Positions 1 to 64,000 of a stretch of 64,000 nt of DNA are shown here, piece after piece (position 1 is the stretch's first letter; every line of letters starts with the position of its first letter). The position numbers and the translations under genes were made by a program. The DNA is from Marinobacterium rhizophilum DSM 18822 (lineage in GTDB: Bacteria > Pseudomonadota > Gammaproteobacteria > Pseudomonadales > Balneatricaceae). The notes under the pieces are model-generated. The model was not told the origin of the DNA, searched no databases, and worked only from the letters and a program-made list of their open reading frames with translations. The stretch is taken from assembly GCF_000378045.1 (NCBI RefSeq), contig NZ_KB899105.1, forward strand, positions 62,001-126,000. The letters run 5' to 3'.

Positions 1-321
1 CAGCTGGCGCTGATCAATGCTCACCCGGATCTCGCCGGCAAGGCCGCCGTGCGCGGCGAGCTGACTGCCGCCTCCACCTCCGAGCAGGCCGGCGCCGGCA
101 TCAGCGAATGCAACGCCGAGGAGTTCCAGCGCTTTACCGAGCTCAATGCGGCCTACAAGGACAAGTTCAGGTTCCCGTTTATCATGGCGGTCAAAGGCAG
201 TAACCGGCACCAGATTCTGGCCGCGTTCGAGGAACGCATCCATAACAGCCCCGAACAGGAGTTCGCGCGGGCACTGGCCGAAATCAACAATATTGCGCTG
301 TTTCGGTTACAGACCCTTTAA
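1..321 (+). CDS. uraD: OHCU decarboxylase UraD, 3' part
   Basis: This is the C-terminal part of 2-oxo-4-hydroxy-4-carboxy-5-ureidoimidazoline decarboxylase, the last step from urate to S-allantoin. The gene runs in from outside the window, so the start is not visible. The frame opens with the family signature HPDLAGKAA, whose His is catalytic in this family. It continues with TAASTSEQAGAG, LNAAYKDKF and FPFIMAVKG, and ends with the usual LFRL tail. It lies 45 bp upstream of allantoicase on the same strand, so it belongs to a urate-degradation operon. Identification is firm because several conserved blocks occur in the right order. Confidence 0.93.
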   Translation, partial: QLALINAHPDLAGKAAVRGELTAASTSEQAGAGISECNAEEFQRFTELNAAYKDKFRFPFIMAVKGSNRHQILAAFEERIHNSPEQEFARALAEINNIALFRLQTL

Positions 322-366
322 GGGCTGATCCGTCACGGGCAACATATACAAAGGAATAGAGAGACG

Positions 367-1362
367 ATGAGCACACAGAATTTCGACAAGTACATTAACC
401 TGGCTGACGCTCGCCTGGGCACCAAAGCCGTTTCCGTCACCGACGACTGGTTTGCCGATGTTAATCGCCTGTTCCAGGCGGAACCGGCCGTCTGGAAAGA
501 AGGCGTGTTCGATGACAACGGCAAATGGATGGATGGCTGGGAATCCCGCCGCAAGCGCTTTGAAGGCTACGACTCTGCAGTGATCCGCCTCGGCGTACCC
601 GGCACCATCAAGGGTTTCGACATCGATACCAGCTACTTTACCGGCAACTTCCCGCCGTCGGCATCCATCGATGCCTGCTTCTGTGCCGAAGGCGATCCCA
701 ACGAAGACACCCAGTGGGAAGAAATTCTTACCTCTGTCGAGCTGCAGGGCGACAGCCACCACCTGCACGCCATTAGCGATGACCGCGCCTGGACCCACCT
801 GCGCTTTAACATCTATCCGGATGGCGGCGTGGCACGCCTGCGTGTCTACGGCGTACCGTACCGCGACTGGAGCGCGCAGAGCAGCGACGAACAAATCGAC
901 CTGGCTGCCGCCCTTAACGGCGGTCGCGCCCTGGCCTGCAGCGACGAGCACTTCGGCCGCATGAGCAACATCCTCAACCCGGGCCGAGGCATCAACATGG
1001 GTGATGGCTGGGAAACCGCCCGTCGCCGTACGCCGGGCAACGACTGGGTCATCGTCGCGCTGGGCCACCCGGGTGAAATCGAGCGTATCGTCGTCGATAC
1101 GCTGCACTTCAAGGGTAACTACCCGGACAGCTGCTCCATCCAGGCAGCTTATGTAGAAGGCGGCACCGACTCCCAGATAGAGGCACGCAGCCTGTACTGG
1201 CGTGAACTGCTGCCATCCCAGAAACTGGAAATGCACCAGGAACACAGCTTCGAAGCCCAGATCAAGGATCTTGGCCCGGTTACCCATGTGCGCCTGAACA
1301 TTTTCCCTGATGGTGGTGTGAGCCGGCTACGCCTGCTCGGCCGCATAGCCAAGAAAGCCTGA
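367..1362 (+). CDS. alc: Allantoicase
   Basis: Allantoicase hydrolyses allantoate to ureidoglycolate and urea in the cytoplasm. The 331-residue product has the two tandem allantoicase repeats of the family. The first contains [20 protein letters not shown] (about residues 85-104), the second [18 protein letters not shown] (about 243-260). Each repeat ends in a [16 protein letters not shown]-type strand. The ATG at 367 follows a purine-rich stretch (GGAATAGAGAGACG). It lies between uraD and ureidoglycolate lyase, 12 bp before the latter, which fits cotranscription. The length matches bacterial allantoicases. Confidence 0.95.
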
Positions 1363-1374
1363 GGCAACACCGCC

Positions 1375-1875
1375 ATGCAAAGGTTAAAGATTGAAGCGCT
1401 GAGCAAGGAAGCCTTCGCCCCTTTCGGGGATCTGATCGCCAGTGAAGGTCATGATTTTTTCATGATCAACAATGGCTCCACGCGCCGCTACCACCGCCTT
1501 GCGGAGGTCGAAACGGGCAGCGAAGGTACACCAATCATCAGCATTTTCCGGGCCCAGACGCTCCCCATGCCGCTACGGGTACGCATGATGGAACGTCACC
1601 CGCTGGGCAGCCAGGCCTTTATTCCGATGCGTGGCAACCCGTTCCTGATCCTGGTAGCGCCGCCGGGCGATGATCTGACATCATCCCAGCTGCGTGCCTT
1701 TTACAGTGACGGCTCCCAGGGCGTGAATTATCGCCCTGGCGTCTGGCACCATCCGATACTGGCGCTAACCGATCAGGACGAGTTTCTGGTGGTCGACCGC
1801 GCCGGGCCCGGCAATAACTGTGACGAATTTTTCTTTGCCGACAGCGAAGAAATAATGCTCGACCCTAAGCACTAA
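1375..1875 (+). CDS. allA: Ureidoglycolate lyase
   Basis: Ureidoglycolate lyase splits ureidoglycolate into glyoxylate and urea, the last step of the allantoate branch. The 166-residue protein is of usual AllA length. It starts with the family pattern KIEALSKEAFAPFGDLI and carries ERHPLGSQAFIPM and the C-terminal GVNYRPGVWHHPILAL block of the cupin-like fold. It follows alc by 12 bp, so the two are probably translated from one mRNA. Its product glyoxylate is the substrate of glyoxylate carboligase encoded about 5 kb downstream. Confidence 0.94.
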   Translation: MQRLKIEALSKEAFAPFGDLIASEGHDFFMINNGSTRRYHRLAEVETGSEGTPIISIFRAQTLPMPLRVRMMERHPLGSQAFIPMRGNPFLILVAPPGDDLTSSQLRAFYSDGSQGVNYRPGVWHHPILALTDQDEFLVVDRAGPGNNCDEFFFADSEEIMLDPKH

Positions 1876-2003
1876 AAACCAACCCACAAACAATATTATT
1901 AGAAGCAATTTGGAGCCGGGAAGCAGTCGCGACAGAGCGTACTGAGCATATACCCAGGTTCAGTCACTGGCCCCGCGGGGCCGGTGCATCTGAGGAGCGA
2001 ACT

Positions 2004-3212
2004 ATGGATCCGCATATTACTGAATGGCTCAACCTGACCGCCCGCTGGGTACACATGATCGTAGGCATCGCCTGGATCGGAGCGTCTTTCTACTTCGTCT
2101 GGCTCGAAAACCATCTCGACCGCAGCAATCCCCGCGAAGGCCTGTCCGGCGACCTGTGGGCCATCCACGGTGGCGGTATTTACCACCTCGAGAAATACAA
2201 GCTGGCACCGCCGAAAATGCCGGAAGAGCTGCACTGGTTCAAATGGGAAGCCTATGCCACCTGGCTCAGTGGCATCGCACTGCTCACCATTGTGTTCTAC
2301 CTCAATGCCGACCTCTACCTGGTTGCCCCCGGCTCTGACATGAGCCCGACCACCGCCATTGCCATTGGCGTGGGTGCGCTGATTGCCGGCTGGTTTATCT
2401 ACGATTTCCTGTGCGACTCGCCCCTGGGCAAAAGGCCCGCCCTGCTGGGCGCCCTGCTGTTCGTGCTGCTGGTCGGAGCCGCCTGGGGCCTGAGCCAGGT
2501 ATTCAGCGGCCGTGGTGCCTTTATCCATGTTGGCGCCATTATCGGCACCATGATGGTGGGTAACGTATTTCGCGTCATCATGCCGGGGCAGCGCGCTCTG
2601 GTCGGTGCCATCGAAGCCAGTCGCGAACCCGATCCAACCCTGCCGGCCAAGGCCCTGCTGCGCTCGCGTCACAACAACTACCTGACCCTGCCGGTGCTGT
2701 TCATCATGATCAGCAACCATTTCCCGAGCACCTATGGTAGCGCGTCCAACTGGATGATCCTGGCAGCCCTGGCCGTCCTGAGCGTGCTGGTGCGCCATTA
2801 CTTCAATACCCGCCATGAAAGCCAGAAGCTGGCCTGGACCTTGCCGGTGGCTGCGCTGGGTATGGTTGCCCTGGCTTTTGTCACCAAGCCGGATACGGGC
2901 CCGAAAAGCGTGGTGAGTGATAACAACAGTCAGGCCGCTGCCGTCCAGAGTGTGAAGTTCGACGACGTCTACAATGTTATCCAGCAGCGCTGTACCAGCT
3001 GCCACTCCGCCACGCCCACCAGCCCTGCATTTACCACCGCGCCTGCGGGGGTGATCATGGATGAGCCCGACCAGATCAAGCAGCTGGCATCACGCATTAA
3101 TGCGCAGGCGGTTGCCAGCAACATCATGCCACTGGGCAACATCACCAACATGACACAGGAAGAACGCAACCTGATTGGCAGCTGGATTGCCGCCGGCGCA
3201 CCAACCGAGTAA
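2004..3212 (+). CDS. puuD: Membrane urate hydroxylase with C-terminal cytochrome c domain
   Basis: This is the PuuD-type urate oxidase, a membrane protein that oxidises urate to 5-hydroxyisourate and replaces the soluble uricase. The N-terminal 290 or so residues form several hydrophobic helices, starting with the conserved WVHMIVGIAWIGASFYFVWL. The C-terminal 100 residues form a cytochrome c domain with one heme site, CTSCH (about residue 331), and a late Met (NIMPLGN) that could be the second axial ligand. In this family electrons are thought to leave through cytochrome c to the respiratory chain rather than to oxygen. The gene starts 128 bp after allA and closes the operon at a strong terminator. 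The length of 402 residues is normal. Confidence 0.93.
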   Translation: MDPHITEWLNLTARWVHMIVGIAWIGASFYFVWLENHLDRSNPREGLSGDLWAIHGGGIYHLEKYKLAPPKMPEELHWFKWEAYATWLSGIALLTIVFYLNADLYLVAPGSDMSPTTAIAIGVGALIAGWFIYDFLCDSPLGKRPALLGALLFVLLVGAAWGLSQVFSGRGAFIHVGAIIGTMMVGNVFRVIMPGQRALVGAIEASREPDPTLPAKALLRSRHNNYLTLPVLFIMISNHFPSTYGSASNWMILAALAVLSVLVRHYFNTRHESQKLAWTLPVAALGMVALAFVTKPDTGPKSVVSDNNSQAAAVQSVKFDDVYNVIQQRCTSCHSATPTSPAFTTAPAGVIMDEPDQIKQLASRINAQAVASNIMPLGNITNMTQEERNLIGSWIAAGAPTE

Positions 3213-3241
3213 CACGACACCCTCGCTGGCCGCCTTTCCCC

Positions 3242-3273
3242 GCCGCCCCGACATTTGTTGGGGCGGCTTTTTG
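3242..3273 (+). terminator. Rho-independent terminator after puuD
   Basis: A GC-rich stem with arms GCCGCCCC and GGGGCGGC is followed by a run of T. It lies 30 bp after the puuD stop and probably ends the uraD-alc-allA-puuD transcript. Confidence 0.85.
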
Positions 3274-3418
3274 CGTTTCACGCCCCCGCCTGTCGGACTT
3301 AACCCCCATCTGCTCGGCAACGGCTCGAAGCACACTGCTGCTAAAATAAGCTCGCTGACCGGACGATCTGCCACCAATTGAGGACCTGCCTGCGCCCCGG
3401 GTTAACGAACAATCTGCC

Positions 3419-3585
3419 TAGCAGCCTGTCGGACTTACCACTGATCGACTGCGGAAAAGCCGAAATTGGTCAATTTATGTACTCTTTTTTGTTAAATAGA
3501 ACCACTATTCGCCTCAAAAGAGCTCAAAAACTGCCGCAAATCGGTCTTTCCCTCGTTACGATCGGCCAAGCCCGACAGGCTGCTA
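3419..3585. mobile_element. MITE-like element with 18-bp terminal inverted repeats
   Basis: The segment begins with TAGCAGCCTGTCGGACTT (3419-3436) and ends with its reverse complement at 3568-3585, with one mismatch in 18. The 167-bp interior has no credible gene. A further copy of the CCTGTCGGACTTA core lies just outside at about 3290. I see no clear target-site duplication. It looks like a small non-autonomous insertion-sequence derivative between the puuD operon and the permease gene; the parent family is not established. Confidence 0.55.
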
Positions 3586-3625
3586 ACAGCGAACACCTGG
3601 GCAACAGTGAATACTGATACAGAAA

Positions 3626-3643
3626 GAATTGTGTACATAATTC
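3626..3643. promoter_or_regulatory. Dyad with TGTACA core, candidate operator
   Basis: GAATTGTGTACATAATTC is a near-perfect dyad upstream of the permease gene. A closely similar sequence, in reverse orientation, lies just upstream of gcl (7120-7137). No regulator is assigned; the shared presence is the only evidence. Confidence 0.35.
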
Positions 3644-3680
3644 AGAATTACTATGGACATTATTTTTGCCATTCCCTATA

Positions 3681-3707
3681 TTGGTCATTACCTGACCAAC
3701 TAGTCAG
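3681..3707. promoter_or_regulatory. RutR-like operator upstream of the permease
   Basis: Two overlapping dyads occur here. TTGGTCA and TGACCAA face each other across 5 bp (3681-3699). TGACCA-AC-TAGTCA (3693-3706) matches the enterobacterial RutR core TGACCA-NN-TGGTCA at 11 of 12 fixed positions. The site lies about 90 bp before the permease start. A RutR-like TetR protein is encoded right after the permease, which makes it the obvious candidate ligand. The RutR consensus is from established knowledge; the pairing is inference. Confidence 0.5.
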
Positions 3708-3792
3708 CATTGTCAGAACCCGGCACCCCGCGGCGGTTTAAACCCTCGCCCCAACCAGCTTTTCATAAAAATAACTAGGGTAGGCACTTACC

Positions 3793-5298
3793 ATGACAGC
3801 GAAACATTCAGGGAGCCAGGCAGGCCCCAACACGAAGCATGATCTGATTTACGGGCTTGAGGACACACCGGCCGTTGGTGCTGCATTCTTTGCAGCTCTG
3901 CAACACGTGCTGGCCAGTTTTATCGGCATCATCACCCCGACCCTGATCGTCGGCGGCGTTCTGGGCCTGGGCAGCGAAGTGCCTTACCTGGTGAGCATGG
4001 CATTGGTCGTCTCCGGTGTCGGTACCTTTATACAGGCGCGCCGCATTGGCCCGATCGGCTCCGGCCTGCTCTGCGTACAGGGCACCAGTTTCGCCTTCCT
4101 CAGCACCATCCTGAGCGTCGGCTTTATCGTCAAGAATGCCGGCGGCGGACCCGATGAAATTCTGGCCACCATCTTCGGCGTCTGCTTTCTCGCCGCCTTT
4201 GTGGAAGTGTTCCTGAGTCGGTTCATTCACCGCCTGGGCCGTGTCATCACGCCCGTGGTGACCGGCACCGTCATCACCATTATTGGCCTGTCGCTGATCA
4301 AGGTGGGCATGACCGATCTGGCGGGCGGCTTTGGTGCCGAAGACTTTGGCTCCCTTGAAAACCTCGGCCTCGGCGGCCTAGTGCTCGCAACTATCATCAT
4401 CATGAACCGCTTTCGCAATCCGATGATTCGCCTCAGCGCCGTTATCGTCGGCCTGCTGGTCGGTTTCTCCGTCGCCTGGGTACTGGGGCGCGTCGACTTC
4501 AGCGGTTTGGCAAACCTGCCACTGCTGACCGTGCCGCAACCGTTCAAGTACGGTTTCTCGTTTGATATCGCAGCCTTTATCTCCCTGGCTGTGATCTATG
4601 TGGTGACTGCGATCGAAACCACCGGCGACCTCACCGCCAACTCCATGGTGTCGAGCCAACCCGTGCAGGGCCCGGTCTACCTGAACCGCATCAAGTCCGG
4701 CGTACTGGCCGATGGCTTCAACTCCGCCATGGCCGCGGCGCTGAACAGCCTGCCTATGACCACCTTTAGCCAGAACAACGGTGTCATCCAGCTCACCGGT
4801 GTCGCCAGCCGCCGCGTGGCCTACTACATCGCAGGCATACTTGCCCTGCTCGGTCTGTTTCCTTACATCGGCGGCATTTTGCAGCAGATGCCAAAACCGG
4901 TACTCGGTGGCGCCACCCTCATCATGTTCGGCACGGTGGCAACCGCCGGTGTGAAAATACTCGCCCAGTGCGAACTGAACCGCCGCAACATGCTGATCGT
5001 TGCCGTCTCCATTGGCCTGGGCCTGGGTGTCGCTGCGGTACCCGAGGTTCTGCAGGCCCTACCCAAAACGGTACAGAACATCATCGGCTCGCCGGTCAGC
5101 ATCGGTGCCTTCAGCGCCATCATCCTGAGCCTGTTCCTGCCGGAGGAGTCTGTCGTCGACGTCGAAGCGGATCTCACCGAAAGCAGCACGCTGGCTGCTG
5201 CCAACCAGCCACAGGTCGCGGATACCCCGCAGACCACAAGGACCGAGACATTCGAGGGCAGCAGCGGTGCCAAGCCCCTGGGCGGCACAGCGACCTGA
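3793..5298 (+). CDS. Xanthine/uracil/urate permease (NCS2 family)
   Basis: This 501-residue protein is a nucleobase:cation symporter-2 carrier, most likely importing xanthine or urate across the inner membrane. It has the NCS2 hallmarks: LIYGLEDTPA near the N-terminus, the QHVLASF segment, a long run of hydrophobic helices, and the substrate-site motif FSQNNGVIQLTG (about residue 327). The next helix is followed by PKPVLGGATLIMFG. The hydrophilic C-terminal 50 residues are not conserved in the family. It is monocistronic between the RutR-like operator and a terminator. The urate-degradation genes upstream argue for a purine rather than uracil substrate, but exact specificity cannot be read here. 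Confidence 0.9.
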   Translation: MTAKHSGSQAGPNTKHDLIYGLEDTPAVGAAFFAALQHVLASFIGIITPTLIVGGVLGLGSEVPYLVSMALVVSGVGTFIQARRIGPIGSGLLCVQGTSFAFLSTILSVGFIVKNAGGGPDEILATIFGVCFLAAFVEVFLSRFIHRLGRVITPVVTGTVITIIGLSLIKVGMTDLAGGFGAEDFGSLENLGLGGLVLATIIIMNRFRNPMIRLSAVIVGLLVGFSVAWVLGRVDFSGLANLPLLTVPQPFKYGFSFDIAAFISLAVIYVVTAIETTGDLTANSMVSSQPVQGPVYLNRIKSGVLADGFNSAMAAALNSLPMTTFSQNNGVIQLTGVASRRVAYYIAGILALLGLFPYIGGILQQMPKPVLGGATLIMFGTVATAGVKILAQCELNRRNMLIVAVSIGLGLGVAAVPEVLQALPKTVQNIIGSPVSIGAFSAIILSLFLPEESVVDVEADLTESSTLAAANQPQVADTPQTTRTETFEGSSGAKPLGGTAT

Positions 5299-5331
5299 CC
5301 TGATGTCCTGAGACCACAGTGATCCCAGGCA

Positions 5332-5368
5332 ACCGGGGGCGCGGCACCATGCAGCCCCCGGTCTTTTG
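5332..5368 (+). terminator. Rho-independent terminator after the permease
   Basis: ACCGGGGGC pairs with GCCCCCGGT over a 13-nt loop, followed by CTTTTG. It lies about 35 bp downstream of the permease stop. Confidence 0.75.
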
Positions 5369-5538
5369 TGTTGTGGACAATCTGCGTTACGACTCTGCTG
5401 TTTCAGCCCTGCGCCTGCCTTGAGCCGCCGGAGTACGCGGTGGTAAGATTCGCCTCCTGTCGCAGTGATGCCAAGCCCCTGCTGCGCGTAGATCAGCGGC
5501 TCACGCCTGGCCCGCAATACAGCAAGGAGCAGGCTTCA

Positions 5539-6171
5539 ATGGCCAGCATTCGCGAACGCAACAAGCACCTGATAATCAAGACCGCCTGCCAGGTGTTTGC
5601 CGACAAGGGCTTTGCCGCCACCAAGACCAGCGACATCGCCGACAAGGCGGGTCTGCCCAAGGCCAACATCTACTACTACTTCAAATCGAAGGAAGCACTG
5701 TACCGTGCCGTGCTCGAAAGCATTATCGAGCCGCTGCTGCAGGCCTACTCGCCGTTTCATCGCGAAGAAGAACCTGAGCTGGCACTGCGCGCCTATATCA
5801 AGGCCAAGGTACGCATCTCGCGGGAACACGCCGATGCCTCCAAGGTCTTTGCCAGCGAGATCATGCACGGTGCGCCACACCTGTCCGCAGAAAGTCTGGA
5901 GCAGCTGAAAACAGAGGCCGAGCGCAGCATCGAACGGCTGCGCCAATGGATCGCCGATGGCCGCATGGCACCGGTTGACCCGCACCATCTGATGTTCACT
6001 ATCTGGGCATCGACCCAAACCTACGCCGACTTCGACTGGCAAATACTCGAAGTCACCGGCCGCAAGAAGCTCCAGGCCAAAGACTACGATACGGCCGCAG
6101 AATTAATCACCCGGCTGGTACTCAAAGGCTGCGAGGTACAGCCCCAGGACAGCGCTACCCGCAACGCCTGA
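5539..6171 (+). CDS. rutR: RutR-like TetR family regulator
   Basis: The product (210 residues from this start) is a TetR-type repressor close to E. coli RutR, which responds to uracil or thymine and affects pyrimidine and purine genes. The HTH region DIADKAGLPKANIYYYFKSKEALY lies at about residues 33-56. The ligand domain keeps RutR-type blocks: LRAYIKAKVRISR, EIMHGAPHL, and APVDPHHLMFTIWASTQTYADF. The ATG at 5539 was chosen over an upstream in-frame start because AAGGAG lies at proper distance and the HTH begins soon after. Its likely target is the permease promoter, which carries a RutR-like box. The effector could be a purine here. Confidence 0.8.
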   Translation: MASIRERNKHLIIKTACQVFADKGFAATKTSDIADKAGLPKANIYYYFKSKEALYRAVLESIIEPLLQAYSPFHREEEPELALRAYIKAKVRISREHADASKVFASEIMHGAPHLSAESLEQLKTEAERSIERLRQWIADGRMAPVDPHHLMFTIWASTQTYADFDWQILEVTGRKKLQAKDYDTAAELITRLVLKGCEVQPQDSATRNA

Positions 6172-6248
6172 GCGATACTCGGTCCCGTAACGAAAACAGG
6201 CCCGCTGCCGGAGCAGCGGGCCTGTTGAGCAAGCGTTTAACGGGCTGA

Positions 6249-6683
6249 TCAGAGCCCGTTATCGGCCCGCAGCCCACTCGCCTCGACGCCTGCCATGGCG
6301 CAGAGTTCATCGACATCCGAGGTATCACCACTGATACCCACGGCTCCCACGACCCCCCCATCAGCATTGCGTACCAGCACACCGCCCGCCACCGGTACGA
6401 TGTTGCCCTGGGCCAGGGTATTTACTGCACCGATAAAGGCCGGACGCTGCTCGGCATCCGCCGCGATCAGACGCGAAGGCTTGCCCAGTGCCAGCGCTCC
6501 CCAGGCCTTGCCTGTCGCGATTTCGGGCCGCAGCAGGCTGGCCCCGTCTTCACGCTGCAGCGATACCAGGCGTCCAGCCTGATCGAGTACCGCGACGGTT
6601 AAGGGCGCCGCCCCAATCTCCCGCCCCTTGTGCAGGGCCGCCGTACAAATATTCAGTGCCGTTGCCAGATTGACTGTCGACAT
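6249..6683 (-). CDS. GlcG/HbpS-like (DUF336) protein
   Basis: This 144-residue protein belongs to the GlcG/HbpS family of small proteins often encoded beside glycolate or glyoxylate genes; some members bind heme. The visible family pattern includes LDQAGRLVSLQREDGAS, the glycine-rich VPVAGGVLVRNADGGVVGAVG, and a final SGDTSDVDELCAMAGVEA. The ATG at 6683 was preferred because GAGGAG precedes it by 7 nt; the codon at 6698 is a TTG without a proper site. It is divergent from gcl and shares a 476-bp control region with it. A role in glyoxylate use is inferred from neighbours; its biochemical function is not known. Confidence 0.8.
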   Translation of the reverse strand: MSTVNLATALNICTAALHKGREIGAAPLTVAVLDQAGRLVSLQREDGASLLRPEIATGKAWGALALGKPSRLIAADAEQRPAFIGAVNTLAQGNIVPVAGGVLVRNADGGVVGAVGISGDTSDVDELCAMAGVEASGLRADNGL

Positions 6684-7159
6684 TCTACATCTCCTCAAGG
6701 ATTACAAGGTTGAACAAAGTCGGTTGGCGTTGCAGGGCACTGAGCCCCCTGCCCGCCTGAATTCAAATGCTGTTATGCACCTATGGCGACCCCGCAGCGC
6801 CAGCGGCGTCCAGGCATCCCTGAACTGCGTCATGCTGCGCTGGAATCACGCCAGGCTGTACCAAAAAAAAAGCCTGAAAACCGGTCACAAGAAATAAACA
6901 TGAATACAAACCGGCTTGAAACAGACTCCATCTATAGCCAAGAAAAACAACAAATCCAACACATTTGTTATATTTTTTTGTATACATATTTTAAATAGAC
7001 CAATATATAAGAACATAAATAACTGTTTTATAAGCATTTATTTTTTATTGAATATTTTATACAGCCTCAACAGAGGACTTGACCTCAGACGGGGCTAATG
7101 CATAGAATCACTCATCGCTATTTTGTACACAATTAATAAACAATAAAGGGCACAATATA
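6684..7159. other. AT-rich divergent control region between glcG-like gene and gcl
   Basis: This 476-bp stretch has no convincing gene. Its right half is far more AT-rich than the flanks. It holds TGTATACA within a T-rich context at about 6979-6986 and a TTTTGTACACAATT box close to gcl. Promoters for both divergent genes should lie here, but I cannot fix their hexamers. Confidence 0.6.
7120..7137. promoter_or_regulatory. TGTACA-core box upstream of gcl
   Basis: ATTTTGTACACAATTAAT lies about 25 bp before the gcl start. Its reverse complement shares AATTGTGTACA.AAT with the box upstream of the permease (3626-3643). It is a candidate shared operator in purine/glyoxylate control. Confidence 0.35.
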
Positions 7160-8935
<1,776 letters not shown>

Positions 8936-8946
8936 GGCGCGGCTCC

Positions 8947-9017
8947 TTGTGGGAGCCCACTGCGTGGGCGAATTGCCACCCTTTGGCAGCATTCGCCCGA
9001 AGACCGGGCTCCCACAA
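8947..9017. repeat. REP-like palindrome between gcl and hyi
   Basis: Outer arms TTGTGGGAGCCC (8947-8958) and GGGCTCCCACAA (9006-9017) enclose inner arms GGGCGAAT..GCC and GGC..ATTCGCCC. This is a long nested palindrome of the extragenic type common in pseudomonad-like genomes. It fills most of the gene gap. Confidence 0.75.
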
Positions 9018-9058
9018 AACCCTGCCTTCGCCAAACACCGAACATTAAGGAGAGTGCC

Positions 9059-9841
9059 ATGCCACGTTTTTGCGCCAACCTGTCGATGCTCTTCACCGAG
9101 CACGACTTCCTCGACCGCTTCGACGCCGCAGCAAAAGCCGGCTTTGCGGGCGTGGAGTACTTGTTCCCGTATGATTTCGACGCGGATGAAATCAAGGCGA
9201 AACTGGATGCCAACCAGCTAACCCAGGTGCTGTTCAACCTGCCGGCCGGTGACTGGAATGCCGGTGAGCGCGGTATCGCCTGCCACCCGGATCGCATCGA
9301 GGAGTTCCGTTCCGGCGTCGAGCAGGCGATCAAGTATGCCAGGGTACTGGGCAACACTCAGGTCAACTGCCTGGCCGGCATTCAACCCACCGGCGTCAGT
9401 GACGAACTGGCCGAAGCCACCCTGGTGGAAAACCTGCGCTATGCCGCCGACAAGCTGCAGCAGGCCGGCATTCGGCTGGTGATGGAAGCCATCAACACCC
9501 GCGACATTCCGGGTTTCTTCCTCAACAACACCCGCCAGGCACTGCGCATTCGCGACCTCGTCGGCAGCGACAACCTGAGCCTGCAGTACGACATCTACCA
9601 CATGCAGATCATGGAGGGTGATATCTGCCCGACCCTGCAGGCCAACTTGAGCGCTATCCAGCATATTCAGCTGGCCGACAATCCCGGTCGCCACGAACCC
9701 GGCACCGGCGAACTGAACTACCCGTTCATTTTCAGTTTCATCGACCAGCTTGGCTACGACGGCTGGATCGGCTGCGAATACAAGCCGGCCACCAGCACCG
9801 AAGCGGGTCTTGGCTGGATGAAAGAGCACAACATTCTGTAA
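9059..9841 (+). CDS. hyi: Hydroxypyruvate isomerase
   Basis: Hyi interconverts hydroxypyruvate and tartronate semialdehyde. The 260-residue TIM-barrel protein starts MPRFCANLSMLFTE, typical of Hyi, and has the metal-site strands LVMEAIN (Glu about 142), LQYDIYHMQIMEGD (Asp and His), IQHIQLADNPGRHEPGTGE, and GWIGCEYKP (final Glu). An AGGAGAG sequence precedes the ATG. It lies between gcl and glxR, the classic order of the glyoxylate operon. Confidence 0.93.
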   Translation: MPRFCANLSMLFTEHDFLDRFDAAAKAGFAGVEYLFPYDFDADEIKAKLDANQLTQVLFNLPAGDWNAGERGIACHPDRIEEFRSGVEQAIKYARVLGNTQVNCLAGIQPTGVSDELAEATLVENLRYAADKLQQAGIRLVMEAINTRDIPGFFLNNTRQALRIRDLVGSDNLSLQYDIYHMQIMEGDICPTLQANLSAIQHIQLADNPGRHEPGTGELNYPFIFSFIDQLGYDGWIGCEYKPATSTEAGLGWMKEHNIL

Positions 9842-9850
9842 CGATCACCC

Positions 9851-9935
9851 GTAGGAGCGGCGCCTCGCAGCGAACAGGCCTAGGTGCAATGTGTATTCAC
9901 ACCGGGGAAGTGCCCTTTGGGTACGGCGCTCCTAC
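9851..9935. repeat. REP-like palindrome between hyi and glxR
   Basis: GTAGGAGCGGCGCC at the left faces GGCGCTCCTAC at the right (ending 9935), with a degenerate interior. It resembles the elements at 8947 and around 10880, with the same GGAGC/GCTCC core. Confidence 0.65.
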
Positions 9936-9957
9936 AAACAGACTCAGGAGACAAGCA

Positions 9958-10848
9958 ATGGCAAAGATCGGATTTATCGGTACCGGTATCATGGGCAAGC
10001 CCATGGCGCAGAACCTGCAGAACGCTGGACACACCCTGTTCTTCTCGGAACACCACGACCCGGCCCCCGCCGACCTGCTGGGTGAGCGCGGCGTGGCCCT
10101 GGCCAACCCGAAAGAGGTGGCCCAGGAAGCCGAATTCATTATCCTGATGGTGCCCGATACCCCCCAGGTCGACGATGTCCTGTTCCGTGAAAACGGCGTT
10201 GCCAAAGGCGTTGGCAAAGGCAAGGTCGTCATCGACATGAGTTCCATTTCCCCCATCGCCACCAAGGATTTTGCCGCACGTATCAACGCCACCGGCGCCG
10301 AGTACCTGGATGCGCCGGTTTCCGGCGGTGAAGTGGGCGCCAAGGCCGCCAGCCTGACCATCATGGTGGGTGGCAGCGAAGCGGCCTTTGAGCGCGCCAA
10401 GCCGCTGTTCGATGTCATGGGCAAGAACATTACCCTGGTGGGTGGCAATGGCGACGGCCAGACGACCAAGGTCGCCAACCAGATCATCGTGGCGCTGAAT
10501 ATCCAGGCCGTATCCGAGGCCCTGCTGTTTGCCTCCAAGGCAGGCGCGGATCCTGCCAAGGTACGCGAAGCCCTGATGGGCGGCTTTGCCTCGTCCAAGA
10601 TCCTGGAAGTGCACGGCGAGCGCATGGTCAAGGGCACCTTCGATCCGGGTTTCAAGATCTGCCTGCACCAGAAGGATCTCAACCTGGCGCTGGAAGGCGC
10701 CCGGGCACTCAAGCTGAACCTGCCCAACACCGCCAGCGCACAGCAGAACTTCAGCACCTGCGCGGCACTCGGCGGCGAGAACTGGGATCACTCCGCCATG
10801 ATCAAGGCGCTGGAACACATGGCCAACCACTCGATTCGAGAGAAATAA
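9958..10848 (+). CDS. glxR: Tartronate semialdehyde reductase (2-hydroxy-3-oxopropionate reductase)
   Basis: GlxR reduces tartronate semialdehyde to D-glycerate with NAD(P)H. The 296-residue protein belongs to the beta-hydroxyacid dehydrogenase family. It starts with the Rossmann motif KIGFIGTGIMGKPMAQNL, has the substrate motif DAPVSGGEVGAKAASLTIMVGG, and the catalytic Lys block GDGQTTKVANQIIVALN. The ATG at 9958 follows AGGAGACAAGC and places the Rossmann motif at residue 2; longer starts would add an unrelated tail inside the palindrome. The last 14 codons are duplicated immediately downstream. Confidence 0.95.
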   Translation: MAKIGFIGTGIMGKPMAQNLQNAGHTLFFSEHHDPAPADLLGERGVALANPKEVAQEAEFIILMVPDTPQVDDVLFRENGVAKGVGKGKVVIDMSSISPIATKDFAARINATGAEYLDAPVSGGEVGAKAASLTIMVGGSEAAFERAKPLFDVMGKNITLVGGNGDGQTTKVANQIIVALNIQAVSEALLFASKAGADPAKVREALMGGFASSKILEVHGERMVKGTFDPGFKICLHQKDLNLALEGARALKLNLPNTASAQQNFSTCAALGGENWDHSAMIKALEHMANHSIREK

Positions 10849-11032
10849 GTCGATTCGCCCGCAGACCGGGCTCCTACATCCTGCGTAGGAGCTCACTCTG
10901 TGCGCGATACACAAAGATCGAGGCGCTGGAGCATATGGCCAACCATTCGATTCGCGAGAAATAAGTCGATTCGCCCGCAGACCGGGTTCCTGCATCCTGC
11001 GCAGGAGCTCACTCTGTGCGCGATACACACAT
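10801..11032. repeat. 116-bp tandem duplication of glxR 3' end plus REP palindrome
   Basis: Copy 1 spans 10801-10916 and copy 2 spans 10917-11032. Each contains the last codons of glxR (ALEHMANHSIREK and stop) followed by a REP-like CGGGCTCCTAC/GTAGGAGCTC hairpin. In the coding part the copies differ at one Lys/Glu codon and at four synonymous third positions. Copy 2 is not part of an intact gene. Confidence 0.85.
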
Positions 11033-11078
11033 AGTGTTCACGGCTGAAGGGTTCTATTCAGAGCCCTTCATCGACTTG

Positions 11079-11133
11079 GAATCAGGGCGGGGTCCGTTGC
11101 CAGCTTTATTCTGCGCCCTGATTCATTTTTTTA
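11079..11133 (+). terminator. Rho-independent terminator between glxR and pyk
   Basis: GAATCAGGGCG (11079-11089) pairs exactly with CGCCCTGATTC (11114-11124) and is followed by ATTTTTTTATC. A second near-perfect hairpin lies just upstream at 11046-11069. They probably end the gcl-hyi-glxR transcript, so pyk should have its own promoter. Confidence 0.75.
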
Positions 11134-11290
11134 TCGACACCGGCCAGAGCGCAGCGCGCAGTAGCCAACCCTATACTTTGAACACATCAGTGTTGCGGAC
11201 TCTCGCCTGCTGCTCAGCCGGCCCGATTCCAGAGCATTGATGCAAGGCGGCGCCCGGCCGCCACATCACCGCCGTTGGAGGACACTGCAT

Positions 11291-12703
11291 ATGGCGCCCG
11301 ACAAGAAAACCAAAATACTGGCGACGCTGGGGCCTGCCACCCGCAGCGCCGCGGATGTTCGTGCGCTGGTGGATGCCGGCGTAAACCTGTTCCGGCTCAA
11401 CTTCAGCCACGGCGCCCACGCGGATCATGCCGAGCGTTACGGCTGGATTCGAGAGGTCGAAGCCCAGCTCGGCTACCCGCTGGGCATCCTGATGGATCTG
11501 CAAGGCCCCAAACTGCGCCTCGGTCAATTCGCCCAGGGCGCAGTGCAGCTGGCACAGGGCGATCGCATCTGGCTGGACCTGGACAGCACGCCCGGCGACG
11601 CCAAGCGCGTGAACCTGCCGCACCCCGAAATCATTCAGGCCCTGCAACCCGGCATGTCATTGCTCATCGACGATGGGCGCGTGCGCCTGCAGGTGATTGA
11701 AACCCGCGCTGATGCCGTGCTGGCACAAGCCTGCAATGCCGGCGAACTGTCGGACCGCAAGGGCGTCAACGTGCCCGAGGCCGTACTGGAATTGAGCCCG
11801 CTGACCGAAAAGGACCGACGGGATCTGGCCTATGGCCTGCAGCTGGGGGTCGACTGGGTAGCGCTGTCCTTTGTGCAGCGGCCCGAGGATATCACCGAAG
11901 CCCGCAGCCTGATCGGCGACAAGGCCTTCCTGATGGCCAAGATCGAAAAACCCTCCGCCGTCGAGCACATGCAGGCCATCGCCGAGCTATCCGATGCGAT
12001 CATGATTGCCAGGGGCGACCTGGGGGTGGAAGTGCCGGCCGAAAACGTGCCGGGTATCCAGAAAAGCATTATCAAGTGCTGTCGCCAGCTGGGTCGCCCG
12101 GTGGTAGTGGCGACCCAGATGCTTGAATCCATGCGCTTCTCTCCGGCACCGACGCGCGCCGAGGTCACGGACGTGGCCAATGCCGTATCCGAAGGTGCCG
12201 ATGCGGTCATGCTGTCGGCGGAAACCGCATCCGGCGACTATCCGCTCGAAGCCGTGGGCATGATGAGCAAGATTATTCGCCGCATGGAAACGGATCCTGA
12301 CTACCAGGCCCAGCTCGATGTCAGTCGCCCGCAGCCCCAGGCCACCATTCCCGATGCGCTCAGCTGCGCCGTGCGTCGTATCAGTCGAATCCTGCCCGTT
12401 GCGGTCCTGGTGTGCTTTACCAACTCGGGCGCCACCAGCTTGCGGGCATCGCGTGAGCGGCCCGGCGCCTCGATTCTGACCCTTACGCCCCATCTGAAAA
12501 CCGCTCGCCAGCTCACCGTTGCCTGGGGTGTCTATTCCCAGGTGAGCGAACGTTTCAACAGCGTTGATGAAATCGCCACCACGGCACTGGAAGAAGCCCG
12601 CCGGCGTGAGATGGCGGTGGCCGGAGATACCGTTGTCATTACCGCCGGCGCCCCCTTTGGCTCTTCCGGTTCCACCAACCTGCTGAGGATAGAAACAGCC
12701 TGA
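11291..12703 (+). CDS. pyk: Pyruvate kinase
   Basis: Pyruvate kinase transfers phosphate from phosphoenolpyruvate to ADP. From the ATG at 11291, preceded by GGAGGAC, the protein has 470 residues, the length of E. coli PykF. It shows KTKILATLGPATRS, the NFSHG motif, the active-site signature MAKIEKPSAVEHM, MIARGDLGVEVP and VATQMLESM, and a full C-terminal allosteric domain ending in GSTNLLRIETA. In related bacteria pyk often closes the gcl operon and consumes PEP made from glycerate. Here a terminator separates it from glxR. Confidence 0.96.
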   Translation: MAPDKKTKILATLGPATRSAADVRALVDAGVNLFRLNFSHGAHADHAERYGWIREVEAQLGYPLGILMDLQGPKLRLGQFAQGAVQLAQGDRIWLDLDSTPGDAKRVNLPHPEIIQALQPGMSLLIDDGRVRLQVIETRADAVLAQACNAGELSDRKGVNVPEAVLELSPLTEKDRRDLAYGLQLGVDWVALSFVQRPEDITEARSLIGDKAFLMAKIEKPSAVEHMQAIAELSDAIMIARGDLGVEVPAENVPGIQKSIIKCCRQLGRPVVVATQMLESMRFSPAPTRAEVTDVANAVSEGADAVMLSAETASGDYPLEAVGMMSKIIRRMETDPDYQAQLDVSRPQPQATIPDALSCAVRRISRILPVAVLVCFTNSGATSLRASRERPGASILTLTPHLKTARQLTVAWGVYSQVSERFNSVDEIATTALEEARRREMAVAGDTVVITAGAPFGSSGSTNLLRIETA

Positions 12704-12742
12704 CCCGCCAAGCATCCCCTTTGTGAATTGGCATAGCGCTTA

Positions 12743-12769
12743 AGGCCCTGGCAACAGGGCCTCTTTTTT
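12743..12769 (+). terminator. Rho-independent terminator after pyk
   Basis: AGGCCCTG and CAGGGCCT pair around a GCAA tetraloop and are followed by CTTTTTTC. The site is 40 bp past the pyk stop. Confidence 0.9.
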
Positions 12770-12899
12770 CTGTTCCAGTACAGATCGCTCCCGCCCCGGG
12801 ACCTGTTTTCATTGCGCCTGACAGGCTGTTTCGCGCGCCTGACGAACAAGCGCTGTTTCAGCCCAGGCTCACTAACCGGCACAGACAACTACGCCCCAT

Positions 12900-13826
12900 T
12901 TGTCGGACATACCCCACGTGAATACACGAGATACTGCACGGTTCTGGCTGGATACGCTGCTGCACAGCTATAGCCAGGTTCTGTTCCAATGTCACCGTTT
13001 CTGCGGCTTGCTGATACTGCTCGCCATTGCCCTGGATGGGGCGACGGCACTGCTGGGCAGCCTGCTGGGCTGGAGTGGCGCCCTGCTGGGCGCTCGCCTG
13101 GTCAGGGCGGATGCAGCCCTGGTGCGGGCCGGCTACTACGGCTTCAATGGCGTTCTGGTGGGACTGGCACTGGGCCATTTTCTGGGAGGCTCCTGGTTCA
13201 GCGCCAGCGCTATCCTGCTATTTTCCGCCCTCGGCGCACCGCTGATTCATCTGCAGATACGGCGCTGGAGCATTGCGCCCTATACCAGCGCTTTTGTGCT
13301 GCTCGGCTGGTGTGCCTGGCTGCTGGCGACTGGCGCCGGTCTGCTGCCCGCAGCTCAGGCCACCCTCCCGGCAACCGACGGAACGGGTCTGCCCGGCTGG
13401 CTTGCGGGTCCGATCCAGGGCCTGGGCCAGGTGTTTTTCCTCGGTTCACTGCCGGCAGGGCTGCTGATTCTGGCGGCGCTGGCGGTCTCGGCACCGCGCA
13501 ATGCCGCCTGGGGGCTGGGCGGTGCCCTGCTGGGCAGTCTTGTCGCTGCCCTGGTGAGCGTTCTGACTGACACGGCTCTCGTGTCGATGACCGCCATTGC
13601 GTCCGGGCTGTTTGGGTATAACGGTGCACTGGCCGCACTGGCGCTGGCGCAGCGCTTTACACGCCAGCCAGGCCTTATCGCCATTGGCGTGGTGATGTCC
13701 ACCCTGCTGCAGCCCGGTTTTTCCCTGCTCGGGCTGCCCGCCCTGACCGCACCCTTTATCCTTGCCTGCTGGCTGGTGTGCATTCTGGCTGGTGCCCTGC
13801 AGCCCCGGCCCGGTGTGGCGCCTTAA
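12900..13826 (+). CDS. Urea transporter (UT/Yut family)
   Basis: This hydrophobic 308-residue protein is a urea channel of the UT family. It has the internal duplication of that fold, with pore motifs YYGFNGVLVGLALG in the first half and LFGYNGALAALALAQ in the second. Ten or so membrane helices can be traced. The start is uncertain: a TTG at 12900 or a GTG at 12918; neither has a clear ribosome site. Its presence beside urate genes makes sense because alc and allA each release urea. It converges with the BCCT gene, the two stops overlapping by 4 bp. Confidence 0.85.
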   Translation: MSDIPHVNTRDTARFWLDTLLHSYSQVLFQCHRFCGLLILLAIALDGATALLGSLLGWSGALLGARLVRADAALVRAGYYGFNGVLVGLALGHFLGGSWFSASAILLFSALGAPLIHLQIRRWSIAPYTSAFVLLGWCAWLLATGAGLLPAAQATLPATDGTGLPGWLAGPIQGLGQVFFLGSLPAGLLILAALAVSAPRNAAWGLGGALLGSLVAALVSVLTDTALVSMTAIASGLFGYNGALAALALAQRFTRQPGLIAIGVVMSTLLQPGFSLLGLPALTAPFILACWLVCILAGALQPRPGVAP

Positions 13827-14974
13827 TAGCCCGCATCCACGTCATTTAAGACAGGCTGGACGAGGCGGGCCGAGTGACGCAGCAGGAGCAAGCTGACCGC
13901 CCCATACAGACCGATTACCACCAGTCCGATCCACTCGATCTTGAGCGGCGTGAACTGGAACAGCAGCACCAGCCCGTACATCAATAACCAGTTACCGATG
14001 ATATAGGGGGAGAACCCAAATCGTTCAACGGTGAAATTGAGGTTGGTGGTGTAAAGACGGATCAGCGAGTCGAGGGAGTTAATCACGAAAATCACGCCGA
14101 CCACCAGCATCGACAGTTTTAGCACGCCGCTGAGCACCAGCGCCTGCTCGAAATAGAAATAGAGCACCGAGAACCAGATGGCGATCGGAATCGACGGAAT
14201 CACCAGCATGGCCAGGCACAGCTGCCACGCCGACAGCCCGCCCACAAAACGGGCAACAAACTGGCCAATCATGATGCTCCACGAGAACCACCAGAACAGG
14301 TAGAAGGCGTGGTAGTCACTCATTGGCGTAATAAAACGATGCAGATTGCCGAAGTAACCCGACAGATTCACCAGGCTGTTGGAGAACGCCGTCGCCCCCA
14401 TGCCGGCATTCAGCGCCAGCAGTCCGATCAGGGCGAAAAACAGCCAGGTGGAACCGATACTGAGCCATTTGACATAGCGTACGTCCGAGCTGGAAAACAC
14501 GGCCAGCAATACCACGGCGGCGGTGAGGCCATAACGCAGCGGTTCGGATATCCCCTGGGCGTAGTCCGGCAGGTAACTGAGAAAGAGAAAGCCGGTAAAG
14601 GCGCAGGTGCCGATGATGACCAGATTGTTGATGAACTTGATCGCCGGGATTTCGAACAGCTTCAGTCGCGGTTCGACAATGACGAAATAGAAGGTTGTGA
14701 GGAAATAGAACGCCCAGACCAGGAAACCCCAGAATCCGAACTCGATCGCCAGCGGGTTGGTAAAAGCATAGGCCGACTCTTCGGCATAGACCGGAAACTC
14801 GCCGAGCGGAAACATGATCAGCCCGACATCGAGCCCGGACGTAAAGAGAATGGCCGTAAAGGCGAACAGCGACGTGGGCATCGTCCCCTGACAGCGCAGC
14901 CGCCCCCAGCGCAACAGGATAATCACGACCATCAGCAAGGTGGCAACGATGGCGCAAGACAACAGAATATTCAT
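13823..14974 (-). CDS. Divergent, short BCCT-family transporter
   Basis: The 383-residue product is a membrane protein related to betaine/choline/carnitine carriers. The region RWGRLRCQG.MPTSLFAFT lines up with the start of the BCCT core. SGLDVGLIMFPLGEFP replaces the canonical AGMGIGLMFWGVAEP. The Trp-box is recognisable as YLFWWFSWSIMIGQFVARF. Typical BCCT proteins exceed 500 residues; this one lacks the first helices and the long C-terminal tail. The ATG at 14974 has GAGG 8 nt upstream, so the shortness appears genuine. Its place beside betI and betA, with a BetI-like operator in front, points to choline or betaine uptake, though the altered motif may mean a different substrate. Confidence 0.75.
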   Translation of the reverse strand: MNILLSCAIVATLLMVVIILLRWGRLRCQGTMPTSLFAFTAILFTSGLDVGLIMFPLGEFPVYAEESAYAFTNPLAIEFGFWGFLVWAFYFLTTFYFVIVEPRLKLFEIPAIKFINNLVIIGTCAFTGFLFLSYLPDYAQGISEPLRYGLTAAVVLLAVFSSSDVRYVKWLSIGSTWLFFALIGLLALNAGMGATAFSNSLVNLSGYFGNLHRFITPMSDYHAFYLFWWFSWSIMIGQFVARFVGGLSAWQLCLAMLVIPSIPIAIWFSVLYFYFEQALVLSGVLKLSMLVVGVIFVINSLDSLIRLYTTNLNFTVERFGFSPYIIGNWLLMYGLVLLFQFTPLKIEWIGLVVIGLYGAVSLLLLRHSARLVQPVLNDVDAGY

Positions 14975-15089
14975 GAGTGGATCCTCGGGATATTAAGGGA
15001 TTTCGACACGACCAGGGAGCCAGAAGGCTTTGGCAATGGATGAGATCGGTCGCGCTTGTCCCTGAAAACATCCTTATTATTTTTAGTAA

Positions 15090-15107
15090 ATTGAACGTTT
15101 AATTAAA
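15090..15107. promoter_or_regulatory. Candidate BetI operator upstream of the BCCT gene
   Basis: ATTGAACGTTTAATTAAA occurs here and its exact reverse complement occurs upstream of betA (17704-17721). The ACGTT-centred core resembles known BetI sites. It lies in the divergent region between the BCCT gene and betI, so it may control both. Confidence 0.65.
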
Positions 15108-15333
15108 TTAAATATCCTCCCTAATCTGTAATCGAACATCTCTGCATACGGCCTGGGCCATTCCAATTACGACATGCCGCCTGGCGGTAAAACAGCGATG
15201 GAAATCCGCTTGCTCGATAATTTCCAAAAAAGTACCGAGCAGTGCACCGGTATGCACAGCCTCCCGTGTTGAAGCCGCTGCCAAAAACAACGATCATGTC
15301 CGCCCCAAGTGTTACTCGCCACCAGGAATCCCC

Positions 15334-15918
15334 ATGCCCAAGGTTGGAATGCAGCCGATTCGGCGCAAGCAGCTGATTGAAGCCACCACTGCCGCCATTC
15401 ATCAGTACGGCTACGCCAATACCACGGTCGCGAAGATCAGCAAGATCGCTGGGGTTTCCACCGGCATTATTCACCACTATTTCGACGGCAAGAATGACCT
15501 GCTGGCCGAAACCATGCGCCAGTTAATGCGCCAGCTGACCGATGAAATTTACCGCAGCTGGAGCCAGGCCAGCTCGCCACGAGCACGCATAGCCGCCATC
15601 ATTGATGGCAACTTCTCAGACGAGCAGTTTGCTCCCGAAGTGGTGACCTGCTGGCTGGCGTTCTGGGCCGAGACGCCCCACGATGCGGCACTGCAACGGC
15701 TGTCCGGCATTCGGGGAGCCCGCATGCGCTCCAACCTGCTGTACAACTTTCGCGCACTGCTGCCCGCCGATGAAGCCCAGGATGCAGCCTTGCTGCTGGC
15801 GTCCCTCATCGACGGCCTGTGGATTAACTGCGCCCTGGCGAGCCCGACCGCGGATGCCGCCGTCGCCCGCCGACTGGCACACCAAACGCTGGCCCGCCTG
15901 CTGCACGAGGCGGTTTAA
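15334..15918 (+). CDS. betI: Choline-responsive repressor BetI
   Basis: BetI is the TetR-type repressor of choline-glycine betaine genes and is released by choline. The 194-residue protein starts [18 protein letters not shown], almost as in E. coli BetI. It has the HTH block [21 protein letters not shown] (about residues 33-53) and the ligand-domain motifs TCWLAFWAE and [13 protein letters not shown]. Its stop overlaps that of betA, which converges on it. Two identical operator candidates flank the locus. Confidence 0.92.
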
Positions 15919-17600
15919 GCCGGCGGGTTCAGCCGCTGGCGTTCCTGCCACTGCGGATCGATCCATACGTCTACGCCGGCATTCGGCAATGGTGCTTTGC
16001 CCAGAATCAGATCGGCGGCCTTTTCCGCCACCATGATTGTCGGTGCATTGAGATTGCCATTGGTGATGGTCGGGAAAATGGATGAATCCACCACCCTCAG
16101 CGCCGCTATGCCACGTACCCGGCACTGCGCATCCAGCACCGCCATGGCATCATCGTCAGCCCCCATCTTGCACGTGCAGGAGGGGTGGTAGGCGCTCTCG
16201 ACATTCTGCCGCACCCAGGCATCAATCTGCTCGTCGCTCTGAATATCCTTGCCCGGCTGGATCTCATCACCACGGTAGGCATCAAAGGCAGGCTGGGCGA
16301 TGATCTCGCGGGTCAGGCGAATAACGGCACGCCAGTCGATGACATCCTGTTCGGCCTGCAGGTAATTGAACCGAATGCTCGGCGTATCCGTGGGATCGGC
16401 CGAGCGAATGCGAATATGGCCTCGACTCACCGGCTTGTTGGGCCCGACGTGTACCTGAAAACCATGCCCATCAAAGGCGGCCTGGCCATCGTAACGCATC
16501 GCCGCCGGCAGGAAGTGATACTGCACATCCGGCCATTTCAGCCCGGCACGCGAGCGGATAAAGGCACAGGATTCGAAATGATTGGTCGCGCCCAGGCCAT
16601 TCTTGAACATCATCCAGCGGGTGCCGATCAGGCCCTTGCTGATCAGGCCCAGCTTGCCGTTAAGCGAGATCGGCTGCTTGCAGCGGTACTGGAAGTAGAC
16701 CTCCAGATGATCCTGCAGGTTCTCGCCCACACCCGGCAGCTCATGCTTTACGGCCACCCCGGCCTGTTCGAGCACGGCACGCGGCCCGATGCCCGAAAGC
16801 TGCAGCAGCATCGGCGAGCCCACTGACCCCGCCGACAGGATGACCTCGGTACCCGCCATCGCCGTTCGCGTTTTACCACCGACGCTGTACTCCACACCCG
16901 TGGCACGCTTGCCCTGCAGCAGGACGCGATGCGTCGTCGCCTTTGAAACCAGGTGCAGGTTGGGCCGTTTCAGCGCGTCGCGCAGATAGGCGTTCGAGGT
17001 GGACGCCCGCACGCCGCCCTTGACGGTCATGTGCATGGGGCCAAAGCCCTCCTGGCGATAACCGTTGTAGTCGGCCGTATCCGGATAGCCGGCCTCGACA
17101 CCGGCATCGATAAAGGTCTGATACAGCGGATTGAGACGCATCTCGTTGCCGTTACAGGTCGACAAGGGCCCGTTGCCACCGCGATAGTCATCGGCACCGC
17201 CCGCCCAGGTTTCAGCCCGCTTGAAGTACGGCAGGCACTGCTGATAGCCCCAGCCCGTCACGCCCTGCTCTTCCCACTGATTGAAATCACAGGCATGGCC
17301 GCGCACATAGACCATGCCGTTGATGGACGATGAGCCCCCCAGCACCTTGCCCCGCGGACAATGCAGGCGCCGGTTGTCGATACCGGGCTCCTCTTCTGAC
17401 TCAAACGGCCAGCTGTATTTGGGCGAGTTCATCGGATAGGACAATGCTGTGGGCATCTGGATAAAGATGCTCTTGTCGCTGCCACCCGCCTCGATGAGCA
17501 GCACCTGGTGCTTGCCGCTCTCGGTCAGGCGGTTGGCCAGCACACAACCGGCCGAACCGGCACCGATGATGATGTAGTCGTAGCTCTGTTGCTGTGTCAT
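15915..17600 (-). CDS. betA: Choline dehydrogenase
   Basis: BetA is the membrane-associated FAD enzyme that oxidises choline to betaine aldehyde and on to glycine betaine. From the ATG at 17600, with GGGAG 6 nt upstream, the protein has 561 residues, as in other BetA proteins. It shows the GMC oxidoreductase fingerprint [19 protein letters not shown] at the N-terminus, [20 protein letters not shown] (about residue 80), and a C-terminal [10 protein letters not shown] with the active-site His. An in-frame upstream extension lacks conservation. No betB lies in the window. Confidence 0.93.
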
Positions 17601-17703
17601 GTGCTCTCCCATGGCCGGCGATAGCGTCTGAACGGGCCGAAGCCTTACTCGGTCACGCCCACCGCTGGCATCATTAATATGCAATGCCACCAACATAATC
17701 TAT

Positions 17704-17721
17704 TTTAATTAAACGTTCAAT
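17704..17721. promoter_or_regulatory. Candidate BetI operator upstream of betA
   Basis: TTTAATTAAACGTTCAAT is the exact reverse complement of the box at 15090-15107. It lies about 105 bp upstream of the chosen betA start, in an AT-rich promoter-like stretch. Confidence 0.65.
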
Positions 17722-17777
17722 CAACTTAAACTGAAAAGGCATCGCCAGATCATCGATGGCCCTGACTCCAAAAGCGA

Positions 17778-17803
17778 AAAAGCCCCGCAGTTGCGGGGCT
17801 TTT
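17778..17803. terminator. Bidirectional terminator between betA and the TSUP gene
   Basis: AAAAGCCCCGCA and TGCGGGGCTTTT form a perfect stem with a two-base loop. On the minus strand it lies downstream of the TSUP gene and should end its transcript. A second hairpin, ATCGTGGCAGG with CCTGCCACGAT, lies nearer that gene at 17881-17904. Confidence 0.8.
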
Positions 17804-17963
17804 CCATCACATCCACTGGGCTCCCGTACAGGATGTCCACGGTGTTGCACTTGGTGACTTTGATATCAGCGGATCGGGTTATCGTGGCAGGCTCCTGCCA
17901 CGATGGGGCAGGCGATTCTTGCGATTCAGGACACTAAATCGCGAGCGGCTGTCAGGCGCACAT

Positions 17964-18719
17964 TCACTGCAGCAATACGCCGGCCTGCCAGATCATCCGC
18001 ACAGAAAGCAATGTGAGAATCCAGTTAAAAATCCTGCCAAAATGATGATCAGGCAGTTTTTTCAGCACATGCAGCCCTATCCATGTGCCGATGGCACCAC
18101 TCAGGATCATGGCCACCAGCAATGGCAGCCAGGGCCCTATTTCAAAACCGGTCTGATTGAATACCGCAATTTTGCAGATATGCTGCAAGCTCATGGCCGC
18201 AGCGAACGTGGCGACCGTCTTGAAGCGATCCTGAAAGATCTGTTTCAAAAAGGCCCCGATCAAGGGACCGGTAGCGCCGACGAACAGGGTAAGAAAGGTT
18301 GTCACGACGCCCACAATCGCAGGCCCCCAACGCCCCAGAACCAGCTTTGGCAACTTGGGGCCCCAGCACAGATAGAGGATGAACCCGGCGATACTCAGGT
18401 ACATGACGGCAGGCGGCAAGGCCACCAGCACAAAGCTGCCCAGGAGCGAGCCAAGCAGGGCTCCCGGTAAAAAGGCAAGAATCAGCCGCCAGTCAATATG
18501 GTGAAAACTCATGCCGGCACGCCCCGCGTTGGACCCCAGCTGCACGACCCCATGCAGCGGAATGATCAGCTGAGGTGGCACCACCTGGGCCATGACTCCC
18601 AACAACATGATGCCCCCTCCGGCCCCCAGGCTCGCGGTCAGCAAGGAGGTCAGACCGGCCGTGCCCACCAGCAACAGGAATATGAATGGCGTAAGTCCAT
18701 TCAGTATGTCTTCCAGCAT
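17964..18719 (-). CDS. TSUP-family (TauE/SafE) membrane exporter
   Basis: This 251-residue membrane protein belongs to the TauE/SafE family, whose studied members export sulfite or sulfoacetate. It has two related halves of about four helices. The first contains LGAGGGIMLLGVMAQVVPPQ and LHGVVQLGSNAGRA, the second FVGATGPLIGAFL followed by MSLQHICKIAVF. Length is normal. It is monocistronic, flanked by terminators on both sides, so neighbours give no clue to the substrate. Confidence 0.8.
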   Translation of the reverse strand: MLEDILNGLTPFIFLLLVGTAGLTSLLTASLGAGGGIMLLGVMAQVVPPQLIIPLHGVVQLGSNAGRAGMSFHHIDWRLILAFLPGALLGSLLGSFVLVALPPAVMYLSIAGFILYLCWGPKLPKLVLGRWGPAIVGVVTTFLTLFVGATGPLIGAFLKQIFQDRFKTVATFAAAMSLQHICKIAVFNQTGFEIGPWLPLLVAMILSGAIGTWIGLHVLKKLPDHHFGRIFNWILTLLSVRMIWQAGVLLQ

Positions 18720-18791
18720 TAAAGTACTCCGTCATCACCTGGCAGCCGGGCTACCGCACGCACTTTGCCTATATTTCCCGCTATAAACTGA

Positions 18792-18815
18792 AAAACCCCG
18801 CATCCGCGGGGTTTT
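18792..18815. terminator. Bidirectional terminator upstream of the TSUP gene
   Basis: AAAACCCCGC and GCGGGGTTTT form a perfect stem with a short loop. On the minus strand it comes after the reverse transcriptase gene and the IS remnant, so it may end that operon. A further palindrome, AAGGCCC...GGGCCTTTTT, lies at about 18955-18985. Otherwise 18816-19033 is AT-rich with nothing I can identify. Confidence 0.65.
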
Positions 18816-19033
18816 GAATAATATCCAAGGTAAGGATTAAAACGGTAATTTACGCATAAATCACTAAACGACCACACTAAATTCATAAAAAATATAGTAA
18901 ATACAATGATCTAAGGAACAACAAGCCGACAAAGACAACACCAAAATGTAGATTAAGGCCCATAAATCCCGATTTCGGGCCTTTTTATCAACATTTATAG
19001 ATCAAGAGGCTCATCGGCTCTCCGCTCAAGCTG

Positions 19034-19187
19034 CCCCCCCTGTTTTAGGGCCAGCTAAAATTAGGGTTCCTCTGGTCATTATGTTGATCCAGGAAGGCCC
19101 AGGCGACACGTCGCCCAGTGACTCATGTGGCCTTCCGTCATTGTACTCTATGAGCAACTTCTCGGTAATTTCGCTTGACAGTATGCT
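19034..19187 (-). pseudogene. IS3-family transposase remnant, 3' end
   Basis: On the minus strand the frame reads TEKLLIEYNDGRPHESLGDV, the typical C-terminus of an IS3-type OrfB transposase, then runs into a terminal CTAAAACAGGGGG sequence. The same coding and end sequences occur in opposite orientation at 37563-37920. Only the last 40 or so codons remain. It lies directly downstream of the reverse transcriptase gene and may mark how the defence genes arrived. Confidence 0.7.
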
Positions 19188-19219
19188 GGCTGACCAGGAT
19201 GTATATTCGCCACATTGAC

Positions 19220-22200
19220 TCAGCTCATCCCCGCCGGCTTGGTCTTGGTCTTCTTGTAACTCCCGATCTTCCGTTTAAACGCTGCTAGATCGATATCGGC
19301 TGTACTGATCGAAATCTGGTTCCCACCATGGCTATGGGCAATTAGCTTGTCATAGGGTTCCTTGTAGGGAGCCTGAATGGTGGAACCACCGAACTCGCCA
19401 ATGTTGGTGATTACGACATGCTGGTACATGTGGTACTGAAGCGCGGCGGCCATATTGTCGAAGGTGTTAACATCTCGGTTATGGGCGGCGATGACGAATA
19501 GATCGGTTTTCCCGCGCAGGTCTGCAACCAGATTAATGTCAGTCGCGTCGTAACAGATCGCCCCCGTTAGCGTGAACGGCCCTTCAGGATGACCTACCAG
19601 CTCGATAAGGTGCTGACAGGGGCGGTAACCGGTGATCCCCATACCTTTCTCCGGTTTTGTCATAAACTCTTTGCCTTGATCTCTGATGATCCACTGGCGT
19701 CCGGTGTCACGGTAGTCGGGGATAAACCAGCGCGCCTTGTTGATGCGCACACCCTGGTGGTCAGTAAAAACCAGTCCAGCAAAAACAATCGCCTGGGTCT
19801 TGTCGGCCAGCCGCTTTATGACATCCTGATCGTCCGGATGAACTGCCACTTCAGGGAATACGATGAGGTCCGCTTTAGGCTTTGGATCCTCTTTGTCCGC
19901 TTTCAATTTGGCTTCAAGCGTTTTCACAGTAAGTGCACACACGTCCAGCAGGTGAGCGCGATGCCGTGACCGCATTACAGGATTATTCAGTTCAGGATCG
20001 GCAAGGCTAAAATCGGCATAGCGGGGCAGCAGTTGCTGAACCGTGACCACGCGGAAACGATCATTTTCTTGCTTAGGCCGTTTCACTATTGTTGGTATGA
20101 GCGGCAGCTGCGACGATTTGCAGTAAAGCTCGTTGAGATATGTAAGCCTCGTGGCTAAACATTGCTTAAGTGTTTTTAGCCCCACAATCGCCTTGATGTC
20201 ATCGTGGCGGATATGTGATGACTCAAACCCTGGCCACTGCAGGCAACGCATCAGTAGTTCAGAGGTCCAGGTGCTTAGGGTAGAGTACTCCCCGACCAGC
20301 GCCTCAGGGGCATGCATCATTCCCATCCGGCGCTTATACCAACTGGTCCGCAAGCCTTTGTAAGTAACCGTCTTGCCGGCCTTCCAGCGGCTGCCGGTGA
20401 AGTCGGCACCTCCGAGTGCCGCGGCCCTGAGAATTGAACCCAGCCAGTAGATCTTTTGGCACTGTGTATCCTCTAGATCAACAGCCAACCAGTCTGGCAC
20501 CACAAAGCGCGGGTCGTCAGTCGGTCCGTTACCCGCAGTACAAACAATATTGGTTACTCCAGGCAGGTAAAGCTTGTCCCATGTAAACGGGGAATCAGGC
20601 TTCACATTGATTGCAGTGGGTGAGCGGCCTGATGTTGTTTTACCGTGCTCGATTAAGTCAATGAGCCCCAAGCCCAGCTTGATAAGCGCGCTCTCATGCT
20701 CGAAGCCGTTGCTCTCAGAGGCGATGACTTTTGCCAATCGCTGCAATCTGACCGCCGGTGAAGTACCGACCTGAGGCGTAGCCCACCTGAAAAGATCCAG
20801 TAACGGCTTATCCGCGCCGGGTTTTTTTAGCTGCTTCCATAACGAGAGCCAGAAGGGGCCGCCCCGCTTGGCAAACACTTCAAGCGCCGCATACTGTTTG
20901 CCATCGAGATCGGCGATATACGCCATGAAATCCGCTGCGTAAGTGTCAAAATTACCTGTAATCTGACCTGCAACTTCGAACAATGCTCTGAACTGTCTCT
21001 GGTATCTATCGGGCAAACTTCCCGCCAGGAGACGATGCAGGAATTGATGGTGCTGAAGTAATTCTTCGCTGCTCTTCTCCAAAACGGGCTTGTTAATGAC
21101 CGCCAGCAACATCAGCGCCTGGCGTTTGACAAAGACCAGGGCTGTGCCGGATGCGATGACCTTCTGGGCGTACCGGCTGATTAACTCGATGACCGAGTGA
21201 GGTGTCAGACTCGATGGGTAATCAACCACCTGGAAGTAGCCGTTAAAGTCCGCAGCACAGCGAAACAGGTCGGCCAGCAGGTAGTCCATCATTGCGGCGG
21301 TATGCTCGTTATCAACCTCCTCTGAGAAGGAGCTGCGACGATAGATCGCCTTCAGTACCGGCTCGAACAGATCCGCGCAGGGGTAGATTTCAAGTGCTTT
21401 TCGCAAAACCAAACCCAGCGAGGGATCTCGCATCCACGCCAGAATCAGCTTCTTTGCCAGCAGCTCGCTTTCGTTATCGGTGTTTTCAAAGTTGGCACTG
21501 CCGTCGCCATCGATGCCCAGAGTCAGTTTTCGTTTGCTTCTGACAATGCTTTCCAGCCGGTTGGCCGCGAATCGCTTTAGGGTGTCGGGACGGATGTCGT
21601 GGTCAAAGCCCGTAATTTGCAGCAGAGGCTGGTCCACTATAACCGTCTTACTCGGTAGCTGGTCATCTTCGACCGTTAATAAGCTCTCCAGTATACCGGT
21701 AGCGGAATCCAGCATATCCCTGTCGGCCGGGCCACTCAGTTCGCTCTGAATCGTTTCGATCCGCTTGGCCATGCTGCCGCTGTTGTCGAGATCGGGTAAC
21801 GGCGTAACCTTGGTCTTGTCCTCGTTTATCGCCAGTTCGTCGCCACCATACCGCTTGAGCAACTGAGTAGCGCAGGCGTTAACAAGATCGGCGATCTCTT
21901 CAGCACTGTGTTCATCGGTACTGACCACTAACCGCAGGTCATCCACATAGCGGCAATAGTCATGCAGCACCAGTTCCTTGGTTGAATCCAGGCTTGAGCC
22001 GATGAGTTCTCCAAATTTTCGATCAAAATCAACTAGGTAGGCATTGGCGAAAAAGCCTGCCGCAACCAACCCCTGAGGGAGCCCTTGCTCAATCGCGCCC
22101 ATCTTGTGCTTCTCAGCCAGAGCCACATCATCGGCGCTCCACTGCCAATCGGTGATGCGCTCAAAGGCTTGCCAGAAGTCAGGACACACTTCCTGTTTGA

Positions 22201-22930
22201 AATTCTTGCTGATTTCTTGCAAACGCTGTGACAGGGTCTCGCGCTTAATAGTGTTATAGAACTTTGCCAGATCCAGGTTAACGATAAACACCGACTCTTC
22301 ATCGGCCTGTTGCTCTGAGACGACACGGCCGGTGGTGATCGGGCGTTTAAGAAAGTTTTGATAGTCGGTGTAGAACTTGCGGTAGGTTTCGCTGTTGCCC
22401 CAACGAAACCAGGCTTTATCCGATGCTTTCCAATCACAGATCAGCCGATTGCCGTAGCTGTAAACACGCCGAGCTAATGCACCCTCGGCTCCATCCTTTT
22501 TATGGCTGCAATCACCCTGGGCGGACTCCACCGCATCCGCCAGGCACAGCATGGCTGCACTGGCCCAGGTTTGGTCACGGATCGTTAGATGCGCCAACGG
22601 CCGGAGCGGTATTTTCTCATCATCTCGCTTCGTGTCACTTTTCTCGCTTGGGTGCCAGCCCTCTGCATCAATGACCCAAGCCTCACTCTTCGCAGCAGGC
22701 ACAAGCTCCAATGGATGTAGCGCTTTGCCATCTTTGAGAGATTTGGCCCAAATTTTGGCATTATCTTCGATGCCAAGAGCCGAGACATCCAGCGCCAAGG
22801 TATCGGCGTACCAGTTGAACGTGCGGATATAGCCGTGGGTCTTTTTCCACGCCTGCGCCATCACTACCTCGTCGGTGAGATAGTCGATGGTCGGTTTCAG
22901 TCGGCGATACTTCTCTTCAATGAGCTTCAT
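19220..22930 (-). CDS. drt1: Defence-associated reverse transcriptase with C-terminal nitrilase domain (DRT1/UG1 type)
   Basis: This 1236-residue protein joins a reverse transcriptase to a nitrilase-like domain. The RT part shows motif A VNLDLAKFYNTI (Asp220), LPQG (284-287) and the catalytic YVDD (328-331), so it should be active. The last 220 residues form a nitrilase domain with FPEVAV (Glu about 1027) and the GAICYDATDI elbow (Cys about 1126). The 550 or so residues between have no motif I know. Known UG1/DRT type 1 anti-phage systems have this architecture, with both domains reported as required. The ATG at 22930 follows AAGGA. It begins 18 bp after hsdS, so it is probably the last gene of the restriction operon. 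Confidence 0.88.
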   Translation of the reverse strand: MKLIEEKYRRLKPTIDYLTDEVVMAQAWKKTHGYIRTFNWYADTLALDVSALGIEDNAKIWAKSLKDGKALHPLELVPAAKSEAWVIDAEGWHPSEKSDTKRDDEKIPLRPLAHLTIRDQTWASAAMLCLADAVESAQGDCSHKKDGAEGALARRVYSYGNRLICDWKASDKAWFRWGNSETYRKFYTDYQNFLKRPITTGRVVSEQQADEESVFIVNLDLAKFYNTIKRETLSQRLQEISKNFKQEVCPDFWQAFERITDWQWSADDVALAEKHKMGAIEQGLPQGLVAAGFFANAYLVDFDRKFGELIGSSLDSTKELVLHDYCRYVDDLRLVVSTDEHSAEEIADLVNACATQLLKRYGGDELAINEDKTKVTPLPDLDNSGSMAKRIETIQSELSGPADRDMLDSATGILESLLTVEDDQLPSKTVIVDQPLLQITGFDHDIRPDTLKRFAANRLESIVRSKRKLTLGIDGDGSANFENTDNESELLAKKLILAWMRDPSLGLVLRKALEIYPCADLFEPVLKAIYRRSSFSEEVDNEHTAAMMDYLLADLFRCAADFNGYFQVVDYPSSLTPHSVIELISRYAQKVIASGTALVFVKRQALMLLAVINKPVLEKSSEELLQHHQFLHRLLAGSLPDRYQRQFRALFEVAGQITGNFDTYAADFMAYIADLDGKQYAALEVFAKRGGPFWLSLWKQLKKPGADKPLLDLFRWATPQVGTSPAVRLQRLAKVIASESNGFEHESALIKLGLGLIDLIEHGKTTSGRSPTAINVKPDSPFTWDKLYLPGVTNIVCTAGNGPTDDPRFVVPDWLAVDLEDTQCQKIYWLGSILRAAALGGADFTGSRWKAGKTVTYKGLRTSWYKRRMGMMHAPEALVGEYSTLSTWTSELLMRCLQWPGFESSHIRHDDIKAIVGLKTLKQCLATRLTYLNELYCKSSQLPLIPTIVKRPKQENDRFRVVTVQQLLPRYADFSLADPELNNPVMRSRHRAHLLDVCALTVKTLEAKLKADKEDPKPKADLIVFPEVAVHPDDQDVIKRLADKTQAIVFAGLVFTDHQGVRINKARWFIPDYRDTGRQWIIRDQGKEFMTKPEKGMGITGYRPCQHLIELVGHPEGPFTLTGAICYDATDINLVADLRGKTDLFVIAAHNRDVNTFDNMAAALQYHMYQHVVITNIGEFGGSTIQAPYKEPYDKLIAHSHGGNQISISTADIDLAAFKRKIGSYKKTKTKPAGMS

Positions 22931-22948
22931 TCTCGGTCCTTGAGCGGT

Positions 22949-24748
22949 TTATCCGACGGCTTTTTCCACCAAAGCATCGGCTAGGTGCAGCTGGGTCTGC
23001 TGGGCCTGTTGCAGGCGCTCTTTAAGCTGGTCGCAGAGGGTCATCAGCTGGTCGAGTTTGGCGACGATACGGTGCTGTTCACTAAGACTCATAACAGGAA
23101 TTAAAGCCTCCAAAACCTTGGCAGGAGAAGTATGTCGAACAGTGGTGCCTGTACAAGTTCTCGCCAACTCAGACCTCAAAAACCGACAATTAAAAAACCA
23201 GTATACGAATTCAGGCGCTATAGCTTCGCTATAAGTTGTTAGTTTCCCAAGACGCTGGTTATGCAAATACACATTTTTATCTTTTGGTATGAAAGCTGCG
23301 CTTCCAAGCAGGCCAGGAGCCTGTTCTGTCATTGGTATGATTAAGTCTCCTGGTTCCAAAAAGAACTCACCGTTTAGCGGACCATCGTAGTACTTTGTTC
23401 TATTACCTCGATGCCTAAAGCCGCCTACTTCGTGGAAGTTACCAGGTGTTGTCAAGATATAGGGAGTTGCCTCCTCAACAAAATATTTACTCTTGAACGC
23501 ATAGCCATGCTGAAGACTCAGGACATCACCAATTCTTGCCCACCCCAGCCCATTCGGCAGCGCAAACGGCTTCTCATCATCACCAATCGGCGGCAGTGGC
23601 TTCTGCTTCTTGATCTTCTTCTCTTTCACCAGCCGCGCCTTATCAGCGGCGATCTTTTCCAGCAGCACGGCCGCGGGTTCGTCGCTGGGGTCTTGGGGGA
23701 CGAGTTTACCCATGAAAGCCAGTTGCAGAACGGTTTGTTTGAGCTGCTCGATGCTGTGGTCGGTAGTAAACAGGGTGTCGAAATGCGCCGCGATGCGGGT
23801 CCAATTCTGTTCCAGCTCGGCGGCATCGCCGCTGCCGGTCAGGGTCGCCAGCAGGGTTTCGACCAGCGTGGCGTGGACGTCGATACTGGCTTCGGTCTGC
23901 TGCTCCAACTGATCGCACAGTGCCATCAGCTCATCGACTTTGGCGACGATGCGGTGTTGTTCGGCAAGAGGAGGCAGTGGCAATACAACTGACGCCAAAG
24001 CTTTACCCGACATATTTGAAATTCCAACACCTTTACGATATTGGTCAATTTCTCCAGTAGCGCTTAGCTTTTCAAAGACTCTGAACATGTAGTACGGGCT
24101 AATGGCACCAAAGAACCTCGCGCGATGAATATGATTCTGAAAACATACGTCATGCTCGCGATTCCATACAGCGGCTCTACCAGCGTCACCACCCTCGCAG
24201 ATTAATAAATCGCCTTTTGTGGCAGAGCATTTATCAAGCTCTTCATCTTTTATTAACATCTCCCGAACGCTGTCTAACTCAAAGCGCCCCCAGTAGAGGT
24301 TGGATGTTGTGAGGTAAGGCCTAGCGATGCCTGAGTTTCGTCCTTTGTCCAGCGTTTTACCCGAATTATGTTGAGCAATATCACCGAAACGCACCCACTC
24401 CCAGTTTTGAGGTAATGAAACACAAACCTCATTATCAGAGACCGCAGCCTGTGCCTTAGTTTTTTTTAACTTCTTCTCATTCACCAAATGTGCTTTTTCG
24501 GCTGTAATCCGTTTCAACAGCACCGTGGCCGGTTCATCATTCGGATCTTGCGGCACCAGTTTACCCCGCACCGCCAGTTCCAGGATCAGCTCACGCAGCT
24601 TCTTGATACCATACAGATCGAGTTTCTTACTGCTGCCCCGGCCCGCAGACGAACGGGTCTGAATTGCAGACGTCCAGATCTCGATATTGGAGGTGATCAA
24701 ATCTTCAGGTGCATTAGCGGTAACGACCAGAGAGCTTGTTGCATCCAT
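22949..24748 (-). CDS. hsdS: Type I restriction-modification specificity subunit HsdS
   Basis: HsdS chooses the DNA target for the type I complex. The 599-residue protein has two variable target-recognition regions (about 110-270 and 395-565), each followed by a conserved helix. The internal repeat is plain: GKLVPQDPNDEPATVLLKRI near residue 60 and GKLVPQDPSDEPAAVLLEKI near residue 360. Likewise EQHRIVAKVDELMALCDQLE and EQHRIVAKLDQLMTLCDQLK follow the two variable regions. It begins 2 bp after hsdM. The recognition sequence cannot be predicted by eye. Confidence 0.93.
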   Translation of the reverse strand: MDATSSLVVTANAPEDLITSNIEIWTSAIQTRSSAGRGSSKKLDLYGIKKLRELILELAVRGKLVPQDPNDEPATVLLKRITAEKAHLVNEKKLKKTKAQAAVSDNEVCVSLPQNWEWVRFGDIAQHNSGKTLDKGRNSGIARPYLTTSNLYWGRFELDSVREMLIKDEELDKCSATKGDLLICEGGDAGRAAVWNREHDVCFQNHIHRARFFGAISPYYMFRVFEKLSATGEIDQYRKGVGISNMSGKALASVVLPLPPLAEQHRIVAKVDELMALCDQLEQQTEASIDVHATLVETLLATLTGSGDAAELEQNWTRIAAHFDTLFTTDHSIEQLKQTVLQLAFMGKLVPQDPSDEPAAVLLEKIAADKARLVKEKKIKKQKPLPPIGDDEKPFALPNGLGWARIGDVLSLQHGYAFKSKYFVEEATPYILTTPGNFHEVGGFRHRGNRTKYYDGPLNGEFFLEPGDLIIPMTEQAPGLLGSAAFIPKDKNVYLHNQRLGKLTTYSEAIAPEFVYWFFNCRFLRSELARTCTGTTVRHTSPAKVLEALIPVMSLSEQHRIVAKLDQLMTLCDQLKERLQQAQQTQLHLADALVEKAVG

Positions 24749-24750
24749 GA

Positions 24751-26214
24751 CTACGCCCCCTTACCCAGCGCATCGCTCAGAATGGCTTTGAGCTGGTCAC
24801 GCAGCTCACCGATCTGCTGCTGCTGCGCGGCATAGTCAGCCAGCAGCTCGTCGGGATCATGGCTGACCACGTCACCCACATGGGGGTTCTTGATATCGAG
24901 GTTGAAGTTGCGGCCGATGACTTCATCGATACCCACCTTCCAGGCCTGCTCGTTTTCGATCCGTGCGGCAAAGCCATCGGCCTCGTCGCCCCACCAGTCG
25001 ATCTCGGTCTGGAACTCTTCAAAACGCATCGGTTTGGTCTTGTTGTAGTTCTTCACGCCCTCCGGGTAGGGATGCTCGTAGAACCATATTTCCCGGGTGG
25101 GTTGGCCCTTGGTGAAAAACAGGATGTTGGTCTTGATGCCGGTATAAGGGTTAAACACGCCGTTGGGCAGCCGCACGATGGTGTGCAGGTTGCACTCCTC
25201 GGTCAGCAGCTTCTTGATCTTGGTCTTCACGCCCTCGCCGAACAGGGTGCCGTCGGGCAGCACTACGGCGGCTCTCCCCTTTTGAGCCAGTACCTCAATG
25301 ATCAGCTGCAGGAACAGGTCGGCGGTTTCGCGGGTCTGCAGCTCGGCGGGGAAGTTCTTCTCGATGCCGTCTTCCTCGGTCCCGCCAAAGGGCGGGTTGG
25401 TGACGATCACATCGATCTCTTCATCCCAGCTGGAAAGCGGCTTGTTCAGGGTATTGCCGTGTTTGATCTGTACCGGCACCTCAATACCATGCAGCAGCAT
25501 GTTGGTGGTGCAGAGCAGGTGCGGCAGCTGCTTTTTCTCGACGCCGTGAATCTGCTGCTGCAGCGTCTGGTGGTCGGCGGCGGTTTTTACGTAGTTGGCT
25601 TTCACATGGTCAAACGAGCAGGCCAGGAAGCCGCCGGTACCGCAGGCCGGGTCCATGATGCTCTCGCCGAGCTTGGGGTCGATACGGTTGACCATAAAAC
25701 GGGTGACGGCACGCGGGGTGTAGAACTCACCGGCGTTCCCGGCGCTTTGCAGGTCGCGCAGGATCTGCTCGTAGATATCGCCGAACATGTGCCGCTCTTG
25801 CGAATCGGTAAAGTCGATCTCGTTGAGCTTGTTGATTACCTGGCGCAGCAGGGTGCCGTTCTTCATGTAGTTGAAGGCATCGCTGAAGGCTTCTTTCACC
25901 ACAAAGCCGCGCGGGTTCTTATCAATCGGCGCGGCCAGGCTTTTCAGGTCGCCGAACAGCTCGTCATTGACGAAATCCAGCAGCTCGTCACCGGTCATGC
26001 CCTGGTTGTCGGCCGCCCAGTTGCGCCACAGGTACTTTTCCGGAATCGGAAAGCGGTAGTCGTCCAGCTCCATCTCCAGCTCTTCTTCCTGGGCGTCGAA
26101 CACCTTCAGGAACAGCAGCCAGGAAAGCTGACCCAGGCGCTGGGCATCGCCATCAACGCCGGCGTCTTTGCGCATGATGTCCTGGATGGATTTAACAACA
26201 GAGCTGATCGACAT
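24751..26214 (-). CDS. hsdM: Type I restriction-modification methylase HsdM
   Basis: HsdM is the N6-adenine methyltransferase subunit. The 487-residue protein has the N-terminal helical region of HsdM, then the SAM motif DPACGTGGFLACSF (about residue 185) and the catalytic NPPFGG (about residue 273). AAVVLPDGTLFGEG and VRLPNGVFNPYTGIKTNILFF follow in the usual order. It lies between hsdR (69 bp upstream) and hsdS (2 bp downstream). The set appears intact, so the host is probably methylated at the HsdS target. Confidence 0.95.
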   Translation of the reverse strand: MSISSVVKSIQDIMRKDAGVDGDAQRLGQLSWLLFLKVFDAQEEELEMELDDYRFPIPEKYLWRNWAADNQGMTGDELLDFVNDELFGDLKSLAAPIDKNPRGFVVKEAFSDAFNYMKNGTLLRQVINKLNEIDFTDSQERHMFGDIYEQILRDLQSAGNAGEFYTPRAVTRFMVNRIDPKLGESIMDPACGTGGFLACSFDHVKANYVKTAADHQTLQQQIHGVEKKQLPHLLCTTNMLLHGIEVPVQIKHGNTLNKPLSSWDEEIDVIVTNPPFGGTEEDGIEKNFPAELQTRETADLFLQLIIEVLAQKGRAAVVLPDGTLFGEGVKTKIKKLLTEECNLHTIVRLPNGVFNPYTGIKTNILFFTKGQPTREIWFYEHPYPEGVKNYNKTKPMRFEEFQTEIDWWGDEADGFAARIENEQAWKVGIDEVIGRNFNLDIKNPHVGDVVSHDPDELLADYAAQQQQIGELRDQLKAILSDALGKGA

Positions 26215-26283
26215 AGTTTTCTCTTTTACCGTTACAGGCCAGGCATCACCGCAAGGGTAAATTGCCGGGCCATAAAATAGGGA

Positions 26284-28716
26284 TTACGCGGAGTGCGGCA
26301 CGCGGCGGTAGATCTCGGCTTCCAGCTCGCTGACGGCATCCAGATAGCTTTGCTTGTCTCCAAAGCCTTTCTTCACGATTTCGATCGGCCGGCCCAGCTG
26401 ATCGAAGGGTTTGACCTTGAGCACATGGATGTTCTCGATCTCCTGCACCCCGTCATCGGCATACTTATCCAGCAGGGTGCTGAGTACCGTCTGGGCAGTG
26501 CCGCTGTATCTGGCGAAGTAATTGCGCTTCTTGACGCTCTCAGCCCGCTCTTTGCGGGTCAGCGGCGGCTGATCATAAACCACATGGCAGATCAGGTCGA
26601 AGGGATCGAGATCCTTACCCACCTCCTGCGCCAGCACGTCCCACAAAATGCCTGCGTCCGCCAGCTCATCAATAATCACCTGCTTGCGCTCGGCCGCGTT
26701 CCACTTTTTGGTGAACTCATCAAGCGAGGCAAAATGCCCGGCCATCGATTTGCGGGTGTAGTCCTTAAACGACTCGGTCACCAGCTTGCCGTCGGTATCG
26801 TAATACTGCACCCGTTCGGCAATGGCTTTGACCGCCACACCGTTCACATGAAATTTCCTGACCCTGGGTTCGTCTTCGTCCCATTCGCCATCACCGAGAA
26901 CGGGGTCACCATAGGCGCCGTGCTCATCTTCGATTCCACCATCGGGATGATCCGCGGGCTCATCCGCAACATCGGGATCAATACCGTTGATGATGTCATC
27001 GACCTCAGCGGTGCCATCGATGATGTCATCGGGGGCGACCGTGATCACCCGCTCAGGTGTACCGTCAAAGCGCTCGTCGGCAAAAAGTTCGGTGGCCTTT
27101 TTGAAGTCGAGGATGGTAAACCAGAGCTTGTTGTATTTGTCGTCAATACGGGTGCCCCGGCCGATGACCTGCTTGAACTTGGTCATCGACTGGATGGTTT
27201 GATCCAGCACCACCAGCTTGCAGGTCTTGGCATCCACGCCGGTGCTCATCAGCTCGGAGGTGGTGGCGATCACCGGATAGGGCTTTTTCGGGTTGATGAA
27301 GTTATCCAGCTGGGCCTTGCCCAGTGCATCATCGCCGGTGATCTTCATCACGTATTTTTCGTTCCGGGCAACCTGTTCCGGGTTCAGGTTGACCAGCGCA
27401 CGGCGCATTCGGTCGGCGTGATCGATGTCATCGCAGAACACAATGGTCTTGGCCATGGGGTCGGTGCGCCCGAGGTAGCTGGTAATCGTCTGGGCCACCA
27501 GCTCGGTGCGTTCATCTACAACCAAGGTACGGTCGAAGTCCTTCTGGTTGTAGATGCGATCCTCGACTAGCTCGCCCTTTTTGTCGATCTGTCCTTTGGT
27601 AGGGCGCCAGCCCTGCAGATCGATATCGATATCCACCCGCACCACCTTGTAGGGCGCCAGGAAGCCATCTTCGATCCCCTGTTTCAGCGAGTAGGTGTAC
27701 AGCGGGTCTCCGAAGTAGTCGGAGTTGGAAACGTCTTCGGTTTCCTTGGGTGTCGCGGTGAGGCCGACCTGGGCTGCACTGCTGAAGTACTCCAGAATCT
27801 CGCGCCAGGCGCTGTCTTCGGCGGCGCTGCCCCGATGGCACTCGTCGATAATAATCAGGTCGAAGAAGTCCCTATCAACCTGCTTGTACGCCTTCTGAGA
27901 CTCTTCCGGGCCGGTGAGGGCTTGATAGAGCGCAAGATGAATCTCGTAGGCCGGATCCACGGTACGCCCGGTCACCTTGGTCATGGCCTGGCCAAAGGGC
28001 TGAAAGTCGTTGATCAGGGTCTGGTCGACCAGAACATTGCGATCAGCCAGAAACAGGATGCGTTTCTTTGCGCGCGCCTTCCACAGCCGCCAGATGATCT
28101 GGAACGCCGTGTAGGTCTTGCCGGTGCCGGTCGCCATGACCAGCAGGACCCGGTTCGAACCGAGCGATATCGCTTCGATGGTCTTGTTGATCGCCTGCAG
28201 CTGGTAGTAGCGGGGTGACTTGCCACTGCCATCGTCGTGGTAATCCTGGGTAATGATCGGCAACTGCGCGTCGGTAAACCCACGCCAGGTACAGAACCGC
28301 TGCCAGAGCTGCGCAGGCGTGGGGAAGTCTTGCAAAAGAATCTCGGTTTCCAGCGCGGCAGGATTAGTCTTGTCATGGAAGACGAAGCCATCACCATTGG
28401 TGGCAAAAATAAACGGGACTTCAAGCAGGCCAGCATAATCCAGCCCCTGCTGCATGCCCTTACCGATCTCGTGCTTGTTGGCCTTGGCTTCGATGACCGC
28501 CAGCGGCATGCCGGGCTTGTGGTAAAGCACGATATCCGCTGACTTGACCTTCTTGCGGGCAGCCGCCTGGCCACGCACCACTACCTTGCCATCGCGTAGC
28601 TTCACTTCCTGCCGGATCTGGGTCATGTCATCCCAGCCCGCATCTTTGACAGCCGGCAAGATGAACTTGCTGATGATGTCGGTTTCTGTGAGCTTTGCTT
28701 TGTTGATGCCTGCCAT
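26284..28716 (-). CDS. hsdR: Type I restriction endonuclease subunit HsdR (EcoEI-like)
   Basis: HsdR cuts DNA after ATP-driven translocation. The 810-residue protein has an N-terminal nuclease core with [12 protein letters not shown] (about residue 72, the E-x-K pair), Walker [14 protein letters not shown] (about 196), the Walker B box IIDECHRGS (about 289), TATPKE, and the helicase motif [12 protein letters not shown]. The acidic insert near residue 585-650 and the C-terminal region resemble EcoEI-type HsdR. It is the first gene of the minus-strand operon hsdR-hsdM-hsdS-drt1. Confidence 0.94.
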
Positions 28717-28852
28717 GGCTGCGCTTTCCGTAAATCCGAAGATGGCTGTCAGTTTCGCACAAAAAGCCGGAATTGTACGGGCTTATACAGTCACGTTCGG
28801 AACACTACTGAACAGCAGAGGAAACAGGAATTTTCAACAAATAACAGATAAA

Positions 28853-28895
28853 AAAAATCTCCACCCCATGTATTTCAACAGGATGGAGATTTTTC
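28853..28895. terminator. Bidirectional terminator between ssb and hsdR
   Basis: AAAAATCTCCA and TGGAGATTTTT form the stem. On the minus strand it lies 25 bp after the ssb stop and should end the ssb transcript before the hsdR promoter. Confidence 0.75.
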
Positions 28896-28920
28896 TCAAC
28901 AAAGATAAGTTATGCGTTCA

Positions 28921-29481
28921 TCAGAACGGGATATCGTCGTCGAAATCATCAAAGCCCGGTGCCGGCTGCTGCGGCTGTTGCGGGGCCTGCTGCGGACGGG
29001 ACTGGGCCGGAGCCTGGTTGCCCTGGGGCTGCTGATAGTTCTGCTGCGGCGCCTGTTGCGGGCGCTGCTGACGCGGCTGTTGCGGCTGTTGTGAATAGCC
29101 ACCGCCGGTATCCTGGTTGTAGTTGTCGCCACCACCTGAACCACCACGGCCGCCCAGCATCTGCATTTCGCTGGCGACGATTTCAGTGGTGTACTTGTCC
29201 TGGCCGCTCTGATCCTGCCACTTGCGGGTACGCAGTGCGCCCTCGACATAGACCTGGGAACCCTTGCGCAGGTATTCACCGGCAATCTCGGCCAGCTTGT
29301 TGAAAAACACCACCCGGTGCCATTCGGTGCGTTCCTGCATCTGCCCGGTGTTCTTGTCTTTCCAGCTCTCGCTGGTTGCCAGTGTCACGTTGGTCACTGC
29401 ATTGCCGGAAGGCATGTAACGCACCTCCGGATCACCGCCCAGGTTGCCTACCAGGATTACTTTGTTAACGCCGCGTGCCAT
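28921..29481 (-). CDS. ssb: Single-stranded DNA-binding protein
   Basis: SSB coats single-stranded DNA in replication and repair. The 186-residue protein starts [19 protein letters not shown], has the OB-fold block [20 protein letters not shown], a long Gln/Pro/Gly-rich linker (about 115-175), and the interaction tip DDFDDDIPF at the C-terminus. The ATG at 29481 follows GGAG by 6 nt; a GTG four codons earlier is less likely. In many gammaproteobacteria ssb is close to and divergent from uvrA; here uvrA lies 26 kb away. Confidence 0.96.
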
Positions 29482-30016
29482 CGGTTTCTCCACTTCGTTC
29501 TGCAGGGCTTGCCGTCACCGCCGGCAAGCTTTCATATAGCCGTGAAGGATAACATACACCACAACATTTCGCTGCGCCTGCACATGATCAACAAGCCTGG
29601 TTTTCCGTCATCCCGGCCCGGCCGGACGAGGCGTCATCCTTGCCATCCCGCGACCCCGGCAACAGGAGCCCCTGACCACAGGTTATTTTTTCATATCGCC
29701 AGCGACCCGCAGATGCAGACGGTTAAGCAGAAACGCGGTAAGACAGATAGAGCGCACCCCTTTTACAGCGTCACGGTGTAACGCATCAGAGGGCTTTCAC
29801 CGCCCCCCAATCGGCTTCTGATTCAACCTGCCAGCCATTCGAAGGGGTTTGCCAAAGACGCAAGCCGATAGTTCCAGCCTTGGCCCACCGGGTACGCACA
29901 GCCGCGAAGCCCGGCATCACGGTGCCACAATGAATTACGGGCTCGGCTGACAAGCAACACTGCCCGGTCGTATCAACGCCCAGTCATTGATATCAGCGCC
30001 ACCTGCCTTGGTATTC
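29482..30016. other. Intergenic region between dctM and ssb
   Basis: This 535-bp stretch should include the ssb promoter on the minus strand. I see no credible gene, RNA or repeat in it. An imperfect CTTGGT/ACCAAG hairpin overlaps the dctM stop. Confidence 0.5.
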
Positions 30017-31318
30017 TTATAAGGACCAAGTGGCAATCTGTGGAAACTTCAACAGCAGACCCAGCACAACCAGCTGTATCAGGATGAAAGGAACCAGCGC
30101 ACCAAAAATGTCCTTGAGCGATATCTCCGCCGGCGCCACGCTCTTCAGATAAAATGCCGCAGGACCAAAGGGCGGGCTGATATAGGACACCTGCATGTTG
30201 ATGGCAAACAGGATGCCGAACCACACAAGGTCAAAGCCCAGCTGGTGCACGATGGGCACGAAGATCGGCAGACAGAGCATGGCGATCCCGATCCAGTCCA
30301 GAAACATCCCCAACAACAGGAAAATCAGCATCATCACCAGAATGATCACCAGCGGGGCCACATCCAGGCCCATAATGGCGGAGGACACGAAGCGGTTACC
30401 GCCCATCAGGTTATAGACACCAACCAGGCAGGCAGCACCGATGCCAATCCAGACGATCATGCCGCAGGTTTCCAGCGTCTGGCTCAGGCTTTCCTTCAGC
30501 ATCGACAGGCTGAATTCACCCCGCAGCTTGACGGCCAGCATAACGGCGGCGGCGCCCATCGAGGCCGCCTCAGTCACCGAGGCGATGCCGCCATAAATAC
30601 TGCCAAGCACCAGGCCGGCAATCACCAGCGGATAGGCCATGCCCTGCACGGCTTCACGCCAGCTCAGTCTGGGTTGATCGTTATGTACCGCGCTATGCGC
30701 ACCACCCATTTCAGGGTAACGCCAGCAGATAAAGATGACATAACACATGTAGGCAGCCATCAGCAGAATGGCGGGCACAAGCGCCGCCTTGAACAGATCG
30801 GCAATCGATACGCTGGAAATCAGGCCATAAATAATCAGCACGATCGACGGCGGGACCATGGTACCCAGCGAGCCGCCGGCACAGACCACACCAATCGCGA
30901 TGCGCTTGTTATAGCCCAGGCGAAGCATTTGCGGCAGTGCGATCACGCCCAGCAGCACAATTTCACCGCCAATAATGCCGGAGATGGCTGCCAGAAAGAA
31001 TGCCACTACCAGCGTCTGAACAGCGACACCACCTGGCAACCGGCCTGAAAAAACCCGCATGGAATTAAACAGGTCCCTGGCCATTCCCGAGCGATCCAGC
31101 AGACCGGCCATAAAGACAAACATGGGTACGGCTACCAGCGAGTACTCCGTAACAAAACCGAAAATGCGGCTTGCCACCAGCGGGATGGCACTCGTGCCAA
31201 ACCAGCCCAGCGTGAATAGTACCGCCACCAGACCCGTAACAAAGGCCAGCGGCAGCCCCAGCACCAGCAAGCCGAATATAGAGGACACAAGCAGGTAGGT
31301 TGCGATTTCAATAGTCAT
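30017..31318 (-). CDS. dctM: TRAP transporter large membrane subunit
   Basis: This is the 433-residue large permease subunit of a tripartite ATP-independent periplasmic transporter, which uses a sodium gradient to move organic acids. About twelve hydrophobic helices span the protein, with the family blocks LVLGLPLAFVTGLVAVLF at the N-terminus, GLLDRSGMARDLFN, GGSLGTMVPPSIVLIIYG and LGMFLDWIGIAMLCLPIFVP. It follows dctQ and dctP on the minus strand. No further gene lies downstream in the operon. Confidence 0.93.
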   Translation of the reverse strand: MTIEIATYLLVSSIFGLLVLGLPLAFVTGLVAVLFTLGWFGTSAIPLVASRIFGFVTEYSLVAVPMFVFMAGLLDRSGMARDLFNSMRVFSGRLPGGVAVQTLVVAFFLAAISGIIGGEIVLLGVIALPQMLRLGYNKRIAIGVVCAGGSLGTMVPPSIVLIIYGLISSVSIADLFKAALVPAILLMAAYMCYVIFICWRYPEMGGAHSAVHNDQPRLSWREAVQGMAYPLVIAGLVLGSIYGGIASVTEAASMGAAAVMLAVKLRGEFSLSMLKESLSQTLETCGMIVWIGIGAACLVGVYNLMGGNRFVSSAIMGLDVAPLVIILVMMLIFLLLGMFLDWIGIAMLCLPIFVPIVHQLGFDLVWFGILFAINMQVSYISPPFGPAAFYLKSVAPAEISLKDIFGALVPFILIQLVVLGLLLKFPQIATWSL

Positions 31319-31344
31319 GGAGCAGTACCCGTATCAGCGACTGG

Positions 31345-31938
31345 TTATTTCTTGTTCTTGAAGTACCCGCAGAAGCGGACGAGCAATTGCAGGGCCATCA
31401 GCACAACAGCCAGCAGGATGACAATCTTGGTAAATGCCGGCAGCGGGGAGTTCCAGGACGAACCTGACGTTTCCAGGCGCCAGTCACCGGTAGGCGCATG
31501 CGTGGCACCATAAGCCAGCACCCAGGCGGCATAGCCAATGGCAACACAAAAGCCGATACCCAGCAGCAGGTTAAGTAACTCCAGCCAGCGGCGTTTTTTC
31601 GCCGGCAACAGATCCAGTAGCACCCGAATCTGAATATGCCGGTTACGCGCCAGTGCATAGGGGCCACCCAGTGCAAAAATCGAGGCCACCAGGAAAATGG
31701 TGGTTTCATGCACCCAGGTGGTCGGTGCATTGAAGACGTAGCGCGAAATTACTTCGAATACACTGATCAGCATGGCAACCAGTACCAGCCAGGCAGCCAG
31801 CTTCCCGGCTTGCTCAACCCGTCGGTCCATGGCGGTAATCTCCTGCTCGGCAACCGGCAGGGCGGTATCCAGCTTGCCGGCGACATGCACGGCAGACTGC
31901 GTATGACTTTCGTCAGACGCGGTGGTGTTATCGTTCAT
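31345..31938 (-). CDS. dctQ: TRAP transporter small membrane subunit
   Basis: The 197-residue protein is the small DctQ-type subunit. After a hydrophilic N-terminal 45 residues it has four helices, with VLVAMLISVFEVISRYVFNAPTTW as the typical first pair and LARNRHIQIRVLLDLLP in the loop. It lies between dctP and dctM, 26 bp before dctM. The hydrophilic N-terminal tail is longer than in most DctQ proteins. Confidence 0.88.
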   Translation of the reverse strand: MNDNTTASDESHTQSAVHVAGKLDTALPVAEQEITAMDRRVEQAGKLAAWLVLVAMLISVFEVISRYVFNAPTTWVHETTIFLVASIFALGGPYALARNRHIQIRVLLDLLPAKKRRWLELLNLLLGIGFCVAIGYAAWVLAYGATHAPTGDWRLETSGSSWNSPLPAFTKIVILLAVVLMALQLLVRFCGYFKNKK

Positions 31939-31956
31939 GATGTAATTCCTGACTCA

Positions 31957-31981
31957 AGCCCCGCCGGCCAGCGGCGGGGCT
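31957..31981 (-). promoter_or_regulatory. Stem-loop between dctP and dctQ
   Basis: AGCCCCGCC pairs exactly with GGCGGGGCT around a 7-nt loop and no T-run follows. Such hairpins often protect the binding-protein message and reduce read-through to the membrane genes. The effect here is inference. Confidence 0.6.
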
Positions 31982-31997
31982 GATATCGCGGGACAGG

Positions 31998-33023
31998 TCA
32001 GAGCAGACCTTTTTCTGTCAGGTACGCCTGGATGGAATCCACAGCGTCTTTGGTATCGGCGTTTTTGCTGCGCCAGGTGTCCCACTCGGAACGCGCAGCG
32101 TTACGGAACTGCACCAGCTCGGCCTCAGACAGCGTCGTGATTGTGACATCACCGGTTTCACGTGCCTTGGCCACCTGTTCCAGATCCTTCTGTTTCAGTT
32201 TGCTGATCAGATTATCGGTGAACTCATCCACCGAGTGCTCCAGCAACGTTTTCTGCTCCTGTGTCAGGCCATCCCAGATAGTCTTGTTTATCGAGATCGA
32301 CTTCATCGGCAGCGAATGGAATCCGGGATAGGCCGCGAAGGGCGCGTACTTGTGGTAACCCTGGCTGTAGTTCGTCGAGAACACGGTGTAATCGGCCGCA
32401 TCAATCACGCCCTTTTCCAGCGCCGTGAACACCTCTGAGCCCGGCAGGTTTACCGGTGCGGCTCCGACCAGTGAGAAAATGTTGGAGACCATGCCTTCAG
32501 GCGCACGAATCTTGAGCCCCTTGAAATCGCTCAGATGCTCGATCTTGCGCTTGCTGATCAGGGCCTCGGCGCCTACCGCACCGGCACGGATCAAATGCAC
32601 ATTGTAGGGCTCCACCAGCTTGTTATAGCGGGTTTCACCGCCGGCATTACGCATGTAGTCCAGAAACTGATAGGGATCAGACCAGGCGCCGACCATATTG
32701 CCATAAATGGCAAAGGCCGGATTCTTGCCAGAAAAGTACCCTGGATCACTGATATGCCCCTGCAGGATTCCAGCCCCGACGGCTTCCAGCGTTTCCCCAT
32801 TGCCAACGATAGCGCCGCCCGGCAGGATCTCGATGTTGATCTCACCCTGGGTTTCGTCGGCCACCGAGCGCGCCCATTCCTGCGCGATGCCATACTCATC
32901 ATCACCGGCATTGACATTGATTTGGAATGTCCAGTCTTGGGCGGCAGCAGCTGTCGAGCTCAGGAGACAAGCAGCTGTCAGGGCCAAAAATCCCGGGATC
33001 ATGGGTGTATTGAGCAGTTTCAT
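31998..33023 (-). CDS. dctP: TRAP transporter periplasmic binding protein
   Basis: The 341-residue protein is the periplasmic solute receptor. It has a Sec signal peptide (about residues 1-28, ending STAAAA), then the DctP fold. The conserved ligand-site region LKIRAPEGMVSNIFSLVGAAPVNLPGSEVFTALEKG, split here by its parts LKIRAPEGM (Arg for the carboxylate) and LPGSEVFTALEKGVID, lies at about 170-210. It is the first gene of dctP-dctQ-dctM and diverges from a LysR regulator. The substrate is probably a carboxylate but is not identifiable. Confidence 0.9.
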   Translation of the reverse strand: MKLLNTPMIPGFLALTAACLLSSTAAAAQDWTFQINVNAGDDEYGIAQEWARSVADETQGEINIEILPGGAIVGNGETLEAVGAGILQGHISDPGYFSGKNPAFAIYGNMVGAWSDPYQFLDYMRNAGGETRYNKLVEPYNVHLIRAGAVGAEALISKRKIEHLSDFKGLKIRAPEGMVSNIFSLVGAAPVNLPGSEVFTALEKGVIDAADYTVFSTNYSQGYHKYAPFAAYPGFHSLPMKSISINKTIWDGLTQEQKTLLEHSVDEFTDNLISKLKQKDLEQVAKARETGDVTITTLSEAELVQFRNAARSEWDTWRSKNADTKDAVDSIQAYLTEKGLL

Positions 33024-33152
33024 GCAATTCTCCGTTTGTTTTTGTTATGCACAATCACGCCAGTCTTCGTATGTCGCGACTACCAGTACACGGCAAGCGA
33101 ATCAACGAGGAGCAAGTGGCTCAAGGCTAAACAGCTTCGATATACTTAACAA

Positions 33153-33190
33153 ATACCAAATATCGGTATAAATATATTCATTTGAATATA
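33153..33190. promoter_or_regulatory. LysR-type operator candidates between dctP and the regulator
   Basis: ATACC-N7-GGTAT (33153-33169) has the T-N11-A form of LysR boxes. Right after it TATATTCA-TT-TGAATATA (33173-33190) is a perfect 18-bp palindrome. Both lie in the divergent promoter region and are good candidates for autoregulation and TRAP control. Confidence 0.5.
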
Positions 33191-33191
33191 C

Positions 33192-34187
33192 ATGGTATGC
33201 GTAACAGCGGAGATTCCCTTGAAGTCAGTGAACGCGAACTGGTTTATCCGGGCCAGATTGAAGCAGCGCCATCTGCTGGTATTGGCAGCCTTGGGTGACA
33301 CCTGCAATCTGAAACACGCCGCCGACGGGCTGGGCATTTCCCAGCCGGCGATTTCCAAGCTTCTGAAAGAACTCGAAGATGCCCTGGATGTGCAGCTATT
33401 CGAACGTCAAGCCCGGGGTGTGATACCGACCCCCTACGGTGAAACCATGATTCGCCACGCGCGCCATCTGCTAAGCACCCTGGACGGCGCCTATGCAGAA
33501 ATCAATGCCATGCGCCACGGACAAAGCGGACAAGTCCGTCTGGGCACGATACTGACGCCCTGTGCTGACCTGATTCCAGAAACGCTGAACAAGGTACGCA
33601 GATCCCATCCGGATCTGGAAATAAGCATTCAGACCGGCTCCAGTGAGCAGCTGCTGGCGGCACTCGATGACGGCGAGCTGGACATTCTGGTGGCGCGTTA
33701 TATCGACAAGCAGAACCAATACAGTTTTCATTATGAACCCATGTACCAGGAGCCCATCAATGTGTGCGCGCGTGCAGGTCACCCGCTGATCCGTGCGGGT
33801 CGCCGCCTGTCACCTGCCGACCTGCAGCACGAAGACTGGGTACTGCCACCCGGCGGCAGTGTGATGCGGGCAGAATTCGAAGCCCTGTTCTACCGTGCCG
33901 CCATGTTGCCGCCAACGCGCATTGTGACCGCCGAGAACCTGCTGATAATCACCAATCTGCTGGAGCAGAACAATATGCTGACACTGCTGCCCGAGGGAGT
34001 CGTGCAACACTACATGCGGTATAAGCTGCTGACCCAGGTGCCGCTGGAAACCGACGTTCAAAAGGATCTGGACCGGAATCTGGCCCCTTACGGGCTTATC
34101 GTGCGCGACAAAACGGTACTCTCACCGGCAGGCAAGGCCGTGCTGGAGGCTCTGCGCCAAGGCAAGAACAACCGCTATCCGGGATAA
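33192..34187 (+). CDS. LysR family transcriptional regulator
   Basis: The product is a LysR-type regulator with an N-terminal winged helix (LKQRHLLVLAALGDTCNLKHAADGLGISQPAISKLLKELE, whose core is AADGLGISQPAISK) and an inducer-binding domain. PPGGSVMRAEFEALF lies in the effector pocket. The start is uncertain. The ATG at 33192 touches a perfect palindrome and lacks a ribosome site, while a TTG at 33219 has GGAG 6 nt upstream and would give 322 residues. Divergent placement implies control of the dctPQM genes. Confidence 0.88.
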   Translation: MVCVTAEIPLKSVNANWFIRARLKQRHLLVLAALGDTCNLKHAADGLGISQPAISKLLKELEDALDVQLFERQARGVIPTPYGETMIRHARHLLSTLDGAYAEINAMRHGQSGQVRLGTILTPCADLIPETLNKVRRSHPDLEISIQTGSSEQLLAALDDGELDILVARYIDKQNQYSFHYEPMYQEPINVCARAGHPLIRAGRRLSPADLQHEDWVLPPGGSVMRAEFEALFYRAAMLPPTRIVTAENLLIITNLLEQNNMLTLLPEGVVQHYMRYKLLTQVPLETDVQKDLDRNLAPYGLIVRDKTVLSPAGKAVLEALRQGKNNRYPG

Positions 34188-34400
34188 GACAGCAGCCTGA
34201 TACGCCGCCGTTTAAATGACCGGACGCTGGGGTCCTGGCGCGACACCAGGCCCTGCATCACCAGAGGCGTTGGCCGCTGCGCTAGGAAGGAACCTGGAGC
34301 CCCCCCAGAGGCGGCACCTGATGTGCGATCGTTCCGCTGGAGGTGCCATTCTGCTATCTTAGCTGCCTATTACCTACCCCACGGACACGGAGTCACCGTC

Positions 34401-35804
34401 GTGCAGACACCCGCCCCAGAGACGCTGTTCAATCCTGTTAGTGTCGACAGACCGGACCGGTTTGACCTGACGCTCTGGAACCTTCCGGATGTGCGTAACA
34501 ATCTCCTGGCATTCTGGTCACCCAAGTCCTACCGTGCCCGCAGCCTGTCGTTCAAGCTGCTGAATCAGCCGTATTTTGTCTGTAACTCGCCCGATACCGT
34601 GCGGCGGGTATTTCTGGACCGGCATGATAATTACGATAAAAAGAGCCCCCAGATGCGCCATGCGCTTGAGCCTCTGCTCGGCGACGGACTTTTTGTCAAT
34701 GATGGGGAGCTGTGGAAAAAGCGCCGTGCCGCCTGCTCGCCGCCTTTTGAAAGGGAGTTTCTGCCCGGCTTCGGCGAAATCATGTCGGCCTCGGCCACGG
34801 AAATGGCCGAAAGCTGGGCACAAAAGCCGGATGGGGCCACGATCGACGTGCTTAACGAGATGGCGCGCCTGACCGCGCAGATCATTGGCCGCACCGTTTT
34901 CGGCGATGACGTGTCCGATGCCGATGCCGCCCAGGTGGTCAGCGGCTTTACCGACTACCAGCATACGATTAACCAGCTCGACCTGGCGGACACCTTCGGC
35001 ATTCCACTGCTGAAAAGATTCACCAATCCGTGGCGCCGCAAGAAGGCAGCCAAAGCCGCTGCCCAGGTCCATAAGGTCATCGACCAGATCATCGAACGCT
35101 ATCAGCGCGGCGAAAAACCCGACCGGCTGACACTGCTGTCGGTACTGCTGGATGGCGATGTGGGCACCTCCGGCAAGGGTGGCTGCCCGCTGCATGCCGA
35201 GGCGGCCCGTAACGAGGCGATCGTCATGTTCATGGCCGGACACGAAACAACGGCCAATGCGCTCAGCTGGGCCTGGTACCTGCTGGATGGCTGCGAGCGA
35301 TCCCGGGACAAGATGTATGCCGAAATTGACAGCGTGTTGCAGGGACGGGCTCCCGGCTTTGACGACGTGGCCAACCTGCCCTTTACCCGCGCGGTATTTG
35401 AAGAAGCCCTCAGGCTATACCCGCCGGTACCGCTGCTGAGCCGGCAGGCACGTGAAGAGGACGAAATACGCGGCAGAAAAATCAAGCCCGGCACCATCAT
35501 GCTGGCGGTTCCCTGGCTGCTGCACCGCCATGAGCTGGAATGGGAGGCCCCTGAAGCCTTCTGGCCCGAACGCTTCCTGCCGGGCGCCCCGCGCCCGGAC
35601 AAGTTTGTGTATATTCCTTTCAGTGTCGGCCCACGTGTCTGTCTTGGCCTGCGCTTCGGACTGACCGAAGGAGTGCTCTGCCTGGCAACGCTGGCACAGC
35701 GCTATCGCCTGCGGCTGCCAAAAGATCACAAAGTCGAAATCGAATGCCGCCTGACCCTCAGGCCCAAGGGCGGCCTGCCGATGGTGCTTGAGAAAAGAGG
35801 CTGA
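34401..35804 (+). CDS. Cytochrome P450
   Basis: This is a soluble-type cytochrome P450 monooxygenase. The I-helix AGHETTANALSWAWYLL, the K-helix EALRLYPPVPLLSRQA (ExxR), and the heme loop FSVGPRVCLGLRFG with the Cys ligand are all present. The GTG at 34401 has GGAG 8 nt upstream and gives 467 residues; a longer ATG reading begins in sequence without conservation. Its stop is about 180 bp before the glycosyltransferase start on the same strand. No ferredoxin or reductase gene is adjacent, so redox partners must be elsewhere. The PERF-like element is WPERFLPG. Substrate unknown; fatty acids or terpenoids are plausible. Confidence 0.9.
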   Translation: MQTPAPETLFNPVSVDRPDRFDLTLWNLPDVRNNLLAFWSPKSYRARSLSFKLLNQPYFVCNSPDTVRRVFLDRHDNYDKKSPQMRHALEPLLGDGLFVNDGELWKKRRAACSPPFEREFLPGFGEIMSASATEMAESWAQKPDGATIDVLNEMARLTAQIIGRTVFGDDVSDADAAQVVSGFTDYQHTINQLDLADTFGIPLLKRFTNPWRRKKAAKAAAQVHKVIDQIIERYQRGEKPDRLTLLSVLLDGDVGTSGKGGCPLHAEAARNEAIVMFMAGHETTANALSWAWYLLDGCERSRDKMYAEIDSVLQGRAPGFDDVANLPFTRAVFEEALRLYPPVPLLSRQAREEDEIRGRKIKPGTIMLAVPWLLHRHELEWEAPEAFWPERFLPGAPRPDKFVYIPFSVGPRVCLGLRFGLTEGVLCLATLAQRYRLRLPKDHKVEIECRLTLRPKGGLPMVLEKRG

Positions 35805-35985
35805 CAGCTGCGCCCCAAGGCGCCTTCCTTTTAGTGTATCAGTGCGAATCAGGCTCGCTGTATCAGCCCGTCGACAGATAAAGACGCAGCAGGCAGGCGC
35901 ATTAAAAAAATCCCGCAAAACCACCCGACTTGCACGGTACCTGATGGTAAGCGCAGGCACATCCCCAGATGTAGAGGTTAGATTT

Positions 35986-37374
35986 GTGACGCAAAACACG
36001 ACCACTGACACCTTCAAGCACATCCTGCTGGTGACCATCGGCACGCTCGGCGATGTGCTGCCCTTTCTGGTCATTGGTCGTCACCTCCAGCAACAGGGGC
36101 TCAGCGTCACCATCGCCACTCACGAGCATTACCGGGACAAGGCCGTGGCCTACGGACTCGCGTTCGAAGCCATTGCCGACACCGATCTGCAGCAATTCTC
36201 GTCGCACGAACATGCGTGGCATCCGGAACTGGGCGTGAGCGTCGCCGTGGACAAACTGCTGCTGCCCATGCTGAAACCGGTATTCGAGCTCACTCAACGC
36301 CTGGCGCTGCAGCCCGATGTATTAACCCTCGCCCACCCCCATGCCCTGGGGGCCCGTATCGCACAGGATCTGCACGGCTTTCCGATGTGGACCCTGTATC
36401 CCAGCGCCTGGCTGTTCCAGAGTGTGCATGCACGCCAGGCGTATCCCCGCGTCAACATGAGCTCGACAAGCACGCCGGGCAACGTGCCCGTGCGGTATCG
36501 CCTGATGGACTGGCTGGCAGATCGTGTACTGGGCAAGGCGGAACTCAAGCCGGGCATACTGATAGGCAGGAAAAGGCCCCTGTGGGAACGACGTTTGGGG
36601 CGCTCCATGTTTAGGCGCGTCTCAGACGATATGCTCGCAAAGCCGGTCAATAATCTGCGTCAGCGGGTCGGGCTGCCCAAGATACAGGGCGTCCTGACGA
36701 CCTGGTGCCACTCACCGCAAAAGGCGGTCGGGCTGTTCCCCTCCTGGTATGCCCAGCCCCAGATAGACTGGCCCCGGAATCACCTGCTGAGCGGCTTTGT
36801 CGAAGCCAGGTCCAGTGCAGCCTTGCCGGAAGACCTGCAGGCCTTCCTTGATGCCGGTGAGGCTCCCATCGTATTTACCTTTGGCTCGGAGAAGCTGGAT
36901 AACAGTGCAGCCTTTAAGGCGGCGACGGATGCATGCCGGGGGCTGGGAATACGTGCCGTGTTTATCAGCGCGGATGACGCCGATGTGCCCGCAGAACAGA
37001 GCGGGGATATTTTCTTCGTTCGCTTTGCACCGTTCGACGCCCTGTTCCAGCACATCCGCTGCGTCGTCCACCATGGCGGCATGGGGACGGCCTCTGCCGC
37101 TCTGCGTGCCGGCATTCCGCAATTGCTGGTGCCTTACAGCTATGATCAGCCTGACAATGCCGTACGCCTGCGCGGCCTGGGCGTCGGTATCACCCTGGCA
37201 CCGGGGCTGTTCGATACCGAGCACCTGGTCGCAACCATTCGCGAGCTGATCACCTGCGAAACGGTGCAGGAAAATTGCCGCCGCTACGCCCAGTGCATTC
37301 GCAACGATAATGCGCTTGAGGTCATCACCCGCGAAATATCGACCGCAACTGACGATCGCAACTGTCTATCGTAG
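35986..37374 (+). CDS. GT1-family glycosyltransferase (MGT/rhamnosyltransferase-like)
   Basis: This enzyme of about 462 residues transfers a nucleotide-activated sugar to a small lipophilic acceptor. The N-terminal acceptor fold starts HILLVTIGTLGDVLPFLVIG. The donor site is the GT1 signature HHGGMGTASAALRAGIPQLL followed by VPYSYDQPDNAVRLRGLGVG (about 365-400). The GTG at 35986 has GAGG 8 nt upstream; an in-frame ATG at 35944 has no ribosome site. Together with the P450 it suggests a hydroxylated and then glycosylated lipid or terpenoid. The 3' end is repeated 16.6 kb away (53925-54000), so the locus was split by an insertion. Confidence 0.85.
   Translation: MTQNTTTDTFKHILLVTIGTLGDVLPFLVIGRHLQQQGLSVTIATHEHYRDKAVAYGLAFEAIADTDLQQFSSHEHAWHPELGVSVAVDKLLLPMLKPVFELTQRLALQPDVLTLAHPHALGARIAQDLHGFPMWTLYPSAWLFQSVHARQAYPRVNMSSTSTPGNVPVRYRLMDWLADRVLGKAELKPGILIGRKRPLWERRLGRSMFRRVSDDMLAKPVNNLRQRVGLPKIQGVLTTWCHSPQKAVGLFPSWYAQPQIDWPRNHLLSGFVEARSSAALPEDLQAFLDAGEAPIVFTFGSEKLDNSAAFKAATDACRGLGIRAVFISADDADVPAEQSGDIFFVRFAPFDALFQHIRCVVHHGGMGTASAALRAGIPQLLVPYSYDQPDNAVRLRGLGVGITLAPGLFDTEHLVATIRELITCETVQENCRRYAQCIRNDNALEVITREISTATDDRNCLS
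37295..37340 (+). repeat. Left copy of island-flanking direct repeat (inside glycosyltransferase 3' end)
   Basis: The first 32 bases, from GCATTCGCAACGATAATGCG on, match 53925-53956 exactly, and similarity continues to about 46 bases with two changes. The copies are in the same orientation and 16,630 bp apart, outside both IS3-family remnants. Confidence 0.85.
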
Positions 37375-37424
37375 AACGGCCGTCAGCATGACCGGATAAA
37401 GCGAGGTTCGGCCAAGCGATGCGG

Positions 37425-37532
37425 TCAGACCAATGGTTTCGATCTATTGCGGGCAGCCATCACAGCCTGACAGATACCCATTGTGCCGACCACAAGGCTC
37501 AGCAGTGTTTTACAGAACTTACCTCGCTGCAT
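37425..37532 (-). CDS. Small ORF encoding a signal-peptide-like 35-residue peptide
   Basis: A minus-strand reading frame of 35 codons begins at an ATG with AAGGAG 5 nt upstream. The peptide has a basic start (MQRGKFCK), a hydrophobic core (TLLSLVVGTMGICQAV) and an Ala-rich cleavage-like site (MAA). It looks like the 5' end of a secreted-protein gene that was cut off by rearrangement. It lies between the glycosyltransferase and the IS3 remnant. It could also be a real small membrane peptide. Confidence 0.4.
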   Translation of the reverse strand: MQRGKFCKTLLSLVVGTMGICQAVMAARNRSKPLV

Positions 37533-37562
37533 AAAAACTCCTTTTACTTTTGATTATTAACT

Positions 37563-37920
37563 TGGCGAACAAAGCCGATGAAGGTCCGAATAGACAACGG
37601 GCCGGAATTCATTTCATTGGCGCTGGCTGAATGGACTGAATGGGCCGAAAACAACAACGTTGCACTGGGGTTCATCGAGCCGGGCAAGCCGATACAGAAT
37701 TCATATATCGAGCGCTGCAACCGAACCTGCCGCCATGAGGTGTGGGACTATTATATCTCCAGTACCCTGACCGAGGTGCGAGATATCACCGAGAAGTCGC
37801 TCATCGAATACAACCACGAAAGACGACATGAGTCACTGGGCGAATTGTCGCCATGAACCTTACTGGCTCAACATAACGACCGGATCAACTCTAATAATAA
37901 CTGGTACTAAAACAGGGAGG
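37563..37920 (+). pseudogene. IS3-family transposase remnant
   Basis: The frame WRTKPMKVRIDNGPEFISLA contains the second Asp of an IS3 DDE transposase, and EYNHERRHESLGELSP is its C-terminus. The final Glu region lies in PIQNSYIERCNRTCR. The N-terminal half and OrfA are missing. The end sequence ACTAAAACAGGGAGG matches the remnant at 19034-19187, which is in the opposite orientation. Confidence 0.8.
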
Positions 37921-38212
37921 TTTACAAAGCCTCTTTCTTCTCAAACTGTCAAAAATGGAACAGCCTCGAATAAAAATTCTGAAAAATATACCGCATAAAA
38001 CCGTCTCTAGTTAGAGACAGATCTTCATCGTTCTGAGACCGACTTAATATTACTGAACTTTGAAATTTCATGTTAATTCGCTTTTATTACGGCCATAGGA
38101 AACAAATGAAATAATCCATTAACGCGCGACTATCATTGTCACCCCGCAAGTGTGACATAAACTTATTCGCTCTCACGAGCAGTCGACTAACTCTCCCCTC
38201 GAGCGGTAGTTG

Positions 38213-38298
38213 AACTGAAAATGGCAAAACCATCGAGAGGTGGTGACGCAAAGTTTCCGGTCTTACGGACTATTCCGACGATAGCGGGACCGCCAGTT
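38213..38298 (+). ncRNA. GEMM-I cyclic di-GMP riboswitch upstream of gspC
   Basis: The segment has the GEMM-I architecture. Closing stem AACTG/CAGTT with GGC/GCC encloses GGCAAAACCATC, a GAGA tetraloop and GGTGGTGACGCAAAG, then a second arm TTTCCGGTC with GATAGCGGGACCGCC. The GNRA tetraloop, the ACGCAAAG joint and the final AGCGGGACC are diagnostic. The two G residues before CAAA match the c-di-GMP rather than the cGAMP form, as far as I can align by eye. It lies 165 bp before gspC and should control the whole secretion operon. Whether c-di-GMP switches it on or off is not evident. Confidence 0.88.
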
Positions 38299-38463
38299 AT
38301 GAATACCGACACGTTTTCATCTTCGCGTTCTTGTATTGCCTGACGACAAACCGGCCCAGGCCCTCGGTCACATCTTAAGACTTACGCTACAAGAATCGAG
38401 CAGCCCTCGCCAAGGGCCGCCCAACTGTATTTTCAGACCCCAACGGAATCGCGAGTCCCCACC

Positions 38464-38955
38464 ATGTTGCATGAGCCGATTCGACAGCTTTTGGCATCGC
38501 CTGCGTTTCCCCGCACCGTCAGCCTGCTGCTGGCGCTGCTGGCGCTGCTCGAAGGTGCCCAGATCGCCCGCGCTTTCTCGTCCGCCGCGTTACCGGTGAC
38601 GGCATCGGCTGCATCCGGTCCGGAGAGCGCGACAGCCAAACGTATCGACCTGGACGCCATTCGCCAGGCCCGGCTCTTCGGGGCCGCCGGAACGCAAGCG
38701 GCCCAAACGGAGCCCAAACCGGCGGCCTCGCAGCGCAGGAGCCGCCTCGATATCCGGCTGCTCGGCGTGGTCAAGGCGCAACAGGGCACGGACTCCGTCG
38801 CTATCCTGGCTGAGTCCGGCCGTCAGCGCGCTTATACGACCGGCGAACGGCTGAAGGGGAACTCCGGCGCGGAACTGGTCGAAATCACGGCGAACCGGAT
38901 CCTGCTCGACGTATCCGGCGAACGGCAGTTTATTGAACTGGAAAAAATGAAATGA
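38464..38955 (+). CDS. gspC: Type II secretion protein GspC, short form
   Basis: GspC is the inner-membrane clamp that links the platform to the secretin. The 163-residue protein has one N-terminal helix (TVSLLLALLALLEGAQIARAF, core residues 19-38), a linker, and the HR domain RLDIRLLGVVKAQQGTDSVAIL (core about 97-117) with GERLKGNSGAELVEI. It ends right after the HR domain, so the usual C-terminal PDZ or coiled-coil part is absent. It is the first gene of the gsp operon, behind the riboswitch, and overlaps the next gene by 4 bp. The ATG has only a weak ribosome site. Confidence 0.85.
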   Translation: MLHEPIRQLLASPAFPRTVSLLLALLALLEGAQIARAFSSAALPVTASAASGPESATAKRIDLDAIRQARLFGAAGTQAAQTEPKPAASQRRSRLDIRLLGVVKAQQGTDSVAILAESGRQRAYTTGERLKGNSGAELVEITANRILLDVSGERQFIELEKMK

Positions 38956-39674
38956 TCAGCCTCAATACACTCATGCGCCCGGTCATCATCCTGACGCTGG
39001 CGCTGATCGCGGCGGGCTGCGCGCCCTTCGCCCAGCTGAAGCCCAGCGGCGATGCCGTCGGGCCCAAGGCGCAGACCGCCCTGTACGACGAAAGCCTGGC
39101 CCTGATGGAAGCGGGCCAGCACGCCGCGGCGGCACAGCGCCTGGGCACGCTACTCGCGAGCGAGCCGCGCGGCGACGACCGCAGCCGGGCGTTGCTGGCG
39201 CTTGCGTATAGCCAGCTCAAGCTCGGCCAGCCTGAGCGCGCTGCACAGCTGGCCAGCCGTGTCATCGCACAAAACACCCAGAACAGCCCGCAGGATTACG
39301 CTCTCTACCTGCGGGCCAGCGCCCTGCTGGCCGAGCAGCCGGCTCCGACGCCGGGCCAGGCACGCCAGGCCGCACTTGATCTCGAAAACCTCGGCCGGCA
39401 CTACCCGGACAGCCGCTACGCCACCGCCACCCGGGAAACGCTGGCCGGACTCCGGGAGCGCCTGGCCGCAACCGAACTCGAAACCGCCAGGCGGCAACTG
39501 CAGGACCGGGCCTACGTCGCGGCGTTGAACCGCTGCCGCTACCTCATCGAGCGATACCCCGGAACGCGGGCGGTTCCGGCCGCACTGGAGCTGATGGTGA
39601 CCGCCTACCGGCAACTGGGACTGGATCAGCTGGCAGACAACACCCGCGCCATTCTGCAAGGCCGGACACCCTGA
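38952..39674 (+). CDS. TPR lipoprotein in the gsp operon, BamD-like, candidate pilotin
   Basis: This 240-residue protein has a lipoprotein signal with lipobox LIAAGC (Cys about 23), so it should be anchored in a membrane by lipid. The rest is helical with TPR-like pairs, for example ALYDESLALMEAGQHAAAA, DYALYLRASALLAEQ and NRCRYLIERYPGTRAVPAAL. The last resembles BamD/YfiO repeats. It is inserted between gspC and gspD with 4-bp overlap to gspC. Outer-membrane lipoproteins that guide secretins (pilotins such as GspS, or TPR proteins such as PilF) suggest that role. This is inference; the protein is not GspS by sequence. Confidence 0.75.
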   Translation: MISLNTLMRPVIILTLALIAAGCAPFAQLKPSGDAVGPKAQTALYDESLALMEAGQHAAAAQRLGTLLASEPRGDDRSRALLALAYSQLKLGQPERAAQLASRVIAQNTQNSPQDYALYLRASALLAEQPAPTPGQARQAALDLENLGRHYPDSRYATATRETLAGLRERLAATELETARRQLQDRAYVAALNRCRYLIERYPGTRAVPAALELMVTAYRQLGLDQLADNTRAILQGRTP

Positions 39675-39739
39675 CCCGACAATATTCTGCAGCCGTCCGC
39701 CGGAAGGCTGCGAACTTACACCATGAGACGGATGTAACC

Positions 39740-41827
39740 GTGCATAATTTCAAGTTCAACGAGCCAGTAGCAGTGTCTGTTCAACCGCCACGCCGGGCGG
39801 CCGCAAAGGGCACCGCAACCCGCACACGCACCGCGGCGGGGGCGTTCAGACGGCTGGCCGCCGGCACCCTGCTCGCGCTGCTGGCAGGCACCGCCTCCTG
39901 GACGGCCCAGGCCGCCGAACCGGACACCGACACCGGCGGCTACAGCCTGGACATGCGCGATACCGAAATATCGGAATTCATCGCCACCATCGGCAAACTC
40001 ACCGGTAAAACCATCATCATCGACCCGCGGGTACGCGGCAAGGTCACCGTCAGCAGCCCGAAATCCATCACCCGCGAGGAGCTGTACGAGATTTTCCTGG
40101 TACAGCTGGGCGTGAACGGCTTTTCGGTCGTCGACGTGGGCGACAATATCCTCAAGGTGATTCCGCAGCAGGCGGTCAAACTCGAGGGCGTGGAAGTCCA
40201 GGGCGACAACAGCGCAGCCCCGAACAGCAGCGAGAACATCGTCACGCGCGTGGTGCAGGTGAACAACGTCGATGTGGACGCTCTGGTGCCGATCCTGCGA
40301 CCACTGGTGGATAACCAAACCGGCATCATCGCGCCCTACCCCGCTTCCAACGTCATCCTGATCACCGACCGCGAATCCAACGTGCGGCGCCTGCTCGACA
40401 TTATCGTGCGGGTCGACAAGGCGGACACCGAGGACACCGAGATCGTCCCGCTGAACAATGCCTCGGCGCAGGAGGTCAGCCAGACGCTGATGACGCTGTT
40501 GCGCGAGCGGAACAGGGGTGGCAAGAGCACGCAGGCCCCTCCCCAGGTCACGGCGGACAGCCGCACCAACAGCCTGCTGATTCGCGGTAACGAGTCCAGC
40601 CGCGACTACCTGCGCAAGATCGTCCGTCGCCTCGACGGCGAGGTCCGCACCGACAACAACACCCGGGTGCACTACCTCAAGTACGCCAAGGCGGCGGATC
40701 TCGCCACTGTGCTCGAGAGCGTCACCGGCACTCTGGTCAAGGATGAAAGCGGCAGCCGTGGCAATGACGAGGAAAGCCGCGCCAGCATCCATATCGAGGC
40801 CCACGAGGCCACCAACAGCATCGTGCTCTCCGGCAGCCCCAGGATCATCCGCAGCCTGACGCAGCTGATCGAGCAGCTCGACATACGCCGCGCCCAGGTG
40901 ATGGTCGAAGCCATCATCGTCGAAATGTCCGAAACCCGGGCCAAGGAGCTCGGGGTGCAGTGGCTCCTGGCCGGACGCGACAACGGCGACAGCCTCACCT
41001 TCGCCGGCACCAACTACAACAACCTGGGCAACGGTCTCAACGGGATCGCCGCCGCATCCAACAATGCCGACGCCCAGGGCAATATCCTGTCCGGCATCGA
41101 GGGGCTTAGCGCAGGGGTGGGCAAGCTCGATGCCTCGGGTCTGAATTTCGGCGTGCTGCTCAAGGCGCTGCAGAACGACAACGAGTCCAACATTCTATCG
41201 ACCCCGAGCCTGGTGACCATGGACAACGAGGAAGCCTCGATACTGGTGGGCAGTGAGGTACCGGTCGTCACCGGCCAGACCATCGGCGACAACAACAGCA
41301 ACCCGTTCCAGACCATCGAACGCCAGGAGATCGGCATCAAGCTGCACATTACTCCACAGGTCAACGAAGGCAGCGCGGTGCAGCTGAAGATCGAGCAGGA
41401 AGTGTCGTCGCTGACCGGCGTGCGCGGAGCCGCCGACATCATTACCGACAAGCGCGAGATCAAGACGTCGGTGATGGTCGACGACGGCGCCACCATCGTG
41501 CTCGGCGGCCTGATCGACGACGACGTCCAGGAGCAGGCTTCGAAAGTCCCGCTGCTGGGAGACCTGCCGTTCATCGGTCGGCTGTTCCGCTCCGACAGCA
41601 GCCAGATCACGCGGCGCAACCTGATGGTATTCATCCGCCCCACCATTATCCGTGACCGCAACACCCTGACCGAGGTCAGCAGCGCCAAATACGGCTATAT
41701 CCGCGCCCGCCAGATGCTGAGCGAGAACGCGGACGTGAACCTGTTCCCGGACGAGGCGCCACGGGTGCTGCCCGAGTGGACCGGCATGGGCCCGGCGTCA
41801 CTCGAACTGCTGCCACCCGGAAAATAA
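39740..41827 (+). CDS. gspD: Type II secretion secretin GspD
   Basis: GspD forms the outer-membrane channel. The 695-residue protein has a long N-terminal region with a hydrophobic signal (about 38-58, ending TAQAAE), the N0 domain (YSLDMRDTEISEFIATIGKL), N1-N3 domains, and the secretin core. EVPVVTGQTIG, ERQEIGIKLHITPQV and VPLLGDLPFIGRLF lie in the last 200 residues. No S-domain is obvious at the C-terminus, though the last 45 residues are not conserved. The GTG start at 39740 has only a weak ribosome site, and the signal peptide is unusually far from it. Confidence 0.94.
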   Translation: MHNFKFNEPVAVSVQPPRRAAAKGTATRTRTAAGAFRRLAAGTLLALLAGTASWTAQAAEPDTDTGGYSLDMRDTEISEFIATIGKLTGKTIIIDPRVRGKVTVSSPKSITREELYEIFLVQLGVNGFSVVDVGDNILKVIPQQAVKLEGVEVQGDNSAAPNSSENIVTRVVQVNNVDVDALVPILRPLVDNQTGIIAPYPASNVILITDRESNVRRLLDIIVRVDKADTEDTEIVPLNNASAQEVSQTLMTLLRERNRGGKSTQAPPQVTADSRTNSLLIRGNESSRDYLRKIVRRLDGEVRTDNNTRVHYLKYAKAADLATVLESVTGTLVKDESGSRGNDEESRASIHIEAHEATNSIVLSGSPRIIRSLTQLIEQLDIRRAQVMVEAIIVEMSETRAKELGVQWLLAGRDNGDSLTFAGTNYNNLGNGLNGIAAASNNADAQGNILSGIEGLSAGVGKLDASGLNFGVLLKALQNDNESNILSTPSLVTMDNEEASILVGSEVPVVTGQTIGDNNSNPFQTIERQEIGIKLHITPQVNEGSAVQLKIEQEVSSLTGVRGAADIITDKREIKTSVMVDDGATIVLGGLIDDDVQEQASKVPLLGDLPFIGRLFRSDSSQITRRNLMVFIRPTIIRDRNTLTEVSSAKYGYIRARQMLSENADVNLFPDEAPRVLPEWTGMGPASLELLPPGK

Positions 41828-41830
41828 ACC

Positions 41831-43348
41831 ATGGCCACGCTACCGAACAGCGACCGGAACACGCCGGTCGACGATGCTGGCACCGCGCTGCAGCTGCCTT
41901 TCGCCTTCGCGGACCGCTATCGCCTGGTGGTCGATGGCGAGGCCGGTGCACTGAGCTGCCACTATCTGCCGCAGACGCCGGTCGAGGCGATCCTCGAGGC
42001 CAGGCGCTTCCTGGATGCCGAGCTGACGCTGGTCCCAACCACGCCCGAGGAACTGGAACAGCGCCTCGGCCGCCTCTACCAGCACAGCGGCCAGGCTGAC
42101 ATGCAGCGAATGGAGCAGATCGGCGACGACGACGACCTCTTCGAGCTGATCGACGAACTGCCGGAAAGCGAAGACCTGCTGGCCGCCGACGGCGACGCAC
42201 CGATCATCCGGCTGATCAACGCCCTGCTGAGCGAGGCGCTGCGCGAAGGCGCCTCCGATATCCACATCGAGCCCTACGAAAAAAACCTCTCGGTGCGGCT
42301 ACGCATCGACGGCGTGATGCGCGAGATCCTCTCACCCAACTACAAACTGGCGACGCTGCTGTGCTCGCGCATCAAGGTCATGGCCAAGCTCGACATCGCC
42401 GAGAAGCGGCTGCCGCAGGACGGCCGCACGGCGCTGCGCATCGGCGGCCGTGCCCTGGATGTACGCGTCTCGACCCTGCCCTCCCGCCATGGCGAAAGGA
42501 TCGTGATGCGCCTGCTCGACAAGCAGACGGCCCGCCTCGACCTGTCCGACCTCGGCATGCCCGAGGCGACACACCGGGCCTTCCGGCGCCTGCTGCTGCA
42601 GCCCAACGGCGTGATCCTGGTGACCGGCCCTACCGGCTCGGGCAAGACCACCACCCTCTACGCCGGACTCGGCCTGCTCAACAACCGTTCGCGCAATATC
42701 CTCACCGTGGAAGACCCGGTCGAGTACGCGATCGAGGGCGTCGGCCAGATCCAGGTCAACAGCCGCGCCGGCATGACCTTCGCCAAGGGCCTTCGCGCCA
42801 TGCTGCGCCAGGACCCGGACGTGCTGATGATCGGCGAGATCCGCGACGTCGAGACCGCCGAGGTCTCGATCCAGGCGAGCCTCACCGGCCACCTGGTACT
42901 GTCGACCCTGCACACCAACAGCGCGGTCGGCGCCATCACCCGCCTGCGCGACATCGGCATTGATCCCTACCTGGTGGCCTCCAGCCTCAAGGGCGTGCTG
43001 GCGCAGCGCCTGCTGCGGCGCCTGTGCCCGCACTGCCGCACGCCGGCGCGCATCGACCAGGACGAAGCCTTGAGGCTGAACAGCCCCGCGTTCGAGGGCA
43101 CCGATGCCTTCGCAAGCCAGGGCTGCGACGCCTGCAACCAGACCGGTTATCGCGGGCGCGTCGGCGTCTACGAACTGGTCGAGGTCGATGCCGACCTGGC
43201 GGTGCTGATCAACCAGGGCGCCGGCGAAGTCGAGATGCAGCGGCATCTGCAGAACCGCATGAACTCGCTGATGGACGAGGCGCGCGAGCTCGTTGCGCGC
43301 GGCGTCACCAGCGTCGACGAAGTCCTCCGAATCGTACGCAGTGACTGA
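41831..43348 (+). CDS. gspE: Type II secretion ATPase GspE
   Basis: GspE is the cytoplasmic ATPase that drives the pseudopilus. The 505-residue protein has an N-terminal domain, then GASDIHIEPYEKNLSVRLRIDG, Walker A GPTGSGKTTTLY (about 264), the Asp box VEDPVEYAIEGVGQIQVN, Walker B DPDVLMIGEIRD and the His box HLVLSTLHTNSA. The zinc-finger pairs CPHC and CDAC lie at about 399 and 432. It starts 3 bp after gspD. Confidence 0.96.
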   Translation: MATLPNSDRNTPVDDAGTALQLPFAFADRYRLVVDGEAGALSCHYLPQTPVEAILEARRFLDAELTLVPTTPEELEQRLGRLYQHSGQADMQRMEQIGDDDDLFELIDELPESEDLLAADGDAPIIRLINALLSEALREGASDIHIEPYEKNLSVRLRIDGVMREILSPNYKLATLLCSRIKVMAKLDIAEKRLPQDGRTALRIGGRALDVRVSTLPSRHGERIVMRLLDKQTARLDLSDLGMPEATHRAFRRLLLQPNGVILVTGPTGSGKTTTLYAGLGLLNNRSRNILTVEDPVEYAIEGVGQIQVNSRAGMTFAKGLRAMLRQDPDVLMIGEIRDVETAEVSIQASLTGHLVLSTLHTNSAVGAITRLRDIGIDPYLVASSLKGVLAQRLLRRLCPHCRTPARIDQDEALRLNSPAFEGTDAFASQGCDACNQTGYRGRVGVYELVEVDADLAVLINQGAGEVEMQRHLQNRMNSLMDEARELVARGVTSVDEVLRIVRSD

Positions 43349-43353
43349 CAAGC

Positions 43354-44571
43354 ATGGCCGCCTTTAACTACCGAGCCCTGACCGCCGACGGCGGCGCCCG
43401 CAAGGGACTGATCGAAGCCGACTCGCCGCGCCAGGCCCGCGCGCTGCTGCGCGAACAGGGCCTGATGCCGACGTCGGTGGAAACCGCCAGCGCGGCGAAA
43501 CCGGCCCGCGCCGGCCGGCCCCGACTGGCGCGCGCGCTGCCGGCGCGCGACGTCGCGCTGCTGACGCGACAGCTCGCCACCCTGATCGACTCCGGTCTGC
43601 CGCTGGAGGAAGCCCTGCTGGCCGTCTCGCGCCACAGCAACGATGCGCGCCTCAAGTCGACGGTGCTGTCGGTGCGCGGCCGCATCCTTGAAGGTCACAG
43701 CCTCGCCTCAGCGCTGTCGGAATACCCACGCAGCTTCAGCGAGCTGTACCGCGCCATGATCACCGCCGGCGAAGAAACGGGACACCTCAGCGCCGTACTG
43801 CTGCGGCTGGCAGAGCACGGTGAACGGTTGCAGCAGATCCGCGGCAAGGTCCAGGTTGCGCTGATCTATCCAACCATGCTGACGCTGGTGGCCATCGGCG
43901 TTATTGGCCTGCTGATGACCTACGTCGTGCCCAAGGTGGTGGAACAGTTCACCCACACCCAGCAGACGCTGCCGTTCCTCACCCGGCAGCTGATCCTGAT
44001 CAGCGATGGCCTGCAGCAGTACGGCCTGCACATCCTGGCGTCGATGGCGCTGCTGGCGCTGCTGGCACGCTGGTACCTGCACGACAGCGGCCGGCGCACC
44101 GGCTGGCACCGCATGCAGCTGCGCTTGCCGCTGCTCAATACCTTCGTGCTGGGCCAGCAGTCGCTGCAGTTTGCCCGCACCCTGGCGATCCTGGTGGGTA
44201 GCGGAGTCGATCTGCTGCACAGTCTCAAGGTCGCCGCCGGCCCCATGACCAACCTCTACCTCAGGGGCGCGGTGCTCGATTGCATGGAACGGGTCCGGGG
44301 CGGCAGCTCGCTGTCGCGCGCGCTGGAACAGTCCGGCCCCTTTCCGCCGCTGCTGGTATACATGATCGCCAACGGCGAGAGCAGCGGCGAACTGGAAAGG
44401 ATGCTGGACAAGGCCGCGGAAAACCAGGAAGCGGAATTCGAGACCCGCGTCGCCTGGCTGCTGGGGCTGTTCGAACCGGCCCTGATACTGACCATGGGCG
44501 TGGTCGTGCTGGGCATCGTGCTGGCAATCCTGCTGCCCATCCTGGAACTCAACAATATCAGCTCGTATTAA
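43354..44571 (+). CDS. gspF: Type II secretion inner-membrane platform protein GspF
   Basis: GspF is the polytopic platform that couples the ATPase to the pilus. The 405-residue protein has the family start MAAFNYRALTADGGARKGLI and three membrane helices (about 170-192, 222-240 and 375-397). The duplicated cytoplasmic domains contain LTRQLATLIDSGLPLEEAL and FARTLAILVGSGVDLLHSL. It starts 5 bp after gspE. Confidence 0.96.
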   Translation: MAAFNYRALTADGGARKGLIEADSPRQARALLREQGLMPTSVETASAAKPARAGRPRLARALPARDVALLTRQLATLIDSGLPLEEALLAVSRHSNDARLKSTVLSVRGRILEGHSLASALSEYPRSFSELYRAMITAGEETGHLSAVLLRLAEHGERLQQIRGKVQVALIYPTMLTLVAIGVIGLLMTYVVPKVVEQFTHTQQTLPFLTRQLILISDGLQQYGLHILASMALLALLARWYLHDSGRRTGWHRMQLRLPLLNTFVLGQQSLQFARTLAILVGSGVDLLHSLKVAAGPMTNLYLRGAVLDCMERVRGGSSLSRALEQSGPFPPLLVYMIANGESSGELERMLDKAAENQEAEFETRVAWLLGLFEPALILTMGVVVLGIVLAILLPILELNNISSY

Positions 44572-44584
44572 CGGAGACCGACAA

Positions 44585-45016
44585 GTGACGTCAAACATCA
44601 AGCAAACCGGACAACAGGGCTTCACACTGCTGGAGATCATGGTGGTTATCGTGATTCTGGGGTTGCTGGTGGCCATGGTGGCCCCCAATGTGCTGCAGAA
44701 CCAGGACAAGGCCATGGTCGAAAAGGCCAGGGCCGACGTTGCCCTGCTGGAGCAGGCGCTGGACATGTACAAACTCGACAACTTCCAGTACCCGACCACC
44801 GATCAGGGGCTCGAGGCCCTGGTAACCAAGCCGACCACCGGACCGGCACCCAAGCGCTACAACCCCAACGGCTATATCAAGCGCCTGCCTACGGATCCCT
44901 GGGGTAACGCCTACCAGTACCTGCAGCCGGGCGTCACCCGGGCGTTCGATATCTATTCCCTGGGGGCGGACGGCGAATTGGGTGGTGAAGACCTTGCCAA
45001 AGATATCGGCAACTAG
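44585..45016 (+). CDS. gspG: Major pseudopilin GspG
   Basis: GspG is the main pseudopilus subunit. The 143-residue preprotein has a short leader cut at QG and then FTLLEIMVVIVILGLLVAMV with Glu5. The C-terminal part keeps the GspG pattern YPTTDQGLEALV, YIKRLPTDPWGN and DIYSLGADGELGGE, where the calcium site lies. It follows gspF by 13 bp. A prepilin peptidase (GspO) is needed for processing but is not encoded in this operon. Confidence 0.96.
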   Translation: MTSNIKQTGQQGFTLLEIMVVIVILGLLVAMVAPNVLQNQDKAMVEKARADVALLEQALDMYKLDNFQYPTTDQGLEALVTKPTTGPAPKRYNPNGYIKRLPTDPWGNAYQYLQPGVTRAFDIYSLGADGELGGEDLAKDIGN

Positions 45017-45083
45017 GGGTTTGTCGAACTTAATGCTGGTCTACTCGGCTCGGGCATCCTGCTTCGCTCTGCCTCCTGCATCC

Positions 45084-45599
45084 ATGCAGTCGTGCGGAGA
45101 AGCCCGACAGGCTGCCAGGGGCTTCACCCTGCTGGAAATGATGGTGGTGATGGTCATCCTCGGGCTGCTGTCGGTCGCGGTATCGCTGGCACTGCCGGAC
45201 AGCGCCCGGCAGCGCCTGGACACCGATGCGCAGCGGCTGCGGGGTCAGATCGGGCTGGCGATGGAACAGGCGATCTACCGCAACCGCGATTACGGCCTGG
45301 GTGTCGGCGAGCACGGCTACGGCTTCTTCGAGCGCGACGGCGAGACCTGGCTAGCGCTGGACGGGGACGCCCGGCTCGAGCCCTATCCGCTCGACGCCGA
45401 CAGCCGCCTGCGTCTCAGCGTCTGGGGCGAGCCGGTACCCACAGAGGGCACCGGCCGCGAGCCGCAGATTCTGTTCCTCTCTGACGGCCAGGTCAGCGCC
45501 TTTGAGCTGTGGATCGACCACGACGGCGTGCCGACACACCGGCTGATCACCGCAAGTTTCGCCGGCGACCTGCGCCTGCTCGAACCGGAGCTGCCATGA
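45084..45599 (+). CDS. gspH: Minor pseudopilin GspH
   Basis: GspH is a minor pseudopilin. From the ATG at 45084 the product has 171 residues with a 13-residue basic leader, cleaved before FTLLEMMVVMVILGLLSVAV. In-frame ATGs at 44982 and 45033 would give unusually long leaders; no start has a clear ribosome site. The C-terminal domain has the GspH pattern LFLSDGQVSAFELWI. Its stop overlaps the gspI start as ATGA. Confidence 0.85.
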   Translation: MQSCGEARQAARGFTLLEMMVVMVILGLLSVAVSLALPDSARQRLDTDAQRLRGQIGLAMEQAIYRNRDYGLGVGEHGYGFFERDGETWLALDGDARLEPYPLDADSRLRLSVWGEPVPTEGTGREPQILFLSDGQVSAFELWIDHDGVPTHRLITASFAGDLRLLEPELP

Positions 45600-45964
45600 A
45601 ACCCTGCACTCAGCGCGGCTTCACCCTGCTGGAGCTGCTGGTGGCCCTGGCCATCTTCGCGCTCTCGGCCGGCGCCCTGCTCAAGACCCTGGGCGAACAG
45701 GGGCGCAATGCCGGCCAGCTGGAGGCTCGCTATTTCGCGCAGCTGGCCGCCCGCAACCAGCTGTCGCGGCTACACCTGCAGCCGGCCTGGCCCGACCTCG
45801 GCGAGCGCGATCACGACATCGAACTGGCCGGCCGCCGCTTTGCGCTGACACAGAGCGTGCGCAAAACGGACAGTCCCTCCATCCGCCGCGTCACGCTCAG
45901 CGTCAGCGGCAACGCTGGACAGATTCTGGCCGAGCTGGAAGCCTTCATGGGACCCCGGTCATGA
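45596..45964 (+). CDS. gspI: Minor pseudopilin GspI
   Basis: GspI sits at the tip of the pseudopilus with GspJ and GspK. The 122-residue preprotein has leader MKPCTQRG followed by FTLLELLVALAIFALSAGAL. The central RNQLSRLHLQPAWPDLGE fits the GspI N-LA.L pattern. The ATG at 45596 overlaps the gspH stop; a longer reading would place the leader motif too deep. It overlaps gspJ by 4 bp. Confidence 0.92.
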   Translation: MKPCTQRGFTLLELLVALAIFALSAGALLKTLGEQGRNAGQLEARYFAQLAARNQLSRLHLQPAWPDLGERDHDIELAGRRFALTQSVRKTDSPSIRRVTLSVSGNAGQILAELEAFMGPRS

Positions 45965-46575
45965 GGCGTGCAGCCGGTTTCACCCTGCTGGAAGTGCTGG
46001 TGGCGGTCGCGCTGCTGGCGATGCTGGGGCTCGCGGCGGCGCTGACGCTCAACAGCGGACTGCGCAGCCAGCAGACACTCAGCGAGAACCTGAGCAGCCT
46101 GCAGCGTCTGCAACTGGCACAGCAGCTGATCCAGCGCGACCTGGAGCAGATCGTCGCGCGCAGGGGCCGCGGCGAACAGGGTGATTTCCGCGACCAGCCG
46201 CTGGCCGCGGGTGAAGACGGTACCCTGCTGGACTTCTACAAGACCGGCCGGCGTCAGCTGCAAAGCCGCATGCCGGGCTCCGACCTCGAACACCTGCGCT
46301 ACCGCTTTGAAGACGGACACCTGGTGCGGGACGCCACCCCGCTGATCGACACCCCCCCGGACACACCCTGGCACAGCGTTACCCTGCTGGATCAGTTGAA
46401 CGGGGTTGAACTGCGGTATTTCTACGACGGCGACTGGATAGACCAGTGGCCACCGGTGCGCGCCGCCACCTTCGGCGGGCATGTCAGCCGCCTGCCGCTG
46501 GCCCTGGAGCTGACGCTGAACACCGAGCGTTATGGAGCGGTAACGCAGATCATGCTGCTGCCGGATGCCTCCTGA
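45961..46575 (+). CDS. gspJ: Minor pseudopilin GspJ
   Basis: GspJ is the third minor pseudopilin. The 204-residue protein has leader MRRAAG and then FTLLEVLVAVALLAMLGLAA with Glu5. The family pattern LVRDATPLIDTPPDTPWHS and LLDQLNGVELRYFYDG appears in the C-terminal half. Start and stop overlap the neighbouring genes by 4 and 1 bp, a sign of translational coupling. Confidence 0.93.
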   Translation: MRRAAGFTLLEVLVAVALLAMLGLAAALTLNSGLRSQQTLSENLSSLQRLQLAQQLIQRDLEQIVARRGRGEQGDFRDQPLAAGEDGTLLDFYKTGRRQLQSRMPGSDLEHLRYRFEDGHLVRDATPLIDTPPDTPWHSVTLLDQLNGVELRYFYDGDWIDQWPPVRAATFGGHVSRLPLALELTLNTERYGAVTQIMLLPDAS

Positions 46576-47600
46576 TGACCGCTCCCCCGAGTTCGAGACA
46601 GCAGAACGCCGGCGTCGCCCTGATGATCGTATTGCTGGTCGTGGCGATGATCAGCCTGGTCGCTGTCCAGATCGGGTCGCTGCTGCAACTGGGTATCCGC
46701 CAGGCCGGCAACCGCGAACAGTACCAGCAGGCGCAGTGGTTCGCCCTCGGCGGCGAACGCCTGGCGCGGTCGCTGATCGAATCGGCGTTCGAGCACGACA
46801 AGCGCATTCATCCGGGTCAGGCCTGGGCGATGCCCGGCCGCCGGTACCCGATCGACGGCGGCTCGATCCGGCTCGACATCCGCGACCAGGGCGCCTGCTT
46901 CAACCTGAATGCGCTCAGCGCCCTGACCACCGACCAGGACGGCAGCAAGCAGAAGCCGCCCCAGGCGGTGCGCCAGCTCGCCAGCCTGATACAGGCCCTG
47001 GGCGGCAGCGAGGCGGAAACGGCGCAACTGCTGGAACCGCTGCGTGACTGGCTCGACGAAGACAACCTGACCACCGGGCTCCGGGGCGCAGAGGATCTCT
47101 ACTACACCGCGCGGCAGCCGCCGTACCTGCCGGCCAACGGCCCGCTGGCGTCCCTGTCGGAGCTCGGTTTCATCCGCGGGTTCCGCCGCGACGACGACTA
47201 TGTGCCGCTGTCGGAAGAGCTGCGGCCCTGGCTCTGCGCGCCGCCCGACCGCGACCTGCTGCTGAACCTGAACAGCCTGGGCGCCAACAGGCTGGCACTG
47301 CTGTCGGCGCTGTTCGAGGGCAAAGTGCCGACCGACCGCCTGACGCAGGCTCTCAATGCAAGGCCTGCCGGCGGCTTTCGCAGCGCCGACGAGTTCTGGC
47401 AGCGACTGGCGGGCGACGAGTCCCTCGCCGGCCGGCTCGATGCCCAGGTGCGTCCGCAATTACGCGTGACCTCGGACTTTTTCCTGGCGCGCATCGAGGT
47501 GAACCTTCATGAGACGAATCTGGTGCTGTACAGCCGGATACAGGTGCGCAACGATCAGACGGCCGTCTACCAGCGCCACTACGGAGCTTTGAATGAGTGA
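46575..47600 (+). CDS. gspK: Minor pseudopilin GspK
   Basis: GspK caps the pseudopilus tip. The ATG at 46575 overlaps the gspJ stop and gives 341 residues. The leader ends in NAG, followed by VALMIVLLVVAMISLVAVQ. Position 5 is not Glu, as is usual in GspK. The large alpha domain has FNLNALSAL and LNLNSLGANRLALLSAL. It overlaps gspL by 8 bp. Confidence 0.93.
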   Translation: MTAPPSSRQQNAGVALMIVLLVVAMISLVAVQIGSLLQLGIRQAGNREQYQQAQWFALGGERLARSLIESAFEHDKRIHPGQAWAMPGRRYPIDGGSIRLDIRDQGACFNLNALSALTTDQDGSKQKPPQAVRQLASLIQALGGSEAETAQLLEPLRDWLDEDNLTTGLRGAEDLYYTARQPPYLPANGPLASLSELGFIRGFRRDDDYVPLSEELRPWLCAPPDRDLLLNLNSLGANRLALLSALFEGKVPTDRLTQALNARPAGGFRSADEFWQRLAGDESLAGRLDAQVRPQLRVTSDFFLARIEVNLHETNLVLYSRIQVRNDQTAVYQRHYGALNE

Positions 47601-48750
47601 ATTTCTGCTGCTGCAGCTCGGGCGGCGGCCCGACGAGCCCATCGAATGGCTGATCTGGAACCCTGCTGAGTCCTGCCGTCTAGACGGCGGCGTGCTGGCC
47701 GGCGCCGACGAAATGTCGCAGCTCGACGCGGCCGCGGCCGGGCGGCCCTGTTACGCCCTGCTGCCCCAGGAACAGGTGCTGGTCACCGAGGTCCGACTGC
47801 CCAGGGCCGGGCGCGCAGCTCTGGCCGCCATTCCCTTCCAGCTCGAAGAGCAGCTGTGCGAGGATCCGGCAATGCTGCATTTCGCCGTTGGCCGCCCCGA
47901 TGCGCAGCGCCGCTACCCGGTGGCCATCATCTCGCGGCTCCTGATCTCCGCCTGGCGCGACGCTCTGGCGGCGACCCCGCTCAGGATCCAGGGGCTGTAC
48001 GCCGACGCCCAGAGCCTGAGGCCGGACCCCGGCCGGGTGCAGCTCCTGCGCCGGGGCTCGCGGCTGCTGATCAGCGGTCCCGGCGGCACGCTGGCCATCA
48101 ACGCCGCCGAACTGGAGCACTGGCGCCCCCTGCTGGAGCGGCAGGAGGCGCTGGAATGGCCCCAACCCGATAACGTTGAATCCTCCCTGTCGCAACTGGC
48201 GGCGCGGCTGGCGCCGGAGCAGGCCATCAACCTGCTGCAGGGCGACTACCGATTGCAGGACCCCGACGCAAGCCGGCTGCGCCGCTGGCGCACCCCCGCG
48301 ATCCTGGTCCTGGCGCTGCCGATCCTGGGCTTCGCTTCTTTGGGCCTGGACAACTACCGCCTCGTCCAGCAGAAATCGGCACTGGACCGGCAGGCAGCGG
48401 AACTGTTCCGGGAGGCCCTTCCCGATGTGCGCCGCATGGTCGACCCGCGGACCCAGATGTCGCAACGGCTCGACGAGCTGCGCCAACGCCAGCAGGGGCC
48501 GATGCTGCTGCGCCTGCTGGAAAGAACGCTGCCGGCCTTTCGCCGGCACACCAGCGTTCGGCTGACCGGTCTGGGTTTCACCGAGAACGGCCAGACGCTG
48601 ACGCTCAGCCTCGAAGCCGCCGACCCCGACGCGCTCAAAAGCTTCGCCAAGGTGCTCGCGGACGAGGGTCTGCGGTTCCAGCCGGCACAGCCCCAAAACC
48701 GCCAGTCACACCGCAGCCTGCAAATTCGCATAGAGGGAATCGAACCATGA
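47593..48750 (+). CDS. gspL: Type II secretion protein GspL
   Basis: GspL recruits the ATPase GspE to the inner membrane. The 385-residue protein has an actin-like cytoplasmic domain, with ALLPQEQVLVTEVRLP and IPFQLEEQLCEDP near residues 53-100. One membrane helix lies at about 236-255 (ILVLALPILGFASLGL), followed by a periplasmic ferredoxin-like domain. It overlaps gspK and gspM by a few bases. Confidence 0.93.
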   Translation: MSEFLLLQLGRRPDEPIEWLIWNPAESCRLDGGVLAGADEMSQLDAAAAGRPCYALLPQEQVLVTEVRLPRAGRAALAAIPFQLEEQLCEDPAMLHFAVGRPDAQRRYPVAIISRLLISAWRDALAATPLRIQGLYADAQSLRPDPGRVQLLRRGSRLLISGPGGTLAINAAELEHWRPLLERQEALEWPQPDNVESSLSQLAARLAPEQAINLLQGDYRLQDPDASRLRRWRTPAILVLALPILGFASLGLDNYRLVQQKSALDRQAAELFREALPDVRRMVDPRTQMSQRLDELRQRQQGPMLLRLLERTLPAFRRHTSVRLTGLGFTENGQTLTLSLEAADPDALKSFAKVLADEGLRFQPAQPQNRQSHRSLQIRIEGIEP

Positions 48751-49211
48751 TCCGGACCTGGTTAGAAGGGCTCGAAGGACGCGAAAAGCGCCTGCTGATC
48801 GTGGGTGGCCTGCTCGGGCTGGCCATGCTGCTGTTCCTGCTGTGGCGTCCCCTGGCGGCGGCACAGCAACGCCTGCAGACACAGGTGGATCAGAGGCAGG
48901 CGCTGGTCGACTGGATGACCCGGGCCACGGCGGAAATCAGGCAGTTGCAGCCCGGCGGCGGCGATACGACATCGTCAGAAGGCCCGCTGACGCAGCGGAT
49001 CGAGGCCTGGAGCCGCCAGCTGGGGCTCCAGGCGAAAACCTTGCCCGGCAACGGCACCGAGATCAAGGTGACGCTCGACGGCGCCAGCTTCGACCGGGTG
49101 CTGGACTTTGTTGACCAGGCCGGACGGGCGGGCCTGCGGGTGAGTGGCGCCGAGATTCGCGCCCTGAAGACGCCCGGACAGGTGACGGCCAGCCTGACCC
49201 TGAGCCCCTGA
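48747..49211 (+). CDS. gspM: Type II secretion protein GspM
   Basis: GspM partners GspL in the inner membrane. The 154-residue protein starts with a short cytoplasmic tail (TWLEGLEGREKRLLIVGG), one helix (about 18-34) and a small periplasmic domain. It is the last intact gene of the operon. I see no clear terminator right after it. Confidence 0.9.
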   Translation: MIRTWLEGLEGREKRLLIVGGLLGLAMLLFLLWRPLAAAQQRLQTQVDQRQALVDWMTRATAEIRQLQPGGGDTTSSEGPLTQRIEAWSRQLGLQAKTLPGNGTEIKVTLDGASFDRVLDFVDQAGRAGLRVSGAEIRALKTPGQVTASLTLSP

Positions 49212-50194
49212 GATTCCGTTAACCGCCTTGACGCCACCCCGCTCCAGTCCCGTTTCCCCGCGGGCGCCAGCTGGAAGCTCAAGGTGATCCTATTTCTGGG
49301 CGGATGCGCCTTGGTCTGTCCGCCCGGAACCTAGTGGCGCATTTCGCACCGCCGCTTTCGCGTGCCGTATCGGCCATAGAGCCCGCTCGGTGCGCATATG
49401 AGTCTCATCAGACATTCGATTCGCCCGCAGGCCATATCAAGGTGCCGCGGCAGCCTGCCGCCCGAAGTCGTATTATTGATGAAGCGGGTCTATAGATATC
49501 AGCGGTTGACAACATGCTGCCGCAATTAGCTGCAAAGGGTTCGCCGATGCAGATAAATATATCAGACTGATTACGGATTCATTAATAAACGAGCTCGTTA
49601 GTCTGCACATATTTAATACAAGTCCAATCAATATCCTTTGAATAAATCCTATTCCCCATGATGGATATCAATATTCGAATCTCTATAATTGAATTTTCAA
49701 GCCGTCTCCGATTAGGAACAAAAACATCTTAACTGTTTCTTAAATTAAGTTTTTCTACTAGATTAGCGATTTAATGTTCAATAATTACATCGCCGTGAAA
49801 CACTTGAAATAATATGTTAATCGAAAATATTCACCCTCCACGTCTGTGAGGTGATTATTTAGATTCCTCACGGACAGTTGGCTAACTCTCCTTTCTGGTG
49901 GTAGCTAAACTGAAAAAGGCAAACCCACCGAAAGGTGGCGACGCAACGTCTCCGGTCTAACGGAATTTTCCTATGATAGCGGGACCGCCAGTTTTGAATG
50001 CCGGCACGTCTTACGTGTTCGCTTCTTGATATTACATTTTGACCCTGAATATTGATGCCGTGACATCATGCAACGCGGCGTTGTGACGTCCGTATTCTTG
50101 ATGTAGCGGTAGGGGAAAAGGATTTCAGGCAAGGCTGCGGGCAACCGCCTTCTGGGAAATTGAAAAATATTATTCGATATGCAAAGGAATTATA
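49212..50194. other. Long leader and spacer between gspM and levansucrase, with possible gspN remnant
   Basis: No intact gene is seen in these 983 bp. At about 49270-49335 the plus strand reads SWKLKVILFLGGCALVC and then, in another frame, RNLVAHFAPPLS. This is like a frame-shifted N-terminus of GspN, which normally follows gspM; the match is weak. From 49500 the sequence becomes AT-rich. The part 49790-50030 is related to the leader upstream of gspC and contains the second riboswitch. Confidence 0.45.
49908..49993 (+). ncRNA. GEMM-I cyclic di-GMP riboswitch upstream of the levansucrase
   Basis: Closing stem AACTG/CAGTT encloses GGCAAACCCACC, a GAAA tetraloop, GGTGGCGACGCAACG, TCTCCGGTC and GATAGCGGGACCGCC. 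It is the same architecture as 38213-38298 with compensating changes in the helices (CCACC/GGTGG here against CCATC/GGTGG there) and a variable second arm. It lies 200 bp before the levansucrase start, enough for an expression platform. Co-regulation with the secretion operon follows if both are functional. Confidence 0.88.
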
Positions 50195-51769
50195 ATGCGT
50201 ATTAAATGTAGTAAACCGGCACTCCCAATGCTGGGAATGCTCATGGGTGTAGCAACCGCCGCTGTCGCAGAACCCTATCTACAACCGGGTCCCGAGCCGA
50301 CCCTTCACACACAGCAGGCCTTTGCACCGGAGAGCAACTTCACTGCGAAGTGGACTCGGGCGGACGCGCGCCAGATCAAGCGAATGTCTGACCCGACGGC
50401 CGGCTCACGTCAGAACTCGATGCCTGCGGAATACACCATGCCCGACGTCCCGCAGGACTTCCCCGACATGTCGAACGAACAGGTCTGGGTGTGGGACTCC
50501 TGGCCTCTGACCGACGCTGACGCGAAGCAGTACAGTGTCAACGGGCAGGAAATCATCTTCTCCCTCGTTGCCGACCGGAACCTCGGCTTCGACGAGCGCC
50601 ACGTATTCGCAAAGATCGGCTACTTCTACCGTCCGGCCGGCATCCCCGCTGACCAGCGACCGGAGAACGGTGGCTGGACCTACGGCGGCCTCGTCTTTGA
50701 CGAAGGCGTCACCGGCCAGATCTTCGAGGACCAGTCCTACAGCCACCAGACCCAGTGGTCAGGCTCGGCGCGCATCTTCCCGGGCGGCGAGATCAAGCTG
50801 TTCTTCACGGATGTCGCCTTCTATCGTGACCCCAATGGCGGCCCGGACATCAAGCCGTACGACCCGCGGATCGCGCTCAGCGTGGGCCATGTGCATGCCA
50901 ACAAGAACGGCGTGAAGTTCACCGGCTTCGACAAGGTCATTTCGCTGCTCGAGGCAGACGGCACCTACTACCAGACCGCTGAGCAGAACCCGTACTTCAA
51001 CTTCCGCGACCCATTCACCTTCGAGGACCCGGCTCACCCAGGTGAGACCTTTATGGTGTTCGAGGGCAACTCGGCCATGGATCGAGCAACTGCCCAGTGC
51101 GACGCGGATGACCTCGGCTACCGGGACGGCGACCCCTACGCCGAGACCGTAAGGCAGGTCAACGAGTCGGGTGCACCCTTCCAGATCGGCAACGTGGGTC
51201 TGGCTAAGGCATTGAACGACGACCTTACCGAGTGGGAATTCCTGCCGCCGATCCTGTCGGCAAACTGCGTAACCGACCAGACCGAACGGCCGCAGATCTA
51301 CCAGCAAGACGGTAAATATTACCTCTTCACCATCAGCCACAGCACCACCTACGCGGCCGGCATTACAGGCCCCGAGGGCGTGTACGGCTTCGTGGGCAAC
51401 GGTATCCGCAGCGATTACCAGCCGATGAACCAGGGATCCGGCCTGGTGCTGGGTAACCCGACGAACCTCAACTACTGGCCCGGGACCCCGTTCGATCCCG
51501 ACTACAACCAGCACCCCGGCCAGTTCCAGTCGTACTCGCACTACGTGATGCCTGGTGGTTTGGTCCAGTCATTCATCGACACAATCGGCGTCAAGGACAA
51601 CTTCCGTCGCGGCGGCACCCTGGCACCCACCGTGAAGATCAACATCAACGGTGACTCGTCGTCGGTTGATTATTCCTACGGCGTCAACGGCAATGGCCTG
51701 GGTGGCTGGGCCGATATCCCGGCTGAGATCAATGTGAACCCGGGCGGGCAGGTCAAGCCGCTGAAGTAA
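50195..51769 (+). CDS. Secreted levansucrase (GH68)
   Basis: Levansucrase transfers fructose from sucrose to build levan and releases glucose. The 524-residue protein has a Sec signal peptide (about 1-25, ending AAVAEP). GH68 residues are visible: the nucleophile in VWDSWPL (Asp101), the stabiliser in FRDPFTFED (Asp about 272), and the acid/base in TERPQIYQ (Glu about 363). The AAGGAATTATAATG start is good. It is preceded by a riboswitch and followed by a GH32 gene. In Gluconacetobacter diazotrophicus a levansucrase is exported by a neighbouring type II system; the same route is likely here. Inulosucrase is a less likely alternative. Confidence 0.92.
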   Translation: MRIKCSKPALPMLGMLMGVATAAVAEPYLQPGPEPTLHTQQAFAPESNFTAKWTRADARQIKRMSDPTAGSRQNSMPAEYTMPDVPQDFPDMSNEQVWVWDSWPLTDADAKQYSVNGQEIIFSLVADRNLGFDERHVFAKIGYFYRPAGIPADQRPENGGWTYGGLVFDEGVTGQIFEDQSYSHQTQWSGSARIFPGGEIKLFFTDVAFYRDPNGGPDIKPYDPRIALSVGHVHANKNGVKFTGFDKVISLLEADGTYYQTAEQNPYFNFRDPFTFEDPAHPGETFMVFEGNSAMDRATAQCDADDLGYRDGDPYAETVRQVNESGAPFQIGNVGLAKALNDDLTEWEFLPPILSANCVTDQTERPQIYQQDGKYYLFTISHSTTYAAGITGPEGVYGFVGNGIRSDYQPMNQGSGLVLGNPTNLNYWPGTPFDPDYNQHPGQFQSYSHYVMPGGLVQSFIDTIGVKDNFRRGGTLAPTVKININGDSSSVDYSYGVNGNGLGGWADIPAEINVNPGGQVKPLK

Positions 51770-52038
51770 CAGCGCCTCTGATTATATTTGCTCAAACTTA
51801 GGAGGGGTGGGATGCAGTGCCTATACAGGCCGGCGTATCCTTCCCCTCTCTTGTCTTATCAGGGCGACTGCAGCGCAATCTCGAAAAGCAGCCCCGTTTT
51901 CCTGCTGCACGGCAGGAAATCTAGGGCGCGCGGCGTCTACCTGTTTTTCAATTGATTTCGTGCTGACCAGCGACATCGAGGTGTTCTTTGAGTACCTTCG
52001 GTGAACCGTTTCTGGTCAACATTTCGATACGGAGGATT

Positions 52039-53694
52039 ATGAGACACAATCTCATCCCAAGATCTGCAACGCGCCAGCGTGTAACGGTTTGCGCGCTTGT
52101 CGCGCTCTTCACTTCTAGCATCGCGGTAGCCGTCGTTTTCGGATCCAGTTCTGAAACTGCACCCGATGCCGCACGGTTGTCCCCGTTACCAACTGAAGCA
52201 TCCCTGTTCTCGCGCCCGGCCGACTGGGCGCCTTATCGGCCCGCCGTGCACCTCACCCCCGCCAAGCACTGGATGAATGATCCCCAGCGCCCGATCCTGA
52301 TCGACGGCGTCTGGCACTACTACTACCTCTACAATGCCGACTACCCCCAAGGGAACGGCACCGAGTGGTATCACGCGACCTCGACCGACCTGGTGCACTG
52401 GCAGGAACATGGCGTCGCGATCGACAAGTACAAAAACGGCCTCGGCGACATCGAGACCGGCAGCGCCGTGATCGACACAAATAACACCGCAGGCTTTGGC
52501 GCCGGCGCGGTGATCGCCATCATGACCCAGCAGCACGAAGGCGTGCAGCGCCAGTCTCTCTTCGTCTCGACCGACGGCGGTTATCGCTTTGAAGCCTACG
52601 ACGGCAACCCTGTCATGGACAACCCGGGCGCCGATCACTGGCGTGACCCCAAGATCATCTGGGACGACGCCCGCGACGAATGGCTCATGGCACTCGCCGA
52701 GGGCCACAAGATCGGCTTTTACACCTCGCCCGACCTGAAGCGCTGGACGTACCAATCGGGCTTCGAGCGCGACGACCTGGGTATTCTCGAGTGTCCCGAC
52801 CTGTTCCGCATGTCGGTCGACGGTGACCCGGCAAAAACGCGATGGGTGCTGGCGACAGGCGCGAACGGTTTCAAAAAAGGCAGGACCACGGGAACCGTAT
52901 ACTGGACCGGTGACTGGGACGGCGAACGCTTCACCGCGGACCAAGACGAACCGCGCTGGCTCGACTCGGGCGCCGACTTCTACGCCACCGTGACGTGGGA
53001 CGACCCGCGCCAGAACGACGCCGAACGCCTCGCCTCCCGCTATGCCATCGGCTGGCTCAACAACTGGGCCTACGCCACCAGGCTCCCGACCGACGACTGG
53101 CATGGCGGCGCCAACTCGATCGTGCGGCGCATCGAGCTGCGGTTGGTCAACGGCAAGCCAGTGCTCGTCTCGCAGCCCGTAAACACAGTCGACCAGCTTG
53201 AGGGCAATGCCGAGGTGCGTTCCAAGGTACGGGTGACGGCTACCGCGAAGACAACACTCCCCCAGCCGGAATCCGATGCCTACCGACTCCGGGTCGAGCT
53301 TGACGCAGCCTCAGATGCCAATGAGGTCCGGTTCCGTCTCAAGGAAAAGGGGGAGCACTTTGCGATAGTCGGATACAACTTCGCGGATGACACTGTCTTT
53401 GTCATGCGTGACAGGGATGCGATAGCCAACTCGATGCCCGAGGTGTACCGCGAGGTTCGAAAGGCCCCCGCTCCGGCGCGCGATGGTGTTGTCACGCTGG
53501 ACATCATTGTTGATACAACCTCGATCGAAGTCTTCGTGAATGACGGCGAAGTTGTACTCTCAAATCTCGTATTCGGAGCCCACGGTGCAAATAGTCTTTC
53601 GGTCGAGTCATTTGGAGGGGACACGGAATTGCGTCTATTCCAACTCTCGCCCCTCAAGGTTGCACCGATTAAGCGCTATGGCGGTGAACTCTAG
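52039..53694 (+). CDS. GH32 fructan hydrolase (levanase/sucrase-like), exported
   Basis: This 551-residue enzyme should hydrolyse levan or sucrose outside the cytoplasm. The N-terminus is basic, then hydrophobic (about 15-34, CALVALFTSSIAVAVVF), a signal peptide or membrane anchor. GH32 sites are WMNDPQ (nucleophile Asp81), WRDPKIIWDD (Asp about 204) and ILECPDLF (Glu about 250). The canonical NDPNG is NDPQR here. A C-terminal beta-sandwich module follows from about 375. GGAGG lies 4 nt before the ATG at 52039. It is 269 bp after the levansucrase; the pair resembles the lsdA-lsdB arrangement, so exo-levanase is the best guess. Confidence 0.88.
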   Translation: MRHNLIPRSATRQRVTVCALVALFTSSIAVAVVFGSSSETAPDAARLSPLPTEASLFSRPADWAPYRPAVHLTPAKHWMNDPQRPILIDGVWHYYYLYNADYPQGNGTEWYHATSTDLVHWQEHGVAIDKYKNGLGDIETGSAVIDTNNTAGFGAGAVIAIMTQQHEGVQRQSLFVSTDGGYRFEAYDGNPVMDNPGADHWRDPKIIWDDARDEWLMALAEGHKIGFYTSPDLKRWTYQSGFERDDLGILECPDLFRMSVDGDPAKTRWVLATGANGFKKGRTTGTVYWTGDWDGERFTADQDEPRWLDSGADFYATVTWDDPRQNDAERLASRYAIGWLNNWAYATRLPTDDWHGGANSIVRRIELRLVNGKPVLVSQPVNTVDQLEGNAEVRSKVRVTATAKTTLPQPESDAYRLRVELDAASDANEVRFRLKEKGEHFAIVGYNFADDTVFVMRDRDAIANSMPEVYREVRKAPAPARDGVVTLDIIVDTTSIEVFVNDGEVVLSNLVFGAHGANSLSVESFGGDTELRLFQLSPLKVAPIKRYGGEL

Positions 53695-53699
53695 GTGTT

Positions 53700-53841
53700 T
53701 AGTCCCGCAAAGTAATGGACTGGGCTGTCTTTGAAATACTGTGGTTCTTTATGCCACTGTTCCAGCATAGAACACGTTTGGAGTGCGACCGTTCAGCGCT
53801 CGTAAGGGAGGAGCGCTGCTATACGCCCCCAGATAGTCCTG
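53700..53841 (-). pseudogene. IS3-family transposase remnant (second type)
   Basis: On the minus strand the frame LRALNGRTPNVFYAGTVA ends at a TAA (53749-53751). This is the familiar end of an IS3-type transposase (RPHRALNGRTPxEVY). Only about 30 codons and the presumed IS end remain. It differs from the other IS3 remnants in the window. It closes the fructan island on the right. Confidence 0.65.
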
Positions 53842-53848
53842 ATTAACC

Positions 53849-53890
53849 TAGCGTACAAATAGGTGCCCTACGTATTTGTACATCACGCTA
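53849..53890. repeat. Inverted repeat beside the IS3 remnant
   Basis: GTACAAATA faces TATTTGTAC across 11 bp, with partly paired TAGC/GCTA ends. It lies between the IS3 remnant and the glycosyltransferase fragment. Function unknown. Confidence 0.5.
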
Positions 53891-53924
53891 CAGAAACGGG
53901 CGCAGGTGCATGCTGGTTTCTGTG

Positions 53925-54000
53925 GCATTCGCAACGATAATGCGCTTGAGGTCATCGCCCGCGAAATTTCAACTGCACGGCAGCCACAGGACTCGAAGTA
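53925..54000 (+). pseudogene. Glycosyltransferase 3'-end fragment (right flank of island)
   Basis: The frame GIRNDNALEVIAREISTA and then TAG at 53998 repeats the C-terminus of the GT1 enzyme at 35986-37374 (IRNDNALEVITREISTA). The first 32 bases are identical. Later changes are one Thr/Ala and several silent third positions, and the last residues differ. It is probably the original end of the gene, separated from its body by insertion of the island. The stretch 54001-54181 downstream has no recognisable gene. Confidence 0.75.
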
Positions 54001-54181
54001 GTGGTGTGGTCGGCTCTGCCGGCCGCCCCACCCACTGGCTGCCATTCCCGAACCGAAGTTCGCGTACTGCGAGACGGTGCTTACCTGGAAGATGAGCGCT
54101 TTTACGCGCCTTCGGACTCGCCTGGACGCTAACGGGCTGCACTCCCAGAGCCCAGGCTTTGCATCTGCGCAGAAGAGGGTG

Positions 54182-54973
54182 TTACCGGCTGCGGCCCCTT
54201 TTGGCCGGTGTACGCGTCGTACGGCGCGGCTTGGCAGCGGCTTTCTTCACCGGTGCTTCCGGCTTGGCCTCGACCGTGGCGGCCGCAACGGTTTCAGCAG
54301 CTTGAGCTGCAACGACGGCTTCAGGTTCCTGGGCCGGAGCAGCAGGTTCTGCCACCGCCGCAACTTCAGGCTCCTCGGCCGGGGCAGCGGGTTCTGCCAC
54401 AACCGCAACTTCAGGTTTCTGGGCCGGGGCAGCGGATTCTGCCACAACCGCAACTTCAGGCTCCACGGCCGGGGCAGCGGGTTCTGCCACAACCGCAACT
54501 TCAGGCTCCTCGGCAGGAACAGCAGGTTCTGCCACAACTGCGACTTCAGGCTCTTCGGCCGGGGCTGCGGGTTCTGCCACCGCCGCAACTTCAGGCTCTT
54601 CGACCGGGGCTGCGGATTCTGCCACAACTGCGACTTCAGGCTCCTCGGCCGGGGCGGACTTCGCGACTGGCGACGATGCTCTCAGCTGCGCACTGACCCG
54701 ATCCAAATAGCGGGTCATAGCCTGATGCGTCAGGTTAGTCAGATCCAGTACCGTATCCTGCGTCACCTGCCCAAAGCCGCGAACATAGTCTGTCTGCGCG
54801 CAGAACAAGGCATCCGCCGCCTTGGCGCCCGAAAGCGCCTCGACGAATCCCTTGTTTACCTGCTCGATCTTGAGCACCGAATCCTGCACCGAAGCACCCA
54901 TGGCTTTCACCAATGCGATGCCTTCCGCTACGCTCTGGCCCACCGTTTCGCTGGTCTCTTTGTTTGCAAACAT
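54182..54973 (-). CDS. Phasin-like protein with 15-residue repeats and basic tail (PhaF-like)
   Basis: Phasins coat polyhydroxyalkanoate granules. From the ATG at 54973 (GGAGA 6 nt upstream) the protein has 263 residues. The first 85 are amphipathic helix, with ALVKAMGASVQDSVLKIEQVNKG and QTDYVRGFGQVTQDTVLDLT parts like phasin domains. Then seven 15-residue repeats of the form EEPEVAVVAEPAAPA follow, and a basic tail, AAAKPRRTTRTPAKRGRSR. The acidic repeats and histone-like tail recall PhaF, which also binds DNA. No phaC lies nearby. The residue motif match is by eye. Confidence 0.7.
   Translation of the reverse strand: MFANKETSETVGQSVAEGIALVKAMGASVQDSVLKIEQVNKGFVEALSGAKAADALFCAQTDYVRGFGQVTQDTVLDLTNLTHQAMTRYLDRVSAQLRASSPVAKSAPAEEPEVAVVAESAAPVEEPEVAAVAEPAAPAEEPEVAVVAEPAVPAEEPEVAVVAEPAAPAVEPEVAVVAESAAPAQKPEVAVVAEPAAPAEEPEVAAVAEPAAPAQEPEAVVAAQAAETVAAATVEAKPEAPVKKAAAKPRRTTRTPAKRGRSR
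54332..54646 (-). repeat. Seven tandem 45-bp coding repeats in the phasin gene
   Basis: The repeats encode EEPEVA[V/A]VAE[P/S]A[A/V]P[A/V] with small changes. They keep the reading frame, so copy number can change without breaking the gene. Confidence 0.85.
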
Positions 54974-55426
54974 ATTGTTCTCCATTCTGCCGCGCGCGCG
55001 AATGCTGCACCGCACAAACACCATTCTAATACGGCCGATTAAGGAGTTAAACCTCTTCATCAGTTACGGTTACGGGCTGATTGACCGCGGTCACTTTTTC
55101 TTCATGCAAGCAGAATCCAGCGCAACATTCGGCGCCACATCGACCGGGCCATCGACCCGCAGAGCCGCTGAACTCTGTATTGATGCAGCTGGCCCGATTG
55201 CCAGGGCGCACGGCCCTGGTACGCCAAAGCATCCGCCTGTTTTCCCTGCGATCTGTTCGGGCCGAAAAAGGCAAAAGACCGCGACAGCCCATATGCCACG
55301 GTACCATTCCACCGACTGCTCGAATCCCGGGACAACCCGCCGGGTGAAATGAGCCTTCACACCGGTGTTGGCTCGGCGGTGAACGCTATATAATCAATGG
55401 CTTTGGTCTCTTCGTCGGGAAGGTAT
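54974..55426. other. Divergent control region between the phasin gene and uvrA
   Basis: About 450 bp without a credible gene. A TATAAT at 55389-55394 is a plausible -10 element for uvrA. I see no clear LexA box. Confidence 0.4.
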
Positions 55427-58279
<2,853 letters not shown>

Positions 58280-58299
58280 CCCGCCCCGTTTGCATACTA

Positions 58300-58490
58300 T
58301 GTAGGGTGGAATGAGTGCCGAAGGCGCGAATTCCACCGGGTGGCGCTCCACCGGGTGGCGTTCCACCGGGTGGCGCTCCACCGGGTGGCGCTCCACTGCT
58401 GGTATCGGTTACCCGCGATGGTAATCGTGGAATAAGCTTTGGAATCGCCTGAAAGTCTCGCTGGAATTCGCATGCTCATTCCACCCTACA
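58300..58490. repeat. Inverted-repeat element with internal 15-bp tandem repeats
   Basis: TGTAGGGTGGAATGAG (58300-58315) faces CTCATTCCACCCTACA (58475-58490). Inside, CGAATTCC faces GGAATTCG. At 58334-58396 there are four tandem copies of CACCGGGTGGCG[C/T]TC. It resembles the widespread GTAGGGTGGAAT class of intergenic repeats, enlarged by the tandem unit. It lies between the convergent uvrA and rplQ genes. Confidence 0.8.
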
Positions 58491-58526
58491 GGTTTCCTGT
58501 CCGCCGACGGTTCCTCGAGGCATAAA

Positions 58527-58551
58527 AAAACCCGGCCACTGGCCGGGTTTT
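58527..58551. terminator. Bidirectional terminator after rplQ
   Basis: AAAACCCGGCC and GGCCGGGTTTT form a perfect stem with a 3-nt loop. On the minus strand it lies 22 bp after the rplQ stop and ends the alpha operon; it can also serve uvrA. Confidence 0.9.
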
Positions 58552-58573
58552 GTATTTTGCGCAGCTGAAGATT

Positions 58574-58969
58574 TTAGTCTTCAGCAGACTCGTCGACTGC
58601 AGTCAGGCCAGCCGGACGGCCAACCAGTTCTACGTAAGCCATCGGAGCATTGTCACCAGGACGGAAGCCGCATTTCAGAATGCGAACGTAACCGCCCGGA
58701 CGAGCGTTGTAGCGCGGACCCAGCTCGTTAAACAGCTTGCCTACGGCTTCTTTGCTGCGTGTACGAGAGAAAGCCAGGCGGCGGTTAGCCACGCTGTCAA
58801 TCTTGGACAGGGTGATCAGCGGCTCAGCAAAGCGGCGAAGTTCTTTCGCCTTCGGCAGAGTAGTCTTGATCAGTTCGTGTTCGAACAAAGACACTGCCAT
58901 GTTTTTAAACATCGCTTTGCGGTGCGCACTGGTACGATTAAAATGACGACCAGATTTACGATGACGCAT
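58574..58969 (-). CDS. rplQ: 50S ribosomal protein L17
   Basis: L17 is a large-subunit protein near the exit tunnel. The 131-residue protein begins [20 protein letters not shown], the fixed start of L17, and contains [17 protein letters not shown]. It is the last gene of the alpha operon, 42 bp after rpoA. Confidence 0.97.
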
Positions 58970-59011
58970 TTGTTAAGTCCTTACCAACTTAAGTCAGTTC
59001 AACTCGCTGCC

Positions 59012-60016
59012 TTAGGACGCGACCTTATCGTCGTTCTTAAGGCTGGCAGGTGGCCAGTTCTCAAGACGCATACCCAGAGACAGACCTTTGGATGCCAGCA
59101 CGTCCTTGATCTCGGTCAGCGACTTCTTGCCCAAGTTCGGAGTCTTCAGCAGCTCTACTTCGGTTCTCTGAATCAGGTCACCGATGTAATAGATCTGTTC
59201 TGCTTTCAGACAGTTGGCGGAACGTACAGTCAGCTCCAGGTCATCGACCGGGCGCAGCAGAACCGGATCAATTTCCGGTTCGGCCGGCTCGACCTTGGCC
59301 TGGTCCGCAGCATCTTCGAGATCCACGAATACCGCCAGCTGCTGCTGCAGAATAGTAGCAGCACGACGAATGCACTCTTCCGGATCAATTGTTCCGTTGG
59401 ACTCGATGTCGATTACCAGCTTGTCCAGGTCTGTACGCTGCTCGACGCGCGCGCTTTCTACTACGTAGGAAACGCGACGTACCGGGCTGTAGGTAGCATC
59501 CAGTTGCAGGCGACCGATAGCACGAGTTTCATCCTCGTCACTGATACGAGTGTCAGCAGGAACGTAGCCGCGACCGCGGGTTACTTTCAGCTGCATGTTC
59601 AGGCTCGCACCTTCGTTCAGGTGAGCGATCACGTGTTCCGGGTTTGCGATTTCCACATCCTGGGTCAGCTGGATATCACCAGCTGTCACAGGACCCGGCT
59701 CGGACTTGCTCAGGGTCAGGGTAACTTCTTCACCATTGTAAAGTGCTACCGAAACGCCTTTCAGGTTCAGCAGGATCTCAATGACATCCTCCTGAACGCC
59801 CTCAATCGTGCTGTACTCGTGCAGCACGCCATCAATTTCTACTTCTGTGAAGGCAAAGCCCGGCATAGAAGACAGCAGAATGCGGCGTAGTGCATTACCC
59901 AGCGTGTGGCCAAAACCACGTTCCAGCGGCTCGAGAGTCACTTTCGCGCGAGTTTTGCTGATTTCCTGTACGTCAATGTGACGCGGGCTTAGAAACTCGT
60001 TTACAGAACGCTGCAT
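59012..60016 (-). CDS. rpoA: RNA polymerase alpha subunit
   Basis: RpoA starts assembly of RNA polymerase and its C-terminal domain contacts UP elements and activators. The 334-residue protein has the N-terminal block [21 protein letters not shown], and a C-terminal domain with [20 protein letters not shown] and [16 protein letters not shown]. It lies between rpsD and rplQ as in other gammaproteobacteria. Confidence 0.98.
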
Positions 60017-60042
60017 AGTTCCACCAATAAAGAGTTCAAGAA

Positions 60043-60663
60043 TTACTTGGAGTACAGCTCGACAATCAGGTGCTCGTTGATGTCGGCGGACAGATCGCTA
60101 CGCTCAGGAACGGCTTTCAGAGTGCCTTCCATTTTGCCTGCGTCTACCTCAACCCACTCAACAGCTGCACGCTGAGAAGCCAGCTCCAGAGCGCTCTTGA
60201 TACGCAGCTGGTTCTTCGACTTCTCTCGAACTGCGACCACGTCACCAGCTTTAACCTGGTACGATGCGATGTTCACAACCTGACCGTTTACAGTGATCTG
60301 GCGGTGAGACACGATCTGACGGGATTCCGCGCGAGTAGAGCCAAAGCCCATGCGGTACACCACGTTATCAAGACGGCCTTCCAGCAGCTGGAGCAGGTTT
60401 TCACCTGTGGAACCAGTGCGGCGAGCCGCTTCTTTGTAATAGTTGCGGAACTGACGTTCCAGCACGCCGTACATACGACGTACTTTTTGTTTCTCGCGCA
60501 GCTGCAGACCGTAGTCGGACAGACGTCCCCGGCGCGCGCCGTGCATACCCGGAACAGCTTCTGCTTTGCATTTGCTGTCGAGTGCACGAACGCCGCTTTT
60601 CAGGAACAGGTCTGTACCTTCACGGCGAGACAGCTTGCACTTAGGTCCAAGATATCGGGCCAT
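60043..60663 (-). CDS. rpsD: 30S ribosomal protein S4
   Basis: S4 starts small-subunit assembly and in enterobacteria represses the alpha operon. The 206-residue protein begins [20 protein letters not shown] and has the S4 RNA-binding block [20 protein letters not shown]. It lies 15 bp downstream of rpsK. Confidence 0.98.
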
Positions 60664-60678
60664 TTTACCGTCTCCAGT

Positions 60679-61068
60679 TTATACGCGACGTTTCTTCGGA
60701 GGACGGCATCCGTTGTGCGGGATGGGCGTCACGTCCGTGATGTTTGCAATTTTGTAGCCACAAGCATTCAGTGCACGCACTGCAGACTCACGACCCGGTC
60801 CAGGACCTTTGACAAACACGTCGAGATTTTTCAAACCATACTCAAGAGCCGCCTGACCGGCGCGCTCTGCCGCTACCTGTGCAGCGAACGGCGTGCTTTT
60901 GCGCGAACCACGGAAGCCGGAGCCTCCAGAAGTTGCCCATGACAGCGCGTTACCCTGACGATCGGTAATGGTGATGATTGTATTATTGAAAGAGGCATGG
61001 ATATGCGCGAAGCCATCCACTACCGTCTTTTTCACTTTCTTGCGTGTGCGATTACCTGGCTTAGCCAT
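60679..61068 (-). CDS. rpsK: 30S ribosomal protein S11
   Basis: S11 forms part of the platform of the small subunit. The 129-residue protein has [32 protein letters not shown] and the fixed end [13 protein letters not shown]. It lies between rpsM and rpsD. Confidence 0.98.
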
Positions 61069-61093
61069 ATCGGAAATTCCTATCGCTTACCAC

Positions 61094-61450
61094 TTACTTA
61101 CGGATCGGCTTGCGCGGACCTTTGCGCGTACGCGCGTTGGTCTTGCTGCGCTGACCACGTACCGGCAGATTGCGGCGGTGACGCAGGCCACGGAAGCACC
61201 CCAGGTCCATGAGACGTTTGATGCTCATGTTGACCTCACGGCGCAGATCACCCTCGACAGACAGCTTGGTAACTTCACCACGAACGTTATCCAGCTGCTC
61301 TTCTGTCAGATCTGCGATTTTAGTGCTGTGGGCGATACCAACAGCGTCGCAGATCATTTTCGAGGTTGTGCGGCCAATCCCGTAAATGTAAGTAAGAGAA
61401 ATTACCGCATGCTTATTGTCAGGAATATTGACGCCAGCTATACGGGCCAT
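61094..61450 (-). CDS. rpsM: 30S ribosomal protein S13
   Basis: S13 makes the bridge to the large subunit and touches P-site tRNA. The 118-residue protein starts [20 protein letters not shown] and ends with [21 protein letters not shown]-type residues. It opens the alpha operon block, preceded by 146 bp that hold a promoter. Confidence 0.98.
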
Positions 61451-61532
61451 TCAATTTACTCCGTCATAGGGCACTCACTAGACTTCTAGGTGAGCGCCAT
61501 AATATTTCTAATACGTTCGTAGAAGGCGCGCA

Positions 61533-61561
61533 ATAGTACACCCTGATCAAAATTAAATCAA
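61533..61561 (-). promoter_or_regulatory. Sigma-70 promoter upstream of rpsM
   Basis: On the minus strand TTGATT is followed after exactly 17 bp by TACTAT, close to the sigma-70 consensus. It lies about 80 bp upstream of rpsM, so the alpha operon can be transcribed apart from the spc operon. The leader between could hold an S4 control site, which I cannot verify. Confidence 0.6.
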
Positions 61562-61596
61562 GGCTGCTTGCCTTCTACGCCCTAATCGTCCGGGAA

Positions 61597-61713
61597 TTAA
61601 CCCTGACGCTGCTTGTGACGCGGTTCTACCTTGCAGATCACGCGCACGGAACCGTTGCGACGTACGATCTTGCAGTTACGGCAAATCTTTTTAACAGATG
61701 CGCGTACTTTCAT
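61597..61713 (-). CDS. rpmJ: 50S ribosomal protein L36
   Basis: L36 is the smallest large-subunit protein, 38 residues here. It reads [19 protein letters not shown] and ends HKQRQG. The zinc ligands of the C+ form are CRNC, VICKV and the late His. It lies between secY and rpsM, 21 bp after secY. Confidence 0.97.
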
Positions 61714-61734
61714 GATCCACTCCAATTAGCAGTA

Positions 61735-63063
61735 TCAACGCAGGAAGCCTGCGCCACCGCCTTTGAGGTTAGATTTCTTCATCAGGGACTCGTACTGGTG
61801 AGACATCAGGTGTGATTGCACCTGCGCCATGAAGTCCATGACCACAACTACCACGATCAACAATGAGGTACCGCCGAAGTAGAATGGAACATTCCATGCC
61901 ACCACCAGGAACTGAGGCATCAGAGATACCGCGGTGATGTACAGAGCACCAAACAATGTCAGACGGCCCAGCACAGTATCGATATAGCGTGCGGACTGTT
62001 CACCAGGGCGAATCCCCGGGATAAATGCACCTGATTTTTTCAGGTTGTCTGCCACATCACGGGGATTAAAAACAATCGCCGTATAGAAGTAGCAGAAAAA
62101 CACGATGCAGATCGCAAACAGCAGGATATAAAGCGGCTGACCCGGACCAAGCGCGAGCGCCATATCCTGCAACCATTCCATACCGTCAGTCTGTCCAAAC
62201 CACTGACCGACCGACGCCGGGAACAGCAGGATGCTGGATGCAAAAATCGGCGGAATAACGCCTGCCATATTAACCTTCAACGGCAGGTGGCTCGACTGCG
62301 CTGCATAGACACGACGGCCCTGCTGGCGCTTCGCATAGTTGATGGTAATGCGGCGCTGGCCACGTTCCATAAACACAACAAAACCAACAGTCGCCACGGC
62401 CATGACCGCGATCGCCAGCAGCGCCAGGATGTTCAAATCACCCTGACGTGCCGCTTCAAAGGACTGACCGATTGCACTGGGCAGACCGGCCACGATACCC
62501 GCGAAGATCAGAATCGAAATACCGTTGCCGATACCACGTTCAGTTACCTGCTCGCCGAGCCACATCAGGAAGACTGCACCTGCAACCAGGGTAACGACAG
62601 CTACAAAATAGAAGCTGATGTCACCACTGAACGCCACACCCTGATTCGCCAGGCCAACTGCCATCCCGAACGACTGAATGGTCGCCAGGATCACCGTGCC
62701 GTAACGGGTATACTGATTGATTTTCCGACGACCCGCCTCACCCTCTTTCTTCAGCTGTTCGAGCTGGGGGCTCACGACCGTCATCAACTGCATAATGATA
62801 GATGCAGAGATGTACGGCATGATGCCCAGTGCGAGGATACTCATACGCTCCAACGCACCACCCGAGAACATGTTGAAGAGACTGAGAATAGTCCCCTGAT
62901 TCTGTTCAAACAATGCGGCTAGACGATCCGGGTTGATACCAGGGACGGGGATATGAGCCCCGATCCGGTACACAATGATCGCCAGCAGCACAAAACGCAG
63001 GCGAGACCAGAGTTCGCCCAAACCGCTTTGTGTGCCCGCCGGTATCTGTCCTTGTTTAGCCAT
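61735..63063 (-). CDS. secY: Protein translocase subunit SecY
   Basis: SecY is the channel of the Sec translocon. The 442-residue protein has ten membrane helices and the family blocks [34 protein letters not shown] and [15 protein letters not shown]. It starts directly after rplO (stop and start adjacent). It would export the precursors of the secreted levansucrase and binding proteins in this window. Confidence 0.98.
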
Positions 63064-63498
63064 TTACGCCTCGACTTTGCCGCCAGCAGCCTCGATCGCA
63101 GCTTGTGCACCCTTGGTCACTTTCAGACCGGATACAGTCACTGCTTTGCCGATCTCACCAGACAGGATCACTTTAGCCACTTTGATATCGTGGTTAATGA
63201 GATCCGCCGCTTTCAGCGCGGCCAGATCGATTACGTCCGCTACTACTGCATTGAGTTCGTTCAGACGAATCTCAGCAACATAGCGGGCTTTACGGGAGCT
63301 AAAGCCGAACTTCGGCAGACGACGCTGCAGAGGCATCTGTCCGCCTTCAAAACCCGGCTTAACGGAACCGCCGGAGCGGGACTTCTGACCTTTGTGACCA
63401 CGACCACCGGTTTTGCCAAGACCAGAACCGATACCGCGACCTACGCGTTTCGGAGCCTGTTTGGAACCAGCAGCGGGGCTCAGAGTGTTCAGACGCAT
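63064..63498 (-). CDS. rplO: 50S ribosomal protein L15
   Basis: L15 is a large-subunit assembly protein. The 144-residue protein begins [20 protein letters not shown], with the glycine-rich [19 protein letters not shown] and [18 protein letters not shown]. It lies between rpmD and secY. Confidence 0.98.
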
Positions 63499-63512
63499 GT
63501 GACGAACTCCTC

Positions 63513-63695
63513 TTACTCGCCTTCTACACTAACCATGTAGTTGACTTTGTTGATCATGCCACGGACCGAAGGGGTATCTTCCACCTCAACGGTATGACCG
63601 ATACGACGCAGGCCGAGACCTTTTACACACAGCTTGTGCTTCGGCAGAATGCCGATCGGGCTGCGAACCAGAGTTACCTTCAAAGTATTAGCCAT
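63513..63695 (-). CDS. rpmD: 50S ribosomal protein L30
   Basis: L30 is a 60-residue large-subunit protein with the pattern [20 protein letters not shown], then [20 protein letters not shown]. It lies between rpsE and rplO. Confidence 0.97.
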
Positions 63696-63700
63696 GTCGA

Positions 63701-64000
63701 TTACCCCAGGATCTCTGCGACTGTCTTGCCACGCTTGGCCGCGATGTCGTCCGGTGCGTTCATGCTCTGCAGACCCTTGATGGTCGCACGCACAACGTTT
63801 ACCGGATTAGTCGAGCCATAGCACTTGGCCAGGACGTTGTGGACACCAGCCAGTTCCAGAACAGAGCGCATTGCGCCACCGGCGATGATGCCGGTACCTT
63901 CAGATGCAGGCTGCATGTAGATTCTGGATGCGCCGTGACGAGCGTTGATAGCGTACTGCAAAGTACCGCCATTCAGCTCAACGCTGATCATGTTGCGACG
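63701..64000 (-). CDS. rpsE: 30S ribosomal protein S5, 3' part
   Basis: The frame is open to the window edge and shows the C-terminal S5 pattern [37 protein letters not shown] and a final [11 protein letters not shown]. The 5' end lies outside the window. S5 helps decoding accuracy. Confidence 0.97.

Follow-up and report, generated by a model that had tools for sequence, protein, structure and literature searches.

Do one locus's exporter and its extracellular enzyme answer to the same second messenger? In the window, a stretch of 64,000 nucleotides of Marinobacterium rhizophilum DSM 18822 (G000, the genome under study), a type II secretion system (T2SS) operon and a GH68–GH32 fructan cassette are each preceded by a predicted c-di-GMP-I (GEMM-I) aptamer, as shown in Table 1. 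A sequence-only reading had placed GEMM-I RNAs before gspC and before the GH68 and GH32 genes and had proposed scoring both leaders with the Rfam model. Both placements were borne out. With RF01051, the gspC and GH68 leaders reached 67.8 bits (G000:C17:100213-100297, window 38213-38297) and 69.7 bits (49908-49992, + strand, E 1.3e-11), respectively, above the gathering cut-off of 35 (cmscan, Rfam 15). In the same scan, the gspC-side aptamer matched RF03167, c-di-GMP-I-GGC, at 38214-38298 (+ strand) with 60.9 bits (cut-off 59, E 6.7e-12); both families belong to one Rfam clan. The R1 model, which had both sites among its training sequences, gave 85.4 and 87.4 bits, respectively. Both c-di-GMP-I aptamers are thus predicted by covariance model with scores far above chance. 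RF01051 had four matches genome-wide, two of which are these leaders. The aptamers are on the same strand as their genes and read towards them, about 165 nt before the gspC start (38464) and about 200 nt before the GH68 start (50195), respectively.

Table 1. Features of the locus, in window coordinates.
Feature	Position	Strand	Basis or remark
53-bp bracketing repeat, copy one	37295..37347		92% identical to 53925-53977
gspC leader element: the GEMM-I aptamer and its flanks, which are conserved in the GH68 leader too	38172..38337	+	leader-versus-leader alignment
c-di-GMP-I (GEMM-I / c-di-GMP-I-GGC) aptamer 5' of gspC	38213..38298	+	Rfam; GAGA tetraloop, altered tetraloop receptor
gspC, 163 aa, short	38464..38955	+	Pfam T2SSC, 75.1 bits
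BamD/YfiO-like TPR lipoprotein gene	38952..39674	+	Pfam YfiO, 135.2 bits
gspD secretin	39740..41827	+	Pfam; TIGR02517, 563.9 bits (cut-off 351)
gspE ATPase, N1E domain	41831..43348	+	Pfam, NCBIfam
gspF	43354..44571	+	Pfam
gspG major pseudopilin	44585..45016	+	Pfam
gspH	44982..45599	+	Pfam
gspI	45509..45964	+	Pfam
gspJ	45961..46575	+	Pfam
gspK	46446..47600	+	Pfam, NCBIfam
gspL	47593..48750	+	Pfam
gspM	48747..49211	+	Pfam
GH68 leader element, paralogue of 38172-38337	49867..50033	+	leader-versus-leader alignment
c-di-GMP-I (GEMM-I) aptamer 5' of GH68	49908..49992	+	RF01051; GAAA tetraloop, CUAA/UAUG receptor
GH68 fructansucrase, 524 aa	50195..51769	+	Pfam, 470.5 bits; Sec-type N-terminus by eye
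GH32 fructan hydrolase	51988..53694	+	Pfam; NDP, RDP, ECPDL motifs
53-bp bracketing repeat, copy two	53925..53977		92% identical to 37295-37347

The two leaders were 81% identical over 168 bp, which points to paralogues. In the Rfam alignment, the gspC aptamer carries a GAGA loop with CUUA/GACG and the GH68 aptamer a GAAA loop with CUAA/UAUG; we take these segments to be the tetraloop receptors of the respective aptamers. Since loop and receptor differ, the c-di-GMP level needed for a response may not be the same for the two operons. On the gspC side the canonical receptor appears to be lost, and that aptamer could be weak.

The gspC–M set between the two aptamers includes a BamD-like lipoprotein gene. 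The Pfam matches followed the order T2SSC, YfiO, Secretin, T2SSE, T2SSF, T2SSG, GspH, T2SSI, T2SSJ, T2SSK, T2SSL, T2SSM, Glyco_hydro_68 and Glyco_hydro_32, and the T2SS core genes gspC, D, E, F, G, H, I, J, K, L and M were present in one operon. GspC aligned solely to the first portion of the full-length GspC model (TIGR01713, 50.2 bits, under the cut-off of 101.6) and was over the Pfam cut-off. The BamD/YfiO-like lipoprotein matched BamD structures with a best E of 6.8e-22, carries a lipobox-like LIAAGC by reading, and is a candidate secretin pilotin. Its gene, between gspC and gspD, had been absent from the sequence-only reading, as had the paralogy of the leaders. No prepilin peptidase (GspO/PilD) was found among the operon genes scanned. 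GspE was considered as a second c-di-GMP receptor via MshEN and rejected: it had no MshEN-family Pfam match at E ≤ 0.001, and its N-terminus matched GSPE_N1E.

The GH68 protein contains the motifs VWVWDSW, FRDP and TERPQIY at positions 97, 270 and 363, respectively, presumably supplying the nucleophile Asp, the stabiliser Asp (RDP) and the acid/base Glu (ERP). Its best-scoring solved chains were those of a beta-fructofuranosidase (3vsr, 890.8 bits), ahead of the levansucrase 1w18 (623.4 bits). By reading, GH32 likely starts at 52039, giving 551 aa. The locus had been called a levan cassette; the GH68 and GH32 domains and their catalytic motifs uphold the enzymes, but levan itself does not follow when the best solved relatives are beta-fructofuranosidases, and we infer a product that may be levan or short fructans.

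Related predicted c-di-GMP sensors before both exporter and enzyme mean that one signal could control both. We consider it fairly likely that riboswitches of one leader lineage head both the T2SS operon and the fructan cassette and that c-di-GMP co-induces exporter and enzyme. At high c-di-GMP, in surface or biofilm life, ligand binding would lock helix P1 (AACUG/CAGUU), and expression would rise on the model of Vc1, which precedes gbpA in Vibrio cholerae. The T2SS would carry Sec-exported GH68, and perhaps GH32, outside the cell, where GH68 would make fructans from sucrose and GH32 would remobilise them. The gbpA product leaves V. cholerae by the T2SS. According to the accessible part of the source, Vc1 is ON with c-di-GMP and, like the leaders described here, is a GEMM-I RNA before the gene of a secreted protein with no apparent terminator or anti-Shine-Dalgarno element between aptamer and gene; unlike them, it controls one secreted protein and not a secretion operon, and the gbpA product serves attachment to chitin-like surfaces and does not form a polymer (PMC4744006).

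Terminator search and forced-P1 folding found neither a terminator nor an anti-Shine-Dalgarno platform in either leader. The gspC leader had no + strand terminator-like site, its sole match being on the − strand, and the GH68 leader had one weak + strand match (three over the two strands, where shuffles averaged 1.4); an intrinsic-terminator platform was rejected. Shine-Dalgarno sequestration via P1 switching was also rejected, as forcing P1 left start-site accessibility almost unchanged (0.60 to 0.59 for GH68 and 0.40 to 0.46 for gspC, long-leader folding being weak evidence either way). Forcing P1 also came at an energy cost in both leaders (from −114.7 to −102.2 and from −88.3 to −85.1 kcal/mol). 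With no platform giving the sign of control, both RNAs might instead be OFF switches, c-di-GMP repressing an exporter and fructan enzymes that would serve planktonic sucrose foraging and not a matrix. The GH32 partner, which suggests carbon scavenging, and solved GH68 relatives named for beta-fructofuranosidase and not levansucrase also favour repression. We nevertheless regard it as unlikely: Vc1, which among studied riboswitches is the closest analogue before a gene for a secreted attachment protein, is ON (PMC4744006, accessible part). A leader of this kind also stands before GH70, and the Azotobacter chroococcum NCIMB 8003 relative of GH70 makes a reuteran-like polymer, as stated in the available text of PMC5388325.

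An upstream hairpin, P0, was in the MFE structure of six of seven leaders, where its support relative to shuffled sequences was modest (z between −0.6 and −2.5); the remaining leader, that of A. chroococcum, folds differently (z −0.8). RNAalifold gave P0 14 pairs, two of them changed on both sides, with an unfavourable covariation term of +0.88. These models suggest P0 as a possible part of the leader lineage. The downstream hairpin P4 had z values of −2.7 in Vibrio albus, −2.0 in the GH68 leader of G000 and 0.0 to −1.0 in the other five leaders, being weak in the gspC leader (−0.3).

Does the leader occur elsewhere? The R1 model, trained on sequences including both G000 sites and the fetched loci L037 and L038, with L039 outside, matched in L037, L038 and L039 alone among 84 GH68 loci. 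These belong to Tolumonas osonensis, Vibrio albus and Vibrio sp. J1-1 (two genera), where GEMM-I of the same kind lies 260-310 nt 5' of the first aligned GH68 codon and, as in G000, GH32 comes next. In a GH68 tree of 23 rows, a six-row clade with 100/99 support held four GEMM-bearing rows, which fits one gain plus one loss. R1 found no GEMM-I at close GH68 genes in two Alteromonas, two Azotobacter and one Azomonas locus, and A. beijerinckii, with the order GH68-GH32-GH32-T2SS, had no GEMM-I match in its genome. The sister species G006 and A. chroococcum have the same kind of leader before a GH70 glucanotransferase, with a homologous T2SS close by (GspD 73% and 65%, and GspE 80% and 82%, against G000, respectively). 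Judged by these matches, the recurrence of the predicted leader is beyond the oddity of one genome.

Shared location need not mean shared function: the T2SS could export other proteins, GH68 being periplasmic or taking another exit route. The fetched flanks of the Vibrio, Tolumonas and Alteromonas loci are consistent with this, as they hold no gsp gene, unlike G000, and the GspD of those genomes is distant (42-46%, Vibrio J1-1 being left out of the genome search), the best in Tolumonas (42%) and V. albus (46%) lying elsewhere. Against it, the T2SS lineage of G000 was near GH68 or GH70 in four of the four genomes in which it was found (G000, G006, G120 and G121, the last two having entered the sample through carrying GH68), a different gspE-like gene (54%) is near GH68-GH32 in Azomonas, and the available text on Gluconacetobacter diazotrophicus reports that a T2SS operon is needed to export LsdA (PMC2765452, citing Arrieta 2004). 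Mere co-location seems improbable to us.

GEMM-I on a T2SS operon was rare. In a class sample of 369 genomes, GEMM-I was found in 67 and GspD at E ≤ 1e-100 in 182; both had coordinates listed in 39, and six further genomes with both (G204, G207, G289, G318, G335, G433) are outside these. GEMM-I was directly 5' of a T2SS operon in G000 only (1/39). The two were within 20 kb in two of the 39 (G000 and G241), a count lowered by many-contig draft assemblies, and the G241 RNA points away from its operon; on these counts, frequent proximity of T2SS genes to GEMM-I was rejected. In a family sample of 114 genomes, 13 had a T2SSC match at E ≤ 0.001 and GEMM-I, including G104, G041 and G064 with T2SSC under the Pfam cut-off. 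By eye, these lay within 20 kb in four of the 13 (G000, G006, G106, G108); in G106 and G108, the T2SSC match was weak (28.8 and 36 bits), and the RNAs close to it lie before genes of the M11-like metalloprotease/cadherin-domain type. When G006 was compared with 38150-38700, the leader alone aligned well (142 bp, 84%), and the segment just 5' of gspC did not. Two overlapping terminator-like sites (L129 9486-9506, coding strand; 0.5 on average in shuffled sequences) separate GH70 from gspC in G006, and because of them it was not accepted as a second riboswitch-on-T2SS case; read-through from GH70 into gspC is possible there. Paired c-di-GMP RNA control, as first proposed, is partly supported, by the aptamers, the leader homology, the recurrence of GEMM-I before GH68 in three further genomes and the T2SS lineage near GH68 or GH70, but the pair itself was found in one genome only (n=1).

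This single occurrence, the G006 homologue before GH70, the GAGA loop with its altered receptor and the weak downstream hairpin would also fit a gspC leader that is a decaying rearrangement copy, GEMM-I serving GH68 (or ancestrally GH70, as in G006) and no longer mattering for the T2SS. However, the gspC aptamer retains 67.8 bits and its core blocks in the alignment, and pairing of P1 and of the upstream hairpin is still possible. Such features should disappear from an RNA in decay, and we consider decay rather unlikely.

Beyond co-induction, the reading that we prefer, it is possible, if somewhat doubtful, that a transferable GEMM-I leader, its upstream hairpin competing with P1 for one strand, is specialised for extracellular homopolysaccharide builders (GH68, GH70) and that in G000 a copy of it with a re-tuned aptamer came to precede the T2SS, rising c-di-GMP deploying exporter and polymerase in sequence. 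If true, this would be a riboswitch-built secretion-and-matrix regulon. To our knowledge, the known routes of c-di-GMP control over the matrix are mostly transcription factors, PilZ-type receptors and glycosyltransferases; in G000 a single lineage of ligand-binding RNAs would regulate both the extracellular polymer enzyme and its export machine. From the recurrence before GH68/GH70 in Vibrio, Tolumonas, Azotobacter and the genus of G000, a riboswitch regulon that is open to test can be predicted, and with two natural aptamer variants in the same genome threshold tuning can be tested directly.

The sequence-only reading knew of no description of such a module under paired c-di-GMP RNA control, and none appeared in the literature among the matches listed. 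The lsdA-lsdB locus of G. diazotrophicus is alike in that a T2SS operon lies near its GH68 and levanase genes; it differs in that lsdA is described as constitutive and lsdB as probably antitermination-controlled, and the word riboswitch is absent from the accessible portion of the paper (PMC2765452). The acetobacterial T2SS (Kozakia) differs in gene order, and R1 found no GEMM-I in Kozakia or two Asaia loci, G. diazotrophicus being left out. The gtfD/gsp locus of A. chroococcum shares the leader kind before GH70 and the T2SS lineage nearby, but in DSM 2286 (L040) about 6.7 kb and a divergently oriented gene separate the RNA from gspC. The NCIMB 8003 genome paper speculates that levan enzymes may leave through gsp; its available text mentions no c-di-GMP riboswitch (three mentions of "riboswitch", all cobalamin, and none of "gemm"; PMC4465626). 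In Aeromonas hydrophila, GEMM-I precedes chitinase and fimbrial genes, the former likewise coding for a probably secreted carbohydrate-active enzyme, but one that degrades and does not form polymer, and no secretion operon is named in the part of the paper available (PMC6366702). The whole cassette of G000 is bracketed by the pair of 53-bp repeats, which are 92% identical.

Two class-I c-di-GMP riboswitch aptamers (GEMM-I) were identified on the forward strand, one ahead of gspC of the type II secretion system (T2SS) operon and one ahead of GH68 and GH32. Both were supported by Rfam with scores above the cut-offs, as the sequence-only reading had proposed, and its coordinates were correct within one or two bases. 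The second leader (aptamer with conserved flanks) lies inside the 983-bp gap between gspM and GH68, and the cassette is bracketed by two copies of a 53-bp repeat. GH68 and GH32 both have their catalytic motifs. NCBIfam models were applied to five Gsp proteins. GspD, GspE and GspK passed the cut-offs, GspM gave a match below the cut-off only, and GspC fell short at 50.2 of 101.6 bits, owing to its small size and to a match confined to the initial part of the model. The BamD/YfiO-like lipoprotein, which has a lipobox-like N-terminus, is a candidate secretin pilotin.

Positions of the cassette and neighbouring features in the window
Feature	Position	Strand	Remark
Defence island	19220-28716	-	about 9 kb from cassette
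Inverted repeat, 133 bp	19035-19166 and 37788-37920		80% identity
LysR regulator, cytochrome P450, glycosyltransferase	33192-37374	+	consecutive, upstream of cassette
gspC leader	38172-38337
Aptamer before gspC	38214-38298	+	RF03167, 60.9 bits (cut-off 59); RF01051, 67.8 bits
gspC, BamD/YfiO-like gene, gspD, E, F, G, H, I, J, K, L, M	38464-49211		in that order
BamD-like TPR lipoprotein gene	38952-39674	+	best BamD-structure match E 6.8e-22
GH68 leader	49867-50033
Aptamer before GH68	49908-49992	+	RF01051, 69.7 bits (cut-off 35)
GH68	50195-51769		catalytic motifs present
GH32	51988-53694		catalytic motifs present
Open reading frame	54077-55042		no Pfam match
Tandem array, 45-bp period	54295-54655		within this frame
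Alpha-operon ribosome binding site RNA	61418-61502	-	RF00140, 45.1 bits

By sequence, the gspC and GH68 leaders are kin, with 81% identity over 168 bp, flanks included. Seven leaders were aligned, two from the window, three before GH68 elsewhere and two before GH70; 76 of the 190 columns were invariant, mean column identity was 78%, and the aptamers of six of the seven were 84-95% identical in pairs. Helix P1 pairs AACUG with CAGUU, with a compensated change in Tolumonas. A hairpin 5' of the aptamer, sharing P1's strand, was present in the minimum free energy fold of six of the seven leaders, with modest statistics and an unfavourable covariation term. This recurring leader lineage raises the arrangement above a curiosity. 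The tetraloop and receptor are GAGA and CUUA/GACG in the gspC aptamer, and GAAA and CUAA/UAUG in the GH68 aptamer (Rfam alignments), differences that could change affinity. Four RF01051 sites were found genome-wide, including these two. The third lies directly 5' of an 877-aa open frame with M11-peptidase and cadherin-like domains, and the fourth about 500 nt 5' of a TauE/SafE-family gene, with an unassigned 110-aa frame overlapping the RNA.

In the class sample (369 genomes), the closest GspD after the window's own was 47% identical. Eight genomes were searched directly, and GspD identity was 65-73% in three (the sister species G006, Azotobacter chroococcum and A. beijerinckii) and 38-46% in the remaining five. 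The four genomes in which this T2SS lineage was found (these three and DSM 18822) all keep the BamD-like gene and carry GH68 or GH70 near the operon, a count that is partly selected since both Azotobacter genomes were reached via GH68; GH70 neighbours were not selected for. The gene order is gspC...gspM-GH68-GH32 in DSM 18822, GH70-gspC... in G006, GH70, a divergent glycosidase-like gene and gspC... in A. chroococcum, and GH68-GH32-GH32-transposase-like gene-gspC... in A. beijerinckii. The GH70 proteins of G006 and A. chroococcum were 76% identical, and a pattern search recovered three of four GtfD motifs from each (motifs from passages of PMC5388325). In Azomonas, a gspE-like gene of a different lineage (54%) begins about 6 kb beyond GH32.

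GEMM-I sits before GH70 in G006 and A. chroococcum. Terminator-like hairpins were found between GH70 and gspC in G006, and the T2SS of that species is hence not evidently controlled by GEMM-I. DSM 18822 is therefore the sole case, among the genomes compared, in which GEMM-I was found directly before the T2SS operon. The background rate is low: GEMM-I occurred within 20 kb of a T2SS in 2 of 39 class genomes, one of the two facing away. The GEMM-I of G241 (L254:8796-8882, reverse strand) points away from the T2SS operon and reads into a 274-aa gene with no Pfam match at E <= 0.001. At loci L130, L131 and L249 (G006, G004 and G106, respectively), GEMM-I sites occur in series at about 5-7 kb spacing; the seven adjacent genes scanned encode Big or cadherin-like domains, in several cases together with an M11-like metallopeptidase domain.

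A single genome among the 116 of the host family has GH68, and the cassette thus looks like a newcomer in this genome. GH68 relatives were collected by a pattern-based scan of genome_contigs (84,980 species by its description), and a covariance model trained on 17 GEMM sequences was run on the best 80 of 294 loci plus four plasmid loci. GEMM-I was found in at least 3 of these 84, a lower bound because some loci have scant upstream DNA (20 bases in L057). The three, Tolumonas osonensis and Vibrio albus (loci in the training set) and Vibrio sp. J1-1 (outside it), carry GEMM-I 260-310 nt 5' of the first aligned GH68 codon. The model gave no GEMM-I in the two Alteromonas, two Azotobacter and single Azomonas loci, or in any locus of actinobacterial, acetobacterial or burkholderial origin among the 84. 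In a tree of 23 GH68 proteins (22 from these loci plus that of the window), a clade with support 100/99 joined the window protein to five gammaproteobacterial rows, four of the six with GEMM-I. This requires two changes, a number equally low in 7 of 500 label shuffles, and the distribution fits a single gain plus a loss in Alteromonas.

The solved GH68 chains that score highest against the window enzyme carry the name beta-fructofuranosidase (3vsr, 890.8 bits), ahead of levansucrase 1w18 (623.4 bits), which calls for caution with the term levan. According to passages of PMC2765452, LsdA export in Gluconacetobacter requires the T2SS operon. We infer that c-di-GMP would co-induce exporter and enzyme, a scheme in which ligand binding, the direction of control, the route of export and the enzyme's product are all predicted. 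Terminator search and P1-forced folding found no expression platform in either leader. This resembles Vc1, an ON switch before gbpA for which neither a terminator nor an anti-SD is apparent (PMC4744006). The observation of the sequence-only reading was confirmed, and its interpretation, a direct link from biofilm signalling to polymer enzyme and export machine, was supported in part.

Among the matches listed in open PMC full texts, which mostly leave subscription journals outside, no c-di-GMP riboswitch was described on a T2SS operon, GH68 or GH70. In the passages found, the A. chroococcum genome paper suggests a possible role for its gsp operon in the export of levan enzymes, and the riboswitches it mentions are cobalamin ones only (PMC4465626). 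According to a review, genes with a c-di-GMP riboswitch in front include gbpA and tfoX as well as chitinase and fimbrial genes (PMC6366702). The paired riboswitch/T2SS/GH68 locus is a new arrangement of parts already known.

Outside the cassette, the defence island encodes type I restriction-modification R, M and S proteins followed by a 1236-aa reverse transcriptase, which matched PADLOC Drt1a along almost its full length (1454 bits). The upstream glycosyltransferase has an EryCIII-like C-terminus, and the tandem array lies just 3' of GH32. One copy of the 133-bp inverted repeat is just 5' of the gspC leader; the two copies are perhaps insertion-sequence remnants.
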